64,000 bases of DNA from Henriciella sp. Lineage in GTDB: Bacteria > Pseudomonadota > Alphaproteobacteria > Caulobacterales > Hyphomonadaceae. Below are positions 1 to 64,000 of the stretch, piece by piece. Where the stretch lies: the NCBI GenBank assembly GCA_013214545.1, contig JABSQB010000002.1:69798-133797 (forward strand). The letters are read 5' to 3'. Numbering within the stretch: the first letter of the stretch is position 1; each line of letters starts with the position of its first letter. The position numbers and the translations under genes are program-made. The notes below the pieces were generated by a model. That model was not told the DNA's origin. It searched no databases and was given only the letters and a program-made list of their open reading frames with translations.

Positions 1-2
1 TT

Positions 3-683
3 GCCCGCTTTCAAAACAGCGGTCGTATGCAGGTCGCGGAGTTTCTGTCGGTCGATACGGCACAGGCTATCCACGCCCTGGCGCAGCAGCATAAAGCCTG
101 GAACGCAGTCTATAATCGCCAGGGTCAACATACTGATCTTGATGCCGCGGGACTTAGAAATCTCAGCGAACAACAGTTGCGCGCCTTTCTGGGCTACCTG
201 AATCAGTCGGCGGGCGCGGAGTTTCAATATTACTTCGCCAACGTCCCGCTCTATGATCTCTATCATAGCGGCCAGATCACGAAAGCGCTTAAGCCGGTTT
301 ATGAGTTCATCAATAGCGAGGTTTTTCTGGATAAGTGTCGCGCACTTACCGGAATTGATGACATACAATTCGCGGACGCGCAGCTGACACGGTATGGCCC
401 TGGGCAATTCCTGACCCGTCATGATGATGATGTCGACGGCAAGAACCGGCGCGCCGCTTACGTGCTCAACCTGACCCCGAAGTGGCGCACCGAATGGGGT
501 GGCGTGTTAGAGTTTCATGATGATCTCGGCAATGTCGTCGAAGGCTTCACCCCGGCTTTCAACGTCCTCAACGTGTTCAAAGTACCCCAATCGCATTCGG
601 TCAGCTATGTTACCCCGTTCGCGAGGGCTTATAGATACGCAATCACTGGCTGGCTAAGATATGGCGTTGATCCGAAGGGTTAG
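3..683 (+). CDS. 2-oxoglutarate/Fe(II)-dependent oxygenase, prolyl-4-hydroxylase type (5' end outside window)
   Basis: The frame is open from base 3, and the residues before the first in-window ATG (base 27) already look like the family's N-terminal helix, so the true start probably lies upstream. Counted from that ATG, the double-stranded beta-helix ligands are visible: H132 and D134 in a His-Asp-Asp-Asp stretch, a distal H190 (PQSH), and R203 before Ile-Thr-Gly-Trp, which would bind the 2-oxoglutarate carboxylate. Such proteins hydroxylate prolyl or other residues using Fe(II), O2 and 2-oxoglutarate; the substrate cannot be read here. It lies 18 bp before hemB on the same strand. Family assignment is firm and the substrate is unknown. 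Confidence 0.82.
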   Translation, partial: ARFQNSGRMQVAEFLSVDTAQAIHALAQQHKAWNAVYNRQGQHTDLDAAGLRNLSEQQLRAFLGYLNQSAGAEFQYYFANVPLYDLYHSGQITKALKPVYEFINSEVFLDKCRALTGIDDIQFADAQLTRYGPGQFLTRHDDDVDGKNRRAAYVLNLTPKWRTEWGGVLEFHDDLGNVVEGFTPAFNVLNVFKVPQSHSVSYVTPFARAYRYAITGWLRYGVDPKG

Positions 684-701
684 GACCGCTATCGCCACAG
701 C

Positions 702-1703
702 ATGACAAGTCCATTCCCCCAAACCTTCCCGGCCACGCGCCTGCGGCGCCTGCGCCAATCGAGCTGGATCCGCAGGCTGACGGCTGAAAACGTGCTGACG
801 CCCGCCGATCTGATCTGGTCCATGGTCGTCCATGATGGCGAGGAACCGCGCATCCCCGTCGCAGCGATGCCGGGTCTTGAGCGGCTGAGTGTCAAAGAAG
901 CTGCCGCTGCCGCCAAACGCGCTGCCAAGCTCGGCATTCCAGGGATTGCGGTGTTTCCGCATATCGATCCGGAGCGCAAGGATGAGGATGGCAGCGAGTG
1001 TTTGAATCCTGATGGCCTCATCCCGACCGTGATCAAAGCGATGAAGGACGCCGCCCCTGAGGTTGGCATTATCTGCGATGTCGCGCTCGATCCCTTCATC
1101 AGTCACGGCCATGACGGCCTCATTGATGAAGCTGGCTACGTCCTCAATGATGAGACAACGGCCGTACTTCTCGAACAGGCACTGTTGCAGGCGGAAGCCG
1201 GCGCAGATGTGGTTGCCCCATCCGACATGATGGATGGCCGCATCGGCGCGATCCGCTCAGCGCTGGAAGAAAATGGCTTCACCAATACGATGATCCTGTC
1301 TTATGCGGCGAAGTATGCAAGCGGCTTCTATGGCCCCTATCGCGAAGCCATTGGTTCAGCGACGGCACTTATCGGCGATAAGAAAACGTATCAACAAAGC
1401 CCTGGAAACTCAGACGAGGCATTGCGTGAAGTCGCGATGGACCTGCAGGAAGGCGCTGACATGGTTATGGTCAAGCCGGGTCTGCCCTATCTGGATATTG
1501 TACGCCGGGTTTCCGATACCTTTGCGGTTCCGACCTTCGCGTTCCAGGTCTCGGGCGAATATGCGATGATCCAGGCTGCCGCGCAAAATGGCTGGATTGA
1601 TGGCGAGCGGGTGATGATGGAATCCCTGTTCAGCTTCAAACGTGCCGGCGCGAGCGGGATTATCACCTATTTCGCTGAGACGGCAGCTGAGAAACTTGCC
1701 TGA
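702..1703 (+). CDS. hemB: Delta-aminolevulinic acid dehydratase (porphobilinogen synthase)
   Basis: Cytosolic enzyme that condenses two 5-aminolevulinate molecules to porphobilinogen in heme synthesis. The 333-residue length is normal. The two Schiff-base lysines are K204 (SYAAKYASGFYGPY) and K258 in the signature MVKPGLPYLDIVRRV. At the positions where zinc-type enzymes carry three cysteines, this protein has A128, D130 and D138 (DVALDPFISHGHDG), the aspartate-rich pattern of Mg/K-dependent alphaproteobacterial and pseudomonad enzymes. The ATG at 702 follows the oxygenase gene closely. Identification is very secure. Confidence 0.97.
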   Translation: MTSPFPQTFPATRLRRLRQSSWIRRLTAENVLTPADLIWSMVVHDGEEPRIPVAAMPGLERLSVKEAAAAAKRAAKLGIPGIAVFPHIDPERKDEDGSECLNPDGLIPTVIKAMKDAAPEVGIICDVALDPFISHGHDGLIDEAGYVLNDETTAVLLEQALLQAEAGADVVAPSDMMDGRIGAIRSALEENGFTNTMILSYAAKYASGFYGPYREAIGSATALIGDKKTYQQSPGNSDEALREVAMDLQEGADMVMVKPGLPYLDIVRRVSDTFAVPTFAFQVSGEYAMIQAAAQNGWIDGERVMMESLFSFKRAGASGIITYFAETAAEKLA

Positions 1704-1737
1704 TACAAACTCGGCAGACCGAGGAAGGACAATCCCA

Positions 1738-2133
1738 ATGCCCGACCCGGACAAGATCTTGAGTACGAAAAACGTGAGCGCCCTGCTCGACGGCGCCAAG
1801 ATGGGGCGTCTGTCCAAGATGATCCTCGGTCTGGATGGACAGATCAGCGCAAATCTCTCCAAGAAAATGATCGGCGGGCAATGGATCTCAGGTCAGGCGC
1901 TGATCAAGACAACTGGGTTTGAATTTCAGCCCTCCAAACTGAACCAACCCTTCTTCAAGAACATGGACGAGCTGAGAATTCTCATCCCATGGTCTGAACT
2001 CAATCAAGTCAGCAAACGCTTCGGAATGGTCGCGTCGATCATCGATCTTGAAACTTCTGCCGATACGCTCTCCATCCGTTGTTATGGTGGTGATGAGCTC
2101 ATCTCGCAGATCAATGCCGCCCGCACGGCTTAG
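1738..2133 (+). CDS. Small PH/GRAM-like domain protein, tandem copy A
   Basis: A 131-residue protein with no signal peptide or membrane segment. The start at 1738 is chosen because GAGGAAGG lies about 10 bases upstream; a longer in-frame reading from 1642 would run into hemB. The core motif GGQWISG (46-52), then a Phe-Glu-Phe-x-Pro strand and a late Ile-Pro strand, are shared with the next gene at the same residue positions. The strand pattern resembles GRAM/bacterial PH folds, which usually bind lipids or membranes. No function is known to me; the fold assignment is inference from pattern. Confidence 0.7.
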   Translation: MPDPDKILSTKNVSALLDGAKMGRLSKMILGLDGQISANLSKKMIGGQWISGQALIKTTGFEFQPSKLNQPFFKNMDELRILIPWSELNQVSKRFGMVASIIDLETSADTLSIRCYGGDELISQINAARTA

Positions 2134-2209
2134 TTCAGCTTGCCTGGCTTGGCTCTGGTCAAATGGAAGCCAGCGGTATTAACTGGCGGTCTCATGCGGA
2201 GACTGGCTG

Positions 2210-2605
2210 ATGGCCCCACCTGATAATATTATCGCCAAAAAGCTGGCGACGGCGCTTTTGAAAGATGCCGAGTTTGGCGAGCGGACCAGCCGACTGGTTG
2301 GGGTCGGCGGGCGTATGGGATCGAAAGCCTCGAAACTGGTCATGGGCGGGCATTGGGTCGGCGGCACGCTCTACCTGACTGAAGAGTGCGTTGAGTTTCA
2401 TCCCAACACGCTCAACAAGGCGGTCCACAAAGACCCGGAATCGCTTAGCGTGTTTATTCCCTTGCGTGGCATCACCGGAGTTGAGACCCGCAACAGCGTC
2501 GGTACGCCAGTGATTGATGTTCATACCGCGATTGGCACTCTGACGGTTACTTGTCTTGGCGCAGCCGGGTTCGCCAAAAAAATAGACAAGGCGCGCAAGG
2601 CTTAG
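2210..2605 (+). CDS. Small PH/GRAM-like domain protein, tandem copy B
   Basis: A 131-residue paralogue of the preceding protein, 76 bp downstream on the same strand and of exactly the same length. Shared landmarks include GGHWVGG (46-52), FHPNTLNK after it, a central Ile-Pro strand, and a C-terminal pattern with Cys, Gly-Ala, then Ile and Ala-Arg-Lys-Ala. Sequence identity looks low outside these anchors, so the duplication is old. The alternating hydrophobic strands after residue 48 followed by a C-terminal helix fit a PH/GRAM fold. Cytosolic or peripheral membrane location is likely; biological role unknown. Confidence 0.7.
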   Translation: MAPPDNIIAKKLATALLKDAEFGERTSRLVGVGGRMGSKASKLVMGGHWVGGTLYLTEECVEFHPNTLNKAVHKDPESLSVFIPLRGITGVETRNSVGTPVIDVHTAIGTLTVTCLGAAGFAKKIDKARKA

Positions 2606-2608
2606 TAT

Positions 2609-3118
2609 TCAAATCTGAAATGTCTCGATCGGCGACCAAGTCGACACGTCGGCATGCGTTTCAACAGGCAGCGAGATCTCCATGGCCCGCACCCGGTCGA
2701 TCCGTACCGGTTTCCTGAGCAGCGCTTCGATCATAGGCTTTAGCGCATCTTCGTTTACCGGCGGTCCATAGCAAAGGCTGATATGCGGCGCGAAACTGCG
2801 CGTCGAGCGGAACCCGTTGCGCCTTGCCAAGCTTGCCCTCGCCCGCTCCAGCTGATCGTTTTGGGCAATATCGACATAGAGCGACTTGGTGAACGCATAC
2901 GAGCGACCAATCTGCGTTGGTCGCACCATCAGTCCGCGCAAAGCGGACACGACTTCGTCCACATCCGCATCGAACGTCTCCAATGAGCCGAGGGAAATAT
3001 GCGGCGTAAACCGCACCCCGCCCTGCGCTTCTGCGAGCGCATCGATCACGTATTGGTAGGCCAACTCATCTTGCGCGTGCGGCAGAGCCCAATAGGCGAC
3101 AATGGTCGACCGCGTCAC
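2609..3118 (-). CDS. 2H phosphoesterase family protein (cyclic phosphodiesterase-like)
   Basis: A 169-residue protein carrying two His-x-Ser signatures that define the 2H superfamily: H40-I-S42 (TPHISLGSLE) and H112-I-S114 (APHISLCYG). Relatives open 2',3'-cyclic nucleotide phosphates or ligate RNA; the spacing and short length suit the plant/fungal-type cyclic phosphodiesterases. The start is GTG, sharing GTGA with the stop of the upstream DUF1801 gene, so the two are translationally coupled. The real substrate cannot be deduced. Confidence 0.75.
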   Translation of the reverse strand: MTRSTIVAYWALPHAQDELAYQYVIDALAEAQGGVRFTPHISLGSLETFDADVDEVVSALRGLMVRPTQIGRSYAFTKSLYVDIAQNDQLERARASLARRNGFRSTRSFAPHISLCYGPPVNEDALKPMIEALLRKPVRIDRVRAMEISLPVETHADVSTWSPIETFQI

Positions 3119-3555
3119 GCGTCGAAGGTTTCGTAATTCGCGCGCATATAGTCGACACCGTCGCGTACAATCTCTTCCAGCACATCCATATCGATATCGG
3201 CGAGCTTATTGACGTACAGACACGACTTTCCGAGCTTATGCTTGCCGAGCCGCGAGAGCTTGTCTTGCATAGCATCAGACCGGTAGCCCGGCATGATGTA
3301 GAAGACTAAATTGGCTTTGCGCGGACTGAATCCGGTCATCAGCATGTCCCCTTCGCGGCCGCTTTCATACTTGTAGTGATAGCGCCCGTAGCCTATCAGG
3401 CTCGGCCCCCACATCTTCGGTTGCAACCCGGTTACGCGTTCGAAGAAATCAAGCAGGACTTTCGCGTCCGCGCGTTTACGATCTGACTCAACCGCGGAAA
3501 CAAAGTCTTTCGGGTCAATTTCGGTTGGTTTGGTCTTGTTTTCTGATTTAGCCAT
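3115..3555 (-). CDS. DUF1801 (YdhG/YdeI-like) domain protein
   Basis: The start at 3555 (MAKSENKTKPTEID) is preferred over a longer reading that would intrude into the DUF389 gene, giving 146 residues. The body has the DUF1801 pattern: a lysine-rich N-terminus, a conserved Trp-Gly-Pro-Ser-Leu-Ile-Gly-Tyr-Gly segment, and FSPRKANLVFYI in the central strands. Members are small soluble proteins of unknown biochemical function, structurally related to frataxin/YdhG folds. It overlaps the downstream 2H phosphoesterase by 4 bp. Confidence 0.78.
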   Translation of the reverse strand: MAKSENKTKPTEIDPKDFVSAVESDRKRADAKVLLDFFERVTGLQPKMWGPSLIGYGRYHYKYESGREGDMLMTGFSPRKANLVFYIMPGYRSDAMQDKLSRLGKHKLGKSCLYVNKLADIDMDVLEEIVRDGVDYMRANYETFDA

Positions 3556-3590
3556 CTGGCGCTCCTTGTCCCCCTCACACGACCATTGCT

Positions 3591-4601
3591 TTAGCCTATT
3601 GAGACCGCGGCGCCCAGATCGAGCACCAAAATCAGGACGATTGCGATGACCAGCAGTATCGCAGAGAGCGCCATATTGATCGCCACAGCCCTGTCCGCGC
3701 CTTTGCGCTCCAACCAAGTGCGCGGGCGAATGTCGCGCAAGCGAAATACGACCAGAGCCGAGAGCACCAGGCTCGCAACGTTCAGACTGAGCAATAACGC
3801 CGCCCGCGACGCGAGTGCGAACTCGCCCGTGCCAAGGAAAAGACCTACCGCAGCGCAAGGGGGTAAAAGCGCAGCAGCGACCATAACCCCAACCAAAGTC
3901 GCATTTGCCCCGCGTGTCAGCGATAAGGCTGCGGCCGCTCCAGCAGCAATGGCCAGCGCCATACCATCGAGCCGGACCTCAGCGCGTGACATCAATTCAC
4001 GGCTGGAAAAATCGACCGGAATGAGAAAGGAAATCAGGATCGCGCAGACCAGGGCCAAGGCAACGCCCACTGCAAGCGTCTGCGCAGCCCCAAATAGGAG
4101 CTTGCGATCGCCAAGCGCGGCGCCGAGCGAAAAGCCGAGGATCGGTCCCAACAGAGGGGCAATCACCATCGCGCCGATCACGCCGGCCACACTGTTTGAG
4201 TGCAAGCCAATGGCCGCTACGATAGTTGAGAGCACAACAAAGATCAGGAAGTCGCGATCAAGCGTCGCATCCTTGGTTACGTCCTGATAGATTTCTTCGC
4301 GCAAGGCGATCTTTCGCTGAGACGCCCGGCGTTTCTTCAGATCCTTGTCTTCCGGAATGTCAGGGATTGTGGCCTCGATCTCGACAATCGAAAGACGCCA
4401 GTCTCGCTCGCCCTCAAGACAGGTTTGCAGATTATCCACCAGAGTCTGGCGCGTACCGTCGCGCAGGAAGACCGAGACATAACGGCGATCCTTTTGCTCT
4501 AACGGGACGACGACGTAATCGATCGGCTCCGCCGCCCGAATGGCTCGCATCACAGTTTCAAAAGCCTCGCCTTCTCTCAGATGCAGATCCAGTCGTCTCA
4601 T
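3591..4601 (-). CDS. DUF389 family integral membrane protein
   Basis: This 336-residue protein has a soluble N-terminal part (1-110) and about six or more hydrophobic helices (roughly 118-330). The membrane part begins with FLIFVVLSTIVAAIGLH, then GVIGAMVIAPLLGPILG, a glycine/proline-rich core typical of DUF389 (TIGR00341-like) proteins. A second LLPPCAAVG motif lies further on. Function is unknown; a transport role has been suspected for the family. Its ATG overlaps the stop of the upstream TRIC-type gene by 4 bp, making a coupled pair of membrane proteins. Confidence 0.8.
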   Translation of the reverse strand: MRRLDLHLREGEAFETVMRAIRAAEPIDYVVVPLEQKDRRYVSVFLRDGTRQTLVDNLQTCLEGERDWRLSIVEIEATIPDIPEDKDLKKRRASQRKIALREEIYQDVTKDATLDRDFLIFVVLSTIVAAIGLHSNSVAGVIGAMVIAPLLGPILGFSLGAALGDRKLLFGAAQTLAVGVALALVCAILISFLIPVDFSSRELMSRAEVRLDGMALAIAAGAAAALSLTRGANATLVGVMVAAALLPPCAAVGLFLGTGEFALASRAALLLSLNVASLVLSALVVFRLRDIRPRTWLERKGADRAVAINMALSAILLVIAIVLILVLDLGAAVSIG

Positions 4602-5227
4602 GCTTCATCCTTTGGTTTCTTTCGGAACGGAACCAGCAATTTCGGTTGGATCGTTTTCATGATGATCACACAGGCACGAATAAGGAAGGCAGTTGCACCC
4701 CCAAGCGCCATCGCCAAGGGAATTGCGAACCCCAAACTCGCCGCCCCCCAGAACACCAATGCACCCAGTAAGGCGGCGGTGGCGTAGATGTCCTCGCGAA
4801 GTATCAGGGGGACTTCATTGCACACCACATCGCGCAGCAGGCCGCCAAAGCTCGCCGTGATCGTGCCCATCATCACCACCACGACCGGGCCGTAGCCAAG
4901 GGCATATGCCGCCTGCGCCCCGACCACGCAAAACAGTGACAGCCCCATCGCATCGAACCACACCAAAGTCTTGAACCGGGCGATTCGCTCGCCGAGAATG
5001 GCGGATACTCCACCGCCTGCCAGGGCAATCAAGATCGTGTTCGACTGCTCCAGCCAGAAGACCGGGCGGTCGAGCAGCAAGTCCCGCAAAGTGCCCCCGC
5101 CAATCGCTGGCAAGAGCGAGACAACAAAAATGCCAAACAGATCGAGCCCGCGCCGCGACGCCAGCAATCCGCCGGATAAGGCGAATACAAAAACCCCTAA
5201 AGCATCAGCGATCTGAAGCGGCGTCAT
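4598..5227 (-). CDS. TRIC-type (UPF0126/YicG) membrane channel protein
   Basis: A 209-residue membrane protein with about seven helices arranged as two homologous halves. Each half carries the Gly-Gly-x-x-Arg-Asp signature: GGGTLRDLLL in the first repeat and FGGLLRDVVCNE in the second. Prokaryotic TRIC proteins form trimeric cation-permeable channels; the bacterial physiological role is not settled. The start codon abuts the stop of the upstream dehydrogenase gene with no gap, and the stop overlaps the DUF389 start by 4 bp. This indicates one operon reading leftward from 6094. Confidence 0.88.
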   Translation of the reverse strand: MTPLQIADALGVFVFALSGGLLASRRGLDLFGIFVVSLLPAIGGGTLRDLLLDRPVFWLEQSNTILIALAGGGVSAILGERIARFKTLVWFDAMGLSLFCVVGAQAAYALGYGPVVVVMMGTITASFGGLLRDVVCNEVPLILREDIYATAALLGALVFWGAASLGFAIPLAMALGGATAFLIRACVIIMKTIQPKLLVPFRKKPKDEA

Positions 5228-6094
5228 CTATCCCTTGCTCCTCCCCATACGCGCCAGCAGGCTGCTCGTGTCCCAACGATTGCCGCCCATGGCCTGAATG
5301 TCCGCATAATACTGATCGACCATAGCGGTCAGCGGCAGACTGGCGCCATTCTCACGCGCGGTCTCAAGCGTGATCCGCAGATCCTTGCGCATCCAGTCAA
5401 CGGCGAACCCATGCTCATAATGACCATCGCGCATGGTTTCCCAGCGATTGTCCATTTGCCAGCTTTGTGCCGCGCCCCCTGCGATGGCTTGGACGACTTT
5501 GCTGATGTCGAGATCGGCCTGTTCAGCAAAATGCAGTCCTTCCGCCAGTCCCTGCACGATCCCAGCAATGCAAATCTGGTTGACAGATTTGGCAAGCTGC
5601 CCCGATCCACTCTCCCCGATCAGCGTCATTCGCTTGCCATAGGCGTCCATAACCGGCTCGGCCTGCGTAAAAGCCTCGACATCACCGCCGCACATAATGG
5701 TCAGCTGGCCATTCTCAGCACCCGCCTGCCCGCCAGAGATCGGCGCATCAATGAATGCAGCGCCTTTCGCTGCTGCGCGCGAATAGAGATCTCGCGCCAG
5801 ACTGGCGCTGGCCGTGGTATGATCAACAATCACCATACCCTCGGCGATGGCCGCCTCCATGGCGTCATAGACGACCAACACATCCGGATCATCACCGAGA
5901 CACAGGAAGACAAAGTCGGCGCCCGCAATCGCTTCTGCCGGGCTGGCAGCGGCGCTGCCTTTATGGTCCGCTGCCCAAGCCTCGGCTTTCGCCGCCGTGC
6001 GGTTCCATACGGTCAAAGCATGACCGGCAGCTTCCAGATGCCCAGCCATGGGATAGCCCATAACCCCAAGCCCGAGAAAAGCGGTTTTCGCCAT
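5228..6094 (-). CDS. NAD(P)-dependent 3-hydroxyisobutyrate dehydrogenase-like oxidoreductase
   Basis: A beta-hydroxyacid dehydrogenase of 288 residues. The start at 6094 places the Rossmann motif GLGVMGYPMA right at the N-terminus, as usual, and has a CAGGAGT ribosome site; an upstream in-frame ATG adds only nonhomologous sequence. The substrate motif DAPISGGQAGAENG (117-130) and catalytic K169 in GQLAKSVNQ are present. Family members oxidise 3-hydroxyisobutyrate, tartronate semialdehyde-type or related acids. It is the first gene of a leftward operon with two membrane proteins. The precise substrate is open. Confidence 0.85.
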   Translation of the reverse strand: MAKTAFLGLGVMGYPMAGHLEAAGHALTVWNRTAAKAEAWAADHKGSAAASPAEAIAGADFVFLCLGDDPDVLVVYDAMEAAIAEGMVIVDHTTASASLARDLYSRAAAKGAAFIDAPISGGQAGAENGQLTIMCGGDVEAFTQAEPVMDAYGKRMTLIGESGSGQLAKSVNQICIAGIVQGLAEGLHFAEQADLDISKVVQAIAGGAAQSWQMDNRWETMRDGHYEHGFAVDWMRKDLRITLETARENGASLPLTAMVDQYYADIQAMGGNRWDTSSLLARMGRSKG

Positions 6095-6194
6095 TATAAA
6101 ACTCCTGTCCATGTCAGCGGCCCTGATCGAACAAATTTCATCTAAATCCAACCCGCCATTCTCAATTGATATTCACCCTAATGGCCTATGAGCG

Positions 6195-6917
6195 ATGACG
6201 AGGCCAGAAGGGCCCAATGGGAAAAATATGGCTGAAGCTTATTCATCCCGGCGCGTAAAGGGCAGAACGCCCTCAGCGTCCGCCCGTCGCATGGGTACTT
6301 GGAAGTTGGCATATGCCGACTTCTTGACCGCCCTGTGCGCGTTTTTCCTGATCATGTGGATCGTTCACGGCATTACAGCCGGAGAGCGACAGGCCCTCGC
6401 CCAGCAATTTGGGTCAGACGCGAACGCCATCCAAGTCGCGGCCAATGATCCAGTCCTGCAGGCCAAGACAGTTGCCCAAATGCTTCGATTCGACCCGAGC
6501 CTCGAGTCATATGGATCGAGCGTCACCATCACCGCCGATCCGAACCTTGTGCGTATCGACCTTTCGGACATGACGGAGCAGCCATTGTTTGAAAACGGTG
6601 ATGGCTCGCTCAATGAAACCGGGCAGCAACTGACGCGCCTGACCGGCAGCGCCATTTCGCATCTTTCCTTCCCGGTCATGATTGAGGGACACACGGATTC
6701 AAACCCAAGTTTGACTGAGGGATATTCAAACTGGGAATTGTCTTCCGATCGCGCCAATTCGGCACGCCGCTTGCTCATTGAAGCGGGTGTCTCTGAAGAT
6801 CGGATCAAAAGCGTGGCAGGCCTCGCAGATACGCGGCCATTACTACAGAACGCCCCGCAAGACGGCGTCAATCGCCGCATCTCAATTGTTCTGGTCATCA
6901 GCGATAAGTCAGCATAG
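6195..6917 (+). CDS. motB: MotB/OmpA-family protein (flagellar stator-like)
   Basis: Up to 240 residues. A single N-terminal membrane helix (about 40-58) contains the stator signature AYADFLTALCAFFLIMW, whose D42 corresponds to the proton-carrying aspartate of MotB. The C-terminal OmpA-like peptidoglycan-binding domain shows EGHTDSNP, NWELSSDRANSARRLL and NRRISIVL. ATG 6195 is used; a second ATG at 6228 (MAEAYSSRR) is an equally good start. No motA is adjacent, which is common in Caulobacter-like genomes. Flagellar MotB is the best reading, but a stator-like protein of another motor is possible. Confidence 0.8.
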   Translation: MTRPEGPNGKNMAEAYSSRRVKGRTPSASARRMGTWKLAYADFLTALCAFFLIMWIVHGITAGERQALAQQFGSDANAIQVAANDPVLQAKTVAQMLRFDPSLESYGSSVTITADPNLVRIDLSDMTEQPLFENGDGSLNETGQQLTRLTGSAISHLSFPVMIEGHTDSNPSLTEGYSNWELSSDRANSARRLLIEAGVSEDRIKSVAGLADTRPLLQNAPQDGVNRRISIVLVISDKSA

Positions 6918-6956
6918 AACTCATCGGGCGCGATGAGAATCACCCCGGGAGGCTGA

Positions 6957-8792
6957 ATGACCGCAGATATTCTGGCTCACTGGCCCATGTGGGCGAGCCT
7001 CGCGGCCGTCGCTGTCACCATTGTCTTCTACACGCTCGATCGCTGGTCAATGGAGCTGGTTTCGGTCAGCGTGATCGCCGCTCTGCTTCTGCTGTTCAGC
7101 TTGCCAGGCGCAACCGCATATGATGGCAGCGAGATCACGCTCGCTAATCTGCTTTCCGGCTTCGCCAATCCGGCACTGATTACGATCATGGCGCTCCTGG
7201 TGGTTGGCCAGGGCCTGTTCCAGACCGGTGCGCTCGAAGGACCGACCAAGGCGCTGGTGCAGTCCTACGACAAGCGGCCGGTGATCACGCTAATTCTGAC
7301 CTTCATGGCGGTGTTCGCGACCTCTGCTTTCACTAACAATACGCCCGTCGTGATCATGTTCCTGCCGATCATGTCTGCCATAGCGGCGCGGATGGGGGCC
7401 TCAACCTCGCGGCTGATGATGCCGCTGAGCTTCGTATCGATCTTTGCCGGCATGACGACCCTGATCGGGACCTCAACAAACTTGCTCGCAGCCGATGCTT
7501 ATGAACGCCTGACGCCCAACTCGCTCGGTTTCTTTGACCAGTCGGTTTTCGGTCTTATGCTCGCCGGCGTCGGCATGGTCTATTTGCTGGTCGCTTCGCG
7601 CCTGCTGCTGCCGAACCGGGAAGACTTTACCGAAACGATGGTAAAATCGGGCAAACAGTTCGTGGCCCAGTTTGAAGTCACTCCTGGTCATTTTCTGGAT
7701 GGCAAGGAAGCCGTCGCCGGAATGTTTCCGGACCTCAAGGATATGACCGTCCGGATGATCCAGCGCGGCGAACGCGCTCTGCTGCCGCCTTATGACGAAG
7801 TTCGCCTGATGCCAGGCGATCTGGTCATCGTCGCAGCCACCCGGCAGGCTTTGACCGACCTGCTGTCGGAAAAGCCCGCGATGCTTCAAGACATCTGGCA
7901 GAGCGGCGTTCCTGAAATAGACGATTCCGGCGAACACCAGCTTGGTCTGGTCGAAGCCGTGATTGCGCCAGGCTCGCGCATGGCCGGACGTACGGTTGAG
8001 ATGCTCGGCTTCCGTCGCCTGACCCGCGCAGTGACGCTAGGCATTCAGCGCCGCAGCCGAATGATCCGGGCGAAGCTCGGCGAGATTCGCCTCGAAGCTG
8101 GCGATACGCTTCTGCTGTGCGGCCCGATCAGCGCTTTCCGAAATCTGCGGGCCAGCCGTGACCTGATCTTGCTGGAATGGTCGCAGAGTGAGTTTCCGAC
8201 CACGACGCGAGCTCAAGTTGCGCGCCTGATCACGATTACCATGGTGATCGCTGCGGCGACTGGAATTGCCAGTATCACGCTCGCTTCCATCGTGGCGGCG
8301 ACCGCGATGATCTTGCTCCAGTGTCTCAATCATCGCCAAGCGGCGCGTTCGCTCGACCTGCGTATCTATCTCGTCATTGCGGCGGCGCTCGCAATGGGCG
8401 TATCGCTGGAAATGACCGGCGCGGCGCAGATGATTGCCGAACTGGTTGTGCTCCTCGCCTCGCCTTATGGCACACTGGCGATTCTCTCTGCGATTTTCCT
8501 CGCGGTGGCGATTCTGACCAATATTCTCAGCAATGCCGCGACTGCTGTTCTGTTCACGCCGATTGCGATTTCGGCGGCTGAGCAGACCGGGACAGACCCG
8601 TTTCCCTTTTTGTTGGCAGTGATTTACGCCGCCAATTGTGCCTTCGCGACACCCATTGCCTATCAGACAAATATGCTGGTTATGGGACCGGGTCATTACA
8701 AGTTTGGAGACTTTTTACGCTTTGGTGGCCCACTTGTGATCATAATGTGGGTCGCATTTACGGTTATAGCCCCTTGGCGCTTTGACCTTTAG
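6957..8792 (+). CDS. SLC13/DASS-type transporter with two TrkA-C (RCK-C) domains
   Basis: A 611-residue inner-membrane permease. Two hydrophobic halves (about 10-210 and 410-611) flank two cytosolic TrkA-C domains (about 215-300 and 315-400). The first half carries the ion/substrate loop FTNNTPVVIMFLPIM and a GTSTNLL turn; the second repeats this as LSNAATAVLFTPIA and AYQTNMLV. This architecture is the bacterial SAC1/YfbS-like branch of the divalent anion:sodium symporters (dicarboxylates, sulfate). The ion transported cannot be told from sequence. It follows the MotB-like gene by 39 bp and precedes bpt by 17 bp. Confidence 0.85.
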   Translation: MTADILAHWPMWASLAAVAVTIVFYTLDRWSMELVSVSVIAALLLLFSLPGATAYDGSEITLANLLSGFANPALITIMALLVVGQGLFQTGALEGPTKALVQSYDKRPVITLILTFMAVFATSAFTNNTPVVIMFLPIMSAIAARMGASTSRLMMPLSFVSIFAGMTTLIGTSTNLLAADAYERLTPNSLGFFDQSVFGLMLAGVGMVYLLVASRLLLPNREDFTETMVKSGKQFVAQFEVTPGHFLDGKEAVAGMFPDLKDMTVRMIQRGERALLPPYDEVRLMPGDLVIVAATRQALTDLLSEKPAMLQDIWQSGVPEIDDSGEHQLGLVEAVIAPGSRMAGRTVEMLGFRRLTRAVTLGIQRRSRMIRAKLGEIRLEAGDTLLLCGPISAFRNLRASRDLILLEWSQSEFPTTTRAQVARLITITMVIAAATGIASITLASIVAATAMILLQCLNHRQAARSLDLRIYLVIAAALAMGVSLEMTGAAQMIAELVVLLASPYGTLAILSAIFLAVAILTNILSNAATAVLFTPIAISAAEQTGTDPFPFLLAVIYAANCAFATPIAYQTNMLVMGPGHYKFGDFLRFGGPLVIIMWVAFTVIAPWRFDL

Positions 8793-8809
8793 ATGCGTAA
8801 ATTACGGAT

Positions 8810-9568
8810 ATGAAGCTAGACGAATCGCTCTTTCAGTTACCGGGACTCCGGCGTGGATTGCGCTTCTATGTGACAGGCGCAAGCCCTTGCCCCTATCTGC
8901 CTGGGCAAATTGAGCGCAAAGGCTTCACGCACCTGACTCAGGAAAACCCGGACGCTTTGCATGATCAGCTGAGCCGAGCTGGTTTCCGGCGTAGCCAGGG
9001 CGTCGCCTATCGCCCGGCTTGCCCGACTTGCAATGCTTGTCGCTCTGTCCGGGTCGATGTTGCCAATTTCAAGCCGAGCAAGAACCAAAAGCGGATCATC
9101 AAGGCGAATACCGATCTGGTCCGTAAGCCCATTGAAGCGCGCGCCAATCGGGAACATTTCCGGTTGCTCAAATCCTATCTCAGCTCACGCCATGATGGCG
9201 GCGGGATGTCGGATATGGGCTATCGCGAATTTTGCGCGATGGTGAATGACAGCCCGGTTCAGACTCTGCTGTTCGAATATCGCATTGGTGAAGGCGATGA
9301 CGCGCCTCTGGCTGCGGTGTCGCTGACCGATATTGTGCGCGATGGCTTCTCGATGGTTTACACCTATTTCGATCCCAGCCTGCGTCAGCGCAGCCTCGGA
9401 ACCTATATGATCCTTGATCACATCCTGCACGCGAGCGAGCTCGGTCTGCCGCATGTCTATCTGGGCTACTGGATCAAAGACAGCGACAAAATGGATTACA
9501 AGCGGCGGTTCAAGCCTCTGGAAGTGCTTGACGGTGGACGATGGCGCGCGCTTGAAGAGAGTGAATAA
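8810..9568 (+). CDS. bpt: Aspartate/glutamate leucyltransferase (N-degron pathway)
   Basis: Transfers leucine from Leu-tRNA to proteins with N-terminal Asp or Glu, marking them for ClpS/ClpAP degradation. The 252-residue length is normal. Diagnostic motifs are CPYLPGQIER (27-36) near the N-terminus, YRPACPTCNACRSVR in the ATE_N domain, and the GNAT-like C-terminal part with YTYFDP, SLGTYMILDHI and YLGYWI. It overlaps nothing and lies 19 bp upstream of the TRAP genes; the functional link to them is probably only positional. Confidence 0.93.
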   Translation: MKLDESLFQLPGLRRGLRFYVTGASPCPYLPGQIERKGFTHLTQENPDALHDQLSRAGFRRSQGVAYRPACPTCNACRSVRVDVANFKPSKNQKRIIKANTDLVRKPIEARANREHFRLLKSYLSSRHDGGGMSDMGYREFCAMVNDSPVQTLLFEYRIGEGDDAPLAAVSLTDIVRDGFSMVYTYFDPSLRQRSLGTYMILDHILHASELGLPHVYLGYWIKDSDKMDYKRRFKPLEVLDGGRWRALEESE

Positions 9569-9587
9569 ACCCATCGGGAGAAATTAC

Positions 9588-10697
9588 ATGATTGATCGCC
9601 GGAAACTGCTCGGTGCCGCCACACTGGGGGCTGCCGGGCTCGCGACGACTGCATGTTCGCAATCGGCAAGTGACAGCGCAGCGGGCCCTGCTGTGCAGAC
9701 GCGCAAGAAACGCCGCCTGACCATGACAACAACCTGGCCGAAGGACCTGCCAGGCCTCGGTACCGCAGCGCAGCGCGTGGCGGATCGGATTGGCGAGCTC
9801 TCTGAAGGCCAGATTGAAGTTCAGGTCTATGCCACCGGCGAACTGGTCCCCGCTTTCGAAGCATTTGATGCCGTCGCCTCGGGCAATGTCGATATGTATC
9901 ATGGCGCTGATTATTACTGGCAGTCCAAGTCCAAGGCCTTCAACTTCTTCACCTCCGTGCCAATGGGCATGACAGCGGTCGAAGCGATGGGCTGGATCGA
10001 TTTCGGCGGCGGTCAGGCGCTCTGGGAAGAATTGTCAGGCCAATACGGCGTGATCGCCATTCAGGCGGCCAATACGGGTCACCAGATGGGCGGCTGGTTC
10101 CGCAAGGAGATTAACAGCATCGATGATTTCCGCGGCCTGAAAATGCGGATCCCGGGCATGGGCGGCGACGTTGTGCGGGCGCTTGGCGGGGCAGCCGAAG
10201 CGTTGCCAGGCAATGAAATCTATCAGGCGCTGCAGACCGGCCGCATTGATGCAACCGAATGGGTGGGCCCCTGGAATGACTATTTCCTCGGCTTCCATCG
10301 CGAAGCGAAATACCATTACGGCCCAGGCTTCCATGAACCTGGCAGCGTCCTGGCGCTCGGGATGAACCGGCGGATGTGGGATGGCCTGACACCCACCGAA
10401 CAAACGATCATTCGCAGCGCGGCCAGCGAGGTCAATCACCTCTCAGTCGGCGAGTTCATGTATCAGAACGGCGTCTATCTGGAAAAACTGGTGAATGAAG
10501 AAGGCGTCGAGCTGCGCCAGTTCCCCGAAGATGTGATGGCCCGCGTACAGGAAATCTCTGCCGACATTCGCAGCGATGCCGGCCAGCAAGGCGATATCGA
10601 GCGCCGCATCTATGAAAGCTATGAAGACGCACTGAAAAAGATGCGCGCCTGGTCGAGCATTTCTGATAGTCCTTACATGGTGGCGCGCGAACTATAG
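9588..10697 (+). CDS. TRAP transporter substrate-binding protein, DctP/TakP-like
   Basis: The start at 9588 has a GGGAG site and yields 369 residues beginning with a Tat-like/lipoprotein signal: Asp-Arg-Arg-Lys-Leu-Leu, a hydrophobic stretch, then a lipobox ending Thr-Thr-Ala-C23. The mature part matches the TakP branch, with TTWPKDLPGL, ATGELVPAFEAFDAV, GHQMGGWFRKEI, LKMRIPGMGG and DATEWVGPWND. In that branch the Arg and Trp residues bind 2-oxo or other monocarboxylates with a cation. It is followed by the matching DctQ and DctM genes. Confidence 0.9.
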   Translation: MIDRRKLLGAATLGAAGLATTACSQSASDSAAGPAVQTRKKRRLTMTTTWPKDLPGLGTAAQRVADRIGELSEGQIEVQVYATGELVPAFEAFDAVASGNVDMYHGADYYWQSKSKAFNFFTSVPMGMTAVEAMGWIDFGGGQALWEELSGQYGVIAIQAANTGHQMGGWFRKEINSIDDFRGLKMRIPGMGGDVVRALGGAAEALPGNEIYQALQTGRIDATEWVGPWNDYFLGFHREAKYHYGPGFHEPGSVLALGMNRRMWDGLTPTEQTIIRSAASEVNHLSVGEFMYQNGVYLEKLVNEEGVELRQFPEDVMARVQEISADIRSDAGQQGDIERRIYESYEDALKKMRAWSSISDSPYMVAREL

Positions 10698-10737
10698 ACG
10701 CTGCTCCGAACTGGGCGGAACAAGGAGCTGGGGCGAC

Positions 10738-11394
10738 ATGGAAGAGATTGTTTCGAGCGTCGGAACGGCTTTGCGATACGCCGGATACGGCCTGTCGCCT
10801 CTACTTCTCTTGCCGCTGCTGATCCTGGCGGTTCCGAAACCCCTGAAACGGCCATCCGAAACGCTAAGCACGCTTCTCGACCGGATCTCAGGTATCGCAA
10901 TGGGCTTCGCCCTGTCGGCGGCCTTCCTGATTATCCTGATCCAACTCGCGGCGGTTCTGCTGCGCTATGTCTTCGGCCTGAGCTTCAGTTGGCTGAACGA
11001 CAGTGTGATCTTCACCTTCGCCATGATGTTCATGCTCGGCGCCGCGGCGACACTGCGTGAAGATGGTCATGTCCGCGTTGATATCTTGCGCCCCCGGCTC
11101 AGCGGAAAGACGAAAGCCGGGATTGAGCTGTTTGGGTCTCTGATCTTCATTGTGCCGATCGGAATCCTCATCCTCTATGCGGGCTCCGGTCTGATCGCGC
11201 GCAGCTGGATCGGGCTCGAACACTTCAATGAGAGTGACGGCCTGCCGATCAAATATCTGTTCAAGACCATGGTTCCGCTCTTCGCGATCCTGATGATCGG
11301 CCAAGCCCTCAGCCAGGCAATCAAGGCCGCCTTGGTCATTCGGGGGCTGCGGGCTCCATCCGAAGATTCCAATCATAGCGCGGAGGCGGTGTGA
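10738..11394 (+). CDS. TRAP transporter small permease (DctQ-like)
   Basis: A 218-residue protein with an extra N-terminal helix followed by the four-helix DctQ unit. It shows VLLRYVFGLSFSWLNDSVIF, the family region in which an aromatic-Trp turn precedes the second helix, and LREDGHVRVDILRPRLS, the conserved loop before the third helix. It partners the large permease encoded immediately downstream, with overlapping stop and start (TGATG). Part of a complete three-gene TRAP system driven by an ion gradient. Confidence 0.87.
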   Translation: MEEIVSSVGTALRYAGYGLSPLLLLPLLILAVPKPLKRPSETLSTLLDRISGIAMGFALSAAFLIILIQLAAVLLRYVFGLSFSWLNDSVIFTFAMMFMLGAAATLREDGHVRVDILRPRLSGKTKAGIELFGSLIFIVPIGILILYAGSGLIARSWIGLEHFNESDGLPIKYLFKTMVPLFAILMIGQALSQAIKAALVIRGLRAPSEDSNHSAEAV

Positions 11395-12971
11395 TGGAAC
11401 TTGAACTCGCTTTTGCCTTGGGAATGTTCTTGTGCGCGATCGTCGCGCTCCTGGCTGGATATCCGGTCGCGCTGACCTTGGGCGGCGTGGCGCTTGTTTT
11501 TGGATTGATCGGCGTCGAGATGGGGCTGATCCCCCTGCCCATTCTCCGAAATCTGCCGAGCCGAATTCTTGGATCGATGGAAAATCAGGTTCTGATTGCC
11601 GTCCCCCTCTTCGTCTTGATGGGCGTGATCCTGGAACGCTCGAAGGTGGCAGACGACCTCTTGCATACGGCGAGCCGTCTGCTCGCGCGGGTACGCGGCG
11701 GACTTGGATACGCCGTCGTCATCGTTGGCGCCCTACTCGCTGCTTCTACGGGCATCGTCGGCGCAACGGTGATCACGATGACGCTGATTGCGCTGCCGAC
11801 CATGCTCAAGCAAGGCTACGATCCCAAACTCGCGACCGGCACGATTGCAGCCAGCGGAACGCTCGGTCAGATCATCCCGCCAAGTATCGTACTGATCCTG
11901 CTCGCGGATGCCGTTTCCAACGCCAATCAATCTGCCGCAATGAGATCCGGCAATGGCGCAGGCGTCGTCTCCGTGGGTGACCTGTTCGCAGGCGCGCTCA
12001 TTCCCGGCTTGATGCTGGTCGGTCTCTATCTACTCTACCTCGTCGTCACGGCTATCCTAAGGCCCAGCGCCAGCCCAGCCGTTACCTTGGAAGAAGATGT
12101 CGAGCCGCTCTCTTTCGGAGAGGTCGCGCGCAGTCTCGGCGCGCCCCTCTTGCTGATTGTCGCCGTGCTTGGATCCATCCTTGGCGGTCTCGCCTCACCA
12201 ACGGAGGCATCAGCCATCGGCGCAGGCGGCGCTCTGCTGCTCGCCGGTCTACGCCTCGCCCCCGAGCATGGCCGACCGGGTGATCTCGGCAGCATTTGGG
12301 GCGCATTTGCCAGCCTCCTCATCCTTGGACTGCTGTCCAATACGATGGACCTGCGGATCAATCGCGAAACCATCCCGACGGGCGATTATGTCGGCATCGG
12401 TATTGCCGCTTTTGCAAGCTTCGTTTTCCTGGGTGGATTGCTCTCAGCCGCCCGTGTTCTGATGCGCGCACGGCAATTTCGAGTTGCGCTCCGATCGGGC
12501 GTGCACATTACGAGTATGGTGTTTCTGATCCTGATCGGCGCCAGCCTGTTTGCGCTCGTCTTCCGGGCCTATGGCGGGGATCACTATGTCGAAGCCCTCC
12601 TGACGGGCATTCCAGGCGGGCTTTGGGGCGCGCTGGCGATCACCATGCTGGTCATGTTCATCCTGGGCTTTTTCCTAGACTTCATCGAAATCGTCTTTGT
12701 CGTCGTGCCGATCGTGGCGCCGCCACTGATTATTCTCGGCGCGGACCCGGTTTGGCTGGCCATTCTCATGGCGCTCAACCTGCAGACCAGCTTCCTCACC
12801 CCGCCCTTCGGATTTGCGCTTTTCTATCTTCGCGGCGCAGCGCCTGAAGGCGTTGAAACGATTGATATCTGGCGTGGAGCGATCCCGTTCATTGGCCTGC
12901 AAATGATCATGATCGCCTTGGTCGCCGCGATCCCGGCGCTGGCCACCTGGCTCCCGACCTTTGTGAGATAA
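11394..12971 (+). CDS. TRAP transporter large permease (DctM-like)
   Basis: About 525 residues and at least twelve hydrophobic helices. DctM signatures are visible: VPLFVLMGVILERS, the ATVITMTLIALPTMLKQGYDPKLATGTI region written here only in part, the substrate-site motif GTLGQIIPPSIVLIL, and near the C-terminus LQTSFLTPPFGFALFYLRG. The ATG at 11394 overlaps the dctQ stop; a GTG at 11391 is an alternative. A 30-residue insertion around Asn-Ala-Asn-Gln-Ser after the first half and a long middle section resemble the mannitol/monocarboxylate-type DctM group. The operon ends at the hairpin just downstream. Confidence 0.9.
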   Translation: MELELAFALGMFLCAIVALLAGYPVALTLGGVALVFGLIGVEMGLIPLPILRNLPSRILGSMENQVLIAVPLFVLMGVILERSKVADDLLHTASRLLARVRGGLGYAVVIVGALLAASTGIVGATVITMTLIALPTMLKQGYDPKLATGTIAASGTLGQIIPPSIVLILLADAVSNANQSAAMRSGNGAGVVSVGDLFAGALIPGLMLVGLYLLYLVVTAILRPSASPAVTLEEDVEPLSFGEVARSLGAPLLLIVAVLGSILGGLASPTEASAIGAGGALLLAGLRLAPEHGRPGDLGSIWGAFASLLILGLLSNTMDLRINRETIPTGDYVGIGIAAFASFVFLGGLLSAARVLMRARQFRVALRSGVHITSMVFLILIGASLFALVFRAYGGDHYVEALLTGIPGGLWGALAITMLVMFILGFFLDFIEIVFVVVPIVAPPLIILGADPVWLAILMALNLQTSFLTPPFGFALFYLRGAAPEGVETIDIWRGAIPFIGLQMIMIALVAAIPALATWLPTFVR

Positions 12972-12972
12972 A

Positions 12973-12998
12973 AAAAGGGGCACCGTAGCGCCCCTTTT
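12973..12998. terminator. Bidirectional-looking rho-independent terminator after the TRAP operon
   Basis: A 9-bp perfect stem AAAAGGGGC / GCCCCTTTT with an 8-base loop starts two bases after the dctM stop codon. A-rich sequence before and T-rich sequence after the stem allow it to work for rightward dctM and for leftward lemA, whose stop codon lies 28 bp away. Confidence 0.85.
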
Positions 12999-13025
12999 CA
13001 ATTCTTGCTCGACCTCGAGCCGGTT

Positions 13026-13586
13026 TTAGAACTTCACCTCAGGCGGTGTGCTCATCGTTGCGCGGTCTTCTCCAAGATCGAAGAATTCTCTTGGTTCAAA
13101 GTTGAAGCTGCCGGCCACGATAGATCCCGGGAATTGCTCGCGGGCGGTGTTATAGTCCTGCACGGCAGAGTTATAGAAACGGCGCGCCGCGGCGATCTTG
13201 TCCTCGATGACCGCCAGTTCGTCCTGCAAATCCATGAAGTTCTGATTGGCTTTCAGATCCGGATAGGCTTCAGCAAGCGCAAACAAACGACCGAGCGCTT
13301 GTCCAAGGACGCCTTCAGCTGCGCCCATTTCGCCGGGCGTATTGGCTGAAACGGCTCCCTGGCGAGCCTGGATCACAGCATCCAGTGTCTCTTTCTCGTG
13401 CGCCGCATAGCCTTTTACAGTCTCAACCAGGTTTGGAATGAGGTTTTGGCGTTGCTTCAGCTGTACATCGATATCGGCAAATGCCTGATTGCAGCGTTGG
13501 CGCTTGGCGACCAGACCGTTGTAAATGCCGATCAGGAAGACGACGAGCAGTGCGACCAGGCCCAGGACAACAAATAGTGGAGTCAT
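13026..13586 (-). CDS. lemA: LemA family protein
   Basis: A 186-residue protein with an N-terminal hydrophobic anchor (about 3-22) followed by the LemA four-helix region. It shows YNGLVAKRQRCNQAFADID, LIPNLVETVKGYAAHEKETL, LKANQNFMDLQDEL and RRFYNSAVQDYNT, all family hallmarks. LemA proteins are membrane-anchored, mostly periplasmic or extracellular, with unclear function. It is convergent with the TRAP operon and shares its terminator. The usual TPM-domain partner genes are not adjacent; the upstream neighbour is a uracil-DNA glycosylase. Confidence 0.9.
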   Translation of the reverse strand: MTPLFVVLGLVALLVVFLIGIYNGLVAKRQRCNQAFADIDVQLKQRQNLIPNLVETVKGYAAHEKETLDAVIQARQGAVSANTPGEMGAAEGVLGQALGRLFALAEAYPDLKANQNFMDLQDELAVIEDKIAAARRFYNSAVQDYNTAREQFPGSIVAGSFNFEPREFFDLGEDRATMSTPPEVKF

Positions 13587-13654
13587 GCGAGAGATATCCC
13601 CCTTAGTGTTCGTGTTGTTCTTTTGCTAAACGGCGGACTGACGCTGCGCAAGGC

Positions 13655-14293
13655 TCAGCCATCTATGATTGCCCGGGCGCGCGCGAAAATGGCATCGAAC
13701 ATTTCTTCCGTCAGCCGCCGTGTATTGGTGTTGTAACGGGAGCAATGATAGCTCGACAGCAAGGTCATCTCGCCAATTTTGTATTCGGTCCCATGCCCAA
13801 AAGGATGATCTTTCAGCTTCAATCCAAGCGTTCGAACCGTCGAATCATGACTGATCTTGCCGAGGCAAAGCAGCACTTTAGCGCCCGGCAGAGCTTCGAT
13901 CCGAGACTTCAGGAACGGGCGGCATTGGTTGATTTCGGCGCCAACCGGTTTGTTCTGCGGCGGCACGCAGCGCACGGCATTGGTGATCATCGCCCCATTC
14001 AGGGTCAGGCCATCATCTGGCCGACGGTCATAAGTGCCAGATGAAAAGCCAAACTTTTCAAGGGTCGCGTAAAGCAGATCGCCTGCCCAATCACCGGTAA
14101 AAGGTCTCCCGGTACGATTCGCCCCGGTCATTCCCGGGGCCAGGCCGATGACCAGCAATTCTGCCTTTTCATCACCAAAGCTCGGCACCGCGCCGTTGAA
14201 CCAATCCGGCTCTTTGACCCGTTGATCGAGGATGAACTGGCGCAGCCGCGGGCAGAGATCGCAATCCTTCGGGGCTTCGGCGGGAACACTCAC
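13655..14293 (-). CDS. Uracil-DNA glycosylase, family 5 (UdgB-like)
   Basis: The start is placed at GTG 14293 (or the adjacent GTG 14296) because a strong GGAGAGGAGG site sits just before; a longer reading to 14437 would only add sequence in the divergent promoter region. The 212-residue protein has C11 and C14 near the N-terminus and two later Cys (VRCVPP, NQCRPF) that would hold a 4Fe-4S cluster. The uracil pocket motif is GLAPGMTGANRTGRPFTGDW and the C-terminal catalytic His motif is SYHCSRYNT. Family 5 enzymes remove uracil and deaminated purines from DNA. It is divergent from rpoZ. Confidence 0.87.
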   Translation of the reverse strand: MSVPAEAPKDCDLCPRLRQFILDQRVKEPDWFNGAVPSFGDEKAELLVIGLAPGMTGANRTGRPFTGDWAGDLLYATLEKFGFSSGTYDRRPDDGLTLNGAMITNAVRCVPPQNKPVGAEINQCRPFLKSRIEALPGAKVLLCLGKISHDSTVRTLGLKLKDHPFGHGTEYKIGEMTLLSSYHCSRYNTNTRRLTEEMFDAIFARARAIIDG

Positions 14294-14423
14294 CACGGGG
14301 CCTCCTCTCCTGCTCTGCAAGGCGGGCAATGCAGGGTTGCGTAAATAGAGCTGCTGGAGAATGCAAGGGCGGGTTGCGCTCGCGTGCTGCACTGCATATA
14401 AGGGCGGGCTACAGGAGATATTC
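14294..14423. promoter_or_regulatory. Divergent promoter region, udgB-like gene / rpoZ operon
   Basis: A 130-bp gap separates the leftward glycosylase from the rightward rpoZ-recO cluster and must hold both promoters. The Shine-Dalgarno runs are clear (GGAGAGGAGG leftward, ACAGGAGA before the rpoZ ATG). I cannot confidently assign -35/-10 boxes. Confidence 0.5.
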
Positions 14424-14774
14424 ATGGCCCGTGTCACCGTTGAAGACTGCGTCGAGCAGGTTCCAAACCGTTTTGATCTGATCCTTTTGGCGGCTCAGCG
14501 TTCGCGCATGATTCGCGAAGGTTCGCCGATCACGGTGGATCGCGACAATGACAAAGACCCTGTTGTCTCACTGCGCGAAATCGCTGAACAGACCGTCGAC
14601 CTCAAAGTCGTCAAGGAATCTCTGGTTGCAGAGCTTCAAGAAGTTCGCCCAGGCGAGGAAGAAGAGCGCGAAGCAGATCGCCTGGCGCTCGAGTCCGGCC
14701 CAGCGGCGACCGAAGAAGACGTCATGCGCGCTTATCAGGCCGAACTGGAATCCGGCCGCGACGACCGAATGTAG
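14424..14774 (+). CDS. rpoZ: DNA-directed RNA polymerase omega subunit
   Basis: A 116-residue protein; ATG 14424 follows an ACAGGAGA ribosome site. The omega signature is clear: [20 protein letters not shown], then [13 protein letters not shown] and [13 protein letters not shown]. The C-terminus has the acidic extension common in alphaproteobacteria. Omega helps assemble the beta' subunit and contributes to the (p)ppGpp site in proteobacteria, which suits its position only 6 bp before the alarmone enzyme gene. Confidence 0.97.
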
Positions 14775-14780
14775 GTGTAA

Positions 14781-17030
14781 ATGGCAACAGCGACCGTCAA
14801 ACCCGTAGACCGGTCGCGCGCTCTAGGGCCGCTGCGTGGCATACGCGATGACGAGCCTTTTCTGACAAAAGAAGAGCTGGCCGGGCTGGTCCTGGCTTAT
14901 CAACCGGATGCCGATCGGGCGCGCTTGCTGAAAGCCTATGAATTCGCGCGCGAGAAACATGGCGACCAGCTGCGCCAGTCCGGTGACCCTTATTACTCGC
15001 ACCCTGTCCGCGTCGCCACGGTACTGGCTTACATCCGCCTCGATGAAGCGACGATCATGGCCGGGCTGCTGCACGATACAGTCGAAGATTGCGACGATGT
15101 CGACCTGGCTTTGATCGAAAAGGAATTTGGCACCGACGTCGCCGAACTGGTTGACGGCGTGACCAAGCTCGGTCAGCTGGAATATCAGAGCGAAGCCAGC
15201 AAACAGGCTGAGAACTTCCAGAAGTTCATCCTCGCGACGGTCAATGATGTCCGGGTCCTGCTCGTCAAGGTCGCCGACCGGTTGCACAATATGCGCACAC
15301 TTCACTTCAAGAAGAAGGAAGAGTCCCGCCGCCGGGTCGCGCGGGAGACGATGGACCTATACGCCCCGCTCGCGCGCCGGGTCGGTCTGCACTACATCGC
15401 CTCGCAAATGGAAGACCTCGCCTTCCAGCAACTCAATCCCGAAGCGCGCGCGCAAATCCTCAGCCAGCTTGAAACCCTGGAATCCCGCAACAAGGACGAT
15501 CTGGAGCGGATCCGCCTCGCCATCCGGCAGGTCATGGAGCGCGAAGGCATTGAGTGTCGGATCAAAGGGCGCCGCAAGGAGCCCTATTCCATCTGGCGAA
15601 AGCTGGAAAAGAAATCGATCTCATTCGAAGATGTTGCGGATATTTTCGGCTTCCGCGTCGTGGTCGACGACGTGGCAAATTGCTACAAAGCGCTCGGCGC
15701 GTTTCATACCGAGTGGGCCTGCTTGCCCGACCGGTTCCGTGACTTCATTTCCGTGCCAAAGCCAAACGGCTATGCCTCTCTGCACACGACAGTGCGCGCC
15801 AGCGGCAACCGGCTCGTCGAACTCCAGATCCGCACCGAAGAGATGGATGACACGGCCGAGCGCGGGGTTGCCGCGCACTGGACCTACAAGAACAGCGCCT
15901 ATGGCTTTGACGTCGAAAGCTCCAAGGCCGCCGGCCTCGATCCAGCCGCAAACTTGAAAGCCTTTGGCGAATTGCTGGCCCATGGCGGCGACGCGAATGA
16001 TTTCCTCGAACATGCGAAGATGGAAATGTATCGCACGCATGTATTCGCGTTTACCCCGCAAGGCCGCCTAGTCCTGCTTCCAGCCGGCTCGATGCCGCTG
16101 GACTTTGCTTACGCCGTCCACACAGCCGTGGGCGACACGTGCGACGGGGCCAAGATTAATGGCGTGCCGCGCAACATGCGCACGGCGCTTCAGAACGGCG
16201 ATGTCGTCGAAATCATCCGGCGCGACGAACCACGGCCGGTGCCCGGCTATGAAACGCTCTGCGTGACCGGACGCGCCCGCGCCGCGCAGCGCAAGCTACG
16301 CCGAGAGCTCGAAACCCAGCAATTCGCCAATCTGGGTCGCAACCTGCTGGAGCGCGCCCTGCGCCAACACGAGATTGACCCGGTTAGCGTTGATATGCGC
16401 CAAGTCTCGGAACGCGCTGGCTTTGACCGGGTTCAGACCATGTTTGAGGCCCTCGGTCGGACACAAGAAGAAGTGAGCCGGGTGATCAGCATCGCCTTCC
16501 CCGGACTCGATCTGGATTCATCCAAGTCTGATGATACCGTGACGCTGGATGATGAACACGCGGCAAGCCTTATCGCCGGAGAAAATCTGACCCCGGGCGT
16601 AACCCTGCATCTTGGCGAATGCTGCCATCCCATTCCAGGCGACCGGATTGTCGGCGTGCGCCAGCCGGACAAAGGCTTGGTCGTGCACACCATTTATTGC
16701 CGCCAGGTCGCGAAATATGATGATCGACCAGACCTCTGGGTCGACCTGCAATGGACCGAGCTTGCTAAGTCCGGCGTTCGGGCGATCGGACGGATCTCTG
16801 TAAACGCGGCCGACCACAAAGGCGTGCTGGCTCAGCAGTGCACAGTTGTAGCCCAAGCTGGCGGAAACATTCGCGGCGTTTCGACCCACAGCCGCGGCCC
16901 AGGCTTCATGGAGCTTGTCTTTGACATCGAAGTCGAGGATTTACGCCATTTGGAACAGATCAAAGCCGCCCTACGTGCCTTGGCGGTGGTGGAACGCGTT
17001 GAACGCATAGAGGAGAGCGAATTTGAATAA
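14781..17030 (+). CDS. rsh: Bifunctional (p)ppGpp synthetase/hydrolase, Rel/Spo homologue
   Basis: A 749-residue enzyme with the full long-RSH layout: HD hydrolase domain (about 55-200; [10 protein letters not shown] with H74, LLHDTVEDC with H98-D99), RelA/SpoT synthetase (about 255-375; [29 protein letters not shown]), TGS (about 415-480) and C-terminal zinc-finger-like/ACT regions (about 600-749, [12 protein letters not shown]). With both active sites apparently intact it should make and degrade the alarmone and be the main stringent-response enzyme. It follows rpoZ by 6 bp, and its stop overlaps the pyrE start. Confidence 0.96.
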
Positions 17031-17604
17031 TGATCAGGTCTTGCAGGTCTTCCGCGATGCCGGAGCCTTGCTCGAGGGACATTTCATACTTTCATCCGGG
17101 CGGCGTAGCCCGGTTTTCCTTCAAAAGGCCCTGGTCTTTTCGCAGCCCGAACTGTCAGCCAAGCTGTGCGCGGCGCTGGCGGAGAAAGTCAAAGCCCGAC
17201 TGGGAGAGATTGATGTCGTCGTCGGCCCGGCCATGGGCGGCGTGATTCCAAGCTATGAGCTGGCCAGGCATCTCAGCTGTCGCGCTGTCTTTGTGGAACG
17301 GGTCGATGGTGAGTTTGAATTACGGCGTAGCTTTGAGATCGGCGAAGATGACCGCGTGCTCATCGCCGAGGACATCGTCACAACCGGGCTTTCTTTCCGT
17401 GAAACCGTGGAAGCCTTGAACAAGCTGCCAGGCACTGTCGTCGGCGGGTCCTGCATCATTGACCGCAGCGGCGGCGAAGCCGATGTCGGATGCGAGCTCG
17501 TCTCGCTCGCCGCCATCAAGTTCCCGGACTATGACGCCGACGACCTTCCCCCGGAACTGCAAGCCATTGAGGCCTACAAACCTGGCAGCCGGGGCCTGAA
17601 ATAA
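17023..17604 (+). CDS. pyrE: Orotate phosphoribosyltransferase
   Basis: Converts orotate and PRPP to OMP in pyrimidine synthesis. The 193-residue protein has the PRPP-binding signature [13 protein letters not shown] (112-124) and an N-terminal [12 protein letters not shown] segment. A TTG start at 17023 is chosen: GAGGAG lies 7 bases upstream, and no in-frame ATG exists before conserved sequence begins. It overlaps the end of rsh by 8 bp and shares one base with the pdxJ start, so it is translationally coupled on both sides. Confidence 0.95.
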
Positions 17605-18347
17605 TGACAGAGCGCATCCGCCTCGGCGTGAATATCGACCATGTCGCGACCATACGGAACGCGCGTGGCGGAGCGCATCCCGATATTGCCCGGGCAGCAA
17701 AAATCGCCACGGAAGCGGGCGCGGACGGCATCACGTTCCATCTGCGCGAAGATCGCCGCCATATTATGGACCCGGATCTGGAAGCCATTCGCGCGGCGAC
17801 GGATCTGCCCTTGAATATGGAAATGGCGGCCACCGAAGAAATGCACGTTATCGCCATGGACTATAAGCCTGAGACGGCGATGTTCGTGCCCGAGAAACGC
17901 GAAGAGCGGACCACAGAGGGCGGGCTAAACGCGGCGCGCGAACACAATAAGCTCGCACCGATGATCCGCGCCCTGAAAGAGAATGGCAGCCGCGTCTCCC
18001 TGTTCATCGAACCAGACCCGGTTCAGCTCATCGCAGCGCAGCGCATGGGCGCAGATATCACTGAGTTTCATACAGGACGGTTCGTCGAGCTGTCTCTGGC
18101 AGGCGAAGCGGAGCTGGCAGAGGTGGAGTTGCAGCGCATCGCCGATTGCGCCAAGCGCGCAGTCGATATCGGCATCGAGCCACAGGCCGGCCATGGTCTG
18201 ACCTTCGACACGGTGAAACCGGTCGCCGCCATCCCTGAGCTGACGGAACTCAATATCGGGCACTTCCTGATCGGCGAAGCAATCTTTGCCGGCCTCGCGC
18301 CTGCTATCCGTCAGATGCGACAGTTGATGGACGAGGCGCGCGCATGA
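17604..18347 (+). CDS. pdxJ: Pyridoxine 5'-phosphate synthase
   Basis: Last step of DXP-dependent vitamin B6 synthesis, ring closure from 1-deoxyxylulose 5-phosphate and 3-amino-2-oxopropyl phosphate. The 247-residue TIM barrel starts with [18 protein letters not shown], the family signature, and has [10 protein letters not shown] and GHGLTFDTV motifs. ATG 17604 shares its A with the pyrE stop (TAATG), and its stop overlaps the acpS start. Secure identification. Confidence 0.97.
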
Positions 18348-18745
18348 TTATCGGCATCGGCAATGACCTCTGTAATATCGAACGCATCAAGGCATCTCTG
18401 GAACGCTTCGGAGAGCGGTTTGAGAATCGCTGCTTCACAGAAGGTGAAATTGCTAAAGCGCACAGCCGTCGCCTCGTTGCAGAGACCTATGCCAAGCGCT
18501 TTGCCGCTAAAGAAGCCTGCGCCAAGGCGCTCGGCACCGGTGTGCCGCGCCGCGGGGTGCATTGGAAAATGATGGAAGTTGTCAATCTGCGCTCCGGAAA
18601 ACCAACGCTCAAACTTACAGAAGGCGCACTGACACGACTGCAGGAGCTGACCCCTGAAGGGTATCAGGCGCATGTTCACCTGACCATGACGGACGATCAC
18701 CCCTGGGCTGAGGCGCAAGTGATTATTGAGGCGCTGCCAAAATGA
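18344..18745 (+). CDS. acpS: Holo-[acyl-carrier-protein] synthase
   Basis: Transfers 4'-phosphopantetheine from CoA to acyl carrier protein. The 133-residue protein has the two Mg-binding acidic residues D8 ([12 protein letters not shown]) and E57 ([16 protein letters not shown]). It overlaps pdxJ by 4 bp and rnc by 4 bp. In many alphaproteobacteria lepB lies directly after acpS; here it does not. Confidence 0.96.
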
Positions 18746-19509
18746 AGCGCCCGTCTCGTCCAAAACGAACGCGCCTGCGCGCGGGTGCGAAGATCCCGCG
18801 CCACCCAAGGCTATCTGCGGATCAACGCTACGCGCTCGAAACCACGATCGGATACAAATTTCACGATGAAGACATCCTGATCCATGCCTTGATCCATCCG
18901 AGCTTAATTGATGAGTATCGCGGCGGCGCGACCTTCTCCAACCAGCGGATGGAGTTCTTGGGTGACCGCGTACTCGGCCTGGTTGTCGCTGAGATCCTGA
19001 TCAACAAATACCCTAAACAACGCGAAGGCTTCATGACCAAGCAGTTCCACAATCTGGTCAGTGGTCAAACCTGCGCGGAAGTTGGCGCCGACCTGGGGCT
19101 GCGCGACTATCTGTTTATGGACGCGTCCATGCGTAGCAATAAGAACGCAAACTATGACCGCGCCGTTGCCGATGCGGTCGAAGCGCTGATTGCGGCGATC
19201 TATCTCGATGGCGGGCTGGATGCCGCTGAGAAGTTCATCAAACGATGCTGGCATTTCGATATTCTGTCCAAGGATCCGGATGAGAAAGACGGTAATCCCA
19301 AGACCCAATTGAGCGATTGGTGCGGTCAGAACAAAGCGCCGTATGCCGCTTATGAAACTCTACAGACCAGCGGTCCCGATCACGCCCCCATATTCACTGT
19401 AAAAGTTTCTGTTGAAGGTCATGGCGAAGCGACGGCAAAAGGTGGTAACAAAGCCGAAGCTGAGCGTGCCGCTGCGCGCGCGCTCTTGGATCTTCTGGAA
19501 CAACAATGA
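18742..19509 (+). CDS. rnc: Ribonuclease III
   Basis: Double-stranded RNA endonuclease acting in rRNA and mRNA processing. The 255-residue protein has a basic 25-residue N-terminal extension, then the nuclease domain with the signature [13 protein letters not shown], metal ligands E71, D75, D144 and E147 ([17 protein letters not shown]), and a C-terminal double-stranded RNA-binding domain (about 185-255). It overlaps acpS and era by 4 bp each, the conserved rnc-era arrangement. Confidence 0.96.
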
Positions 19510-20477
19510 CCACATCTGACCCCGCTTTGCCGGACGCCGCCGAAATCACCCATGCTGGCTTTGCCGCCATTATCGGCGCGCCGAACGCTGGCAAATCGAC
19601 CCTGACCAATCATCTAGTCGGCACCAAAGTCGCCATTGTCACGCATAAGGTGCAGACGACGCGCTTTCCTATTCGCGGCGTGGCGCACCAGGGCGGCGCT
19701 CAGATCGTGCTTGTCGATACGCCCGGGATATTCCGCGCCAAGAAGCGCCTCGATCGCGCCATGGTCAAAGCGGCCTGGTCCGGCGCCGAAGAGGCTGATG
19801 CTGTCGTTCATTTGATTGATGCATCGGCCTGGGTAGCCGAACAGGCAGGCGACGCCACGGGCGCTCAGAAGCTGTCCGTCGAAGATGATCGCCGCGTGAT
19901 GGAAACGCTCAAAGAGAACGATCAAAAAGTTTTCCTGGCTCTCAACAAGATCGACCTGTTCCCGCATGAACAAGTCCTGCCAATCATGGCTGAACTGAGC
20001 GGCGCAGGCGTCTACGAAGAGATATTCATGATCTCTGCATTGAACGGCGACGGCATCGAGCCTTTGCTGGCAAAACTCGCCGAGCGCATGCCCGAAGGCC
20101 CCGCCCTGTACCCGCCAGACCAGACCGCGGATCTGCCAATGCGACTGCTCGCGGCGGAAGTCACGCGTGAAAAGCTGATGCTGCGCCTGCACCAGGAACT
20201 GCCCTACCAGCTGATGGTCGAGACCGAGGCCTGGGAGCCATTTGACAATGGCTCTGTGCGCATTCGTCAGGCCGTCATCATCGCTCGGGAACAACATAAG
20301 GGCATGGTGCTCGGCAAGGGCGGCAGCGCGATCAAGGCGATCGGCAAAGCCGCGCGCGAGGAACTCACGGAAATGCTCGGCCAGACCGTGCATCTAATCC
20401 TGTTCGTGAAAGTCGACCCGAAATGGATGGAGCGCCGCGAAGCCTATGCATCCGTCGGTCTGGAGTTTGATGCTTAG
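19506..20477 (+). CDS. era: GTPase Era
   Basis: Ribosome-assembly GTPase that binds 16S rRNA. The 323-residue protein has the P-loop GAPNAGKST (24-32), switch region around T50-T52, DTPG (71-74), NKID (147-150) and a C-terminal KH domain with HKGMVLGKGGSAIKAIG. Overlaps rnc by 4 bp; recO follows after 58 bp. Confidence 0.97.
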   Translation: MTTSDPALPDAAEITHAGFAAIIGAPNAGKSTLTNHLVGTKVAIVTHKVQTTRFPIRGVAHQGGAQIVLVDTPGIFRAKKRLDRAMVKAAWSGAEEADAVVHLIDASAWVAEQAGDATGAQKLSVEDDRRVMETLKENDQKVFLALNKIDLFPHEQVLPIMAELSGAGVYEEIFMISALNGDGIEPLLAKLAERMPEGPALYPPDQTADLPMRLLAAEVTREKLMLRLHQELPYQLMVETEAWEPFDNGSVRIRQAVIIAREQHKGMVLGKGGSAIKAIGKAAREELTEMLGQTVHLILFVKVDPKWMERREAYASVGLEFDA

Positions 20478-20535
20478 CCAAATGCGCCGGAATCCCCTAA
20501 ACGTGTTCCTGAGCTAAGAGCCGGGACCGGACCTG

Positions 20536-21261
20536 ATGGAATGGCAAGATGAAGCCCTGATACTAGGCGGTCGCCGATTTGGCGAAAGCGGGCTCATTCT
20601 TGATGTGCTGACGAAAACCAAAGGACGCCGCTCCGGGCTCGTCTATGGCGGGGCCAGCCGCAAAAAGCGCGGACAGTTCGAACCAGGAAATTCGCTGCAA
20701 CTGACCTGGTCTGGGCGTCTGGAAGAGCAACTGGGCCGCTTCAATGTCGCTGAAGTTACGACCAGCCGTCCTGGCCGATACTTGGACCGTCCGGAAGCGC
20801 TTGCGGCCATAACCACGGTCACCACGCTCTTGCGCGGAGCCGTAGATGAAGGCGACGCCGCAGGGTCGAGCCTCTACCAGCCCACCACCCTGCTCCTCGA
20901 TGCACTCGACAGTTGGCCGGTCTGGCCAGCGCTTTATGCCAAGTGGGAACTCGGATTGCTGTCTTCGCTCGGCTTCGGGCTGGATCTCGACAAGTGCGCC
21001 CTCTCAGGGGCCAATGACGGCCTCACCCATGTGTCCCCGAAGACCGGGCGCGCGGTTCGAGGCTCAGAAGCGGAAGACTACGTGGAGCGCCTGTTTCCCC
21101 TGCCCGCCTTTCTGATCGACTCATCGGCGCTGGCCATGGCGGAAGACATTGAAGACGCCTTGCGCCTGACCGGCTATTTCCTTGAAGAACGGCTATTTTC
21201 CAGCGTACACAAGCCGCTTCCGGCCGAGCGCGCCCGATTAGTCCCGAAACTAATTGGCTAA
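20536..21261 (+). CDS. recO: DNA repair protein RecO
   Basis: Recombination mediator of the RecFOR pathway that loads RecA on SSB-coated DNA. The 241-residue length fits. The N-terminal OB-fold starts with MEWQDEALILGGRRFGESG and continues with GLVYGGASRKKRGQFEPGN; the C-terminal helical part includes YAKWELGLLSSLGFGLDL with a Cys and Leu-Ser, the usual alphaproteobacterial form. It closes the rpoZ-recO cluster. Confidence 0.94.
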   Translation: MEWQDEALILGGRRFGESGLILDVLTKTKGRRSGLVYGGASRKKRGQFEPGNSLQLTWSGRLEEQLGRFNVAEVTTSRPGRYLDRPEALAAITTVTTLLRGAVDEGDAAGSSLYQPTTLLLDALDSWPVWPALYAKWELGLLSSLGFGLDLDKCALSGANDGLTHVSPKTGRAVRGSEAEDYVERLFPLPAFLIDSSALAMAEDIEDALRLTGYFLEERLFSSVHKPLPAERARLVPKLIG

Positions 21262-21348
21262 AAGCTGCACTGTTCAACTTGCATTCAGGTCCAACCTCGC
21301 ACAGGGGAACGGTGTTCAGTGGCAGAGAGTACTTTTTAGAGGCTGATA

Positions 21349-21543
21349 ATGAAAAAGACTGTCTTGTTTGGCGCTATGAGCGTTGCCCTCCTTGGACTGG
21401 TTGGCTGCATCCATGTGGATGAAGGCGACTGGTCCGATTCCGAAGATATTGCCCGTAATACCGAGACTGCTCTGCGAGTCTGCGGGGGTCCGGGTACGGT
21501 AGAAAAAGTCACTGAGAACGGGTTTACCTGTAAGCAGGACTAA
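21349..21543 (+). CDS. Small predicted lipoprotein
   Basis: A 64-residue protein with a signal peptide (MKKTVLFGAMSVALLGLVGC) ending in a lipobox Leu-Val-Gly-C20, so the mature lipoprotein is only about 45 residues. The mature part is acidic and holds two more Cys (C42-like in RVCGGPG and near the C-terminus) that could form a disulfide. AGAGG precedes the ATG by about 8 bases, and a strong hairpin follows the stop, so it appears to be an independent small gene. Function unknown. Confidence 0.72.
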   Translation: MKKTVLFGAMSVALLGLVGCIHVDEGDWSDSEDIARNTETALRVCGGPGTVEKVTENGFTCKQD

Positions 21544-21553
21544 AATTTTGGAT

Positions 21554-21602
21554 GTGCTGACAAGATTCAATTCTCGAGTTTTGTCAGCACGTCTCTATTT
21601 TT
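21554..21602 (+). terminator. Rho-independent terminator after the small lipoprotein gene
   Basis: A perfect 10-bp stem GTGCTGACAA / TTGTCAGCAC (21554-21563 and 21581-21590) encloses a 17-base loop. A T-rich tract (CTATTTTT) follows at 21595-21602. It lies 10 bp after the lipoprotein stop and separates it from the convergent extensin-like gene. Confidence 0.75.
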
Positions 21603-21644
21603 CCTCTCACCATTGAGCCAGCATTGCGTTCTCCAACGCCGCAT

Positions 21645-22328
21645 TCATCGACACGTTTCGGCGTGGCCCATGTCGAGATGGAAATGATCGGCATGAGCCG
21701 CGTCGTAGTCGGGCCCCAGAGTGACAGAGAACAGGTGACAGGCCCGCCTGTGCACGCGGCTGAGGTATTTTCCTTTGTTACTCCGTTCGCGCCAGTGATC
21801 CCGGACTCGGATCTCTGTGCCATCTTCCAGAACAAATCCGGAAATATCGATCGCATTCGCAAAGGAATGCTGACTACGGGTCCGCGTCCCGGCAATATTG
21901 CGACAACTAAATGAACCATACGTCTGTATCTGGCGGAGCGGCGAATCAAAGATCTTCTCCGCTTGCGGACGCAGTACATGACGCTCCCACGTATATAGAG
22001 CCGCCATCTGATGACAGGTCATTCTTAGCGGCGCACCGCGATACGGTGTTAGCGATCGTTTGAGCTGCAACGTTTCAGGCAGAGGGCAGCGAGGTTCGGC
22101 GCCGTCAGCCACCCTGACCTCAAATTCAACGCCGGCATCCAACAACACTTGTCGGCATATTTTCTCGTTGTATTTCAGCTCTGTAAGCTTCCCATAAGTC
22201 GCTAACCCAAGCGGTTCATTTAGGTCAGGCGGTCGCAATGGATTATGTTGCGACGGAACGAAGCGATGTAACAGGTAGGCCACCCCCAACACCGCTATAG
22301 TCAATAAAATCAGTCGCCAGCGTCGCAT
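21645..22328 (-). CDS. Extensin-like C-terminal domain protein
   Basis: A 227-residue protein with an N-terminal membrane anchor (about 5-22) and an exported domain. It shows the extensin-like_C pattern: CRQVLLDAGVEF, RCPLPETLQLKR, SFSCRNIAGTRTRSQHSFAN with a conserved Ser-Cys-Arg-x-x, HSFANAIDISGF, and DHFHLDMG near the end. The His/Asp residues recall LAS-type peptidases, so a cell-wall hydrolase role is possible, though the family is uncharacterised to my knowledge. Conserved cysteines suggest periplasmic disulfides. Convergent with the small lipoprotein gene and divergent from parC. Confidence 0.85.
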   Translation of the reverse strand: MRRWRLILLTIAVLGVAYLLHRFVPSQHNPLRPPDLNEPLGLATYGKLTELKYNEKICRQVLLDAGVEFEVRVADGAEPRCPLPETLQLKRSLTPYRGAPLRMTCHQMAALYTWERHVLRPQAEKIFDSPLRQIQTYGSFSCRNIAGTRTRSQHSFANAIDISGFVLEDGTEIRVRDHWRERSNKGKYLSRVHRRACHLFSVTLGPDYDAAHADHFHLDMGHAETCR

Positions 22329-22410
22329 GGTATTCCTTCATTAACCAATCGGCGTTTTCTGTTAACCTGTACATGAGTGTGGCGATTCTACGCCAGCCGG
22401 AGATTTAGGG

Positions 22411-24654
22411 GTGCGCATGTCCGACGTACTGGAACCAGAAGACGACCGCATTATCAATGAGCCGCTCAGTGAAGCGCTCACTAAGCGCTATCTGGCCTAT
22501 GCGCTGTCGACGATCACGTCACGCGCCCTGCCAGATGTCCGTGATGGTCTGAAGCCCGTGCAGCGCCGAATCCTTTACGGTATGCGCGAACTGAAGCTCA
22601 ATCCCGATGGCGGTTATCGCAAATGCGCGAAAGTCGTCGGTGAGGTTATGGGTAACTATCACCCGCACGGCGACGCTTCGATCTATGACACGATGGTGCG
22701 CTTGGCACAGGATTTCTCGGTCCGCTATCCGCTGGTCGATGGCCAGGGGAATTTCGGCAATATTGACGGTGATAGCGCCGCGGCCATGCGTTATACTGAA
22801 AGCCGGATGACAGAAGCGGCGCAGCTGCTCCTCGATGGCCTGAACGAAGACGCCGTCGATTTCAAACCGACTTATGACGAGAATGATGAAGAGCCGGTCG
22901 TCCTTCCGGCTGGCTTCCCGAATTTGCTCGCCAATGGTGCAACGGGAATTGCGGTCGGTATGGCGACCAGCATCCCGCCGCACAATGTCGCCGAGGTTAT
23001 TGACGCGGCTTTGCTGCTGATTGAGCGCAAAACGACGCCGACAGAAGAATTGCTCGCCGTCATGCCGGGCCCAGACTTCCCCACGGGTGGCATTATTGTC
23101 GAGCCGAAAGAGTCGATCCTTGAGGCCTATGAGACCGGCCGCGGGAGCTTCCGCATGCGCGCTAAGTGGGCCGTGGAAGATCTCGGCCGGGGCACATGGC
23201 AGGTTGTGGTCACGGAAATTCCGTATCAAGTCCAGAAGTCCAAGCTGATCGAGCGCCTGGCCGACCTGATCGAGACCAAGAAAGCGCCATTGCTAGCCGA
23301 TGTCCGGGATGAAAGCGCGGAAGATATCCGTCTAATCCTGGAACCGCGCGCCAAAACGGTTGAGCCGGACGTCCTCATGGAAAGCCTGTTCCGGATCTGC
23401 GATCTGGAAACTCGCTTCAGTCTCAATATGAACGTCCTGCACAAAGGCGCACCACAAGTGATGGGGCTGCGTCAGGTGTTGCGGGCCTATCTCGACCACC
23501 GCCGCGAAGTCGTCGTGCGCCGCGCGCAATTCCGTCTCGACAAGATCGAGAAGCGCCTACACCTGCTCGACGGCTATCTGATCGCTTATCTCAATATTGA
23601 TGAAGTGATCCGGATCATTCGCGAGGAAGATGATCCGAAACAGGAAATGATTGACCGGTTCGGGATCACCGAGACCCAGGCTGAAGCCATTTTGAATCTC
23701 CGCTTGCGGGCTTTGCGCAAGCTGGAAGAGATGGAAATCCGTAAGGAGCATGAGTCACTCAACGAAGAGCGCAGCGATATCATCGCCATGCTCGGCTCTG
23801 AAGGCCGTCAGTGGACCAAGGTCAAGAAGGAATTGAAAGAAGCGCGCAAGGTCTTTGATCCGGACACTGAACTTGGCCGACGCCGCGCGGATTTCGCTGA
23901 AGCCCCGGTGATAGATGTTGGCGCTGCGCTGGAAGCCTCCATGCCGAAAGAGCCGCTGACAGTGGTGCTTTCCACCAAAGGCTGGATCCGCGGCATGAAG
24001 GGGCACGGGCTCGATCTCGGCTCTGCCAAATTCAAGGATGGCGACACGTTACTGTTCTCAGAAGAAGTGCATACGACCGACAAGCTGATCCTGATGTCGT
24101 CCGATGGACGCGCCTTTACTCTGCCCTGCGATAAGCTGCCGGGCGGCCGCGGACACGGTGAACCGATCCGCATCTCGATCGATTTGGAAGACAGCGTCGA
24201 TATTGTCGGCATGTTCAAGCTGGATGGGTCCCGCAAACGGATCATGGCCTCCGATGCCGGATATGGCTTTGTGCTCCAGGAGAGCGAGCTGGAGTCCAAT
24301 CGCAAGGCGGGCAAATCCGTGGTCAGCGTTCCGGATGGATCGAAACTGTTGATCACTGATCTTGCCAAGGGTGATCATGTCGCTGTCATCGGCACGAACA
24401 AGAAGCTGCTGATCTTCCCGCTCGACGAGCTGCCGGAAATGTCCCGCGGCAAGGGCAACAAGCTGCAGAACTATCGCGGCAGCGACAAGCTTGGCGACGT
24501 GCTCGTCTTCCATGCCGAAGACGGCCTGATCGTCACTGATAGCGCTGGCCGTATGCGCGGCTTCCCGGAATGGCGCGAATGGATTGGCAAGCGCGCCCAG
24601 GCTGGCAAGTCGGCGATGCGCGGTTTCCCAAGATCCGGCAAGTTCTCGGGCTAA
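22411..24654 (+). CDS. parC: DNA topoisomerase IV subunit A
   Basis: Type II topoisomerase subunit that decatenates chromosomes together with ParE. 747 residues from GTG 22411; ATG 22417 two codons later is an alternative. The catalytic tyrosine is Y128 in [10 protein letters not shown]. The quinolone-determining stretch reads [13 protein letters not shown], with alanine (A89) where E. coli ParC has Ser80. The C-terminal beta-pinwheel contains repeated Gly-Arg-Gly-x-Gly turns ([21 protein letters not shown]), and the short length fits ParC rather than GyrA. Its TAA overlaps the stop of the convergent VOC gene. Confidence 0.94.
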
Positions 24655-25745
24655 GGCGCGACTGGCTCGGCGAACTCTATCGTCGCACCGTCAGGCGCCT
24701 TGATCGCGAACACCTGCAGGTCGCCATAAGACGGCCGCGAGGTCGTATAAGGTTCAATCTCGATCGCCCAGCCGCGCTCCGCAATCATGTCCCGGGCCGC
24801 GGCAACGGACTCCACCGGATAGGTGACCGAGAGCCAACCAAGATTCGGCGCCTTGCACCGGTCTGCATAATCGAACCCCTCCAGGCCATCGATCTCAATG
24901 TATTCCATGCGTCCGTAAAGCGTCTGCGTCTGCGGCGAGAAGATCCCGGCTTTGTATGGCACCGTCGTGGTCAGGTTCTGCGGAATACCAAGCGGCATGA
25001 GTACTGGCTCTTCATCGGTATAAGGCGCTCCATACCAAAACCGCTGGAAGCCCAGCACGTCTTCCATCAGGACACGCACCGCCTCCCGGTCGCGTGTCAT
25101 CTGCATGATGTTAAAGGGGCGGCTGAGACGCTCAAAGGGCGTGAAACCTTCTGGCGGTGGCCGGTTGAGGCGTTCATAGGCCTGCACTTGAAGTCCGTCC
25201 GGGCCTTTGAACACGACGATATTCAGCTCAGAACCATTGAAACTGAGCGGCGCAATTGGGGTTTCTGTACCCCACCCGAGTGCAATAGCATCATCATAAA
25301 TCGCCTCCAGATCATTCGCGCGGACCATGAAGGACCAGAAGCAACCTGTATCCCATGCCCGCGCCCCTGGCCGTGTCGGGACTTTCCGCCCGGCGTCATC
25401 AAATCGGATCAAGCGGACATATCCAGCATCGCTGCCAACCGCGCGCAACGTCATCACTTCGCCAGACGCTGTTTCGGGCAGGTTCAGCGCAGCAATCTCC
25501 GCCGGGTCCAGAGGGCCTCGATAGACGGTCTCATAGCCGCCAATATTGCGGAAGAATGCCGCCGTACGATCAATGTCTGAAACGCTGGCCGTCGCCATTA
25601 GCCAAGGTTCTGACACCACCGGGGAAGGCAACGGATCTGGCGCTGGGGTCACCGACGGCGTCGGTTCCGCGACATCTGTCTGGCAAGACGCAAACAGCCC
25701 CAGTGCGAACACTGGGGCTGCGAGCTTTGTGAAAGTTTGGAACAC
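24651..25745 (-). CDS. VOC (glyoxalase/bleomycin-resistance) superfamily lipoprotein
   Basis: A 364-residue protein beginning with a lipoprotein signal (ALGLFASC, C21) and a Pro-rich linker to about residue 45. Two paired VOC modules follow (about 46-200 and 205-364): [20 protein letters not shown], then [20 protein letters not shown] and a Gly-Pro-Asp-Gly-Leu-Gln-Val strand, repeated by [20 protein letters not shown] and [14 protein letters not shown]. Such folds cover lyases, dioxygenases and binding proteins; export as a lipoprotein is unusual for an enzyme. It lies 3 bp after the TonB receptor gene on the same strand and probably belongs to that transcript. Confidence 0.8.
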
Positions 25746-25748
25746 CGT

Positions 25749-27929
25749 CTAGAACTCAGCGCCAATCTCGATGCCATACTCCAGAGGTGGAGACGCATAA
25801 GTCGTGATCGCAGTCGCCGACGATGCGCGATAGTATTCAACGTCGCTCAGGTTGCGTCCGAACAAGGCGACAGACCATCCGCGGTCATCCTGATACTTGA
25901 TCCGACCGTTAACGATGGCGTCAAAGTCAATCCGCGCATGCGCTGGGGCGTTGGCCACCAGGCTCCAGGTTTCGTCTTCGAACGAGACATCACCCGTCAG
26001 GATGAGCTCACCTTTATGGAATGGCGTTGTGTAAAGCGCGCCCAAAGTAGTTTTGTATGAAGGCGCATTCTTCAGATCTAATCCGAGCGCACATGGGATA
26101 ACTTCCGCATCTACGGACGGATCGACCCCCGCACAGCCAGACACAGGGTTTATGAGGTTGTTCACCAGACCGCGCGCTTGATCACCGGTCAGGGAAGTGT
26201 ACTCGGCATCGAGGAAGCCTGCATTACCGTTGAGCTGGAAATTGTCCGTAATCTGCCAAACTGCTTCGACTTCGAGACCTGCAATTTCGGTTTCATCGAC
26301 ATTGAAACGTGTGAATCCGAGGCCAGGAACTGAGGCGCCGATTTGAAGGCCCTCATACTGGTTGAAGAAAGCCGCGGCGTTGATGCGCAATGAATTGTAC
26401 CATTCCGATTTTATGCCGATTTCGAACGAGTCGAGCGTCTCTTCTTCAACCGGCAAGAAAATCGCTGTTGCGCCGAAGGCATCGGGCGACCAACCACCAG
26501 ATTTGAAGCCGGTGGAATACTTGGCATACCCCAGAACGCTGTCATTGAAGCGATAGTCCGCTCCAAGCGTGTAGCTGACATTGTCGAATTCCTGACTGTC
26601 CATTCGAGCAAAGCCAAATGGTCCGGTGCCGTCAAAGTCTTTCTCGTCATTGGTGGCACGGACACCCGCAGTCAGCGACAGTTGATCGTTCACCGCAAAT
26701 GTTCCCTGGCCGAAGACAGCAATCGAGTCAGTGCTGGAGTCGATGGAGAATGGGAAGATGAAAGTGGTGTCCAGCTGCAAGTCTTCCTGGAAGAAATAAA
26801 CGCCCGCGATCCAGTCCAGCGCCCCCTGACCAGATTGGCCAATGGTGAATTCCTGGCTGAATTGATCCTGATCCGTCATCTGAGAATATGGAAAGCCAAT
26901 CCGGGTGGACAGCTCATCTTCGAGCTCCCGGAAAGCAGTGATGGACGTGAAATCCAGATTCCCAAATGCACCTTCGACACGGGCGCTGACCCCTCGACTC
27001 GTCAGATCGGAGCTGTAATCCGAGAAGCAGCCAAGTGGCAGAAGACCGCCAGCAGGGCAAGTTGTTCCAGGCGCCGGCTCGATCGTGAAAATGTCATTGT
27101 CTGCGTCTGAACCAGGAGCAATCGAGTCCGGAATGGGATCGGACTTATCTTCTGTGATGTCTGCCGCAAACAGAACGCTCCAGACGTCATTGAACTCATG
27201 ATAAAGCGACGCCCGGACCGCTAGCGTATCGAGTTCGCCGACACCTTCTTCTGCAGCAGCTGCCTGAGCACCATTCGGCCTCAAATCATGAAACCCATCG
27301 CGCTGACGCGACATGGCCGTGACTCGGGCGGCGGTACGATCACCAATCTGAACGTTTCCGGTCGCTTTGAATTCCATCCGCTCAAAGTTCCCCAAAGTTG
27401 CGCTGATTTTGCCGCTATTTTCAAACTGTGGTTTGACCGAGTTCAGCTTGATGGCGCCGCCAATGGTGTTTCGACCGTACAATGTGCCTTGTGGGCCGCG
27501 CAGGACCTCGATCGATTCCAGATCGACCACGTCAAATAGCGAACCAACAGTTCGACCGATGTAGACGCCATCCACATAGATACCGACAGCTTGGTCCACC
27601 GCTCCACGGCTTTCGTCCTCACCAACGCCGCGCAGGAAAATCCGGGCCGCGCTGGCCGTACCGGTATTGGTGGCGATGTTGATGTTTGGCACCTGAGCGG
27701 TGAGATCGCGAATGTTCAGCACTTGCTTGTCTTCAATCTGCTCGGTTGAGAGCGCCGTCACAGCCACTGGCGTGTCCTGCAAATTCTCTTCAACCCGCTG
27801 CGCGGTAACAGTCACAGGGCCGAGACGACGAGCCTCGTCTTCTCCATCGCTATCTTGCGCGATTGCTGGTGTCGTAAATGCGGTCGAAAGCGCGACGGTT
27901 CCTACCGCGCAGATTAGTGCCTTCTTCAT
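25749..27929 (-). CDS. TonB-dependent outer-membrane receptor
   Basis: A 726-residue beta-barrel receptor with signal peptide (cleavage after AIA, about residue 24), a TonB-box-like segment near VTVTAQRVEENLQDTP, the plug domain (about 50-165; IFLRGVGEDES, IYVDGVYIGRT, EVLRGPQGTLYGRN) and a barrel ending in aromatic Phe (EIGAEF). The plug and barrel type is the one common in sphingomonad and Hyphomonadaceae catabolic loci rather than siderophore receptors. It is the likely entry gate for the substrate of the neighbouring enzymes. Its upstream region holds a near-palindrome of the GntR-1 type and a weaker GntR-2-type site. Confidence 0.93.
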   Translation of the reverse strand: MKKALICAVGTVALSTAFTTPAIAQDSDGEDEARRLGPVTVTAQRVEENLQDTPVAVTALSTEQIEDKQVLNIRDLTAQVPNINIATNTGTASAARIFLRGVGEDESRGAVDQAVGIYVDGVYIGRTVGSLFDVVDLESIEVLRGPQGTLYGRNTIGGAIKLNSVKPQFENSGKISATLGNFERMEFKATGNVQIGDRTAARVTAMSRQRDGFHDLRPNGAQAAAAEEGVGELDTLAVRASLYHEFNDVWSVLFAADITEDKSDPIPDSIAPGSDADNDIFTIEPAPGTTCPAGGLLPLGCFSDYSSDLTSRGVSARVEGAFGNLDFTSITAFRELEDELSTRIGFPYSQMTDQDQFSQEFTIGQSGQGALDWIAGVYFFQEDLQLDTTFIFPFSIDSSTDSIAVFGQGTFAVNDQLSLTAGVRATNDEKDFDGTGPFGFARMDSQEFDNVSYTLGADYRFNDSVLGYAKYSTGFKSGGWSPDAFGATAIFLPVEEETLDSFEIGIKSEWYNSLRINAAAFFNQYEGLQIGASVPGLGFTRFNVDETEIAGLEVEAVWQITDNFQLNGNAGFLDAEYTSLTGDQARGLVNNLINPVSGCAGVDPSVDAEVIPCALGLDLKNAPSYKTTLGALYTTPFHKGELILTGDVSFEDETWSLVANAPAHARIDFDAIVNGRIKYQDDRGWSVALFGRNLSDVEYYRASSATAITTYASPPLEYGIEIGAEF

Positions 27930-27972
27930 TGCCGAGATCTCCTCAAATTTCGGTGTGGGCGTTCATTGCCAC

Positions 27973-27994
27973 TTAAAATGATATACCATTTAAA
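27973..27994. promoter_or_regulatory. GntR-1-type operator upstream of the TonB receptor
   Basis: The core AAATGATATACCATTT (27976-27991) is a nearly perfect palindrome flanked by TTA and AAA. It lies about 45-60 bp before the receptor ATG, so within its promoter. It matches the repeated island motif AAATGATATATCTTTT in its left half and shows the full dyad form most clearly. Confidence 0.7.
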
Positions 27995-28006
27995 AAGTCG
28001 CGCCAG

Positions 28007-28022
28007 ATTTGTCCGGTCATTT
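28007..28022. promoter_or_regulatory. Possible GntR-2-type half-conserved operator
   Basis: ATTTGTCCGGTCATTT agrees at 13 of 16 positions with the perfect palindrome ATTTGTCCGGACAAAT found before the CitE operon. The left ten bases are identical. Being 13 bp upstream of the GntR-1-type site, it could let both regulators act on the receptor promoter. Inference only. Confidence 0.4.
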
Positions 28023-28045
28023 GCCCGAAACCTGTGATAATTATA

Positions 28046-28480
28046 TCACTCAGCCGTGTCCGGCTCCGGCAATCCGGTCACCAGTAAGACATCAAAGTCG
28101 CCCCAACTGTTGTCGATCCGGGCGCGGCGGAGGACATCGTAGCCCTCACTGTTCCAGAAATCGCGAGCCGCCTGAGCGTTAGGCCACTTGCTGACGACAT
28201 AGCTTGGCGGGCTGTAATCCCCTTCAAGCACTTCTATGCCGGGACCGCCGCCAATCGCGATATAGTGCCCGCCAAACTCATCATAGAGCGGCGGCAGCTT
28301 TGCCGCATATCCTTCCATGAAGGCTGGACGATCGAACACTTCCCCCAGCACAATCATGTAAGCGGGCGTTTCAGAAGCCACCTGCTGACTGCTTGCCGTC
28401 TGGGGTTCAAGGCCCACGCATGCGGCAATTCCAATCCCACCTGATAGACCGAGCACCGCGCCTGCGATAAATCCTTTCAT
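28046..28480 (-). CDS. DUF1330 domain lipoprotein
   Basis: A 144-residue protein with a signal peptide ending in a lipobox-like Ile-Ala-Ala-C21, then a DUF1330 domain: AYMIVLGEVFDRPAFMEGYA, KLPPLYDEFGGHYIAIGG, EVLEGDYSPPSYVVSKWP and ARDFWNSEGYDVLRRAR. DUF1330 is a ferredoxin-like dimeric alpha-beta barrel of unknown function, often in catabolic clusters. Export is atypical. It lies upstream of the TonB receptor on the same strand and is divergent from the isochorismatase operon, sharing that operator region. An inverted repeat GTGATA-ATTA-TATCAC overlaps its stop codon. Confidence 0.82.
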   Translation of the reverse strand: MKGFIAGAVLGLSGGIGIAACVGLEPQTASSQQVASETPAYMIVLGEVFDRPAFMEGYAAKLPPLYDEFGGHYIAIGGGPGIEVLEGDYSPPSYVVSKWPNAQAARDFWNSEGYDVLRRARIDNSWGDFDVLLVTGLPEPDTAE

Positions 28481-28509
28481 GAAAACCTCCCTCTGACTGG
28501 ACTTTGAGT

Positions 28510-28525
28510 AAAAGATATATCATTT
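28510..28525. promoter_or_regulatory. GntR-1 operator between DUF1330 gene and isochorismatase operon
   Basis: AAAAGATATATCATTT, the exact reverse complement of the sites at 35763 and 56179. It sits 12 bp before ATG 28538 and 29 bp from the DUF1330 start, so a bound repressor could silence both divergent genes. Confidence 0.8.
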
Positions 28526-28537
28526 GAAGACGGCAGA

Positions 28538-29254
28538 ATGACAAGCGGAAAAGAAATGGCAATCGATCTCTCCAAACCAACCATGGTCACCTCGGACAAA
28601 ACGGCTCGGGAAATATTTGAAGAGGTTCGCGCAAATCCTGCCCGGGCGAGATTCGGCTTTGGCGAGAAACTCGCCATCATCAATGTCGACCCACAGAAAG
28701 CCTATACGCGCCCGGATCTCTTCCCAAAAACGAGTTACATCACCGACCCGCGCCAGATGGAGCATATTGATGCCATCTCGAACGCGGCGCGAGCGAAAGG
28801 CCTGCCCGTGGTTTGGACCCACGTGGCCTATATGGACAATGCCGCCGATGCCGGCGTCTGGGGCACACGCACCGATACACCAGACAGCCTGCAAAACATC
28901 AAATACGGTTCGCAACGCCATGAATTTGATGACCGTGTAACCATCGATGAGAAGGTCGATGCGGTCTACACCAAACGCATGCCCTCCGCGTTTTTTGAAA
29001 CGCCGCTGCAGAGCTTCCTGACCTGGCACAAGGTGGATACGCTTGTGATCACAGGTGGTTCGACTTCCGGCTGCATTCGCGCCACGGCGGTGGACAGCCT
29101 CAGCCATGGCTATCGTACCATCGTCCCGATCGAGTGTGTCGCTGACAAGCATGAAAGCTATCACTTTGCCAATCTGACGGACTTGCTGATCAAGTATGCC
29201 GACGTCGTCCCAGTCAGCGAAGTACATGACGCGATCGCGGAGTATCAAGCCTGA
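28538..29254 (+). CDS. Isochorismatase-family cysteine hydrolase (amidohydrolase)
   Basis: A 238-residue hydrolase with the catalytic triad D51 (IINVDPQKAY), K146 (VYTKRMPSAFFETPL) and C179 (GGSTSGCIRATAVDSLSHGY). Pattern and length resemble the N-carbamoylsarcosine amidase/maleamate amidohydrolase branch, which splits carbamoyl or half-amide C-N bonds with release of ammonia. ATG 28538 is used; ATG 28556 is possible. It opens a seven-gene rightward run whose members overlap or nearly touch, and its stop shares one base with the next start (TGATG). Amide hydrolysis is probable; the substrate is inference. Confidence 0.86.
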   Translation: MTSGKEMAIDLSKPTMVTSDKTAREIFEEVRANPARARFGFGEKLAIINVDPQKAYTRPDLFPKTSYITDPRQMEHIDAISNAARAKGLPVVWTHVAYMDNAADAGVWGTRTDTPDSLQNIKYGSQRHEFDDRVTIDEKVDAVYTKRMPSAFFETPLQSFLTWHKVDTLVITGGSTSGCIRATAVDSLSHGYRTIVPIECVADKHESYHFANLTDLLIKYADVVPVSEVHDAIAEYQA

Positions 29255-30192
29255 TGCACGCTGATCCCAATCTCTACGATTACTGGCCTTATGAAGGCCG
29301 CCCAAAAATCGTCTGGCCGGGCGGCAAGAAGCTCGCCTTCTGGATCGCACCCAACATCGAATATTACGAGTTTCAGCCGCCGCATAATGACAAGCGCCCA
29401 GGTTGGCCGCGCGGGAATCCGGATGTGGTAGCTTACTCGCAACGCACCTGGGGCAATACTGTTGGCCATTGGCGGATGATGGACCTGTTCGACAAGTATG
29501 ACCTGCGCGGATCGATCTCGCTCTCTATTGGCCTTGTCGATCATCACCCGGAAATCATCGAGGCAGTAAACGCCCGCAACTGGGAGTTCTTCTCTCACGG
29601 CATTTACAATACGCGCTATTCCTACGGCATGGATGAGGCGCAAGAGCGCGCGGTTCTTGAAGACTCGATCCGCACGGTCGAACAAGCGACCGGCAAACGT
29701 ATTCGCGGGTATCTCGCCCCAGCTCTGACGCATACTGAGAAGACGCTCGACCTGATCGCGGAATACGACTTCTGGTACACCTGCGACCTGTTCCAGGACG
29801 ATCAGCCTCAACCGATCAAGACCAAGACCGGCAAACTGGTTTCGATGCCCTATTCCCTCGAAGTGAATGACGTCATCACCTATTCGGTGCAGGGCTGGAG
29901 CCCGCAGCGTTACACCGACCTGCTTATCCGCCACTTTGATCAATTGCTGGAAGAAGGCGAACAGAGCGGCACGGTGATGTGCGTCCCGCTGCACGCCTAT
30001 CTGGTCAGTCAACCGCATCGCCTGCGCGTGTTTGAAGAAGCGTTGAAACACATCTGCGCACACCGCGACGACGTCTGGTTCACCACCGGTGCGGAGATTG
30101 CCGAGTATTATCGGGAGTCCTATTTCGATCAGACGCTTGCAGACGTGGCCACGCGCGGTGTTGCGAGCGGCGGAACGGGGTTCGCACCATGA
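29254..30192 (+). CDS. Polysaccharide deacetylase/PuuE-type hydrolase, copy 1
   Basis: A 312-residue NodB-fold metal hydrolase of the allantoinase PuuE-like group: AFWIAPNIEYYEF near the N-terminus, an NTVGHWRMMDLFDKY helix, FFSHGIYNTRYSYGMDEAQE, and RGYLAPALTHTEKTLDLIAEY. No signal peptide, so it is cytosolic and unlikely to act on cell wall. Members of this group hydrolyse allantoin, cyclic imides or amides; these are ring-opening amidohydrolase reactions. Coupled to the isochorismatase-family gene, which would fit cleavage of a ring followed by removal of the half-amide. Two paralogues lie at 30695 and 54085. Confidence 0.82.
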   Translation: MHADPNLYDYWPYEGRPKIVWPGGKKLAFWIAPNIEYYEFQPPHNDKRPGWPRGNPDVVAYSQRTWGNTVGHWRMMDLFDKYDLRGSISLSIGLVDHHPEIIEAVNARNWEFFSHGIYNTRYSYGMDEAQERAVLEDSIRTVEQATGKRIRGYLAPALTHTEKTLDLIAEYDFWYTCDLFQDDQPQPIKTKTGKLVSMPYSLEVNDVITYSVQGWSPQRYTDLLIRHFDQLLEEGEQSGTVMCVPLHAYLVSQPHRLRVFEEALKHICAHRDDVWFTTGAEIAEYYRESYFDQTLADVATRGVASGGTGFAP

Positions 30193-30695
30193 TCCAACCT
30201 GGCTACCTCCAACGCATGGCTCGCCACAATCTGTGGCAGAACGATAGCATCTATGGCGCCGCCAATACACTAAGTGACGCCGACCGTCGGCAAGATCGCG
30301 GCAGCTTCTTTGGTTCCATCCACGCCACGCTGTCCCACATCCTGTGGGCCGATCGAATCTGGATGAGCCGCATCAGCGACTGGGACGCCCCTGGAACCGG
30401 CATTCCGGGGTCGACAGGTCTTTATCAAGACTGGGAAGCGCTCTGCGCGGACCGTCAGTCTTATGATCAGCGCTTTATCGCCTGGGCAGATCAGATGACC
30501 CAGGACCAGATTGACGGCGATCTGAACTATGTCGACTCAACAGGCGCGGCGCAGACCCGCAATCGCGCCGTGTGTTTGATGCAGGTGTTCAATCACCAGA
30601 CGCACCATCGCGGACAAGTGCACGCAATGCTCACAGCGGCTGGCGCTAAGCCTGAAGACACGGATATTCCGTTCATTCCGGAGGCGTATCTCTGA
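30189..30695 (+). CDS. DinB-family putative metal-dependent protein
   Basis: A 168-residue four-helix protein with the DinB-type metal ligands: a His in the second helix (ATLSHILWADRIW) and the pair in FNHQTHHRGQVHAMLTAAG. DinB/YfiT relatives include thiol transferases and hydrolases that need Zn or Ni; the family is often functionally unassigned. It overlaps the upstream deacetylase-like gene by 4 bp and shares one base with the next, so it is made together with them. Role in the pathway unknown. Confidence 0.85.
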   Translation: MIQPGYLQRMARHNLWQNDSIYGAANTLSDADRRQDRGSFFGSIHATLSHILWADRIWMSRISDWDAPGTGIPGSTGLYQDWEALCADRQSYDQRFIAWADQMTQDQIDGDLNYVDSTGAAQTRNRAVCLMQVFNHQTHHRGQVHAMLTAAGAKPEDTDIPFIPEAYL

Positions 30696-31606
30696 TGCCT
30701 CTTCCCGACGAATATCTGGTCTACCCGCACCGCAAACATGGGTTCGACAATCCCCACTATGATTGGGATCCAGCAGACCGCCGCGATCCCATCGGGTTGA
30801 AGGACGGAACCAAATCGATCGCGACCATCATCGTACCGGTCGAGTTCTTTCCGCTCAATCCACCAGCAGTGCCGTTCAAACATCCTGGCGCGATGAAGAC
30901 GCCCTATCCTGATTTGCGCCACTTCACGGTGCGCGACTATGGCAACCGCGTCGGGATTTTCCGGCTGTTGCGGGAGCTCAACAGGCGTAACCTCAAAGCC
31001 ACCTTCGCGATCAATGCAGAGGTCGCTGACCGATACCCGCCGCTGATTGCAGAGATCCAGTCCTCCCATCACGAGATCGCGGCCCACGGCGTCTCAACCG
31101 TGCATATTCATCATGATGGTCTCAACGAAGATGAAGAACGCGCGCTGATCGAAACCGCACGAAAGGCCTTCCCGGCGGCGACGAGTTGGATGAGCCCGGC
31201 GCGCAATGAGAGCTATCGAACGCTGGACTTGCTCGCAGAAGCTGGCTTCACAGCCTGCCTGGACTGGGAAGCCGATCAACGCCCGCTTGCGTTCAAAACA
31301 AGCTCGAACCCGATTTGGGCTTTGCCGCTTTATGGCGAACTTGGGGATTTCAAGCTGCTGATCGATCGCTCCCAATCAGAGGAAGAATGGGCGGCGCAAA
31401 TCATCGAGACGGCGCGCTATCATGTCGACCAGTACGAAAGCGAAGGCGCCAGCGCTTTCGCGTTCACCATGACCCCCTATGTGCTCGGCCAACCTTTCCG
31501 GATCAAAGCCGTTCGGCAGGTCCTGGACGCACTGATGGCGATGGAAGGTCTTGCCGTCCGCTCCTCAGCCGAGAGTTGCGCCGCTTTCCGGGAGGCTCTG
31601 TCATGA
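30695..31606 (+). CDS. Polysaccharide deacetylase/PuuE-type hydrolase, copy 2
   Basis: A 303-residue cytosolic NodB-fold protein. It shows ATIIVPVEFFPLN, RDYGNRVGIFRLLRELNRR, ATFAINAEVADRYPPLIAEI, HEIAAHGVSTVHIHHDGLNE and SWMSPARNESYRTLDLLAEAG. The canonical first-strand Asp pair (for example Thr-Phe-Asp-Asp) is replaced by Val-Glu-Phe-Phe, as in the PuuE/imide hydrolase branch. It differs strongly from copy 1, so both were probably kept for different substrates or form a hetero-oligomer. Overlaps the nitrilase-like gene by 4 bp. Confidence 0.8.
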   Translation: MPLPDEYLVYPHRKHGFDNPHYDWDPADRRDPIGLKDGTKSIATIIVPVEFFPLNPPAVPFKHPGAMKTPYPDLRHFTVRDYGNRVGIFRLLRELNRRNLKATFAINAEVADRYPPLIAEIQSSHHEIAAHGVSTVHIHHDGLNEDEERALIETARKAFPAATSWMSPARNESYRTLDLLAEAGFTACLDWEADQRPLAFKTSSNPIWALPLYGELGDFKLLIDRSQSEEEWAAQIIETARYHVDQYESEGASAFAFTMTPYVLGQPFRIKAVRQVLDALMAMEGLAVRSSAESCAAFREALS

Positions 31607-32718
31607 ACCGCCGCTCATTTCTTTTCAGCGCTGGTGCCGCAGCCGTCGCTGCCCCGGCCCTTGCTCAAGGATCATCGCCCATGCGCTACACCGCCCTCGC
31701 TCTTCAGACGGTATGTGATGCCGTCAATCAGGACAGTTCGATTGAAGACGGCCATGCCCGCATGGATCGCGCGATCAATCGCATCCGCGGCCAGATCGGT
31801 TCGGCCAAGGGCTTCCTGAAAGGGTTCAATGGTTATGACGTAAAACTGGTTGTTCTGCCGGAATATTGGATGACCGGATTTCCACTCGGCGAGACCAGAG
31901 AGGAATGGCAGGACAAGGCCGCAATCCCCATGGACGGTGCGTTCCCTGACAAGCTCGCAGGCCTGGCACAGACATTCGGCATCTATCTCTGCTCCAATCA
32001 CTATGAAACAGATCCGAATTTCCCGGATCTCTATTTCCAATCCAACGTGATTTACGGCCCCAATGGCGACGTGGTGCTGCGCTATCGCCGGATGATTTCG
32101 CTCTACACGCCGAGCCCGTATGACGTCTGGGACAAATATCTCGACGTCTATGGAAGCGACGCGGTCTTCGCGGTCGCGGACACCGAAATCGGCACGCTGG
32201 GTTCCATCGCAAGCGAGGAAATCCTGTATCCAGAGATCGCGCGGGTTCAAGCCTTCAAAGGGGCCGAGATTTTCTGCCATCCAACCAGCGAGGTCGGTGC
32301 CCCGACCCTCACGCCTAAGCACATCACCAAGAAAGCCCGCGCCATCGAAAACATCGCCTATGTCGTATCTGCGAACAGCGCCGAGATCATCGGTACGCCG
32401 GTTCCAGCCGCCTCGACCGATGGCATGTCGATCGTGCTGGATTGGTATGGACGCTCGCTCGCCGAAGCCAATCAGGGTGAGACGATCAACGCAAACGCCG
32501 TACTAGATATCGGAGCGTTACGCGATACCCGCCGCAAGACTGGAATGACAAACACGCTGTCGCGTCTGCCGAATACAGCGTTTGCGGGCGCTTATGCGCA
32601 AGCCAATCACGCGCCAGCCAATCGCACGCCAGATGCCCAAATGATCGAACGCAAAGACGCCATCGCCCAACAACAAGCGGTCATTGATCGCCTGGTTGAG
32701 AGCGGTGTGTTGAAATAG
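31603..32718 (+). CDS. Tat-exported nitrilase-superfamily protein lacking the catalytic Cys and Lys
   Basis: The start at 31603 overlaps the previous stop (ATGA) and gives 371 residues with a Tat signal: Asn-Arg-Arg-Ser-Phe-Leu-Phe, a hydrophobic stretch and Ala-Leu-Ala-Gln (cleavage near 21). The body is a carbon-nitrogen hydrolase fold. Glu is present (VVLPEYWMTGFP, E87), but the Lys site reads YRRM (R163) and the nucleophile region reads IGTLGSIASEEILYPE with no Cys (A203/S204). The usual Glu-Lys-Cys catalysis is therefore not possible as read. It may be a binding protein, a partner subunit or use a different chemistry. The last 60 residues hold a distinctive Ala/Gln-rich tail. Confidence 0.82.
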   Translation: MNRRSFLFSAGAAAVAAPALAQGSSPMRYTALALQTVCDAVNQDSSIEDGHARMDRAINRIRGQIGSAKGFLKGFNGYDVKLVVLPEYWMTGFPLGETREEWQDKAAIPMDGAFPDKLAGLAQTFGIYLCSNHYETDPNFPDLYFQSNVIYGPNGDVVLRYRRMISLYTPSPYDVWDKYLDVYGSDAVFAVADTEIGTLGSIASEEILYPEIARVQAFKGAEIFCHPTSEVGAPTLTPKHITKKARAIENIAYVVSANSAEIIGTPVPAASTDGMSIVLDWYGRSLAEANQGETINANAVLDIGALRDTRRKTGMTNTLSRLPNTAFAGAYAQANHAPANRTPDAQMIERKDAIAQQQAVIDRLVESGVLK

Positions 32719-32729
32719 GAGCCAAGCCC

Positions 32730-33152
32730 ATGACTGATTTTCCGCAAACACCGCCCTACGTGCCGCGCCTGGATAAAACCTGTTATCTGGTTGTTTGCCG
32801 TGACGGCGCAGACAGTGCCGAACCGCGTGCCACCCATCTCAAAGGGCATCTCGATCATGTTGAGAAGTACTGGACGCGTTATGTCACCGCTGGTCCCATT
32901 CGCGAACCGGGCGGTGAGGCGCTGGTTGGATCTGTTTTCCTTGTACTAGCCGATGATCTGGAAGACGCGAAAGCGCTGATGTCTGGCGATCCTTACATTA
33001 CCAGCGGTATGTATGAGACCATCACTTACAATGAGTTCTCGAACTCGGTCGGTCAGTACGTTGGCGGCAAGATCTGGGAAAGCGCAGAGGCGATCGCCCA
33101 CCGCGCCGCTGGCGGCCCAACCAATGACCTTTCAAAAGGCGTCGACGCATGA
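32730..33152 (+). CDS. YCII-domain protein
   Basis: A 140-residue protein with a YciI-type ferredoxin-like fold: CYLVVCRDGADSAEPR, HLDHVEKYWTRYVTAGPIRE, SVFLVLADDLEDAKALMSGDPY, all family hallmarks including the His in the HLxH region and the Gly-Pro turn. Such proteins are dehydratase/isomerase-like or small-ligand-binding partners in catabolic clusters. It starts 11 bp after the nitrilase-like gene and overlaps the next gene by 4 bp. Specific role unknown. Confidence 0.8.
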   Translation: MTDFPQTPPYVPRLDKTCYLVVCRDGADSAEPRATHLKGHLDHVEKYWTRYVTAGPIREPGGEALVGSVFLVLADDLEDAKALMSGDPYITSGMYETITYNEFSNSVGQYVGGKIWESAEAIAHRAAGGPTNDLSKGVDA

Positions 33153-33904
33153 CCGACCGTATGAAACACCGCCGAATCCGCGGCCGTATTCGCTACACGT
33201 CAAAGAAGCCGGAAATGATGGGTCAGGTTCGCGGCGATGAGATCTTCAACATCACACACCATTCGGACGGCAAGATGACGGTGCGGGCGCACTGTGAGAT
33301 TCACGAACCAGATCCAACCGTGATGCGCGACATCGTCTATTCGACCGATGAGAACTTCAATCCGATGGATTGTCATGTACGTCTGACGGTCGGCGATGAA
33401 TTCATGGGGTCCGGCTGGTTCAAGTTCAATCTTGATGAGAACCGCGCTGGAACGATTGAGTGTGAAAGCTATGGCCCATCGATCGGACGCTTGTCTCAAC
33501 GCGTGGACACCGAAGGGTCATTCGATGGATTTGGTACGCACCCGATCATTGGCGATGCGCAAATGTGCCGGGTGATTGACCGCTCCGGCGGTCCGATGCG
33601 TAGAAATGTGCGGGTGTTCCTGCCGTCGCCAGATCATCGCGGTGCAACACCGCCGCTGATTTCAGAAGTGAATATCGGGCTCGAATATGTGGGCGATGAG
33701 ACGGTGACGGTTGAAGCCGGCACCTTTGATTGCTTCCACTTCCGCTATGTCGACGATGAAGGTCCCGGCATGGGCGGAACGCAGCATCCGTCTTACGACA
33801 TGTGGGTCACCAAAGACGATTTCATCTTCGTCCAGGGCGGCGTCGGCGGCTATATGGCAACCTGGTACGAGCTCATCGAACTCGATCATCCGACGGTCGG
33901 CTAG
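33149..33904 (+). CDS. Unrecognised conserved-looking protein of the catabolic island
   Basis: I do not recognise this 251-residue protein. It has no signal peptide or membrane helix, is basic at the N-terminus (MTDRMKHRRIRGRIRYTSKK), and is rich in beta strands. Motifs worth searching include NITHHSDGKMTVRAHCEI, the Val-Glu-Ala-Gly-Thr-Phe-Asp-Cys-Phe-His-Phe-Arg strand and the C-terminal FVQGGVGGYMATWYELIEL. The pattern hints at a lipocalin- or DUF3108-like barrel, but that is a guess. It is the last gene of the rightward GntR-1-controlled operon, and its TAG overlaps the stop of the convergent lipoprotein gene (CTAG). Confidence 0.7.
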   Translation: MTDRMKHRRIRGRIRYTSKKPEMMGQVRGDEIFNITHHSDGKMTVRAHCEIHEPDPTVMRDIVYSTDENFNPMDCHVRLTVGDEFMGSGWFKFNLDENRAGTIECESYGPSIGRLSQRVDTEGSFDGFGTHPIIGDAQMCRVIDRSGGPMRRNVRVFLPSPDHRGATPPLISEVNIGLEYVGDETVTVEAGTFDCFHFRYVDDEGPGMGGTQHPSYDMWVTKDDFIFVQGGVGGYMATWYELIELDHPTVG

Positions 33905-34770
33905 TTCCCAAATCCAGACGCCTGATCACCGGCCTGAATGGCTTCGATCTCTTCCAGGCTCATTGGCGGCGTCAGCCATTCCGGCTTGTTTTCTTGCGCC
34001 CAGATCAGCAGTTGAGTCGGAAACTCGTCCTGTGACTCCACACGATGCGACAGCAGGTGATAGATCGCCTGCTCACCGCCCGCCCAGGCTGGGAGTGCGC
34101 CGTAGCGTTGCCAGCTCATCTGATGGGGTTCTTCGACGCTGCCTTCCGGATTGATGAAGAAGTCATAATTCTCCCACGCTTCATATTGTGCGCCATTGGG
34201 GAGCGGGAAATCCAGAAATACAGCGGCCGTGAAGGCCCAGGTATCGCCAATCTGGCGGGCTGCGATGCCGTCTTCTGAAATGATCTTTTGAACGCGGTCA
34301 CCGACACCCTGGGTGACGTCACCATAGATACGTCCGTTTTCATAACGGTACTCGATCATCTGGTACGGGTAAGCGATCGGCACCACGGGCTGACCATTAT
34401 ATTCGGTCAGGACTTCACCCGTCTCTGCGTCGGTGTACGCGAAGGTCTTGCGCGTGAGATGGATGACTTTCTCATTCGGGTCATCCGGCCAAATCACGGT
34501 CGAGCTGTCAAAGCCGATCATCCCGAACAGTTTCTCGCCGGAAGGGTACGCATAAATGCCGCCATCGGAGACCCAGTGTACCGGCTCGCCAGTTCCTGCG
34601 CGGGCATCCACCCAGGCTTTCAGGACATCTGGCTCCGCAGCCATGACTGCAACGTCCGCTTCATTCGCATCGGCGACAGCCGTTTCTGTATCCGGCGCTT
34701 CTGCAACAGACGTGGCACAGGCGGTGAAAGCGAGGATCGATGCAGTAATCAGGGCAAGGTTGCGGACCAT
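33901..34770 (-). CDS. DUF1838-like lipoprotein
   Basis: The start at 34770 has GGAG about 7 bases upstream and gives 289 residues with a lipoprotein signal (MVRNLALITASILAFTAC, C18) and an Ala/Asp/Glu-rich linker to about 40. The mature domain has WVSDGGIYAYPSGEKLFGMIG, YNGQPVVPIAYPYQMIEYRY, TWAFTAAVFLDFPLPNG and MSWQRYGALPAWAGG. This resembles DUF1838 proteins, frequent in alphaproteobacteria that degrade complex organics; function unknown. It is single, leftward, with a GntR-1 operator 18 bp upstream, so likely co-regulated with the catabolic operons. Confidence 0.75.
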   Translation of the reverse strand: MVRNLALITASILAFTACATSVAEAPDTETAVADANEADVAVMAAEPDVLKAWVDARAGTGEPVHWVSDGGIYAYPSGEKLFGMIGFDSSTVIWPDDPNEKVIHLTRKTFAYTDAETGEVLTEYNGQPVVPIAYPYQMIEYRYENGRIYGDVTQGVGDRVQKIISEDGIAARQIGDTWAFTAAVFLDFPLPNGAQYEAWENYDFFINPEGSVEEPHQMSWQRYGALPAWAGGEQAIYHLLSHRVESQDEFPTQLLIWAQENKPEWLTPPMSLEEIEAIQAGDQASGFGN

Positions 34771-34787
34771 GAAAATCTCCAAAATTC

Positions 34788-34803
34788 ATTTGATATATCT
34801 TTA
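34788..34803. promoter_or_regulatory. GntR-1-type operator before the DUF1838-like gene and gntR-1
   Basis: ATTTGATATATCTTTA keeps the central TGATATATCTTT of the island motif but differs at both ends. It lies 18 bp upstream of the lipoprotein ATG and about 130 bp from the regulator gene, so it might also support autoregulation. Confidence 0.6.
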
Positions 34804-34934
34804 TAGAATTCTGGCAGGATCACGCAAACAGACAAACGGTCACACAGAATGGGACCACACCCGGCACTTTCCTTGCTTTGCCAAATCCCTCGGGCGCGAT
34901 AAAGCTAGGCCCGCAGCGATGATGGAACTCTGAC

Positions 34935-35735
34935 ATGCCAGATAGCGCAGACCTGAAATTTACCGCAGCCGACATCAATGAGGCGGCAAACGTTCCCTTG
35001 TACCAACAGATCTATGATCTGCTGCGTGCGAAGATCATGGACGGGACGCTAGCTCTGAATGAGCGCCTGCCAGCCGAGCAGGACCTCACCCAGGCGCTGG
35101 GCGTGTCGCGGATCACGGTCAAACGCGCGATGAACGAGCTGGCGGTCGCTGGCCTTGTGCGCCGACAGCGTGGAATTGGTACGGTCGTCATCTATGATGT
35201 CGCGGCCCCGACGATCAGAGGCAGCTTCGAGACTATGATTGACGGCCTCACGCGTATGGGCGTCGAAACAGAGGTTCAGTTGCTCGATTGCACCGTAGGC
35301 ACTGCGAGCCCCGCCATCGCGGAGTCGCTGGAGCTGACCAATAATGTAACCAGTGTGCAGCGTATTGTTCGTCTGCGCCGCCTGGACGGTGAGCCGTTCT
35401 CTTACCTCGTCACCTACATCCCGTATGACGTCGCCGACGGATATGATGAGGCAAAACTCGCCACCGAATCTTTGATCAAGTTGCTGGAACAGGCAGGCCA
35501 CGCTCCGGTCGAAGCCGAACAGACCATCACAGCGACTGCTGCAGAACCGGCTGTCGCAGCTAATCTTGGCGTCGCCCCCGGCTCACCGCTGCTGCGTATC
35601 CATCGAGTGATGAAAGATGCCAAAGGTCGGCCGGTACAGGACATCACCGCCCATTATCGCGCGGACCGGTTCGAGTATCATATGCGCCTCAACCGCAACA
35701 ATGCGGCGGAAACCGACTGGACCACCGAAAAGTGA
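34935..35735 (+). CDS. GntR-family transcriptional regulator, HutC subfamily (GntR-1)
   Basis: A 266-residue repressor type: winged helix-turn-helix (about 20-90; PLYQQIYDLLRAKIMDGTL, GVSRITVKRAMNELAVAGLV, RRQRGIGTVV) and a C-terminal UTRA effector domain (about 105-255; VQRIVRLRRLDGEPFSYLV, RIHRVMKDAKGRPVQDIT). It sits at the centre of the region bounded by five copies of a TGATATATC-type palindrome, which makes it the natural candidate to bind them. The palindrome, with GRTATAYC at its heart, suits the TA-centred dyads known for HutC-type regulators. Effector unknown, presumably a pathway metabolite. Confidence 0.88.
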   Translation: MPDSADLKFTAADINEAANVPLYQQIYDLLRAKIMDGTLALNERLPAEQDLTQALGVSRITVKRAMNELAVAGLVRRQRGIGTVVIYDVAAPTIRGSFETMIDGLTRMGVETEVQLLDCTVGTASPAIAESLELTNNVTSVQRIVRLRRLDGEPFSYLVTYIPYDVADGYDEAKLATESLIKLLEQAGHAPVEAEQTITATAAEPAVAANLGVAPGSPLLRIHRVMKDAKGRPVQDITAHYRADRFEYHMRLNRNNAAETDWTTEK

Positions 35736-35757
35736 CAATCTGCCCCTCGCCACCAGC

Positions 35758-35783
35758 GATTTAAATGATATATCTTTTAAATC
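35758..35783. promoter_or_regulatory. GntR-1 operator, extended 26-bp palindrome
   Basis: Around the core AAATGATATATCTTTT (35763-35778) the symmetry extends outward to GATTTAAA on the left and TTTAAATC on the right. Only one base pair of the dyad is mismatched. It ends 13 bp before the TTG start of the membrane protein, next to the AAGGAGGAGG ribosome site, and should control the FAD oxidase/ALDH/crotonase operon. Confidence 0.85.
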
Positions 35784-35796
35784 TAAGGAGGAGGCT

Positions 35797-36459
35797 TTGG
35801 TCGATCAGGCCCTTTTCGCGCTGCTGCATGTGCTGGTTTTTGTCTATTGGTTAGGCGGAGACCTGGGCGCCTTCTATACCAGCCGCTTCCTCATTCAGCC
35901 CGACATTAGCGCCGATCGCCGCTTAATGGCCGCCAAGGTCGTCGGCGATGTGGATATGGCTCCGCGCACAGCGCTCATTGTGACACTTCCAACGGGTCTG
36001 GCGCTGGCGGAGAGCAAAGGCTGGATCAGCCTTGGGTGGCCCGCGATTGTCGGCGTCTGTATCGTCGCTCTCATCTGGCTTGCGCTTGCCTGGCACTTAC
36101 ACCTTAAGCATGGCGGCGCGCCGGAAGGGCTACGCAAGCTGGATCTCGCCATCCGCTGGGCTTTGGTCCTCGGCTTGGGCGGCTGGGCTGTCTGCGGCCT
36201 CGCAAGCGTCGTGCACCTGCCCCTCTTCCTCGCACTGAAGCTGCTCGCTTTCGTTGGCTGTATCTTGCTCGGCCTGTTCATTCGCGGCGTGTTGAAGCCG
36301 CTTGGACCGGCACTCATGGGCCTGACCGGGCCTGACGCCGCAGCATCTGAGGCCAGCCTCGCCCAAACGCTCAATCGCGCCCGCCCGCTTGTCACGGGTA
36401 TCTGGGCGCTGCTCATCACCGCTGCTTTTCTCGGCCTCTGGACGCCGACATCTTTCTAG
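35797..36459 (+). CDS. Integral membrane protein heading the oxidase operon
   Basis: The start is TTG 35797: AAGGAGGAGG lies 3-5 bases upstream, and the in-frame sequence before it is operator DNA. The 220-residue protein has about five or six hydrophobic helices, starting ALLHVLVFVYWLGGDLGAFY. It carries polar or His residues inside membranes (LLHVLVF, LAWHLHLKHGG, SVVHLPLF) that could bind heme or metal. This pattern resembles small CopD/DUF2269-like membrane proteins. Located before an FAD oxidase, it might pass electrons to the respiratory chain; that is inference. Confidence 0.68.
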   Translation: MVDQALFALLHVLVFVYWLGGDLGAFYTSRFLIQPDISADRRLMAAKVVGDVDMAPRTALIVTLPTGLALAESKGWISLGWPAIVGVCIVALIWLALAWHLHLKHGGAPEGLRKLDLAIRWALVLGLGGWAVCGLASVVHLPLFLALKLLAFVGCILLGLFIRGVLKPLGPALMGLTGPDAAASEASLAQTLNRARPLVTGIWALLITAAFLGLWTPTSF

Positions 36460-36473
36460 GAGACTCTCACCCC

Positions 36474-38066
36474 ATGCCTGACGATCTCAAAACCGCTTCC
36501 GACCTTTCAGGGATTCTCAAACAACAGCTCGGCCAAGATGGCTTGAAAGACGATGACGCCGCCCGCGAATTCATGAGCCAGGATATCTGGCACAAAGGCG
36601 ACACGGCAGCGTTCGTTGCCAAACCCAGCTCGATCGAACAGCTTCAGGCTGCGGTCCGGGCAGCGCATGACCGGGGCATCTCACTCAACCCGCGCGGTGG
36701 CGGCTATTCCTACACTAAGGGTTACACGCCGGATCGCGAAGATGTCGGCATTCTCGACATGTCGGGGCTGTCGGAGATCGTTGAGGTCAATACCAAAGAC
36801 ATGTACGTCACGGTGCAAGCGGGCGTTACCTGGGCACAGCTCTTTGAAGCCTTGAAACCGCACAATGTCCGTACGCCATTCTGGGGGCCTTTGTCTGGGA
36901 TTGGATCGACGATTGGCGGCGGCTTATCTCAGAACAATGCCTTCTTCGGCGCCGGCAAATATGGAACGACTGGCGACAGCGTCCTCTCTATTGCTGTCGT
37001 ACTTGGCGACGGCACGCTGGTGCGCACTGGCACGGGTGGGACGAAGAATGGCAAACCCTTCTGGCGCCATTATGGGCCTGATCTCACAGGTCTTTTCTGC
37101 GGCGACGCGGGAACACTCGGTTACAAAGCCGAGATCACGTTCCGCCTCATTCCGCTTCCTAAAGCCGAAGAGACAGCCAGCTTCGAGTTCGAATCCAGAG
37201 AGGCCTGCGCCGACGCCATGGCGCAAATGATGCGCGAAGACATCGCGTGCGAAATTTTTGGTTTCGATCCAAACCTCACCAAGGTCCGCCTGGCGCGGGC
37301 AAGCCTTGTCTCTGACGCCAAAGCGCTGACCAATGTCATTCGCGGGCAAGGCTCATTGCTCAAGGGCCTGCGCGAAGGCGCTAAGGTGGCGCTGGCGGGG
37401 CGCGGCTTCATGGACAAGGTGGATTACTCTCTGCACATTTGTGTCGAAGGGCGATCTGCAACCGGCGTCAAAGAAGATATTCAGGTCTTGAAAGACATCG
37501 CCAAAAATCTCGGCGGCAAGGAGATTGAAAACTCCATCCCCAAAATCATCCGCGCCAATCCCTTTGGACCCATGAACAACATTCTCGGCCCTCAAGGCGA
37601 ACGTTGGGTGCCCATTCACGGCATCGTTCCAACCTCAGAAGGCGCAGAAACCTGGGCAGAGATAGAAGCCGGTTTCGCCGCGATGCAGGAGGAGCTGGAC
37701 GAGCATGATATCCTCACCGGCTATCTGATCACCAGCCTCGCCACGACCGGCTTTCTGATTGAACCGGTCTTCATCTGGCCGGAAGAAATCTGGCCCATTC
37801 ACGAACACACGGTGGGCGACGAGTGGATGAAAAAGATAAAGCGTCACGAACCCAATCCCGAAGCCACGGACGTCGTCAAAAAGGCGCGGCAGGTCGTGCT
37901 CGACGTGTTCACAAAGCATGCGGGTGCGCATTTCCAGATTGGCCGCACTTACCCGTATAGAGAGCATCGCGACGAAGCGACTTGGGCGCTGCTCAACGCC
38001 ATCAAGAAGGCCGTCGACGACAAAGGGATCATCAATCCTGGTGCATTGGGGTTTAACCCGAAATGA
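36474..38066 (+). CDS. FAD-binding oxidoreductase, VAO/D-lactate dehydrogenase-like
   Basis: A 530-residue flavoprotein with an N-terminal FAD-binding (PCMH) domain (about 45-230; FVAKPSSIEQLQAAVRAAHD, NPRGGGYSYTKGYTPD, GPLSGIGSTIGGGLSQNN, GDSVLSIAVVLGDGTLV) and a C-terminal cap domain that ends KAVDDKGIINPGALGF, as in GlcD/Dld and vanillyl-alcohol oxidase relatives. No signal peptide. It probably oxidises an alcohol or 2-hydroxy acid to the carbonyl that the overlapping aldehyde dehydrogenase gene product would handle. Substrate unknown. Confidence 0.86.
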   Translation: MPDDLKTASDLSGILKQQLGQDGLKDDDAAREFMSQDIWHKGDTAAFVAKPSSIEQLQAAVRAAHDRGISLNPRGGGYSYTKGYTPDREDVGILDMSGLSEIVEVNTKDMYVTVQAGVTWAQLFEALKPHNVRTPFWGPLSGIGSTIGGGLSQNNAFFGAGKYGTTGDSVLSIAVVLGDGTLVRTGTGGTKNGKPFWRHYGPDLTGLFCGDAGTLGYKAEITFRLIPLPKAEETASFEFESREACADAMAQMMREDIACEIFGFDPNLTKVRLARASLVSDAKALTNVIRGQGSLLKGLREGAKVALAGRGFMDKVDYSLHICVEGRSATGVKEDIQVLKDIAKNLGGKEIENSIPKIIRANPFGPMNNILGPQGERWVPIHGIVPTSEGAETWAEIEAGFAAMQEELDEHDILTGYLITSLATTGFLIEPVFIWPEEIWPIHEHTVGDEWMKKIKRHEPNPEATDVVKKARQVVLDVFTKHAGAHFQIGRTYPYREHRDEATWALLNAIKKAVDDKGIINPGALGFNPK

Positions 38067-39484
38067 CACTTTTGCAGGCGCGAGACCCGCGCACAGGTCA
38101 GCTCGATTTCAGCTTCGAAGCCGCCGGCCGAACCGACATAGAGCGCGCCGCCAATCGCCTTCGCGCCGCCGGGCAGGACTGGCAAGCGCTGGGCCTAGAC
38201 GGCCGAATGGCAAAGCTCGGCGAACTTGCCGACGCGATTGGCCGCCACCATCAGGCTATTGCTGAGCGGCTGAGCGTTGATACCGGCCGTCGCAAGATTG
38301 CTGGTCGCGAAGTCGACGGAACGATTGGCGCCATTCATGGCTGGCTCGCCCAGGCCCCGCATCTCTTACCGGATGGCTGGACCGACGGGCGCATGAACCC
38401 CGCCATACGTCACGCCCCGCAATTTGTCCCGTACGCGCTTGTCGGTGTGATCAGCCCTTGGAATTTCCCGCTGACCCTGAGCATGATTGATACGATCCCC
38501 GCCCTGCTCGCGGGATGCACGGTGATGATCAAACCGTCTGAGGTGACCCCTCGATTCGTCGAACCGCTGATGGTGGCAATCGAAGAGGCCGGATTAAAGG
38601 ACGTGTTGACCTTCGTTCAAGGCGGGGGCGCCACCGGCGCGGACCTGATCGACCATGTGGATGCGGTTTGTTTTACGGGCTCAGTCGCAACGGGCCGCAA
38701 GGTCGCTGCTGCTGCTGCGGGTAATATGATCCCGGCCTTTCTCGAACTCGGCGGGAAAGACCCGCTGGTCGTTCTCGAGAGCGCAGATATAGAGCTTGCC
38801 AGCGATGCTGCGCTGCGTGGCTCTGTACTGTCCACCGGACAGGCCTGCCAATCCATTGAGAGAATATACGTCGCGCGCAGCATCTATGATACCTTCATGG
38901 ACCGTCTCGTCGAAAAAGCGCAATCCGTGCGGCTTAACTGGCCAGACATTGGCACCGGTGAGATCGGACCCATCATCTTTGCCAATCAGGCCGAAATCCT
39001 GCAGCGCCATATCGATGATGCCGTCGCCAAAGGCGCCAATGTGTTGACTGGAGGCTCAGTCGAAACCCATGGCGGTGGTCGCTGGCTGAAACCGACCGTG
39101 CTCTCAAATGTAACCCATGACATGGCGGTGATGCGCGAAGAAACATTTGGTCCAATCCTACCTGTCATGGCCTTTGACAAGGTCGAGGAGGCCATCGCGC
39201 TCGCGAACGATACCGAGTTCGGGCTCTCAGCAGCGGTATTCGCGGGCAGCTTGGAAGAAGCCGAAGCTGTTGGTCGACAGATCGAGGCTGGCGGCGTGTC
39301 GCTCAATGACGCGGCTCTGACAGCCCTGTTCCATGAAGCCGAGAAGCATAGTTTCAAACTGTCCGGCATGGGCGGCAGCCGCATGGGCCCGGCCGGTTTC
39401 CAACGCTTCTTGCGTCGCAAGGCCTTAATTGCGAATACAGGCAAACCCGCTCCAATCGGAGCCTTTGCCGAGGATGCCCCTTGA
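38063..39484 (+). CDS. NAD(P)-dependent aldehyde dehydrogenase
   Basis: A 473-residue ALDH-superfamily enzyme with catalytic C262 (STGQACQSIERIYV), general base E228 (FLELGGKDPLV), N134 (SPWNFPL) and cofactor K157 (MIKPSEVTPRF). The late motif EETFGPILPVM is present. Oxidises an aldehyde to the acid; it overlaps the FAD oxidase gene by 4 bp and the crotonase gene by 4 bp, so the three form an alcohol-to-acid-to-CoA style operon. Confidence 0.92.
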   Translation: MTLLQARDPRTGQLDFSFEAAGRTDIERAANRLRAAGQDWQALGLDGRMAKLGELADAIGRHHQAIAERLSVDTGRRKIAGREVDGTIGAIHGWLAQAPHLLPDGWTDGRMNPAIRHAPQFVPYALVGVISPWNFPLTLSMIDTIPALLAGCTVMIKPSEVTPRFVEPLMVAIEEAGLKDVLTFVQGGGATGADLIDHVDAVCFTGSVATGRKVAAAAAGNMIPAFLELGGKDPLVVLESADIELASDAALRGSVLSTGQACQSIERIYVARSIYDTFMDRLVEKAQSVRLNWPDIGTGEIGPIIFANQAEILQRHIDDAVAKGANVLTGGSVETHGGGRWLKPTVLSNVTHDMAVMREETFGPILPVMAFDKVEEAIALANDTEFGLSAAVFAGSLEEAEAVGRQIEAGGVSLNDAALTALFHEAEKHSFKLSGMGGSRMGPAGFQRFLRRKALIANTGKPAPIGAFAEDAP

Positions 39485-40263
39485 CCCAATCTATCCGTCT
39501 GGACGTGACCCCGCCCTTCGCGGAAATCATCCTCAACAAGCCTGAAAAGCGAAACGCGCTATCCGTGGACATGTGGGCGGCAATCCCTGCTCTGGTGACT
39601 GAGGCCGCTCAACACCCTGACGTGAAGATCCTCCTCATCCATGGCGGCGATGCAGGGGCTTTCGCCGCAGGGGCTGACATCTCCGAATTCGAACAAATCT
39701 ACGCGACGCGCGAAAGCGCCAAAGCATCGGGCGAGACAATCGCTGCAGCCCTCGATGCGGTCGAGGCCTGCCCCAAACCAACCATGGCGGCCATTGACGG
39801 CGCATGTGTCGGTGGCGGCGTCAGCCTCGCCATGGCTTGCGATCTGCGCGTGGCGAGCAAAGGCAGCAAGTTTGGCGTCACGCCTGGCAAGCTGGGCCTG
39901 GTCTATCCTGCCGGAGATACGCGCCGCTTGTTGCAAGCAATCGGCCCCAGTGCGACCAAAGACATTCTCTTCACGGGGCGGATCTTCCCGGCCGAAGAGG
40001 CTAAAGATCTGGGCGTGATCGATCGCCTTGCCGAGGCAGGCGGCGCATTAACCGTAGCCCGCGAGTTTGCGCAACAGATTGCAAGCATCTCGCAATGGTC
40101 CACACGCGCTACGAAACGGATGATCAAAGGCCTACAAGGTGGCTGGAGCGGTGAAGAGACCGAAGCCGCCAACCTGTTTCTGGAGGGCTTCTCCAACGAG
40201 GACTTTCAGGATGGGTACAAAGCCTTCCTGGAAAAGCGCCCACCCAAATTCACCTTCAAATAA
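39481..40263 (+). CDS. Enoyl-CoA hydratase/isomerase (crotonase) superfamily protein
   Basis: A 260-residue crotonase with the oxyanion-hole segments AFAAGADISEF and DGACVGGGVSLAMACDLRVA. The start is TTG 39481, sharing TTGA with the ALDH stop. In the active-site loop the usual Pro-Glu is Pro-Gly (VTPGKLGLVYPAGDTRRL), and the second catalytic Glu is probably Asp (ATKDILFTG), so it may not be a plain hydratase; isomerase, decarboxylase or hydrolase activity is possible. Last gene of the GntR-1-controlled oxidase operon. Confidence 0.84.
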   Translation: MTQSIRLDVTPPFAEIILNKPEKRNALSVDMWAAIPALVTEAAQHPDVKILLIHGGDAGAFAAGADISEFEQIYATRESAKASGETIAAALDAVEACPKPTMAAIDGACVGGGVSLAMACDLRVASKGSKFGVTPGKLGLVYPAGDTRRLLQAIGPSATKDILFTGRIFPAEEAKDLGVIDRLAEAGGALTVAREFAQQIASISQWSTRATKRMIKGLQGGWSGEETEAANLFLEGFSNEDFQDGYKAFLEKRPPKFTFK

Positions 40264-41490
40264 TCACCACTCATATCCCGGCGGCATTGGGGGTTTGCCG
40301 ACGAGCGCTTCGATCGCGGCAGCAGCCTCGAGGGTTTGACGATCTTGTCCGATAGGACCGATGAGCTGGACCGAAAGCGGCCGCCCGTCCTTGCTCAGGC
40401 CTGAATAGAGCGCCGTTGCAGGCAGCTGAGCGAAATCAGCCCAGGCTGTGAAATCTGCCTGATTGGCAGGCGCTGGCTCGGTGAACGCAAACGCTTCCTG
40501 CGGCGCGGTTGGTGCGAGGATGAAATCGTACGAATTCCAAACTTGAGCGCTTGCCACTTTTACCTCGGCGATATGATCATAGGCCGCCTGCACCTTTTCT
40601 TCTGACTGTCGCGTGCCCCAGTGCAGAAGAGAATAGAACGTGTCGCTCAGTCCAGCTGGCCGAGCGCCGTCCTCCGTTACACCGTGCTCTAACGCGCCTT
40701 CCACCTCCGAGACGACCAGCCCGGCCCGGCGCGAGCGGGAATAGTCATAAACGGGTGGTTCAAACGTCTTCGTGCTGACGCCCGCCCCTTCAATCAGACT
40801 GACGGCACGAACGAACCCGCGAGCGACCGCAGACGTCAGCTCAACCGCGCCGGACCCATCCCAGACACCAATCTTCAGGCCGCTCAGCTTGGCCGGGTTC
40901 AATGGCGCTGCATCGCCCCAATCGGCAAGCACGTGCATGGCGCGCCACAGCGTCTCCACATCACGCGCTAACGGGCCGACATGATCCAGGGTGGTCGAGA
41001 GCGGCACGACGCCTTCAATCGGGACGGCTCCCGTCGTCGGCTTATGCCCCTGCACGCCGCAATAGGCCGCCGGAATTCGAACGCTGCCCATTGTGTCCGT
41101 GCCGAGCGCGATGTCGCACAATCCCGCTGCTACCGCCGAACCCGAGCCGCCCGATGAGCCACCGGGTGTCAGGCTTTTATTCCAGGGATTGAGTGTCCGC
41201 CCATAGGCTTCATTGTCCGTCGTCGCGCCAAGCGCGCCCTCATGCATATTGACGGTGCCGAGCACGCTCCCACCTGCTCGCCGGATGCGCGCGATGACGG
41301 ATGCATCCTGCGCTGGAACGCTTTCGCGATACGCCTCGCAGCCTGCTGTGCATGGCAAGCCTTTTACCCTGATATTCGACTTCGCGGCCCAGGTGAGCCC
41401 GCTGCCGACAGGCTCGTCCGTCAGATCAACGAAGGCGTTGAGTTTCGAATTGAAGCGTTCAATCCGGGCGCGATAGTCGGACGCGCTCAC
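40264..41490 (-). CDS. Amidase-signature family hydrolase
   Basis: A 408-residue enzyme with the complete Ser-cisSer-Lys triad: K37 (TWAAKSN), S112 (PGGSSGGSGSAVAAG) and nucleophile S136 (GTDTMGSVRIPAAYCG). Amidases of this family hydrolyse carboxamides, including half-amides and N-acyl compounds. It is the last gene of the leftward operon that begins near the GntR-2 site at 45539, and its start overlaps the CoA-ligase gene by 4 bp. Substrate unknown; a role in liberating a carboxylate for the adjacent ligase fits the order. Confidence 0.9.
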   Translation of the reverse strand: MSASDYRARIERFNSKLNAFVDLTDEPVGSGLTWAAKSNIRVKGLPCTAGCEAYRESVPAQDASVIARIRRAGGSVLGTVNMHEGALGATTDNEAYGRTLNPWNKSLTPGGSSGGSGSAVAAGLCDIALGTDTMGSVRIPAAYCGVQGHKPTTGAVPIEGVVPLSTTLDHVGPLARDVETLWRAMHVLADWGDAAPLNPAKLSGLKIGVWDGSGAVELTSAVARGFVRAVSLIEGAGVSTKTFEPPVYDYSRSRRAGLVVSEVEGALEHGVTEDGARPAGLSDTFYSLLHWGTRQSEEKVQAAYDHIAEVKVASAQVWNSYDFILAPTAPQEAFAFTEPAPANQADFTAWADFAQLPATALYSGLSKDGRPLSVQLIGPIGQDRQTLEAAAAIEALVGKPPMPPGYEW

Positions 41491-42881
41491 TTGAATCGCT
41501 CATCGATGAGCCGGATGGGTTTCTGGCGGACTTCGGTTTGCGTGAGGTCCGCTAAGCCGCCGGGTTCAGACAACTCAATGCCGCAATCGATCCCGATTTT
41601 CTGTTTCAGCAAGGCGCGATACTTGTCGGCTTCCTGCTCCGAGCGCGGTCCGTTCACTTCAGCGCAGACAATGAACTCATCGCGCCCGGCATCATCGCGC
41701 TCGGCCTTGCAGATAAATTCTCCAGCGAAGCTGTTCACCTCTTCTAGCAACGGTCCCATGGCCTGTGGGAAGATATTGATGCCACGGATCTTGACCATAT
41801 TGTCCGACCGCCCGAGGAAACCTTCGATACGCTTGAAGTTCAAACCCAAGGAGGACTTCCCGGTTTTCACCTTGGTCACGTCATGCGTATTGAAACGAAT
41901 AATCGGATAGACGTCGTCTTTGTAGAGGCAGGTGCAGACCATATCGCCTTGCTCGCCGTCAGAGAGCACAGCGCCGGTATCGATATCGCAGACTTCCAGG
42001 TATTGCGCGTCTTCCATGACATAGAGCCCGTCACGGTCTGGCCCTTCGCCGGCGATGCAGCCCGTGTCGCCAACGCCGTACCAGTCATAACACTCAACCC
42101 CGCCCCAGCTTTCCGACAGGCTTTGTTTGTCTTCGCGCCCGAGGTGGCCCGACACCATCCGGATCTTGAGGTCTTTGACAGGATCAATCCCCTGCTCGAC
42201 CGCGACGCGCGCGAGCTTTTTGATATAGTCTGCAAAGCCGACAATGACCGTTGCGCCAAAGTCTCGCATCAACTCCACCTGACGGACAGAGCGGGTCTCG
42301 ACGCCGGTTCCGGCCGACATGAAAATGGCGCTCGTCCAATGGATGACGGACTCGCGAACATAATGCCCGCCATTGATCATGCCGTGGCCATAGACGGAAT
42401 GAACCACATCATCCGGGCGCAGTCCCTGGAAGCGATAAAGACGCCCCAGCAACAGGTTCTGAGCCTCGCGGCTCTTGGCGCCAAACAATAGGACTTGTGG
42501 TGTCCCCGTGGTCCCGGACGTGGTGTGCATGATGACAGGTGGACGCCCCTCTGGATAGCTTTCAAACCCGGCAAAGTCACCCAGCGGCGGCGTCCGGGCA
42601 ATGCTCTCCATAATGTCTGACTTGTCGAACATTGGTAGCTGAGACAGCGTCTCCAGGCCTTTAATATCGCCGCGTTCGACACCCGCATCGCCCCACAGAT
42701 TTTGATAAAACGGTGTCTGCCAAGCGCGGGCAACGCAGCGCGTAAAGAGTTTCTCCTGATGCGCACGGATTTCGTCCTGGCTCTTTTTGGCGAAACTGAC
42801 AAATGCGTCGCCAATCGGATGGTCATCCTGCAGAGCGTTCCAGTCGACACTGTTAAAGTAGGTATTGTATTGTCCCGCCAT
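41487..42881 (-). CDS. Phenylacetate-CoA ligase (PaaK)-like acyl-CoA synthetase
   Basis: A 464-residue adenylate-forming enzyme of the PaaK branch. AMP-binding motifs are HTTSGTTGTPQVLLFG (P-loop), YDWYGVGDTGCIAGEG (A5-like), IIRFNTHDVTK and GRSDNMVKIRGINIFP (A7/A8), with a C-terminal PaaK-type domain ending EVRQKPIRLIDER. It should activate an aromatic or other organic acid to its CoA thioester. Starts one base within the end of the upstream MmgE/PrpD gene. Substrate not deducible from sequence. Confidence 0.88.
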   Translation of the reverse strand: MAGQYNTYFNSVDWNALQDDHPIGDAFVSFAKKSQDEIRAHQEKLFTRCVARAWQTPFYQNLWGDAGVERGDIKGLETLSQLPMFDKSDIMESIARTPPLGDFAGFESYPEGRPPVIMHTTSGTTGTPQVLLFGAKSREAQNLLLGRLYRFQGLRPDDVVHSVYGHGMINGGHYVRESVIHWTSAIFMSAGTGVETRSVRQVELMRDFGATVIVGFADYIKKLARVAVEQGIDPVKDLKIRMVSGHLGREDKQSLSESWGGVECYDWYGVGDTGCIAGEGPDRDGLYVMEDAQYLEVCDIDTGAVLSDGEQGDMVCTCLYKDDVYPIIRFNTHDVTKVKTGKSSLGLNFKRIEGFLGRSDNMVKIRGINIFPQAMGPLLEEVNSFAGEFICKAERDDAGRDEFIVCAEVNGPRSEQEADKYRALLKQKIGIDCGIELSEPGGLADLTQTEVRQKPIRLIDERFK

Positions 42882-44254
42882 TAAACGGCCTCCACTCCAG
42901 CAGCGAGGCGGCTCAAAACCGACACATCTGCCACTGTCTCAAGGGTTTCAGTTAAGTCAATCAATCGATCTGCGATCTCGGGTCGGTTTTCGCCGAAGCC
43001 AAAGGCGACGCAGTCGCGAAACTTTCCGAGGTGAGCGTCCTCGCTCATCGGATCCGCGGGTGAGCCGTAGAGCGCATCGATGCGTGCCTCTACGATGCGA
43101 CCATCGCTTAGACGAGCCACAGCGATTTGCGGGGTGAAGGCGGCAGGATCTGGCGAACCATCATCGACCACTTCTATTTTTGCGCCGAGCGACAGGGTCT
43201 CGGGATCACGCAGCGCGGCTTCCGAAAAATCTACCAAGCCAACTGTTCCCTTGCGCAACGCAACAGCGCCAGAATACTGGAAGCACAGCCTCGCATAGTT
43301 CACGGCCATATCGTCTTCAATGGGGCGTCCGACGAGGCGGTGTATTAAAGGCGGCGCTGTCAGCGTAATCTTTTCGACGGCTTCGGCGGTGACACCCGCA
43401 GCGCGAAGCTTCTGCATAAGAACGATCCCGCCCTGGGCCGCGCGTCCGGTTGGAAATGGTTTGTGGCTGACCTCGGCAACGCGCCAGACTTTTCCCAAGC
43501 TCGCGACAACCTCACCGGCGTCAGCCTCATCTTCAAATAATGCGAAATAGCCGAATGGGCCTTCCAGGCTATCATGTGGTCCTGGCATTCCGGCTTCGGC
43601 GAGGTCGCAGGCCATGATGGCGCCGCGCGCCGCATTGCCGATCTGGATGGGCAGCGCCGGTTTGCCTTCGACGTGGGCCTGCATGGTGCCCGAGTTAAAG
43701 GCGAGTGCGTAGCCAAGCGCATCCTTGATCTGGTCTGAGGAAAACCCGCGCAGGCGAGAAATTCCGAGCGTCGCGCCAAAAATACCGGCATTCGCGGGTC
43801 GGAAAAACTTGATCGGGCTAGACACGCTGACACCGATCCCAGCAGCGAGATCGACAGCGATTGCGAGCGCGACGATCAGCTCTTTTCCCGAGACAGTTTT
43901 CTGGGCGTCACACTCGGCCATCAGCGCCGCAAGAATCGTCGCCATCGGATGCACGACTGCCGGCTCATGGACGCAATCATACTCTTGGCAGTGGATCTGG
44001 AAGCCATTGATGAAGGCCGCGTTTGCTGGCGTCGTCGAAAGACGGCCCTGCCCCCAAACATACGCGACATCGTCTGCCGCCCAATTCCCGGCAGACGCGC
44101 GAACAACTTGGGTCAATGGAACCGCGGCCCCGGCAATGCCCACGCCGAGACTGTCGAGCAGGTAGGTTTTAGCGGCGCGGACTGCAGGTTTGGGCATATC
44201 CTCGAACCGCGTCGTCAGCGCGTGCTGAACAAAAGCATCTACCATCCCCGTCAT
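42881..44254 (-). CDS. MmgE/PrpD family protein, copy 1
   Basis: A 457-residue protein of the family that includes 2-methylcitrate dehydratase PrpD, cis-aconitate decarboxylase and iminodisuccinate epimerase. It begins with AAKTYLLDSLGVGIAGA and has QEYDCVHEPAVVHPMATILA, GIFGATLGISRLRGFSSDQI and VSHKPFPTGRAAQGG, typical of the group. All act on branched or polycarboxylic acids by adding or removing water, or CO2. The neighbouring gene at 44251 encodes a second, distinct family member; the two overlap by 4 bp. Confidence 0.87.
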   Translation of the reverse strand: MTGMVDAFVQHALTTRFEDMPKPAVRAAKTYLLDSLGVGIAGAAVPLTQVVRASAGNWAADDVAYVWGQGRLSTTPANAAFINGFQIHCQEYDCVHEPAVVHPMATILAALMAECDAQKTVSGKELIVALAIAVDLAAGIGVSVSSPIKFFRPANAGIFGATLGISRLRGFSSDQIKDALGYALAFNSGTMQAHVEGKPALPIQIGNAARGAIMACDLAEAGMPGPHDSLEGPFGYFALFEDEADAGEVVASLGKVWRVAEVSHKPFPTGRAAQGGIVLMQKLRAAGVTAEAVEKITLTAPPLIHRLVGRPIEDDMAVNYARLCFQYSGAVALRKGTVGLVDFSEAALRDPETLSLGAKIEVVDDGSPDPAAFTPQIAVARLSDGRIVEARIDALYGSPADPMSEDAHLGKFRDCVAFGFGENRPEIADRLIDLTETLETVADVSVLSRLAAGVEAV

Positions 44255-45552
44255 GCGAGCGCCTCCCGAATGAGTTTGAGTGTGGTCTCAACCGATCCCG
44301 TTGCGTTTTGGATCTTCTCTATAAAGTTTCGCGCTATGGCATCCGAGACACCACCGGCCTGCATCAGCATACGCGCCTTATCTTTGATTTGAGTCTCGCT
44401 GACGGGATTCTCGGGATCGCCCATCGCGTCCTCAATCGTTACTGATTGATCGCCAAGACTGACCCGAGCGCCGAAATGCGCCGGATAGACAGAGTCGAAC
44501 TCTGCAGAAGATTCAACGCGCACCCGTGCACGAAGGGTAGCGAGGTCGGGATCGTTCAGTGCATTGAGCTCAAAATGTTCAAGGCTCGGCGCGCCGCGTG
44601 CGAGTGAAACAGCAACGGCATGCTGCAGCGAGAATTTGCCCTCGATCACCGTCTGCGGCCTGCTTCGATCGCAGAACTTCAGAGCATCCAAATAGGTTTC
44701 GACTCTGATGGGCGCATCGCCTTGCCAGTCGACCCGCTCGCGCAGTTCAAGTGCGGCGTCGATCACCGCATGGGCATGACGACACGCCGGCCACGGCTTG
44801 AAGCTGACCTCGTGGATCATCCAATCGGAGGACGGAGCGACGAGGACAGCGGCCGGGTCGCCATCCGGACACGTCGCTGCGAAGAAGCCCTGCTCACCTT
44901 CGAGAATATCCAGCGGACCGGTAAAGCCTGCTGAGGCGAGCCGCGCCGCTTCAAAGCCGGCGCGTGCCGCGTTGGCGGTGTGTAACTGTTTGCCCATGCT
45001 CACGGGATCATGGCGGGTTTGCCAGAGACCGGTGGCCTGACTCATCGCCAGAGCCATCGCGTGGGCAAGCTGTCGCTGGTCTGCGTTCAGCAAAATCGCG
45101 CACGCGGCCGCGGCTCCGATGGGGCCGCACGTACCGGTATTGTGCCACAAAGCGTAGTGCCCTGGACCGACCGCGCGCCCGACGCGGATTGTGGCCTCGT
45201 AGCCTTTCACGATCGCTATCAGCAGCGTTTCAAAACTTGGCTGGGCGATTTCAGCCATCGCGAGCGCAGCTGGAACGATGGATGGGCCCGGATGCAAGAG
45301 CGCGCGTTTGTCGACATCATCCATCTCGAGAATGTTACCCAGGCCGCCCCAGCAAAAGGCTTCAGCAGCCGCGCCTGCGCCTTGCGTCTCGCGTAGGATT
45401 GCGCCCGCGGGTTCTTTAGCGCCGGCGATTGCGCACCCCGCCCAATCCAGCAAATGCCATCGCGCGCGGGCCAGGGACGCTGCATCGACAGGCCTGTCCA
45501 GGAGCTCTGAGAGCCCTGTAAGAATGCAATTTTCCGCGATTTGTCCGGACAT
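44251..45552 (-). CDS. MmgE/PrpD family protein, copy 2
   Basis: A 433-residue family member: RWHLLDWAGCAIAGAKEP, ILEMDDVDKRALLHPGPSIV, HNTGTCGPIGAAAACAI and EVSFKPWPACRHAHAVIDAA. The start is set at ATG 45552; a longer reading to 45612 lies in the divergent intergenic region. The GntR-2-type operator overlaps these first codons, so translation or transcription from here should be sensitive to the regulator. It is the first gene of a leftward operon of two PrpD-like proteins, a CoA ligase and an amidase. Divergence from copy 1 suggests two subunits or two sequential steps. Confidence 0.83.
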   Translation of the reverse strand: MSGQIAENCILTGLSELLDRPVDAASLARARWHLLDWAGCAIAGAKEPAGAILRETQGAGAAAEAFCWGGLGNILEMDDVDKRALLHPGPSIVPAALAMAEIAQPSFETLLIAIVKGYEATIRVGRAVGPGHYALWHNTGTCGPIGAAAACAILLNADQRQLAHAMALAMSQATGLWQTRHDPVSMGKQLHTANAARAGFEAARLASAGFTGPLDILEGEQGFFAATCPDGDPAAVLVAPSSDWMIHEVSFKPWPACRHAHAVIDAALELRERVDWQGDAPIRVETYLDALKFCDRSRPQTVIEGKFSLQHAVAVSLARGAPSLEHFELNALNDPDLATLRARVRVESSAEFDSVYPAHFGARVSLGDQSVTIEDAMGDPENPVSETQIKDKARMLMQAGGVSDAIARNFIEKIQNATGSVETTLKLIREALA

Positions 45553-45554
45553 AT
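45539..45554. promoter_or_regulatory. GntR-2-type operator at the 44251/45616 divergent promoter
   Basis: ATTTGTCCGGACATAT matches the perfect palindrome at 52916 in 15 of 16 bases. It overlaps the start codon of the leftward MmgE/PrpD gene and lies 62 bp before the rightward CoA-transferase gene, which is co-transcribed with the GntR-2 gene. Autoregulation plus control of both operons is the likely role. Confidence 0.75.
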
Positions 45555-45615
45555 TCTGGTGCTTACACAAACTTTGTGGTTGAGTGAACCAGAAAGTTGC
45601 GCCACCGGTCAAAAA

Positions 45616-46881
45616 ATGACTCCAAAATCTGTTTCATCTGCCCTCTCAGAATTCCGCGCGAGCCTGCCTGACAAAGCCCGGATCTATGTCGCGGGTTGTA
45701 GCGGCGAACCCATTGCGCTCGTTGAAGCACTTGAGGCTGAGCCGGACCTCGCCGCCGGTCTGACTTTCCTCGGTATCTGGATCCCAGGCGTAAACAGCAC
45801 CGACTGGGCGGGTCTTCATCCGACAGCAGCCGCAGAAAGTATCTTTGTTTCACCGGCGCTCCGGCCCTCCTTTGAATCGGGGCGCACGCACTTCCTGCCG
45901 CTCAGCTATACTCAGAGCACAGTCTGGCTGGCCGAAACTCCTCTCGATGCCGGTGTGGTGATGGTATCGCCTCCGGATGGGGCCGGCATGGTCAGCCTCG
46001 GCGTCTCGGCTGATTTTTCAACGCTCATTCTGGAGCGTGAAGAGGTTCCGCTGCTCGGCATCGTCAATGCCCAGATGCGCTCCCCAGTTCATGGCCCCAA
46101 GGTCCCGATCGACAGGTTTGAATTCCTTGCTGAGACGGATCGTGACCTAGTCCAGGTTGGCGAGGCTGATTTGCCTGCAGCATTTGCAAAAATTGGCAAT
46201 CACATTGCTCAGCTCTGCCATCGCGGAGATACGCTGCAGTTTGGCTTGGGCAATGTTCAGCAAGCCGTATTGAAATCACTAACTTCGCATCAAGGGCTGC
46301 GCATACATGCGGGCATGGTATCGACCCCGCTGATCGAACTACTCGACTGTGGCGCGCTGGATCAAGACTATGCCGCGATCACCACCGGCGTCGCGATTGG
46401 TACTGACGAACTATATGATCGTGTCGTTTTGGATGACCGGATCCTGTTTGCGCCGGTGACCTACACGCACGCGATTTCGACACTTTCTGAGATCAACAAC
46501 TTCAAGGCGATAAACTCCTGTATCGAAGTGGACTTGTTTGGTCAGGCTAATGCGGAATTCATTCGCGGGCGACAGATTTCAGGGACTGGCGGTCTCGTAG
46601 ACTTTCTGCGTGGTGCGGCGCTATCTGACGATGGACGCGCAATTCTCGCGCTGGCCTCCACGGCCAAGCGCGGCGCGATCAGCCGGATTGTGCCGCGCCT
46701 GCCCAATGACGCAACTTCGATCTCACGCGCAGACGTCGACACCGTCGTCACCGAGCATGGGGTCGCTGAGCTCAAGCATAAGTCAATTGATGCGCGAGCC
46801 GCGGCGCTTATAGAGATTGCAGATCCCGCGTTCCGCGACACGCTCGCCGCCGACTGGCATGAGATTCGAAAGGGCCTGTAA
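45616..46881 (+). CDS. Acetyl-CoA hydrolase/4-hydroxybutyrate CoA-transferase (Cat1) family protein
   Basis: A 421-residue family-I-type CoA-transferase or hydrolase. It has the ARIYVAGCSGEPIALVEAL start, PPDGAGMVSLGVSADFSTLI, GDTLQFGLGNVQQAVL and the active-site region NSCIEVDLFGQANAE, whose Glu is expected to form the CoA thioester, followed by SGTGGLVDFLRGA and a late VVTEHGVAEL. ATG 45616 is the start nearest to the family N-terminus. It sits directly before the gntR-2 gene (no gap). Yersinia-type itaconate CoA-transferase belongs to this family, to my recollection. Confidence 0.86.
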   Translation: MTPKSVSSALSEFRASLPDKARIYVAGCSGEPIALVEALEAEPDLAAGLTFLGIWIPGVNSTDWAGLHPTAAAESIFVSPALRPSFESGRTHFLPLSYTQSTVWLAETPLDAGVVMVSPPDGAGMVSLGVSADFSTLILEREEVPLLGIVNAQMRSPVHGPKVPIDRFEFLAETDRDLVQVGEADLPAAFAKIGNHIAQLCHRGDTLQFGLGNVQQAVLKSLTSHQGLRIHAGMVSTPLIELLDCGALDQDYAAITTGVAIGTDELYDRVVLDDRILFAPVTYTHAISTLSEINNFKAINSCIEVDLFGQANAEFIRGRQISGTGGLVDFLRGAALSDDGRAILALASTAKRGAISRIVPRLPNDATSISRADVDTVVTEHGVAELKHKSIDARAAALIEIADPAFRDTLAADWHEIRKGL

Positions 46882-47595
46882 ATGCCTCAGACTAAGCCTC
46901 GCTACCGCCAACTTGCGGACCGGTTCCGAAAAGAAATTCTCTCCGGAAAGTACAATCCGGGCGACGCGCTGCCGACCGAGATGGAAATCTGTGATCGCTT
47001 TAAAGTGTCACGTCATACGGCACGAGACGCGCTGCGTATCCTGACGGATGATGGACTGATCGAACGCAGACGCGGGGCCGGGACCGTCGTCGCAGATCGC
47101 GGCGCTCCCGCCTTTGCCCAGCCCATCGGTGACTTTGAGACGATTTTGCAATATGCCCGCAATTCGCATTTCGACATCACAGTCGAACAAAAGGCGGATG
47201 ACGAAACACTCGATCGGCTCGGCTTAACCGGGGACTATGTCCAACTCATCGGGTTTCGACGCGTCGAGGACCAACCTCCGCAGGCGATAACCGCGGTCTA
47301 CATCCGCGCAGATCTCGCGCCAGACCTTGAGACCATTTCGGGTCTGCCCGGATCAATCTCAGAGTGGATTGAGGAGAATAAAGGCATCGGCGTCGAGCGG
47401 GTCGTGCAGCGCATGGAAGCGGTGGCTCTGGATAAGAGTCAGGCTCAGCGTTTGGGTGTTTCGACCGGGTTTCCAGCCCTGCGTACGGTCCGACGCTACA
47501 GAGACGCTGGCGGCGCCATTATATTGTTATCCGAAAGCCTCCACCCAGCTGGTCGGTTTGCCTACGAGATGCGCCTGGATCGCACCAAAAGCTAG
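46882..47595 (+). CDS. GntR-family transcriptional regulator, HutC subfamily (GntR-2)
   Basis: A 237-residue regulator with an N-terminal winged helix (about 5-70; YRQLADRFRKEILSGKYNPG, FKVSRHTARDALRILTDDGL, RRRGAGTVV) and a UTRA effector domain (about 90-235). It starts right after the Cat1-family gene stop. The ATTTGTCCGGACAAAT palindromes at its own operon promoter and before the CitE operon make it the best candidate to bind them. Its TAG overlaps the stop of the convergent gene (CTAG, 47592-47595). The ligand is unknown. Confidence 0.87.
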   Translation: MPQTKPRYRQLADRFRKEILSGKYNPGDALPTEMEICDRFKVSRHTARDALRILTDDGLIERRRGAGTVVADRGAPAFAQPIGDFETILQYARNSHFDITVEQKADDETLDRLGLTGDYVQLIGFRRVEDQPPQAITAVYIRADLAPDLETISGLPGSISEWIEENKGIGVERVVQRMEAVALDKSQAQRLGVSTGFPALRTVRRYRDAGGAIILLSESLHPAGRFAYEMRLDRTKS

Positions 47596-48032
47596 GATAC
47601 GCGGATTTCATCGCAAAGCGTGCGGCGATAGAGCTGGCCGTCCTTGAACCAGTGCCATGTGCGGGCGCGATGTTTACCGCCCTCGCCCATGATGATCACC
47701 TCAACGAAGTGTGCCCCCGGTTCATCTTTGCGTTGCAGGTTCAGCAGCACCACGCCGTCAGCCGTTTCCCAGCTTTTGCCAATGAAGGTCGGTGTATCAA
47801 ACCAGAGATGGTCGCCGCGATCGACCCCGTCGAAGCCGGCATTGGTGACGCTGCCATCCGGATGGGTCAGCCGGATGGTCTGGCGATAAAACACCTCGCC
47901 ATCCTCTGGGAATTCACACACAACGTGTGACTGGATCAGCTCTTCTTCCTGCGCTTGCAGGTCAACATGGCGGTACGTGCCCTCCCAGATGCCGAGATGG
48001 GCGCGGTGGGCAGGAAACTTGAGACCGGTCAT
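47592..48032 (-). CDS. Small beta-rich protein, lipocalin/DUF3598-like
   Basis: A 146-residue cytosolic protein, mostly beta strands. GIWEGTYRHVDLQAQ near the N-terminus resembles the Gly-x-Trp start of calycin/DUF3598 barrels; the end carries ARTWHWFKDGQLYRRTLCDE. It is the last gene of the leftward CitE-to-CaiB operon, overlapping the CaiB gene at 48029 by 4 bp. Binding of a hydrophobic ligand or intermediate is plausible from the fold guess only. Catalytic residues are not recognisable. Confidence 0.68.
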   Translation of the reverse strand: MTGLKFPAHRAHLGIWEGTYRHVDLQAQEEELIQSHVVCEFPEDGEVFYRQTIRLTHPDGSVTNAGFDGVDRGDHLWFDTPTFIGKSWETADGVVLLNLQRKDEPGAHFVEVIIMGEGGKHRARTWHWFKDGQLYRRTLCDEIRVS

Positions 48033-49195
48033 ATGGTGCCTTTCTCTTTCAACGCTGCAATCTTCTCTGGTGGGAGACCGACTTCGCTCGCGAGCGCAGC
48101 GCTATGTTCGCCAAACTCTGGAACCGCCGGATTGGGCTGCGGCGGCTCGTTCTGAAACTTGATGGGCGGGCCGACATGGCGATTGCCATCAGCGTCGGTA
48201 AAGACCATGCCGCGCTCAGCCGTGAAAGGATCATCAAATGCATCTTTCAGCGTTCTCACCCATGCCCAGGCGCAATCGATCGGCTCAAGAAATACCTGCC
48301 ACTCGGCGAGCGTCTTGGTTTTAAACGTGTCTGAGAAAAATTTCCGTAATGGCGCCTGACCCGGCCCTGGTGGAACTTTCGCAACTTCGATCAAATCGGT
48401 CCGCCCCAATGCGGTCAAAAGATTGGTCGCAAACTTTATCTCTGGCCCTGCGAACGAGAGATACTCTCCATCAGACGTTTCGTAGAGATTGGTCAGCGCC
48501 GAACCTCCAAAGCTTCGCATCTGTTTCGGTTCCGGTGCGCGGTTTTCGCCAAAAGTTGGCCCAAGCACATTTGGCGTCCAGGCGATCGCAGCGTCATACA
48601 TGGCAAGATCGATATAGTCTCCTTTGCCCGTTTGCGTGCGTCGATACAACGCCATCAAGATCGCCGACAGCGCCATGAGCGACGCGCTGGCATCGGCAAA
48701 GGGAATGTTCGGCATGGTCGGCTTGTCATCGCTCCCGCGGGCGAGATCAGTCAGTCCTGCCAGGGCTTGAACAGCGGTGTCGTGCGCCGGTTTCTTGGCA
48801 AGAGATGAGTCCTGACCAAACGCCGAAATCGAACAATAGACAACGCTGGGGTTTCGGGCAGAGACCGCTTCGTAATCCACGCCCAGCCGCGTCACGACCC
48901 CCGGGCGGAACGCTTCCACGACGACGTCAGCTGTTTCCGCAAGACGAAGGAACAAGTCGAGCCCATCCGGGTCTTTCAGGTTCAGTTTCAAGCTGCGCTT
49001 TCCGCGCGCGATATTGCGAAACCAAACCGAAACGCCGTCCCCTGTCGTTTCCCCTATGACCCGAGTAGGTTCACCGGTCCCATTTGCAGGCTCGACCATA
49101 ATAACGTCGGCACCGTGGTCGGCCATCATCATCGTCATATGCGGCCCGGGCAGGAACGCGGACAGGTCCAGGACTTTTAACCCTTCGAGTTTCAT
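48029..49195 (-). CDS. CaiB/BaiF (family III) CoA-transferase, copy 1
   Basis: A 388-residue family III CoA-transferase. It shows LKVLDLSAFLPGPHMTMMMA, IMVEPANGTGEPTR, the catalytic D139 in PAHDTAVQALAGL, and TGKGDYIDLAMYDA. Such enzymes move CoA between carboxylates, often from succinyl-CoA to a branched dicarboxylic acid. Overlaps the second CaiB-like gene by 4 bp upstream. Two neighbouring copies may form a heteromer or serve two acids. Confidence 0.9.
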   Translation of the reverse strand: MKLEGLKVLDLSAFLPGPHMTMMMADHGADVIMVEPANGTGEPTRVIGETTGDGVSVWFRNIARGKRSLKLNLKDPDGLDLFLRLAETADVVVEAFRPGVVTRLGVDYEAVSARNPSVVYCSISAFGQDSSLAKKPAHDTAVQALAGLTDLARGSDDKPTMPNIPFADASASLMALSAILMALYRRTQTGKGDYIDLAMYDAAIAWTPNVLGPTFGENRAPEPKQMRSFGGSALTNLYETSDGEYLSFAGPEIKFATNLLTALGRTDLIEVAKVPPGPGQAPLRKFFSDTFKTKTLAEWQVFLEPIDCAWAWVRTLKDAFDDPFTAERGMVFTDADGNRHVGPPIKFQNEPPQPNPAVPEFGEHSAALASEVGLPPEKIAALKEKGTI

Positions 49196-50346
49196 ACAGT
49201 TTCCTTCTTGGCGAGCAGGTCTGCATTCTGTTCGCCCATTTTAGGCGCGCGGGAAAGAGTTGGTCGCTCACCATTCACGCGGAACGGCGAGCTCAGCGTC
49301 CGAAGCCCGTCGGAAGATGCAGGATGGTCAACCTGAGTCGTCATTTCGACACTCGCGACATAGTCACTGTCAAGGGCCTCCCCGATATCCAGAACCGGCG
49401 CAAAAGGAACTTGCCCGCCGAGGATGTCCATCCACTCAGCGGTGGTCCTGGCCATCATCACCTGGTCGACAGCGTCGCTTAACGCTGTGAGGTTTTCGCG
49501 GCGCGCTGGAATAGTCGCGAACCTTGGGTCCTCGCCGAGATCAGCATCGGTTAGCTGACACCATAGGGTCCAAAACTTCGGCGTCTGGCACATCAACAGC
49601 CCCCAGCCATCCTTCGTTTTGACCAATTGGCTCGGCGCGATTGACGGGTGTGCGCCGCGCGGCAGGCGCCCTGTCACGTGTTGCTGATTAAGGTACCAGG
49701 TGGCGGGATAAGAGAGCTGATGCAGCGCCGTGTCGAACAGGCAAACATCCAGATCACTCCCTACGCCCGTTCGACTGGCGCCCAGAATGCCAGCGAGAAT
49801 GGCGGTCGCAAGGTGACTTCCCGTGTGAAAGTCGACCATGGACAGGCCGAATCGGACGGGTGGCCCATCGGGCTCGCCCGTCATTGTCATGAAACCAGCT
49901 TCAGCTTGCATCAGATAGTCGTATCCCGGCCAGGCGGCGCGTTCAGACTTGCGGCCATAGGCGGAGAGGTGGGCGCAGACGATTTTTGGGTTGATCGCCT
50001 TTAGCGCCTCATAGTTGAGCCCTAGCTTGTCGGGTTGATCTCCGCGCAGATTGTTCGCAACCGCGTCAGCGGATTTGACCAGCGCTTCAAATTGCGCGCG
50101 TCCGTCTGGCGATTTCAGATCCAGCGTGACCGATTTCTTGCCGAGCGAAAACGTCTGAAAGAACTCGCTATCGCCTTCACCCAGCATATAAGGCCCGACT
50201 GAGCGCGACACGTCTCCGCCCCGGCCAGGATCCTCGATTTTGATGACTTCTGCGCCGAGGTCAGCCAGCAACATCGTGCCATATGGGCCAGCGCCATACT
50301 GCTCCACGGATAAGATCCGGACGCCTTTCAGTGGCAAGTCGGACAT
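49192..50346 (-). CDS. CaiB/BaiF (family III) CoA-transferase, copy 2
   Basis: A 384-residue family III CoA-transferase: LKGVRILSVEQYGAGPYGTM, ADLGAEVIKIEDPGRGGD, catalytic D143 in WPGYDYLMQAEAGFM, and PVRFGLSMVDFHTGSHLATA. It is distinct from copy 1 (different N-terminal loop and C-terminus). Its stop overlaps the copy 1 start by 4 bp, and its start shares one base with the acyl-CoA dehydrogenase stop, so all are coupled. Fits activation of a dicarboxylic acid such as itaconate or mesaconate using succinyl-CoA, by analogy with pseudomonad loci. Confidence 0.9.
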   Translation of the reverse strand: MSDLPLKGVRILSVEQYGAGPYGTMLLADLGAEVIKIEDPGRGGDVSRSVGPYMLGEGDSEFFQTFSLGKKSVTLDLKSPDGRAQFEALVKSADAVANNLRGDQPDKLGLNYEALKAINPKIVCAHLSAYGRKSERAAWPGYDYLMQAEAGFMTMTGEPDGPPVRFGLSMVDFHTGSHLATAILAGILGASRTGVGSDLDVCLFDTALHQLSYPATWYLNQQHVTGRLPRGAHPSIAPSQLVKTKDGWGLLMCQTPKFWTLWCQLTDADLGEDPRFATIPARRENLTALSDAVDQVMMARTTAEWMDILGGQVPFAPVLDIGEALDSDYVASVEMTTQVDHPASSDGLRTLSSPFRVNGERPTLSRAPKMGEQNADLLAKKETV

Positions 50347-51545
50347 CAGATCGGGTTCCGTTTTACCAGCTGTTTGGAGATGATGATGCGTTGCATTTCA
50401 TTCGTGCCTTCGCCGATGCACATCAGTGGCGCATCACGGTAAAGCCGCTCAATGACATACTCTTTTGAATAGCCATACCCGCCATGGATTCGCATCGCTT
50501 CGGTGGCCACTTCCACGGCGGTTTCTGAAGCAAAATACTTCGCCATCCCGGCTTCCATGTCGACGCGCGCTCCGGTGTCATAGGCGCGAGCGGCGTCTTC
50601 AACGAGCAGCTCCGCGGCGCGGGTCTTGGCCCCCATCTCGCCAAGCTTCAGCTGGATCGCCTGATGTTCGCAAATAGGCTTACCCATTGTCTGGCGGGTC
50701 TGCGCGTAGGCAATGCTCTCATTCAGCGCCCGTCGAGCAATGCCGACGGAACGCGCAGCGACATTGATACGCCCGATCTCAAGGCCGCCTGTCGCCATGA
50801 AGAAGCCCTGACCTTCTTCACCGCCGACGAGGCAAAGCTCTGCATCGCACTCATAACCCGTGTAGATCAGCTCGCCGCTATCAATGCCTTTGTAGCCAAG
50901 CTTTTGCAGCTTGTTGCCATTAGTAACACCCGGCAGGTCTTCCATTGTTTCGGGGTTTTTGGTCTGCGTGATCAGCATCGACATGCCCTTATAGCGCGGC
51001 TGCGCGCTCGGGTCGGTTTTGCACAGCAGAGCCACACACTGGCCTTCAATCGAATTCGAAATCCAGGTCTTCGCGCCTTCGACCACATACTTGTCGCCGA
51101 CGCGTGTGGCCTTGGTCGTCAGCGCCTGGAGGTCCGTCCCAGCATTTGGCTCTGTGAGCGCAAGGCCACCGCGAATTTCGCCGGTAGCGAACTTCGGCAG
51201 CCAATACTCTTTTTGCTTATCGGTCCCGAATTTCTGGACAATCAATGCCATCATCAGGTGCGAATTGAAAATCCCCGACAGACTCATCCACTCTTCTGCG
51301 ATCAGAGTCACAATCTTCGAGTAGAGCGACGCCGACAGTCCGAGACCGCCATACTCAGGATCGATCAGCGCACCGAACAGGCCGAGTTCCTTCATATCCT
51401 CGACCAGATCCATCGGGTATTCGTTCGCGTGCTCAAGCTCCATTGCGACCGGGCGGACTTTTTGCTCCAGCCACTTCTCGATCGCATCCAGCATGAGGCG
51501 TTCTTCTTCAGCCGCCTCGCTCGTCAAAACTGCGGTGTCTGCCAT
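50346..51545 (-). CDS. Acyl-CoA dehydrogenase
   Basis: A 399-residue flavoenzyme with the usual three-domain order: N-terminal helices, the middle beta domain with GGLALTEPNAGTDLQ and KTWISNS, and a C-terminal helical domain with RIHGGYGYSKEY and the catalytic Glu in MCIGEGTNEMQR. It introduces a 2,3-double bond into an acyl-CoA, feeding electrons to ETF. In this operon it would act on a saturated branched (di)carboxylyl-CoA before hydration by the adjacent MaoC enzyme. Chain-length preference not deducible. Confidence 0.93.
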   Translation of the reverse strand: MADTAVLTSEAAEEERLMLDAIEKWLEQKVRPVAMELEHANEYPMDLVEDMKELGLFGALIDPEYGGLGLSASLYSKIVTLIAEEWMSLSGIFNSHLMMALIVQKFGTDKQKEYWLPKFATGEIRGGLALTEPNAGTDLQALTTKATRVGDKYVVEGAKTWISNSIEGQCVALLCKTDPSAQPRYKGMSMLITQTKNPETMEDLPGVTNGNKLQKLGYKGIDSGELIYTGYECDAELCLVGGEEGQGFFMATGGLEIGRINVAARSVGIARRALNESIAYAQTRQTMGKPICEHQAIQLKLGEMGAKTRAAELLVEDAARAYDTGARVDMEAGMAKYFASETAVEVATEAMRIHGGYGYSKEYVIERLYRDAPLMCIGEGTNEMQRIIISKQLVKRNPI

Positions 51546-51554
51546 TTCGGCCTC

Positions 51555-52076
51555 CTAGTAATTCCCGACCTTGTCCTCGACGGCCTGACCGCGGGACGGG
51601 ATCAACATGTTGCGTTTGAACGTGCACACCATCGTGCCATCCTGATTGAAACCGCGCGTCACAATGGTCACGATGCCTTGGCCCGGACGCGACTTGCTCT
51701 CGCGTTTTCCGAGCACTTCACTTTCGGCGTAAAGCGTGTCTCCAGCGAACACTGGCGCGGTAAATTTCACTTCATCCATACCGAGATTGGCGATGGCTTT
51801 CTGAGAGCAGTCCGTGACACTCATCCCGATCAGGAGCGCCAATGTGTACGGAGAAACGACAAGGTTCTTCTTGAACTCAGATGCGGCCGCAAACTCGGCA
51901 TCAAAGTGCATCGGGTGGGTGTTCAGTGTTAGCAGCGTAAAGGCATGGTTGTCATATTCGGTCACCGTCTTGCCCGGACGGTGCTCATAAATATCGCCCT
52001 CCTTGAAATCCTCAAAATAGCGGCCAAAGGTTTCGCGATAGCGATTTGGGCCCACCTCTTTCCAATTCTGAACCAT
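51555..52076 (-). CDS. MaoC-family enoyl-CoA hydratase (mesaconyl/itaconyl-CoA hydratase-like)
   Basis: A 173-residue hot-dog fold hydratase: YFEDFKEGDIYEHRPGKTVT, then the active-site Asp/His segment YDNHAFTLLTLNTHPMHFDA, VSPYTLALLIGMSV and LGMDEVKFTAPVFAGDTLYA. The Asn-Thr-His-Pro-x-His-Phe-Asp pattern is characteristic of the single-domain hydratases that act on mesaconyl-, itaconyl- or 2-methylfumaryl-type CoA esters. It is followed 2 bp before by the CitE-type lyase gene, giving a hydratase/lyase pair. Confidence 0.87.
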   Translation of the reverse strand: MVQNWKEVGPNRYRETFGRYFEDFKEGDIYEHRPGKTVTEYDNHAFTLLTLNTHPMHFDAEFAAASEFKKNLVVSPYTLALLIGMSVTDCSQKAIANLGMDEVKFTAPVFAGDTLYAESEVLGKRESKSRPGQGIVTIVTRGFNQDGTMVCTFKRNMLIPSRGQAVEDKVGNY

Positions 52077-52078
52077 GT

Positions 52079-52903
52079 CTATCCTCTCTCTTCGCCCGCC
52101 TGGGCGAGGGTTCGTTCAGCCGCCAGAATGATCGGACGGTCTACCAGTTTTCCATTGTGCAGCACGGCGCCGCCTTTTGACGCGTCCAAGGCCTTAATGA
52201 TTGCTCGCGCATCCAGAATCTCCGCTGGGCTGGGCGTGAACACCGTATTGACGGTCTCGACTTGCCCCGGGTGGATGCAAGCGCGGCCAGCAAAGCCCAT
52301 CGCTTTGGACTTTCGTGTCTGCTCGCTGAGCCCAGCGTCATCCTTCACATCGAGATATGGGACGTCATAGGCAGGTACGCCCGCAGCGCCGCAGGCGCCG
52401 GCGATCGTGCCTCTGGCAACGATCATCGCATCCCAGTCGGATAAGTCCGCGCTGATGCTTGCGCTGTAGTCTGCGCCACCGAACAAAACGCCCGCGTTTG
52501 ACTGTTTCGCAATGTCGAATGCCCGGCGAAGACCGCGCCCGCTCTCGATAACAGCTATCAAATCCGAGCCGTGCCCCAGAGCTTCACCGACGATTTCCAT
52601 ATCAACGCCTGTTTCCGCTTTGGGAACCATGACAAAATCTGGCGAGCAGCCGGATTGCGCGAGGGCGGCAATGTCAGCGCAGCCATCTGAAGTGCGCGGA
52701 CTGTTGATCCGGATCCCCGCCCGGACACCTCCGCGATGCCCGAGCCAACCAAGCGCATCGGCGCGGGCTTCCGTCTTCTGCTCGGGCAGCACCGCGTCTT
52801 CTAGATCGATGATAATCGTATCCGCGCCGGCCGCAGCCGCCTTGTCGAAACGGTCCGGGCGAGCGCCGGGGACGAAGAGAAGAGATTTATAGGTGAGCGT
52901 CAT
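52079..52903 (-). CDS. HpcH/HpaI-CitE family CoA lyase (malyl/citramalyl-CoA lyase-like)
   Basis: A 274-residue TIM-barrel lyase. Motifs include KSLLFVPGARPDRFDKAAAA, TIIIDLEDAVLPEQKTEAR (acidic Mg ligand), RINSPRT, FVMVPKAETG, VIESGRGLRRA and LFGGADYSASI. CitE-like proteins split citramalyl-CoA, malyl-CoA or 3-methylmalyl-CoA to acetyl- or propionyl-CoA plus a 2-oxo acid. First gene of a leftward six-gene operon; its promoter region carries the perfect GntR-2 palindrome. Confidence 0.9.
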   Translation of the reverse strand: MTLTYKSLLFVPGARPDRFDKAAAAGADTIIIDLEDAVLPEQKTEARADALGWLGHRGGVRAGIRINSPRTSDGCADIAALAQSGCSPDFVMVPKAETGVDMEIVGEALGHGSDLIAVIESGRGLRRAFDIAKQSNAGVLFGGADYSASISADLSDWDAMIVARGTIAGACGAAGVPAYDVPYLDVKDDAGLSEQTRKSKAMGFAGRACIHPGQVETVNTVFTPSPAEILDARAIIKALDASKGGAVLHNGKLVDRPIILAAERTLAQAGEERG

Positions 52904-52915
52904 CAGGTATCCGAG

Positions 52916-52931
52916 ATTTGTCCGGACAAAT
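52916..52931. promoter_or_regulatory. GntR-2 operator, perfect 16-bp palindrome
   Basis: ATTTGTCCGGACAAAT is fully self-complementary. It lies 13-28 bp upstream of the CitE-type gene start, in a 49-bp gap before the stop of the AhpD-like gene at 52953. It marks an internal promoter that makes the CitE operon independently controllable. Confidence 0.85.
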
Positions 52932-52952
52932 TAGGGCGAACCTATTCTGAGG

Positions 52953-53528
52953 TCAAATAGACTTTTCAACTGGCGCAGGAAATGGACAAAAATCCTCACG
53001 CTCAACCAGATCAAAGGCAAAAAGGAACTTGGCGATTCCTGTCAGCATCCCGCCGATCAGTCCAAGTTCGATGATTTGCGCAGGCGTGTAGTGATCGCCC
53101 AGCGATCGATACAGAGTTTCACTAAGATTTCCGGCTTCGTTGGTGAGTTTCAGCTCATCCGCCAATTGAGCGACCGCAACCAGAGCGGGGCGTAAGGCCG
53201 AAAAGTCATCGCTGAAAAGCGCATCTATCTCGGCATCGCTTAGCCCGGCCTCGAGAGCGCTTACTCGATTGCCTTGATTACAGAACTTGCAGCCATGCTG
53301 CGCTGACAGTCTTAGACGCAAGACTTCCAAAGCTTCGGCCGGAACCCGTCCGGATTTGAACACCTGCCCATAGAAATCCTGGATATACCAACGCAGCAAA
53401 TCCGGATTGTTCGCCATCACCTCAAAGAATGTCGCGTCGCCTCGCAATGCCAAGGAAGCTTGCTGCATATCCTTGATATCATCTGGGAGCTCGACAGCGG
53501 GCACGCGGGGCAGTCGAGGGTTCGGCAT
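52953..53528 (-). CDS. AhpD-like (carboxymuconolactone decarboxylase fold) protein, copy 1
   Basis: A 191-residue protein; ATG 53528 shares one base with the stop of the next gene upstream, and a GTG one codon earlier is a poorer start. The CxxC motif (C80-K-F-C83 in AQHGCKFCNQGNR) and the helical pattern identify the AhpD/CMD fold. It lacks the usual His a few residues after the CxxC. Peroxide reduction or protein disulfide chemistry are possible roles. Last gene of the leftward run that starts at 56147. Confidence 0.82.
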   Translation of the reverse strand: MPNPRLPRVPAVELPDDIKDMQQASLALRGDATFFEVMANNPDLLRWYIQDFYGQVFKSGRVPAEALEVLRLRLSAQHGCKFCNQGNRVSALEAGLSDAEIDALFSDDFSALRPALVAVAQLADELKLTNEAGNLSETLYRSLGDHYTPAQIIELGLIGGMLTGIAKFLFAFDLVEREDFCPFPAPVEKSI

Positions 53529-54088
53529 CACTCAGTCAGTCCCGCAACAGAGGCCAGCGGAACCGGCTCAAGCGCCGTTCCAAGCGTCGTATTCCAGCGA
53601 TTGAGGAACCCGAACATGGCAATGACCGAGACAATTTCTACGATTTCATCTTCCGAAAAGTGCAAGCGCAACCGATCGAAATCTTCATCAGTCGTTTCGT
53701 TAGGGACCACGCCCGCCTTCATGGCGAGATTGATGGCAGCCCGTTCTGGGTCGGAGAACAGCGGACTGTCTTCGAAACTCCAGACGGCGTCGATCTTTTC
53801 CTTCGCCACGCCCTGCTCTCGTGCACCGTGCGCCGCGTGGGCTGAGCAGTAGAAACAGCCTGCGGCTTTGCTCGCGGCTTCCCCAACTAAACGTTTGAGC
53901 CCGCTATCCACCTGGCCCGGGCCGTAGACCGCAGCCACCAAGCCCCACATCGCCTTCGTGAGACCTGGATTGCGCGCCATGACAAGCGCGTCATTCGGCA
54001 CAAACCCCATCAGGTTTTCGGCATTCGTGATCATTCGGCGCGTTTCAGCATCTACCTCGCCGAGCGAAAGCGGGGCCAGCCGGGTCAT
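53528..54088 (-). CDS. AhpD-like peroxidase-related protein, copy 2
   Basis: A 186-residue member with the more canonical active site KAAGCFYCSAHAAHGA (C78, C81, H84/H87) and an Asn-Pro preceding the first helices (MARNPGLTKAMWGLV). AhpD-type proteins reduce peroxides through the CxxC pair and a neighbouring His and Glu. Its coupling to copy 1 suggests a heteromeric assembly. The stop of copy 2 shares a base with the start of copy 1 (TGATG), and its start overlaps the deacetylase-like gene by 4 bp. Confidence 0.85.
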   Translation of the reverse strand: MTRLAPLSLGEVDAETRRMITNAENLMGFVPNDALVMARNPGLTKAMWGLVAAVYGPGQVDSGLKRLVGEAASKAAGCFYCSAHAAHGAREQGVAKEKIDAVWSFEDSPLFSDPERAAINLAMKAGVVPNETTDEDFDRLRLHFSEDEIVEIVSVIAMFGFLNRWNTTLGTALEPVPLASVAGLTE

Positions 54089-54987
54089 CTGCTGCCAGGC
54101 GCGACATTCGCCGCAAAGTGCTGAGCAATCTCTTCGCGGGTCGCGATCCAGACATCACTGCTGGCGCGGACATGGTCGAGGAAATGCTGAAATGCATCGA
54201 TCCGGCCCGGCCGCCCAATGATCCGCAAGTGAAGGCCGAGTGACATCATGCGCGCGCCTTCCTCCTTCGCCTCCTGATACAGCCAGTTGAACGTGTTCTT
54301 CGCATATTGAAGCCACATATCCGGCGTGAAACTGGGGCTAAGCCAGAACTTCATATCATTGGAATCGATCGCATAAGGCAGGATGACCATGGGTTCGGTC
54401 GAGCCGTTCTTCATTTCGACATCCGCCCAGTAAGGGAAGTCGTCGGAGTAATCGTCCATATGATAGAGATAACCCTGCTCTTTCAGGATGCGGCGCGTGA
54501 TATCGGTGTGCAAGTAACGCGAGAGCCAGCCCACCGGACGCCGCCCACAGGTCTCGGTAATCGAGTCTGTACCTGTTTTGATGAAGGCGGACTCTTCTTC
54601 CTCATCCATAAAGGCCGTAAACGCCCATTTGTGGCCGTGATTGCAGGGCTCATCTCCGCGCGCGACAATTGCCTCAGCCAGCCAGGGCGCTTTCTGCAGC
54701 GCCTGACCGCAGACGGTCCAGGTGGCATTGATCTTGGCTTTGTCGAGAATTTTGAGAATGCGCGGCGCTCCGCGATTGATGCCGTATTGGTAATTGCTCT
54801 CATTGCCATGGATGCGGATCGGCTTGCCCGGAACAGCGCCCAATTCATCGACCGGTTCTGGGCGCTTATCGCCTTCATCGATGCGGCGCTCTGCACCCTC
54901 TTCGACGTTAACGACAATCGACAGCGCAAGCTTGCCGCCATTCGGCCACTTGAAGCCTTTCGGCGCAGGATCAGGTGGCAGCGTCAT
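54085..54987 (-). CDS. Polysaccharide deacetylase/PuuE-type hydrolase, copy 3
   Basis: A 300-residue cytosolic NodB-fold protein: ALSIVVNVEEGAERRIDEGD, YQYGINRGAPRILKILDKAK, EPCNHGHKWAFTAFMDEEEE, GRRPVGWLSRYLHTDITRRI and SLGLHLRIIGRPGRIDAFQH. The Asn-x-Glu-Glu first-strand motif and the NHGHKW segment match the PuuE/cyclic-imide-hydrolase branch. Third such enzyme in the island. It is coupled (TAATG) to the SDR gene upstream. Confidence 0.83.
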   Translation of the reverse strand: MTLPPDPAPKGFKWPNGGKLALSIVVNVEEGAERRIDEGDKRPEPVDELGAVPGKPIRIHGNESNYQYGINRGAPRILKILDKAKINATWTVCGQALQKAPWLAEAIVARGDEPCNHGHKWAFTAFMDEEEESAFIKTGTDSITETCGRRPVGWLSRYLHTDITRRILKEQGYLYHMDDYSDDFPYWADVEMKNGSTEPMVILPYAIDSNDMKFWLSPSFTPDMWLQYAKNTFNWLYQEAKEEGARMMSLGLHLRIIGRPGRIDAFQHFLDHVRASSDVWIATREEIAQHFAANVAPGSR

Positions 54988-55823
54988 TAGTGAGGTTCCT
55001 CCCCGCCTGAAACGTTCATGCTCTCAGCCGTGATATAGTTTGCTTCATCTGAGCAGAGGAACGCCACCGCATTGGCTGTATCCTCTGGCAAGCCAGGACG
55101 TCCCATTGGTATCCGAGCCGCCATCGCTTCCAAATACTCATCCACAGATGCGGCTCCGACGACTTTGGAGAAATATTCATTCTGCCAAGCGCCGAGGCCT
55201 GTCGTGACATGGTTTGGGCAGACATTGTTGACAGTGATCTTATGCTCGCCGAGCTCGACCGCAGCCGAACGCGCCAGCCCGACCAGGCCATGCTTCGATG
55301 AGGTATAGGCCTGCGCGTGAGGAAAGCCGGACTTCGCAGCCTGCGATGCAATATTGATAATGCGGCCGCCCTTGCCTTGTTTGACCATGGTTTCAGCGGC
55401 GGCTTTGACGCCGAAGAATGCCCCGGTGAGATTAACATCGATCACCGCGCGCCAGTCCTCTTCGGTCACCTCCAGCAGCGGCTTCATGATGTATCCAATG
55501 CCGGCATTATTGACCCAGATGTCGAGACCGCCATGTGCGTCGATCGCATGTTGCGCCAGACTGCGGACATCTTCGAGTGATCGGACATCACAGACTTTCG
55601 TCGACGACTGCACTCCCAAAGCACGCATATCCGCTGCGATCGCCTCCATCTCGTCGGTGGAACCGATATGTTCAGCGCCTGTCGCTTCATCTCGCGGTGC
55701 GCCAATGTCAGAAATGACGATATTGGCACCATCGTCCGCCAGACGTTTGGCGATGGCTTCACCCAGCCCTTTGCGACGGCCCGATCCGGTGATGACAGCC
55801 GTCTTGCCTGTAAACCTGCCCAT
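54987..55823 (-). CDS. Short-chain dehydrogenase/reductase
   Basis: A 278-residue classical SDR: cofactor motif TGSGRRKGLGEA (12-23), NNAG (105-108), catalytic S160, Y173 and K177 (AYTSSKHG), and the NVCPNHVTTGLG region after it. The Arg-rich nucleotide loop RRKGLG at the cofactor motif would suit NADP, but this is not certain. It oxidises or reduces a hydroxy/keto group. Located after the RedY/HapK-like gene and before the deacetylase-like gene in a leftward, presumably GntR-1-controlled operon. Confidence 0.9.
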   Translation of the reverse strand: MGRFTGKTAVITGSGRRKGLGEAIAKRLADDGANIVISDIGAPRDEATGAEHIGSTDEMEAIAADMRALGVQSSTKVCDVRSLEDVRSLAQHAIDAHGGLDIWVNNAGIGYIMKPLLEVTEEDWRAVIDVNLTGAFFGVKAAAETMVKQGKGGRIINIASQAAKSGFPHAQAYTSSKHGLVGLARSAAVELGEHKITVNNVCPNHVTTGLGAWQNEYFSKVVGAASVDEYLEAMAARIPMGRPGLPEDTANAVAFLCSDEANYITAESMNVSGGEEPH

Positions 55824-55832
55824 TTTTGCCCC

Positions 55833-56147
55833 CTAGCCGAGCTTATCAGTCATGATGAAGACCAGATCATCGGCCATGGCCTGAAACTCGCCAGCAATCG
55901 CTTGCATCGTTTCGGTTGAGACCTCGCCGCCAAACGTCTCCATATCATTAACGTCAATCGTCTCGATATAGGCATAAGGCGGTTTGTCATCGGAGCCGAG
56001 CAATCCCGTCGACTTGAACACCGCAAACTCATCAACCGATTGCAGGCCATTTACGGTTGGAATGTCCTTGGATTTTGCCCAGGCTTCATAGTCGGCGACG
56101 CTGACGCCGGGCTTCAAATTGAACAGTGCGACAATCTTGGTACTCAT
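55833..56147 (-). CDS. RedY/HapK-like small protein
   Basis: A 104-residue protein starting at ATG 56147 with GGGAAGG upstream; a longer reading crosses the operator and promoter. The pattern STKIVALFNLKPGVSVADYE, EAWAKSKDIPTVNGLQSVDE and AYIETIDVNDMETF matches RedY/HapK-like proteins of ferredoxin-like fold, first named in prodigiosin-type clusters but widespread in catabolic operons. No catalytic residue is obvious. It heads the leftward operon under the operator at 56179. Confidence 0.78.
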   Translation of the reverse strand: MSTKIVALFNLKPGVSVADYEAWAKSKDIPTVNGLQSVDEFAVFKSTGLLGSDDKPPYAYIETIDVNDMETFGGEVSTETMQAIAGEFQAMADDLVFIMTDKLG

Positions 56148-56178
56148 ATCCGGAACCTTCCCTATGGCTTCTTTCGTC

Positions 56179-56194
56179 AAATGATATATCTTTT
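56179..56194. promoter_or_regulatory. GntR-1 operator between RedY-like and methyltransferase genes
   Basis: AAATGATATATCTTTT, identical to the sites at 35763 and (inverted) 28510. It lies in a 121-bp divergent gap, 31 bp from the RedY-like start and 74 bp from the methyltransferase start, so both operons are probably regulated together. It is more than 21 kb from the regulator gene. Confidence 0.82.
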
Positions 56195-56268
56195 GGGCGA
56201 ATTGCATAGCCCTCACATTGAAAGTGTTGCGAAAGCGCGCCATTTTGTGAAGCGAAAAGGAGACCGCC

Positions 56269-57504
56269 ATGGCTGACACAGAACGCGATCCGCGTCCGGA
56301 CCCAATCGAATATGATGGCCCGCCTGATTATCGCGTGGTTGGCCGCCATGGTGTGTATCCGGAAACCAACCATGACGAGATCGCGCGCTTCAACTTCCTC
56401 GCGCAGATGAACCGTCATCTCTCCACCAAAATCATGCCCGGCGTCGGCGAGGCCTTCGATGCCCGGGTCGAACCCACCTTCAAGAAAAAGAAGAAACGAG
56501 ACTTTGAGAGTCGCCACGAAGTGCGCAAGGCGCTTCTGGAAGATCCAATGTTCCAATGGTGGTCTGCCCTGCGCCGCGCCACGATGGAAACCCGCCAGCA
56601 AGCCGGCCGCTGGGTGACCCTTCGCCAGGCGGAAGAGCTGAATGCTAAAGTCGGCGAGCTCACCGAAGGCGATGAGCGCCTCGTGCTCGACCCGAAATTC
56701 AAACAGCCGCGATCAACTGAGGCGATTGATCACCACTGCATGCCCGGCTCTTACCATACCGAGCTCGTGCCGGGTGATATTACGGGGCCTGCAAATTATG
56801 ACGCCGGCATCTTCGCGACCACGGGTGGCATGCTCGGCCGTTACAATGATGGCGGCGGAGTCGCCGTTGCTGAATGGGTGAAGAAGACGTTTGGCGACGA
56901 TTTCAAGCCAAAGCGTATCCTCGATATCGGCGCCGGCCTTGGCCATAATGTCCTGCCGATTGCGGCCGCTTTCCCGGATGCGGAAGTGATCGCCGTCGAT
57001 GCTGGTGCCCCGATGCTGCGCTATGGCCTTGCCCGCGCAAAATCGATGGGGATCGAGAACGTCACTTTCATTCAGGACGATGTATCTGACCTCTCGCGCT
57101 TTGAAGATGAAAGCTTCGACTGGGTGCAGTCGACCATGTTCCTGCATGAGACCAGCTATAAGACCATGCCCATGATCTTCGCCGAAACCCAGCGCTTGCT
57201 GAAACCCGGCGGCATCGTCTTGCACGTCGAGCAGCCTCAGTATGCGGACACAATGCCGCTCTTCGAACAGGCGATGCGAGACTGGGACGCATTCTACAAT
57301 AATGAGCCATTCTGGACGAAGATGCACGAAGTCGATCTCGACGAATGGATGAAGAAGGCTGGCTTTGGCGACAATCACCTCATCCATGGCGGCGTCGCCG
57401 CAGTCGTCGATAAGGATGTGTTCCCGGATGCGGCAGATGATGACAGCGAAGACTTTGGTCGCAAAGCCGCCTGGCACGTTATTGGCGCAAAGAAGGTAGC
57501 CTGA
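56269..57504 (+). CDS. Class I SAM-dependent methyltransferase with N-terminal extension
   Basis: A 411-residue protein. The C-terminal half is a Rossmann methyltransferase: motif I ILDIGAGLGHN (217-227), VIAVDAGAPMLRYGLARAKS, VTFIQDDVSDLSRF, and LLKPGGIVLHVEQPQ. The first 190 residues form an unusual, charged, mostly helical domain (KKKKKRDFESRHEVRK, FQWWSALRRATMETRQQ) that I do not recognise. The substrate is unknown; it may methylate, or the domain may bind, the island's compound. ATG 56269 follows a GAAAAGGAGA site. Next gene begins 2 bp after the stop. Confidence 0.83.
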   Translation: MADTERDPRPDPIEYDGPPDYRVVGRHGVYPETNHDEIARFNFLAQMNRHLSTKIMPGVGEAFDARVEPTFKKKKKRDFESRHEVRKALLEDPMFQWWSALRRATMETRQQAGRWVTLRQAEELNAKVGELTEGDERLVLDPKFKQPRSTEAIDHHCMPGSYHTELVPGDITGPANYDAGIFATTGGMLGRYNDGGGVAVAEWVKKTFGDDFKPKRILDIGAGLGHNVLPIAAAFPDAEVIAVDAGAPMLRYGLARAKSMGIENVTFIQDDVSDLSRFEDESFDWVQSTMFLHETSYKTMPMIFAETQRLLKPGGIVLHVEQPQYADTMPLFEQAMRDWDAFYNNEPFWTKMHEVDLDEWMKKAGFGDNHLIHGGVAAVVDKDVFPDAADDDSEDFGRKAAWHVIGAKKVA

Positions 57505-57506
57505 TC

Positions 57507-57869
57507 ATGACCCAGACAATCGACCCGATCGCTCTTGCCGGTTCCAAAGCCAAAGGGAAGCGCCCCTGGTTCCTCGAAAATCCTGACATAGAGCGGGTAA
57601 TGAACATCAACCTGGCGCTGATCCAGGAAGTCGCCGTCATGCACGAACGGATGGACACGATCGAACGGCTCCTTGAGCGCGGCGATACGGTCTCCAAAGC
57701 GAGCATTGATGGCTACACGCCGACCAAGGAAGAAGCCGATGAGCGCGGCATGTGGATGCAGGAATACATCGCTCGTATCTTCCGCATCATTCAGCAGGAT
57801 CGCGAAGCCATCGCGCGCGGTAAAGAGGATTCCAGCGAAGATGTGGCGGAAGAGTTCGCCAAGACTTAG
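57507..57869 (+). CDS. Unrecognised 120-residue protein partnered with the methyltransferase
   Basis: No family recognised. The protein is soluble, largely helical and charged: KGKRPWFLENPDIERVMNIN, EVAVMHERMDTIERLLERGD, then WMQEYIARIFRIIQQDREAI and an acidic tail. The heptad-like middle (about 30-60) could form a coiled coil. It starts 2 bp after the methyltransferase stop, so it is co-translated and perhaps a small subunit. A SAM-enzyme partner role is inference only. Confidence 0.7.
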   Translation: MTQTIDPIALAGSKAKGKRPWFLENPDIERVMNINLALIQEVAVMHERMDTIERLLERGDTVSKASIDGYTPTKEEADERGMWMQEYIARIFRIIQQDREAIARGKEDSSEDVAEEFAKT

Positions 57870-57875
57870 GCTCGT

Positions 57876-58685
57876 TTAGACACCAAGCACGTCGCTCATA
57901 TCGTAAAGTCCAGGTGCTTGCTGGGCAGCCCATTCAGCCGCCTTGATCGCGCCATGCGCGAACACGGCTCGATCCAGCGCTGTATGGCTGAGCGAGACGA
58001 TTTCCATGTCGGATCCGAACGTCACTTCATGTTCGCCAATGACGCCGCCCGTGCGTCGGACAGAGAAACCGATCTTGCCTGCTTCGCGTTTGGCATCCGG
58101 ACCATCATAAGGACCCGTGCGAACGCTGCTCAGCGGCTTGCCGCGCCCCTCCGCCGCTGCTTCGCCCAGCATCAAAGCCGTTCCCGAGGGTGCATCGATC
58201 TTGCGATTATGATGCGTCTCCAGGACTTCTATATCCCAGTCTTCACCCAGGCGAGAGGCCGCCTGGCGCACCAGCGCTTCAAGCAGATTCACACCGAGCG
58301 AATAGTTTCCGGCCTTCACAATCGCGATCCGTTCGGCCGCAGTTTTGATCTGCGCCTCTTCCGCATCACTGAATCCGGTTGTGCCAACAATGGCAGCCTT
58401 CACGCCAAGGCTCGGCAACATTGCGAGCGCCATCAGTGTGGCCGACGGAATGGTGAAATCAATCCATACATCGGCACCTCTACCTACCTCCGTCAGGCCG
58501 GCTTCGACAGCGGCACCCACGGGCTCAAGCCCCACCAGAGAACCGATGTCGCGGCCAAGATATTGCGAGCCCGGCGCTTCGCTGCCTCCGCTGAGAGCAT
58601 GTCCTGCCTCATGCGCAGCCAATACCAATTGGCGGCCCATGCGTCCTGCGCACCCCGCTACGGCAATGTTCAATCGTGTCGTCAT
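57876..58685 (-). CDS. dapB: 4-Hydroxy-tetrahydrodipicolinate reductase
   Basis: Lysine/diaminopimelate pathway reductase. ATG 58685 (MTTRLNIAVAGCAGRMGRQL) is used because the nucleotide motif GCAGRMGR should lie near the N-terminus; an upstream in-frame ATG at 58724 adds 13 unrelated residues. The 269-residue protein has VGTTGFSDAE, the active-site segment LETHHNRKIDAPSGTAL and GFSVRRTGGVIGEHEV. Convergent with the 120-residue hypothetical gene; divergent from prmA across 100 bp. Confidence 0.95.
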   Translation of the reverse strand: MTTRLNIAVAGCAGRMGRQLVLAAHEAGHALSGGSEAPGSQYLGRDIGSLVGLEPVGAAVEAGLTEVGRGADVWIDFTIPSATLMALAMLPSLGVKAAIVGTTGFSDAEEAQIKTAAERIAIVKAGNYSLGVNLLEALVRQAASRLGEDWDIEVLETHHNRKIDAPSGTALMLGEAAAEGRGKPLSSVRTGPYDGPDAKREAGKIGFSVRRTGGVIGEHEVTFGSDMEIVSLSHTALDRAVFAHGAIKAAEWAAQQAPGLYDMSDVLGV

Positions 58686-58785
58686 GAGCGCCTTATACAG
58701 AGCTTCGTCGATCTGACCACTCACCTCGTTTGAGGAGACACTTGCAGTCTAGGCAGGCACGGTCCGCGCTGCTAAGGCCGCGCGC

Positions 58786-59649
58786 ATGTATCAGATCACT
58801 GCTCGCGGCCCGCGCGCCGCCATCGAAACCGCCTGGGATACACTCGCCTGGACTGATCCCTCTCCAGCCGGCGCCGTCGACGCCAAGGAGGACACACGTT
58901 TGACCTGGCGACTCGACGCCTATGCTGAAAACGAAGCAGATGCGCGGGCCTGCGCCGATCTAATCCTCGAAGTCGCACCAGAACTCAGCCCCGTGATCGA
59001 AGCCCTCGAAGACCGTGACTGGGTGACATTGTCGCTCGAAGGCCTACCGCCCGTCGAGGCTGGCCGATTCATCGTCGCTGGCAGTCACGCGCTCACCCGC
59101 AGCGCCCCTGGGAAAACCGATATCCTGATCGAAGCGGGCCCGGCTTTTGGGACAGGCCACCATGGTACGACATTAGGTTGTCTTTTGGGGTTTGAGCATG
59201 TCCTGCGAACGGGCGTCCCAAAGACCGTACTCGATGTTGGCACCGGCTCTGGCGTATTGGCGATCGCCGCGATCAAGTCTGGTTCGGTGCGTGCGATTGG
59301 AACTGAAATCGACCAGCAAAGCGTGCATGTTGCGAACAAAAATGCCCGCAAAAACCATGTCGCCAATCGTTTTCGCACATATCATACTCGCGGCGCCGGA
59401 AATGCATTGATCCGCAACGCTGCGCCGTTTGATCTGATTTTCGCAAATATCCTGGCAACGCCGCTGATCCGGCTGTCACCTGAAATCACCGGCATGCTGG
59501 CGCCGGGCGGCCATGTGATCCTGTCGGGATTGCTCACCCGACAGGAACCTTTGGTGCGCGCAGCCTATACCGGGCGCGGACTGGATTTGGTCGAACGCAT
59601 TCGCAAGGACGGATGGTCAACCCTGGTACTGCGCCGAAGCGCGATCTAG
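58786..59649 (+). CDS. prmA: Ribosomal protein L11 methyltransferase
   Basis: A 287-residue SAM methyltransferase: substrate-binding N-terminal domain, then FGTGHHGTTLGCLLGFEHVL, motif I VLDVGTGSGVLA and the post-motif IFANILATPLIRLSP, matching the PrmA NILA signature. Trimethylates ribosomal protein L11. Starts 100 bp from dapB on the opposite strand; its TAG overlaps the stop of a small leftward ORF (CTAG). Confidence 0.92.
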   Translation: MYQITARGPRAAIETAWDTLAWTDPSPAGAVDAKEDTRLTWRLDAYAENEADARACADLILEVAPELSPVIEALEDRDWVTLSLEGLPPVEAGRFIVAGSHALTRSAPGKTDILIEAGPAFGTGHHGTTLGCLLGFEHVLRTGVPKTVLDVGTGSGVLAIAAIKSGSVRAIGTEIDQQSVHVANKNARKNHVANRFRTYHTRGAGNALIRNAAPFDLIFANILATPLIRLSPEITGMLAPGGHVILSGLLTRQEPLVRAAYTGRGLDLVERIRKDGWSTLVLRRSAI

Positions 59650-59837
59650 TGCGCGATGCGACGCGCCCAACGGGCTGACCGCTGCGAGAGAACGCGAGGA
59701 CGATCAGCGACACTCAGATCGGAAGTGACTGATACAGTTGTTTTGTTGATCGGTTCGACTTCTTGAACATTCTTTGAAACGGTCGGAAAGATGGTCTGAA
59801 GACCAGGCGCACCGCGCAGAAAGTTGATATTTTTCAT
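59646..59837 (-). CDS. Possible small protein, convergent with prmA
   Basis: A 63-residue reading, MKNINFLRGAPGLQTIFPTV at the start, with a basic C-terminus (SQRSARWARRIAH). No domain recognised, no signal peptide. The ATG is preceded at about 10 bases by AGGA. The AT-rich upstream region could carry a promoter. Position and the shared CTAG stop support a gene, but the short length and lack of recognisable homology leave it uncertain. Confidence 0.4.
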   Translation of the reverse strand: MKNINFLRGAPGLQTIFPTVSKNVQEVEPINKTTVSVTSDLSVADRPRVLSQRSARWARRIAH

Positions 59838-59990
59838 TATACTAAGTCCTGGGAGGTTGGATTTTTCTTATGCACTCCATATAGCGCAGAGTTATTACTT
59901 TTCTATATATGAACCCGACATTTTCCATGCATTATTGCATATCTATGATCCAACTTTGCACCGACCATCATTCGAGGTTAGGTAAGCGCT
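59838..59990. promoter_or_regulatory. AT-rich divergent promoter region with inverted repeat
   Basis: A 153-bp gap between the small leftward ORF and the aminopeptidase P gene. It contains a short inverted repeat ATGCA-TTAT-TGCAT (59927-59940) and AT-rich tracts. The region from prmA to the peptidase (341 bp) has nothing else I can assign if the small ORF is not real. Confidence 0.5.

Positions 59991-64000
<4,010 letters not shown>

Follow-up and report, generated by a model that had tools for sequence, protein, structure and literature searches.

A 16-bp palindrome near scattered catabolic genes of Henriciella sp. as the probable operator of a HutC-type regulator

The window analysed here, a 64,000-nucleotide stretch of Henriciella sp. 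DNA, contains an island of catabolic-looking genes in which two regulators, R1 and R2, and five copies of a palindrome are found. The relevant features are as follows (PWM, position weight matrix).

24651-25745, downstream of the TonB receptor: VOC protein (Pfam Glyoxalase, 22.5 bits)
25749..27929, minus strand: TonB-dependent receptor, read from its translation
27976..27991: putative R1 operator AAATGATATACCATTT, 46 bp ahead of the TonB receptor start, serving the TonB-VOC operon (minus strand)
28046..28480, minus strand: DUF1330 protein (Pfam PF07045) with a lipoprotein-like start
28510..28525: putative R1 operator AAAAGATATATCATTT, between DUF1330 (minus) and the isochorismatase operon (plus)
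28538..33904, plus strand: isochorismatase operon with the genes isochorismatase-family hydrolase, PuuE-like PDA1, DinB-like, PuuE-like PDA2, nitrilase-like, EthD-like, DUF3108-like (the DinB-like and EthD-like assignments come from the translations; DUF3108 scores 24.7 bits against a cut-off of 26)
33901..34782, minus strand: DUF1838 protein (Pfam PF08894, 30.3 bits)
34788..34803: weaker putative R1 operator ATTTGATATATCTTTA (PWM 18.3), between DUF1838 (minus) and R1 (plus)
34935..35735, plus strand: R1, HutC-subfamily GntR regulator of 266 aa, proposed binder of all the sites
35763..35778: putative R1 operator AAATGATATATCTTTT, ahead of the membrane protein-FAD oxidase-ALDH-ECH operon
35797..40263, plus strand: operon of a small membrane protein (no Pfam match), FAD-binding oxidase, ALDH and enoyl-CoA hydratase (ALDH and ECH read from translation)
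46882..47595, plus strand: R2, a further HutC-subfamily regulator that probably does not bind the sites (discordant genomes, below)
47592..56147, minus strand: 11-gene operon with HapK, SDR, PuuE-like PDA3, two CMD, RipC-like lyase, RipB-like hydratase, acyl-CoA dehydrogenase, two CaiB and a 146-aa protein (translations gave the assignment of one CMD and of the two CaiB)
56179..56194: putative R1 operator AAATGATATATCTTTT, between HapK (minus) and the methyltransferase (plus)
56269..57869, plus strand: methyltransferase-domain protein and 120-aa protein

A motif search of the window found the palindrome in exact form at 35763 and 56179 on the plus strand and at 28510 on the minus strand; AAATGATATACCATTT was found at 27976 and ATTTGATATATCTTTA, which has three mismatches to the motif, at 34788. 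These are the five positions claimed in an earlier note on this DNA. Allowing up to three mismatches gave nine strand hits, corresponding to five places, against a mean of 0.12 and a maximum of 1 in 100 shuffles. A PWM scored 18 bits or more at exactly the same places (next best, 4.9), a score that is not independent of them, since the training set of 15 strong sites from this genome includes the window's five; 7 Mb of Markov background contained two matches at this threshold. By our gene calls all five sites are intergenic, each with one start codon or more at a distance of 5-46 bp, which confirms that every copy occupies a promoter gap and none falls within a gene. Several overlap mechanical ORFs that we took to be spurious or over-long, such as 55833-56279, whose start was re-placed at 56147.

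The consensus of the 16-bp palindrome is AAA[TA]G[A/g]TATA[T/c]C[AT]TTT. The earlier note had described an extension to 26 bp around the site at 35763. The dyad is indeed present at 35758-35783 (24 of 26 positions symmetric), but the flanks outside the 16 bp carry at most 0.25 bit per position over 108 sites; the extension is thus incidental, and 26 bp was rejected as the true operator length.

The note had also proposed a genome-wide scan for clustering of the motif in the island. About 15 strong sites were obtained, five in the window and 10 outside, compared with one or two for the reversed pattern. Contigs C51 and C81 have six each (the window's five are among those of C51), and C106, C2 and C85 have a single one each; the count excludes three weaker places with one mismatch (C47, C63, C103). 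The motif therefore also occurs away from the island, where most sites adjoin catabolic-looking genes, and several of the targets outside the window are paralogues of targets within it. The regulon is larger than the 28 kb of the earlier note and reaches at least four other contigs. Within the window, the PWM found no R1 site at the central amidase/CoA-ligase/PrpD and CoA-transferase/R2 units, the best score in the PrpD2/CoA-transferase gap (about 45553-45615) being only -1.9.

The product of the gene at 34935 is HutC-type, as had been claimed: R1 combines an N-terminal GntR winged helix-turn-helix (PF00392, 73.6 bits; cut-off 27) with a C-terminal UTRA domain (PF07702, residues 108-247, 119 bits; cut-off 23.8). 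It scores under the NCBIfam equivalog cut-offs for HutC (111.8/220), PhnF (126.2/156.8), PhnR (81.1/296.75) and TreR (70.2/211.95). Further GntR genes above cut-off lie on C99, C65 and C4, where, in our reading, the neighbours look like uronate, phosphonate and histidine pathway genes. The earlier note makes no mention of R2.

The assignment of the palindrome to R1 draws on a comparison of 105 genomes from the family to which this one belongs. Of these, 17 contain the exact motif (reversed control, 0) and 17 an R1 orthologue (at least 65%), with 16 genomes carrying both (Fisher 9e-17, kinship uncorrected). The culturable relatives Hyphomonas polymorpha and Hirschia maritima also have R1. The remaining R1 genome, G036, has a one-mismatch site ahead of its Memb2 gene. 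Regulator and site co-occur and part together with a single exception, G002, where four exact sites were found and an R1 orthologue was not, in an assembly that is 88% complete and split into 290 contigs. A related sequence, AATTGGTATATCAATA, lies 211-224 bp downstream of R1-like proteins (44-46%) in G080, G081 and G085; "no R1" in these genomes therefore means no close R1. The co-occurrence supports the earlier identification of the 34935 product as the one regulator. It also argues against the palindrome being some other element, such as a recombination site, an RNA element or a global-factor site. An AT-rich dyad repeated at several places could suggest as much; however, its presence tracks R1, its copies adjoin recurring gene families and the reversed-pattern controls are near zero, making this reading scarcely credible.

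R2 had to be considered as well, alone or together with R1: it is located in the same island, 14 of the 17 genomes with the motif have it, and the motif is present in 14 of the 15 R2 genomes, a co-occurrence explained by the R1 and R2 genes travelling together. Discordant genomes separate the two. Five genomes with R1 and no R2 at E 1e-30 (G003, G087, G036, G016 and G047) still have sites, in variant form in G016 and G047; in G003, whose genome is 86% complete, the lack of R2 could reflect an assembly gap. G029, with R2 (53%) and an R1 homologue at 37%, has just two matches (one and two mismatches), both core-broken; in genomes without a close R1, the background of the two-mismatch scan is 0-8 strand hits (G019, 3; G032, 8; G055, 0). 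In addition, the recognition-helix residues differ (VSRITVKRA in R1, VSRHTARDA in R2), and the R2 divergon is without an R1-type site here, though G033, G041 and G087 have one there, in the PrpD2/CoA-transferase gap. We thus rejected R2 as the binder on the discordant genomes, and its participation appears very unlikely.

Conservation of individual sites also points to R1. Memb2 (C106_8186) is found in 15 genomes, all with R1 and all with a site starting 34-46 bp upstream of the match (in G087 the site adjoins masked bases). A site of at least 18 bits precedes the isochorismatase gene in all 16 genomes that combine this gene with an R1 of at least 57%, and in none of seven whose R1 homologue is at 46% or less or absent; scores at this locus are exemplified by G003 (21.9 bits) and G040 (best, 0.7). 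The isochorismatase gene of G002 also has such a site, and three R1 genomes (G016, G022, G036) gave no match to the gene. A site lies ahead of the TonB orthologue of G012 and adjoins both the HapK and the methyltransferase orthologues in G002, G012, G033, G041 and G078. None of the relatives read retains the C2 target, and a single one retains the C51:167786 target. The annotated stretches are from 11 relatives, a subset of the R1- or motif-bearing genomes. The stretches taken from relatives contain 93 sites versus 1 control, a ratio that expresses pattern specificity and not unbiased density because the stretches were chosen for motif matches or R1.

Sites accompany many distant R1 homologues too, which, with the absence of the isochorismatase site where a close R1 is missing, lends further support to R1 as the regulator. 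Among the best 80 of 142 homologues, a site of at least 14 bits occurs upstream in 23, only downstream in 12 and in neither position in 45 (reversed PWM upstream, 0/80). Of the 21 homologues at no more than 45%, 14 carry a site 74-160 bp ahead of the regulator gene itself; at 46-52%, mostly in Caulobacterales and relatives, sites of at least 14 bits are upstream in 2/44 and downstream in 3/44. Upstream of R1 in L091-L094 the sites are at -133 to -147 (PWM 9.0 in L094), and a site 28-46 bp past the R1 gene end is also seen in Hirschia, Parvularcula and IP29b (stop codons within homologues were rendered as X). The neighbourhoods considered are those of 27 of the 80 loci. Ten distant loci with an upstream site are annotated, and for five of these (L155, L156, L160, L165, L166) the neighbouring enzymes do not clearly match. 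The R1 tree, midpoint-rooted and with several long branches, served solely for viewing the spread of sites.

From the computed motif, its places, its co-occurrence with R1 and its conservation we infer, with considerable confidence, that R1 binds the 16-bp palindrome by the starts of at least 10 scattered units, its own divergon included. A single dispersed switch, as guessed in the earlier note, very likely exists, and it is larger than one island. R1 is most likely a repressor, because the window's sites lie 5-46 bp from a start codon, where an R1 dimer would block initiation; binding of a pathway intermediate by the UTRA domain would then release it. R1 may also be under feedback control, to judge by the weaker site that separates its gene from DUF1838. 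When scanned for sigma-70 promoters, the operators yielded nothing promoter-like, a result that leaves some room for R1 as an activator or dual regulator. However, HutC-subfamily regulators are mostly repressors, and the closeness of the sites to start codons makes activation unlikely.

The proposed repressor resembles members of the HutC subfamily (YvoA/NagR, DasR, PhnF, HutC), which share its GntR winged helix-turn-helix and UTRA domains and have palindromic operators near target gene starts; the best solved-structure matches are 2ra5, YvoA (4u0v/2wv0) and DasR. The usual subfamily operator is NyGTMTAKACNy, with exceptions listed in the same source (PMC4494728). Compared with it, the R1 core G[A/G]TATA[T/C]C has the same G/C four bases from the centre, with A/G replacing the adjacent T. 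Unlike known HutC-subfamily systems, the R1 target set is large and physically dispersed. Among the matches listed, titles and abstract starts do not name the regulon or the route. "Hyphomonas" is absent from the main text of the GntR regulon reconstructions PMC4494728 and PMC5343134, whose supplements may hold an unnamed listing; in its available part, PMC5343134 handles HutC as histidine utilisation.

The regulator-operator pair, assigned from sequence comparison alone, links genes on five contigs that no one would otherwise assign to a common pathway, with many uncharacterised domains among them (DUF1330, DUF1838, HapK-like, small membrane proteins). Pathway genes in any R1 genome can be listed by means of the motif, and operon induction would be a direct assay for the substrate of the route. 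The units look like one catabolic route, in which uptake through the TonB receptor would be combined with cutting of C-N bonds by the isochorismatase-family and PuuE-like hydrolases, oxidation by FAD oxidase and ALDH, hydration by a LeuCD-like hydratase, CoA transfer by CaiB and cleavage by RipB/RipC-like and HMG-CoA-lyase-like enzymes.

Parts of this route recall known pathways. As in the RipABC itaconate module, the MaoC protein at 51555 has RipB/Ich as best match (239.2 bits; curated cut-off 340), the CitE protein at 52079 has RipC (227.3 bits; cut-off 375), and a CoA-transferase-like protein (45616) is also in the island. Since both scores are below cut-off and, unlike in RipABC, the genes are embedded among PuuE-like, CMD and CaiB genes, some other branched dicarboxylate may serve as substrate. 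The isochorismatase-family hydrolase matches 3ot4 and 3uao (E 5e-19, SGC motif aligned), the latter of which we take to be NicF, as would suit the NicF-like amidase of the maleamate step in nicotinate-type pathways; by score it is nearer to N-carbamoylsarcosine amidohydrolase. LeuCD relatives hydrate maleates, and the LeuCD-type hydratase of the dimethylmaleate step in such pathways has a counterpart in a LeuCD-like pair on C85, beyond the genome's two other aconitase-family genes. This pair passes the NCBIfam isopropylmalate dehydratase subfamily cut-offs (624/531; 235/167) and fails the leuC equivalog (454/560).

As a long-shot guess, the route could be an undescribed one for substituted cyclic imides, for instance methyl-maleimides from chlorophyll, haem or bilin oxidation, with R1 sensing an intermediate. 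A PuuE-like imidase would then act before an isochorismatase-family maleamate amidase and a LeuCD-type maleate hydratase, and CaiB CoA transfer would precede cleavage of a tertiary alcohol by a RipC- or HMG-CoA-lyase-like enzyme. The HMG-CoA-lyase-like protein passes its own NCBIfam cut-off (288/246).

All five palindromes that the earlier note had placed in promoter gaps (27976, 28510, 34788, 35763 and 56179) occur exactly there and lie between genes as called in this analysis. The window holds nine strand matches (at most 3 mismatches) at these places, where shuffled sequence averages 0.12, and a position weight matrix (PWM) trained on 15 own-genome sites returned the same five with nothing further above 5 bits. 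The 26-bp dyad proposed at 35758-35783 does exist, but real information is confined to 16 bp (108 sites). The motif is not confined to the island: a scan of the whole genome (3.57 Mb, 138 contigs) located six of 15 strong sites on the window's contig, C51 (the window spans its positions 69798-133797), and nine on others (six on C81, one each on C106, C2 and C85). Reversed-pattern controls gave 2 and 1 strand matches in two genome scans. Clear gaps hold 10 of the 15 sites; at the other five (C81:6757, C81:17633, C2, C85 and C51:167786) the longest ORF readable for a neighbor runs over the site, and we take these ORFs to be spurious or over-long. For the C51:167786 site, the probable start codons on either side are 58 and 85 bp away.

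The island carries two HutC-type genes, R1 (34935) and R2 (46882), the second of which had gone unmentioned. The exact motif AAATGATATATCWTTT is found in 17 of 105 family genomes (reversed motif, 0/105). R1 orthologues (at least 65% identity) likewise occur in 17, and the two coincide in 16 (Fisher 9e-17, kinship not corrected). R2 is present in 15 genomes (E 1e-30), 14 of them with the motif. The question of R1 versus R2 is decided by the genomes in which they part. Five (G003, G087, G036, G016 and G047) have R1 (57-66%) without R2, and all have sites, those in G016 and G047 being variants; G029, with R2 (53%) and an R1 homologue of just 37%, has two motif matches, both core-broken. The isochorismatase gene carries a site in 16/16 genomes with R1 of at least 57% and in 0/7 without close R1; G002 has this site, R1 not being found in its 88% complete assembly. 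A membrane-protein gene (Memb2, C106_8186) occurs in 15 genomes, with R1 and a site in 15/15. In the fragmented genome G003, where no R2 match was found, 17 sites of at least 11 bits lie on six small contigs (C24, C50, C70, C77, C83 and C243; L191-L196).

R2 (46882-47595) shares an operon with a CoA-transferase-like gene, and two PrpD-like genes are transcribed divergently from this operon. R2 is probably a local regulator of the divergon; its own operator was not identified. At the window's central amidase/ligase/PrpD and CoA-transferase/R2 units no R1 site was found. Since three relatives do carry one at these units, R2 may have assumed their control.

Among named solved structures, R1 best matches YvoA and DasR. 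Since each site in the window has at least one start codon 5-46 bp away and the protein is HutC-type, the likeliest mode of action is that bound R1 would block initiation until released by a small ligand. Promoter scans did not help here.

Among the best 80 of 142 R1 homologue loci, the closest named relatives are Hyphomonas and Henriciella MAGs. Sites of at least 14 bits were distributed as follows.

At least 57% identity (15 loci): upstream in 7, downstream alone in 6
46-52% identity (44 loci): upstream in 2, downstream alone in 3
At most 45% identity (21 loci): upstream in 14, downstream alone in 3

With the reversed PWM giving 0/80, the palindrome is thus retained close to the regulator gene in two distinct homologue groups. 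Upstream sites in the distant group (at most 45%) lie 74-160 bp before the regulator gene, positions that speak for autoregulation. Most Caulobacterales-type homologues have half-site-like variants alone. Brevundimonas-type loci (L125, L129, L132-L135, L140) have AGTTGGTATAGGAATA in common 52-67 bp upstream; in most of them, half-site variants, e.g. AAATGATATAGACTTA, also occur 36-170 bp downstream, a sign that the operator may have shifted in this clade. One MAG labeled uncultured Acidobacteria (L096) encodes an R1 with 76% identity to that of the window; the MAG seems to belong to the window's own family, and the label looks wrong.

Outside the window, the targets include the following.

CaiB/HMG-CoA-lyase-like divergon, with two sites
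DUF1838 protein
TonB receptor
Amine oxidase/MFS divergon
DUF1330 gene, divergent from a VOC-like protein (read from sequence, no Pfam match)
Membrane protein, a 26% paralogue of the window's membrane protein
LeuCD-like pair (the genome has three aconitase-family genes, including that for the LeuC-like protein)

Stretches from 11 relatives, chosen for holding motif matches or R1, contain 93 sites of at least 18 bits (reversed control, 1), 70 of which adjoin a gene homologous to one in the own-genome target set. Targets recur as isochorismatase (7/11 relatives), HapK, LeuC-like and TonB (6/11 each), and VOC-like, DUF1330, methyltransferase and CaiB (5/11 each). Ten distant loci with upstream sites were annotated: five have the same enzymes and five do not clearly. 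Homologues of window, C81, C106 and C2 genes stand together in one stretch in Kordiimonadaceae (L162, L164), and those of C81 and C85 are joined in Emcibacter (L161, L169) and in L158. These results suggest that the scattered units form one pathway. C85 and C81 genes also adjoin in the one-contig genome G012.

As to chemistry, RipB-/RipC-like proteins (which miss their cut-offs), PrpD2 (close to structures of IDS-epimerase and IRG1), PuuE-like hydrolases, LeuCD-like and HMG-CoA-lyase-like proteins, and an isochorismatase-family hydrolase in which an SGC motif aligns suggest cyclic amide/imide opening and branched-dicarboxylate degradation. Against this, scores of the LeuCD-like and lyase-like proteins exceed the subfamily cut-offs for ordinary isopropylmalate dehydratase and HMG-CoA lyase. 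The same-strand run of 11 nearly contiguous genes at 47592-56147, among them those for the RipB-/RipC-like proteins, a PuuE-like hydrolase and two CaiB proteins, makes up a candidate branched-dicarboxylate route.
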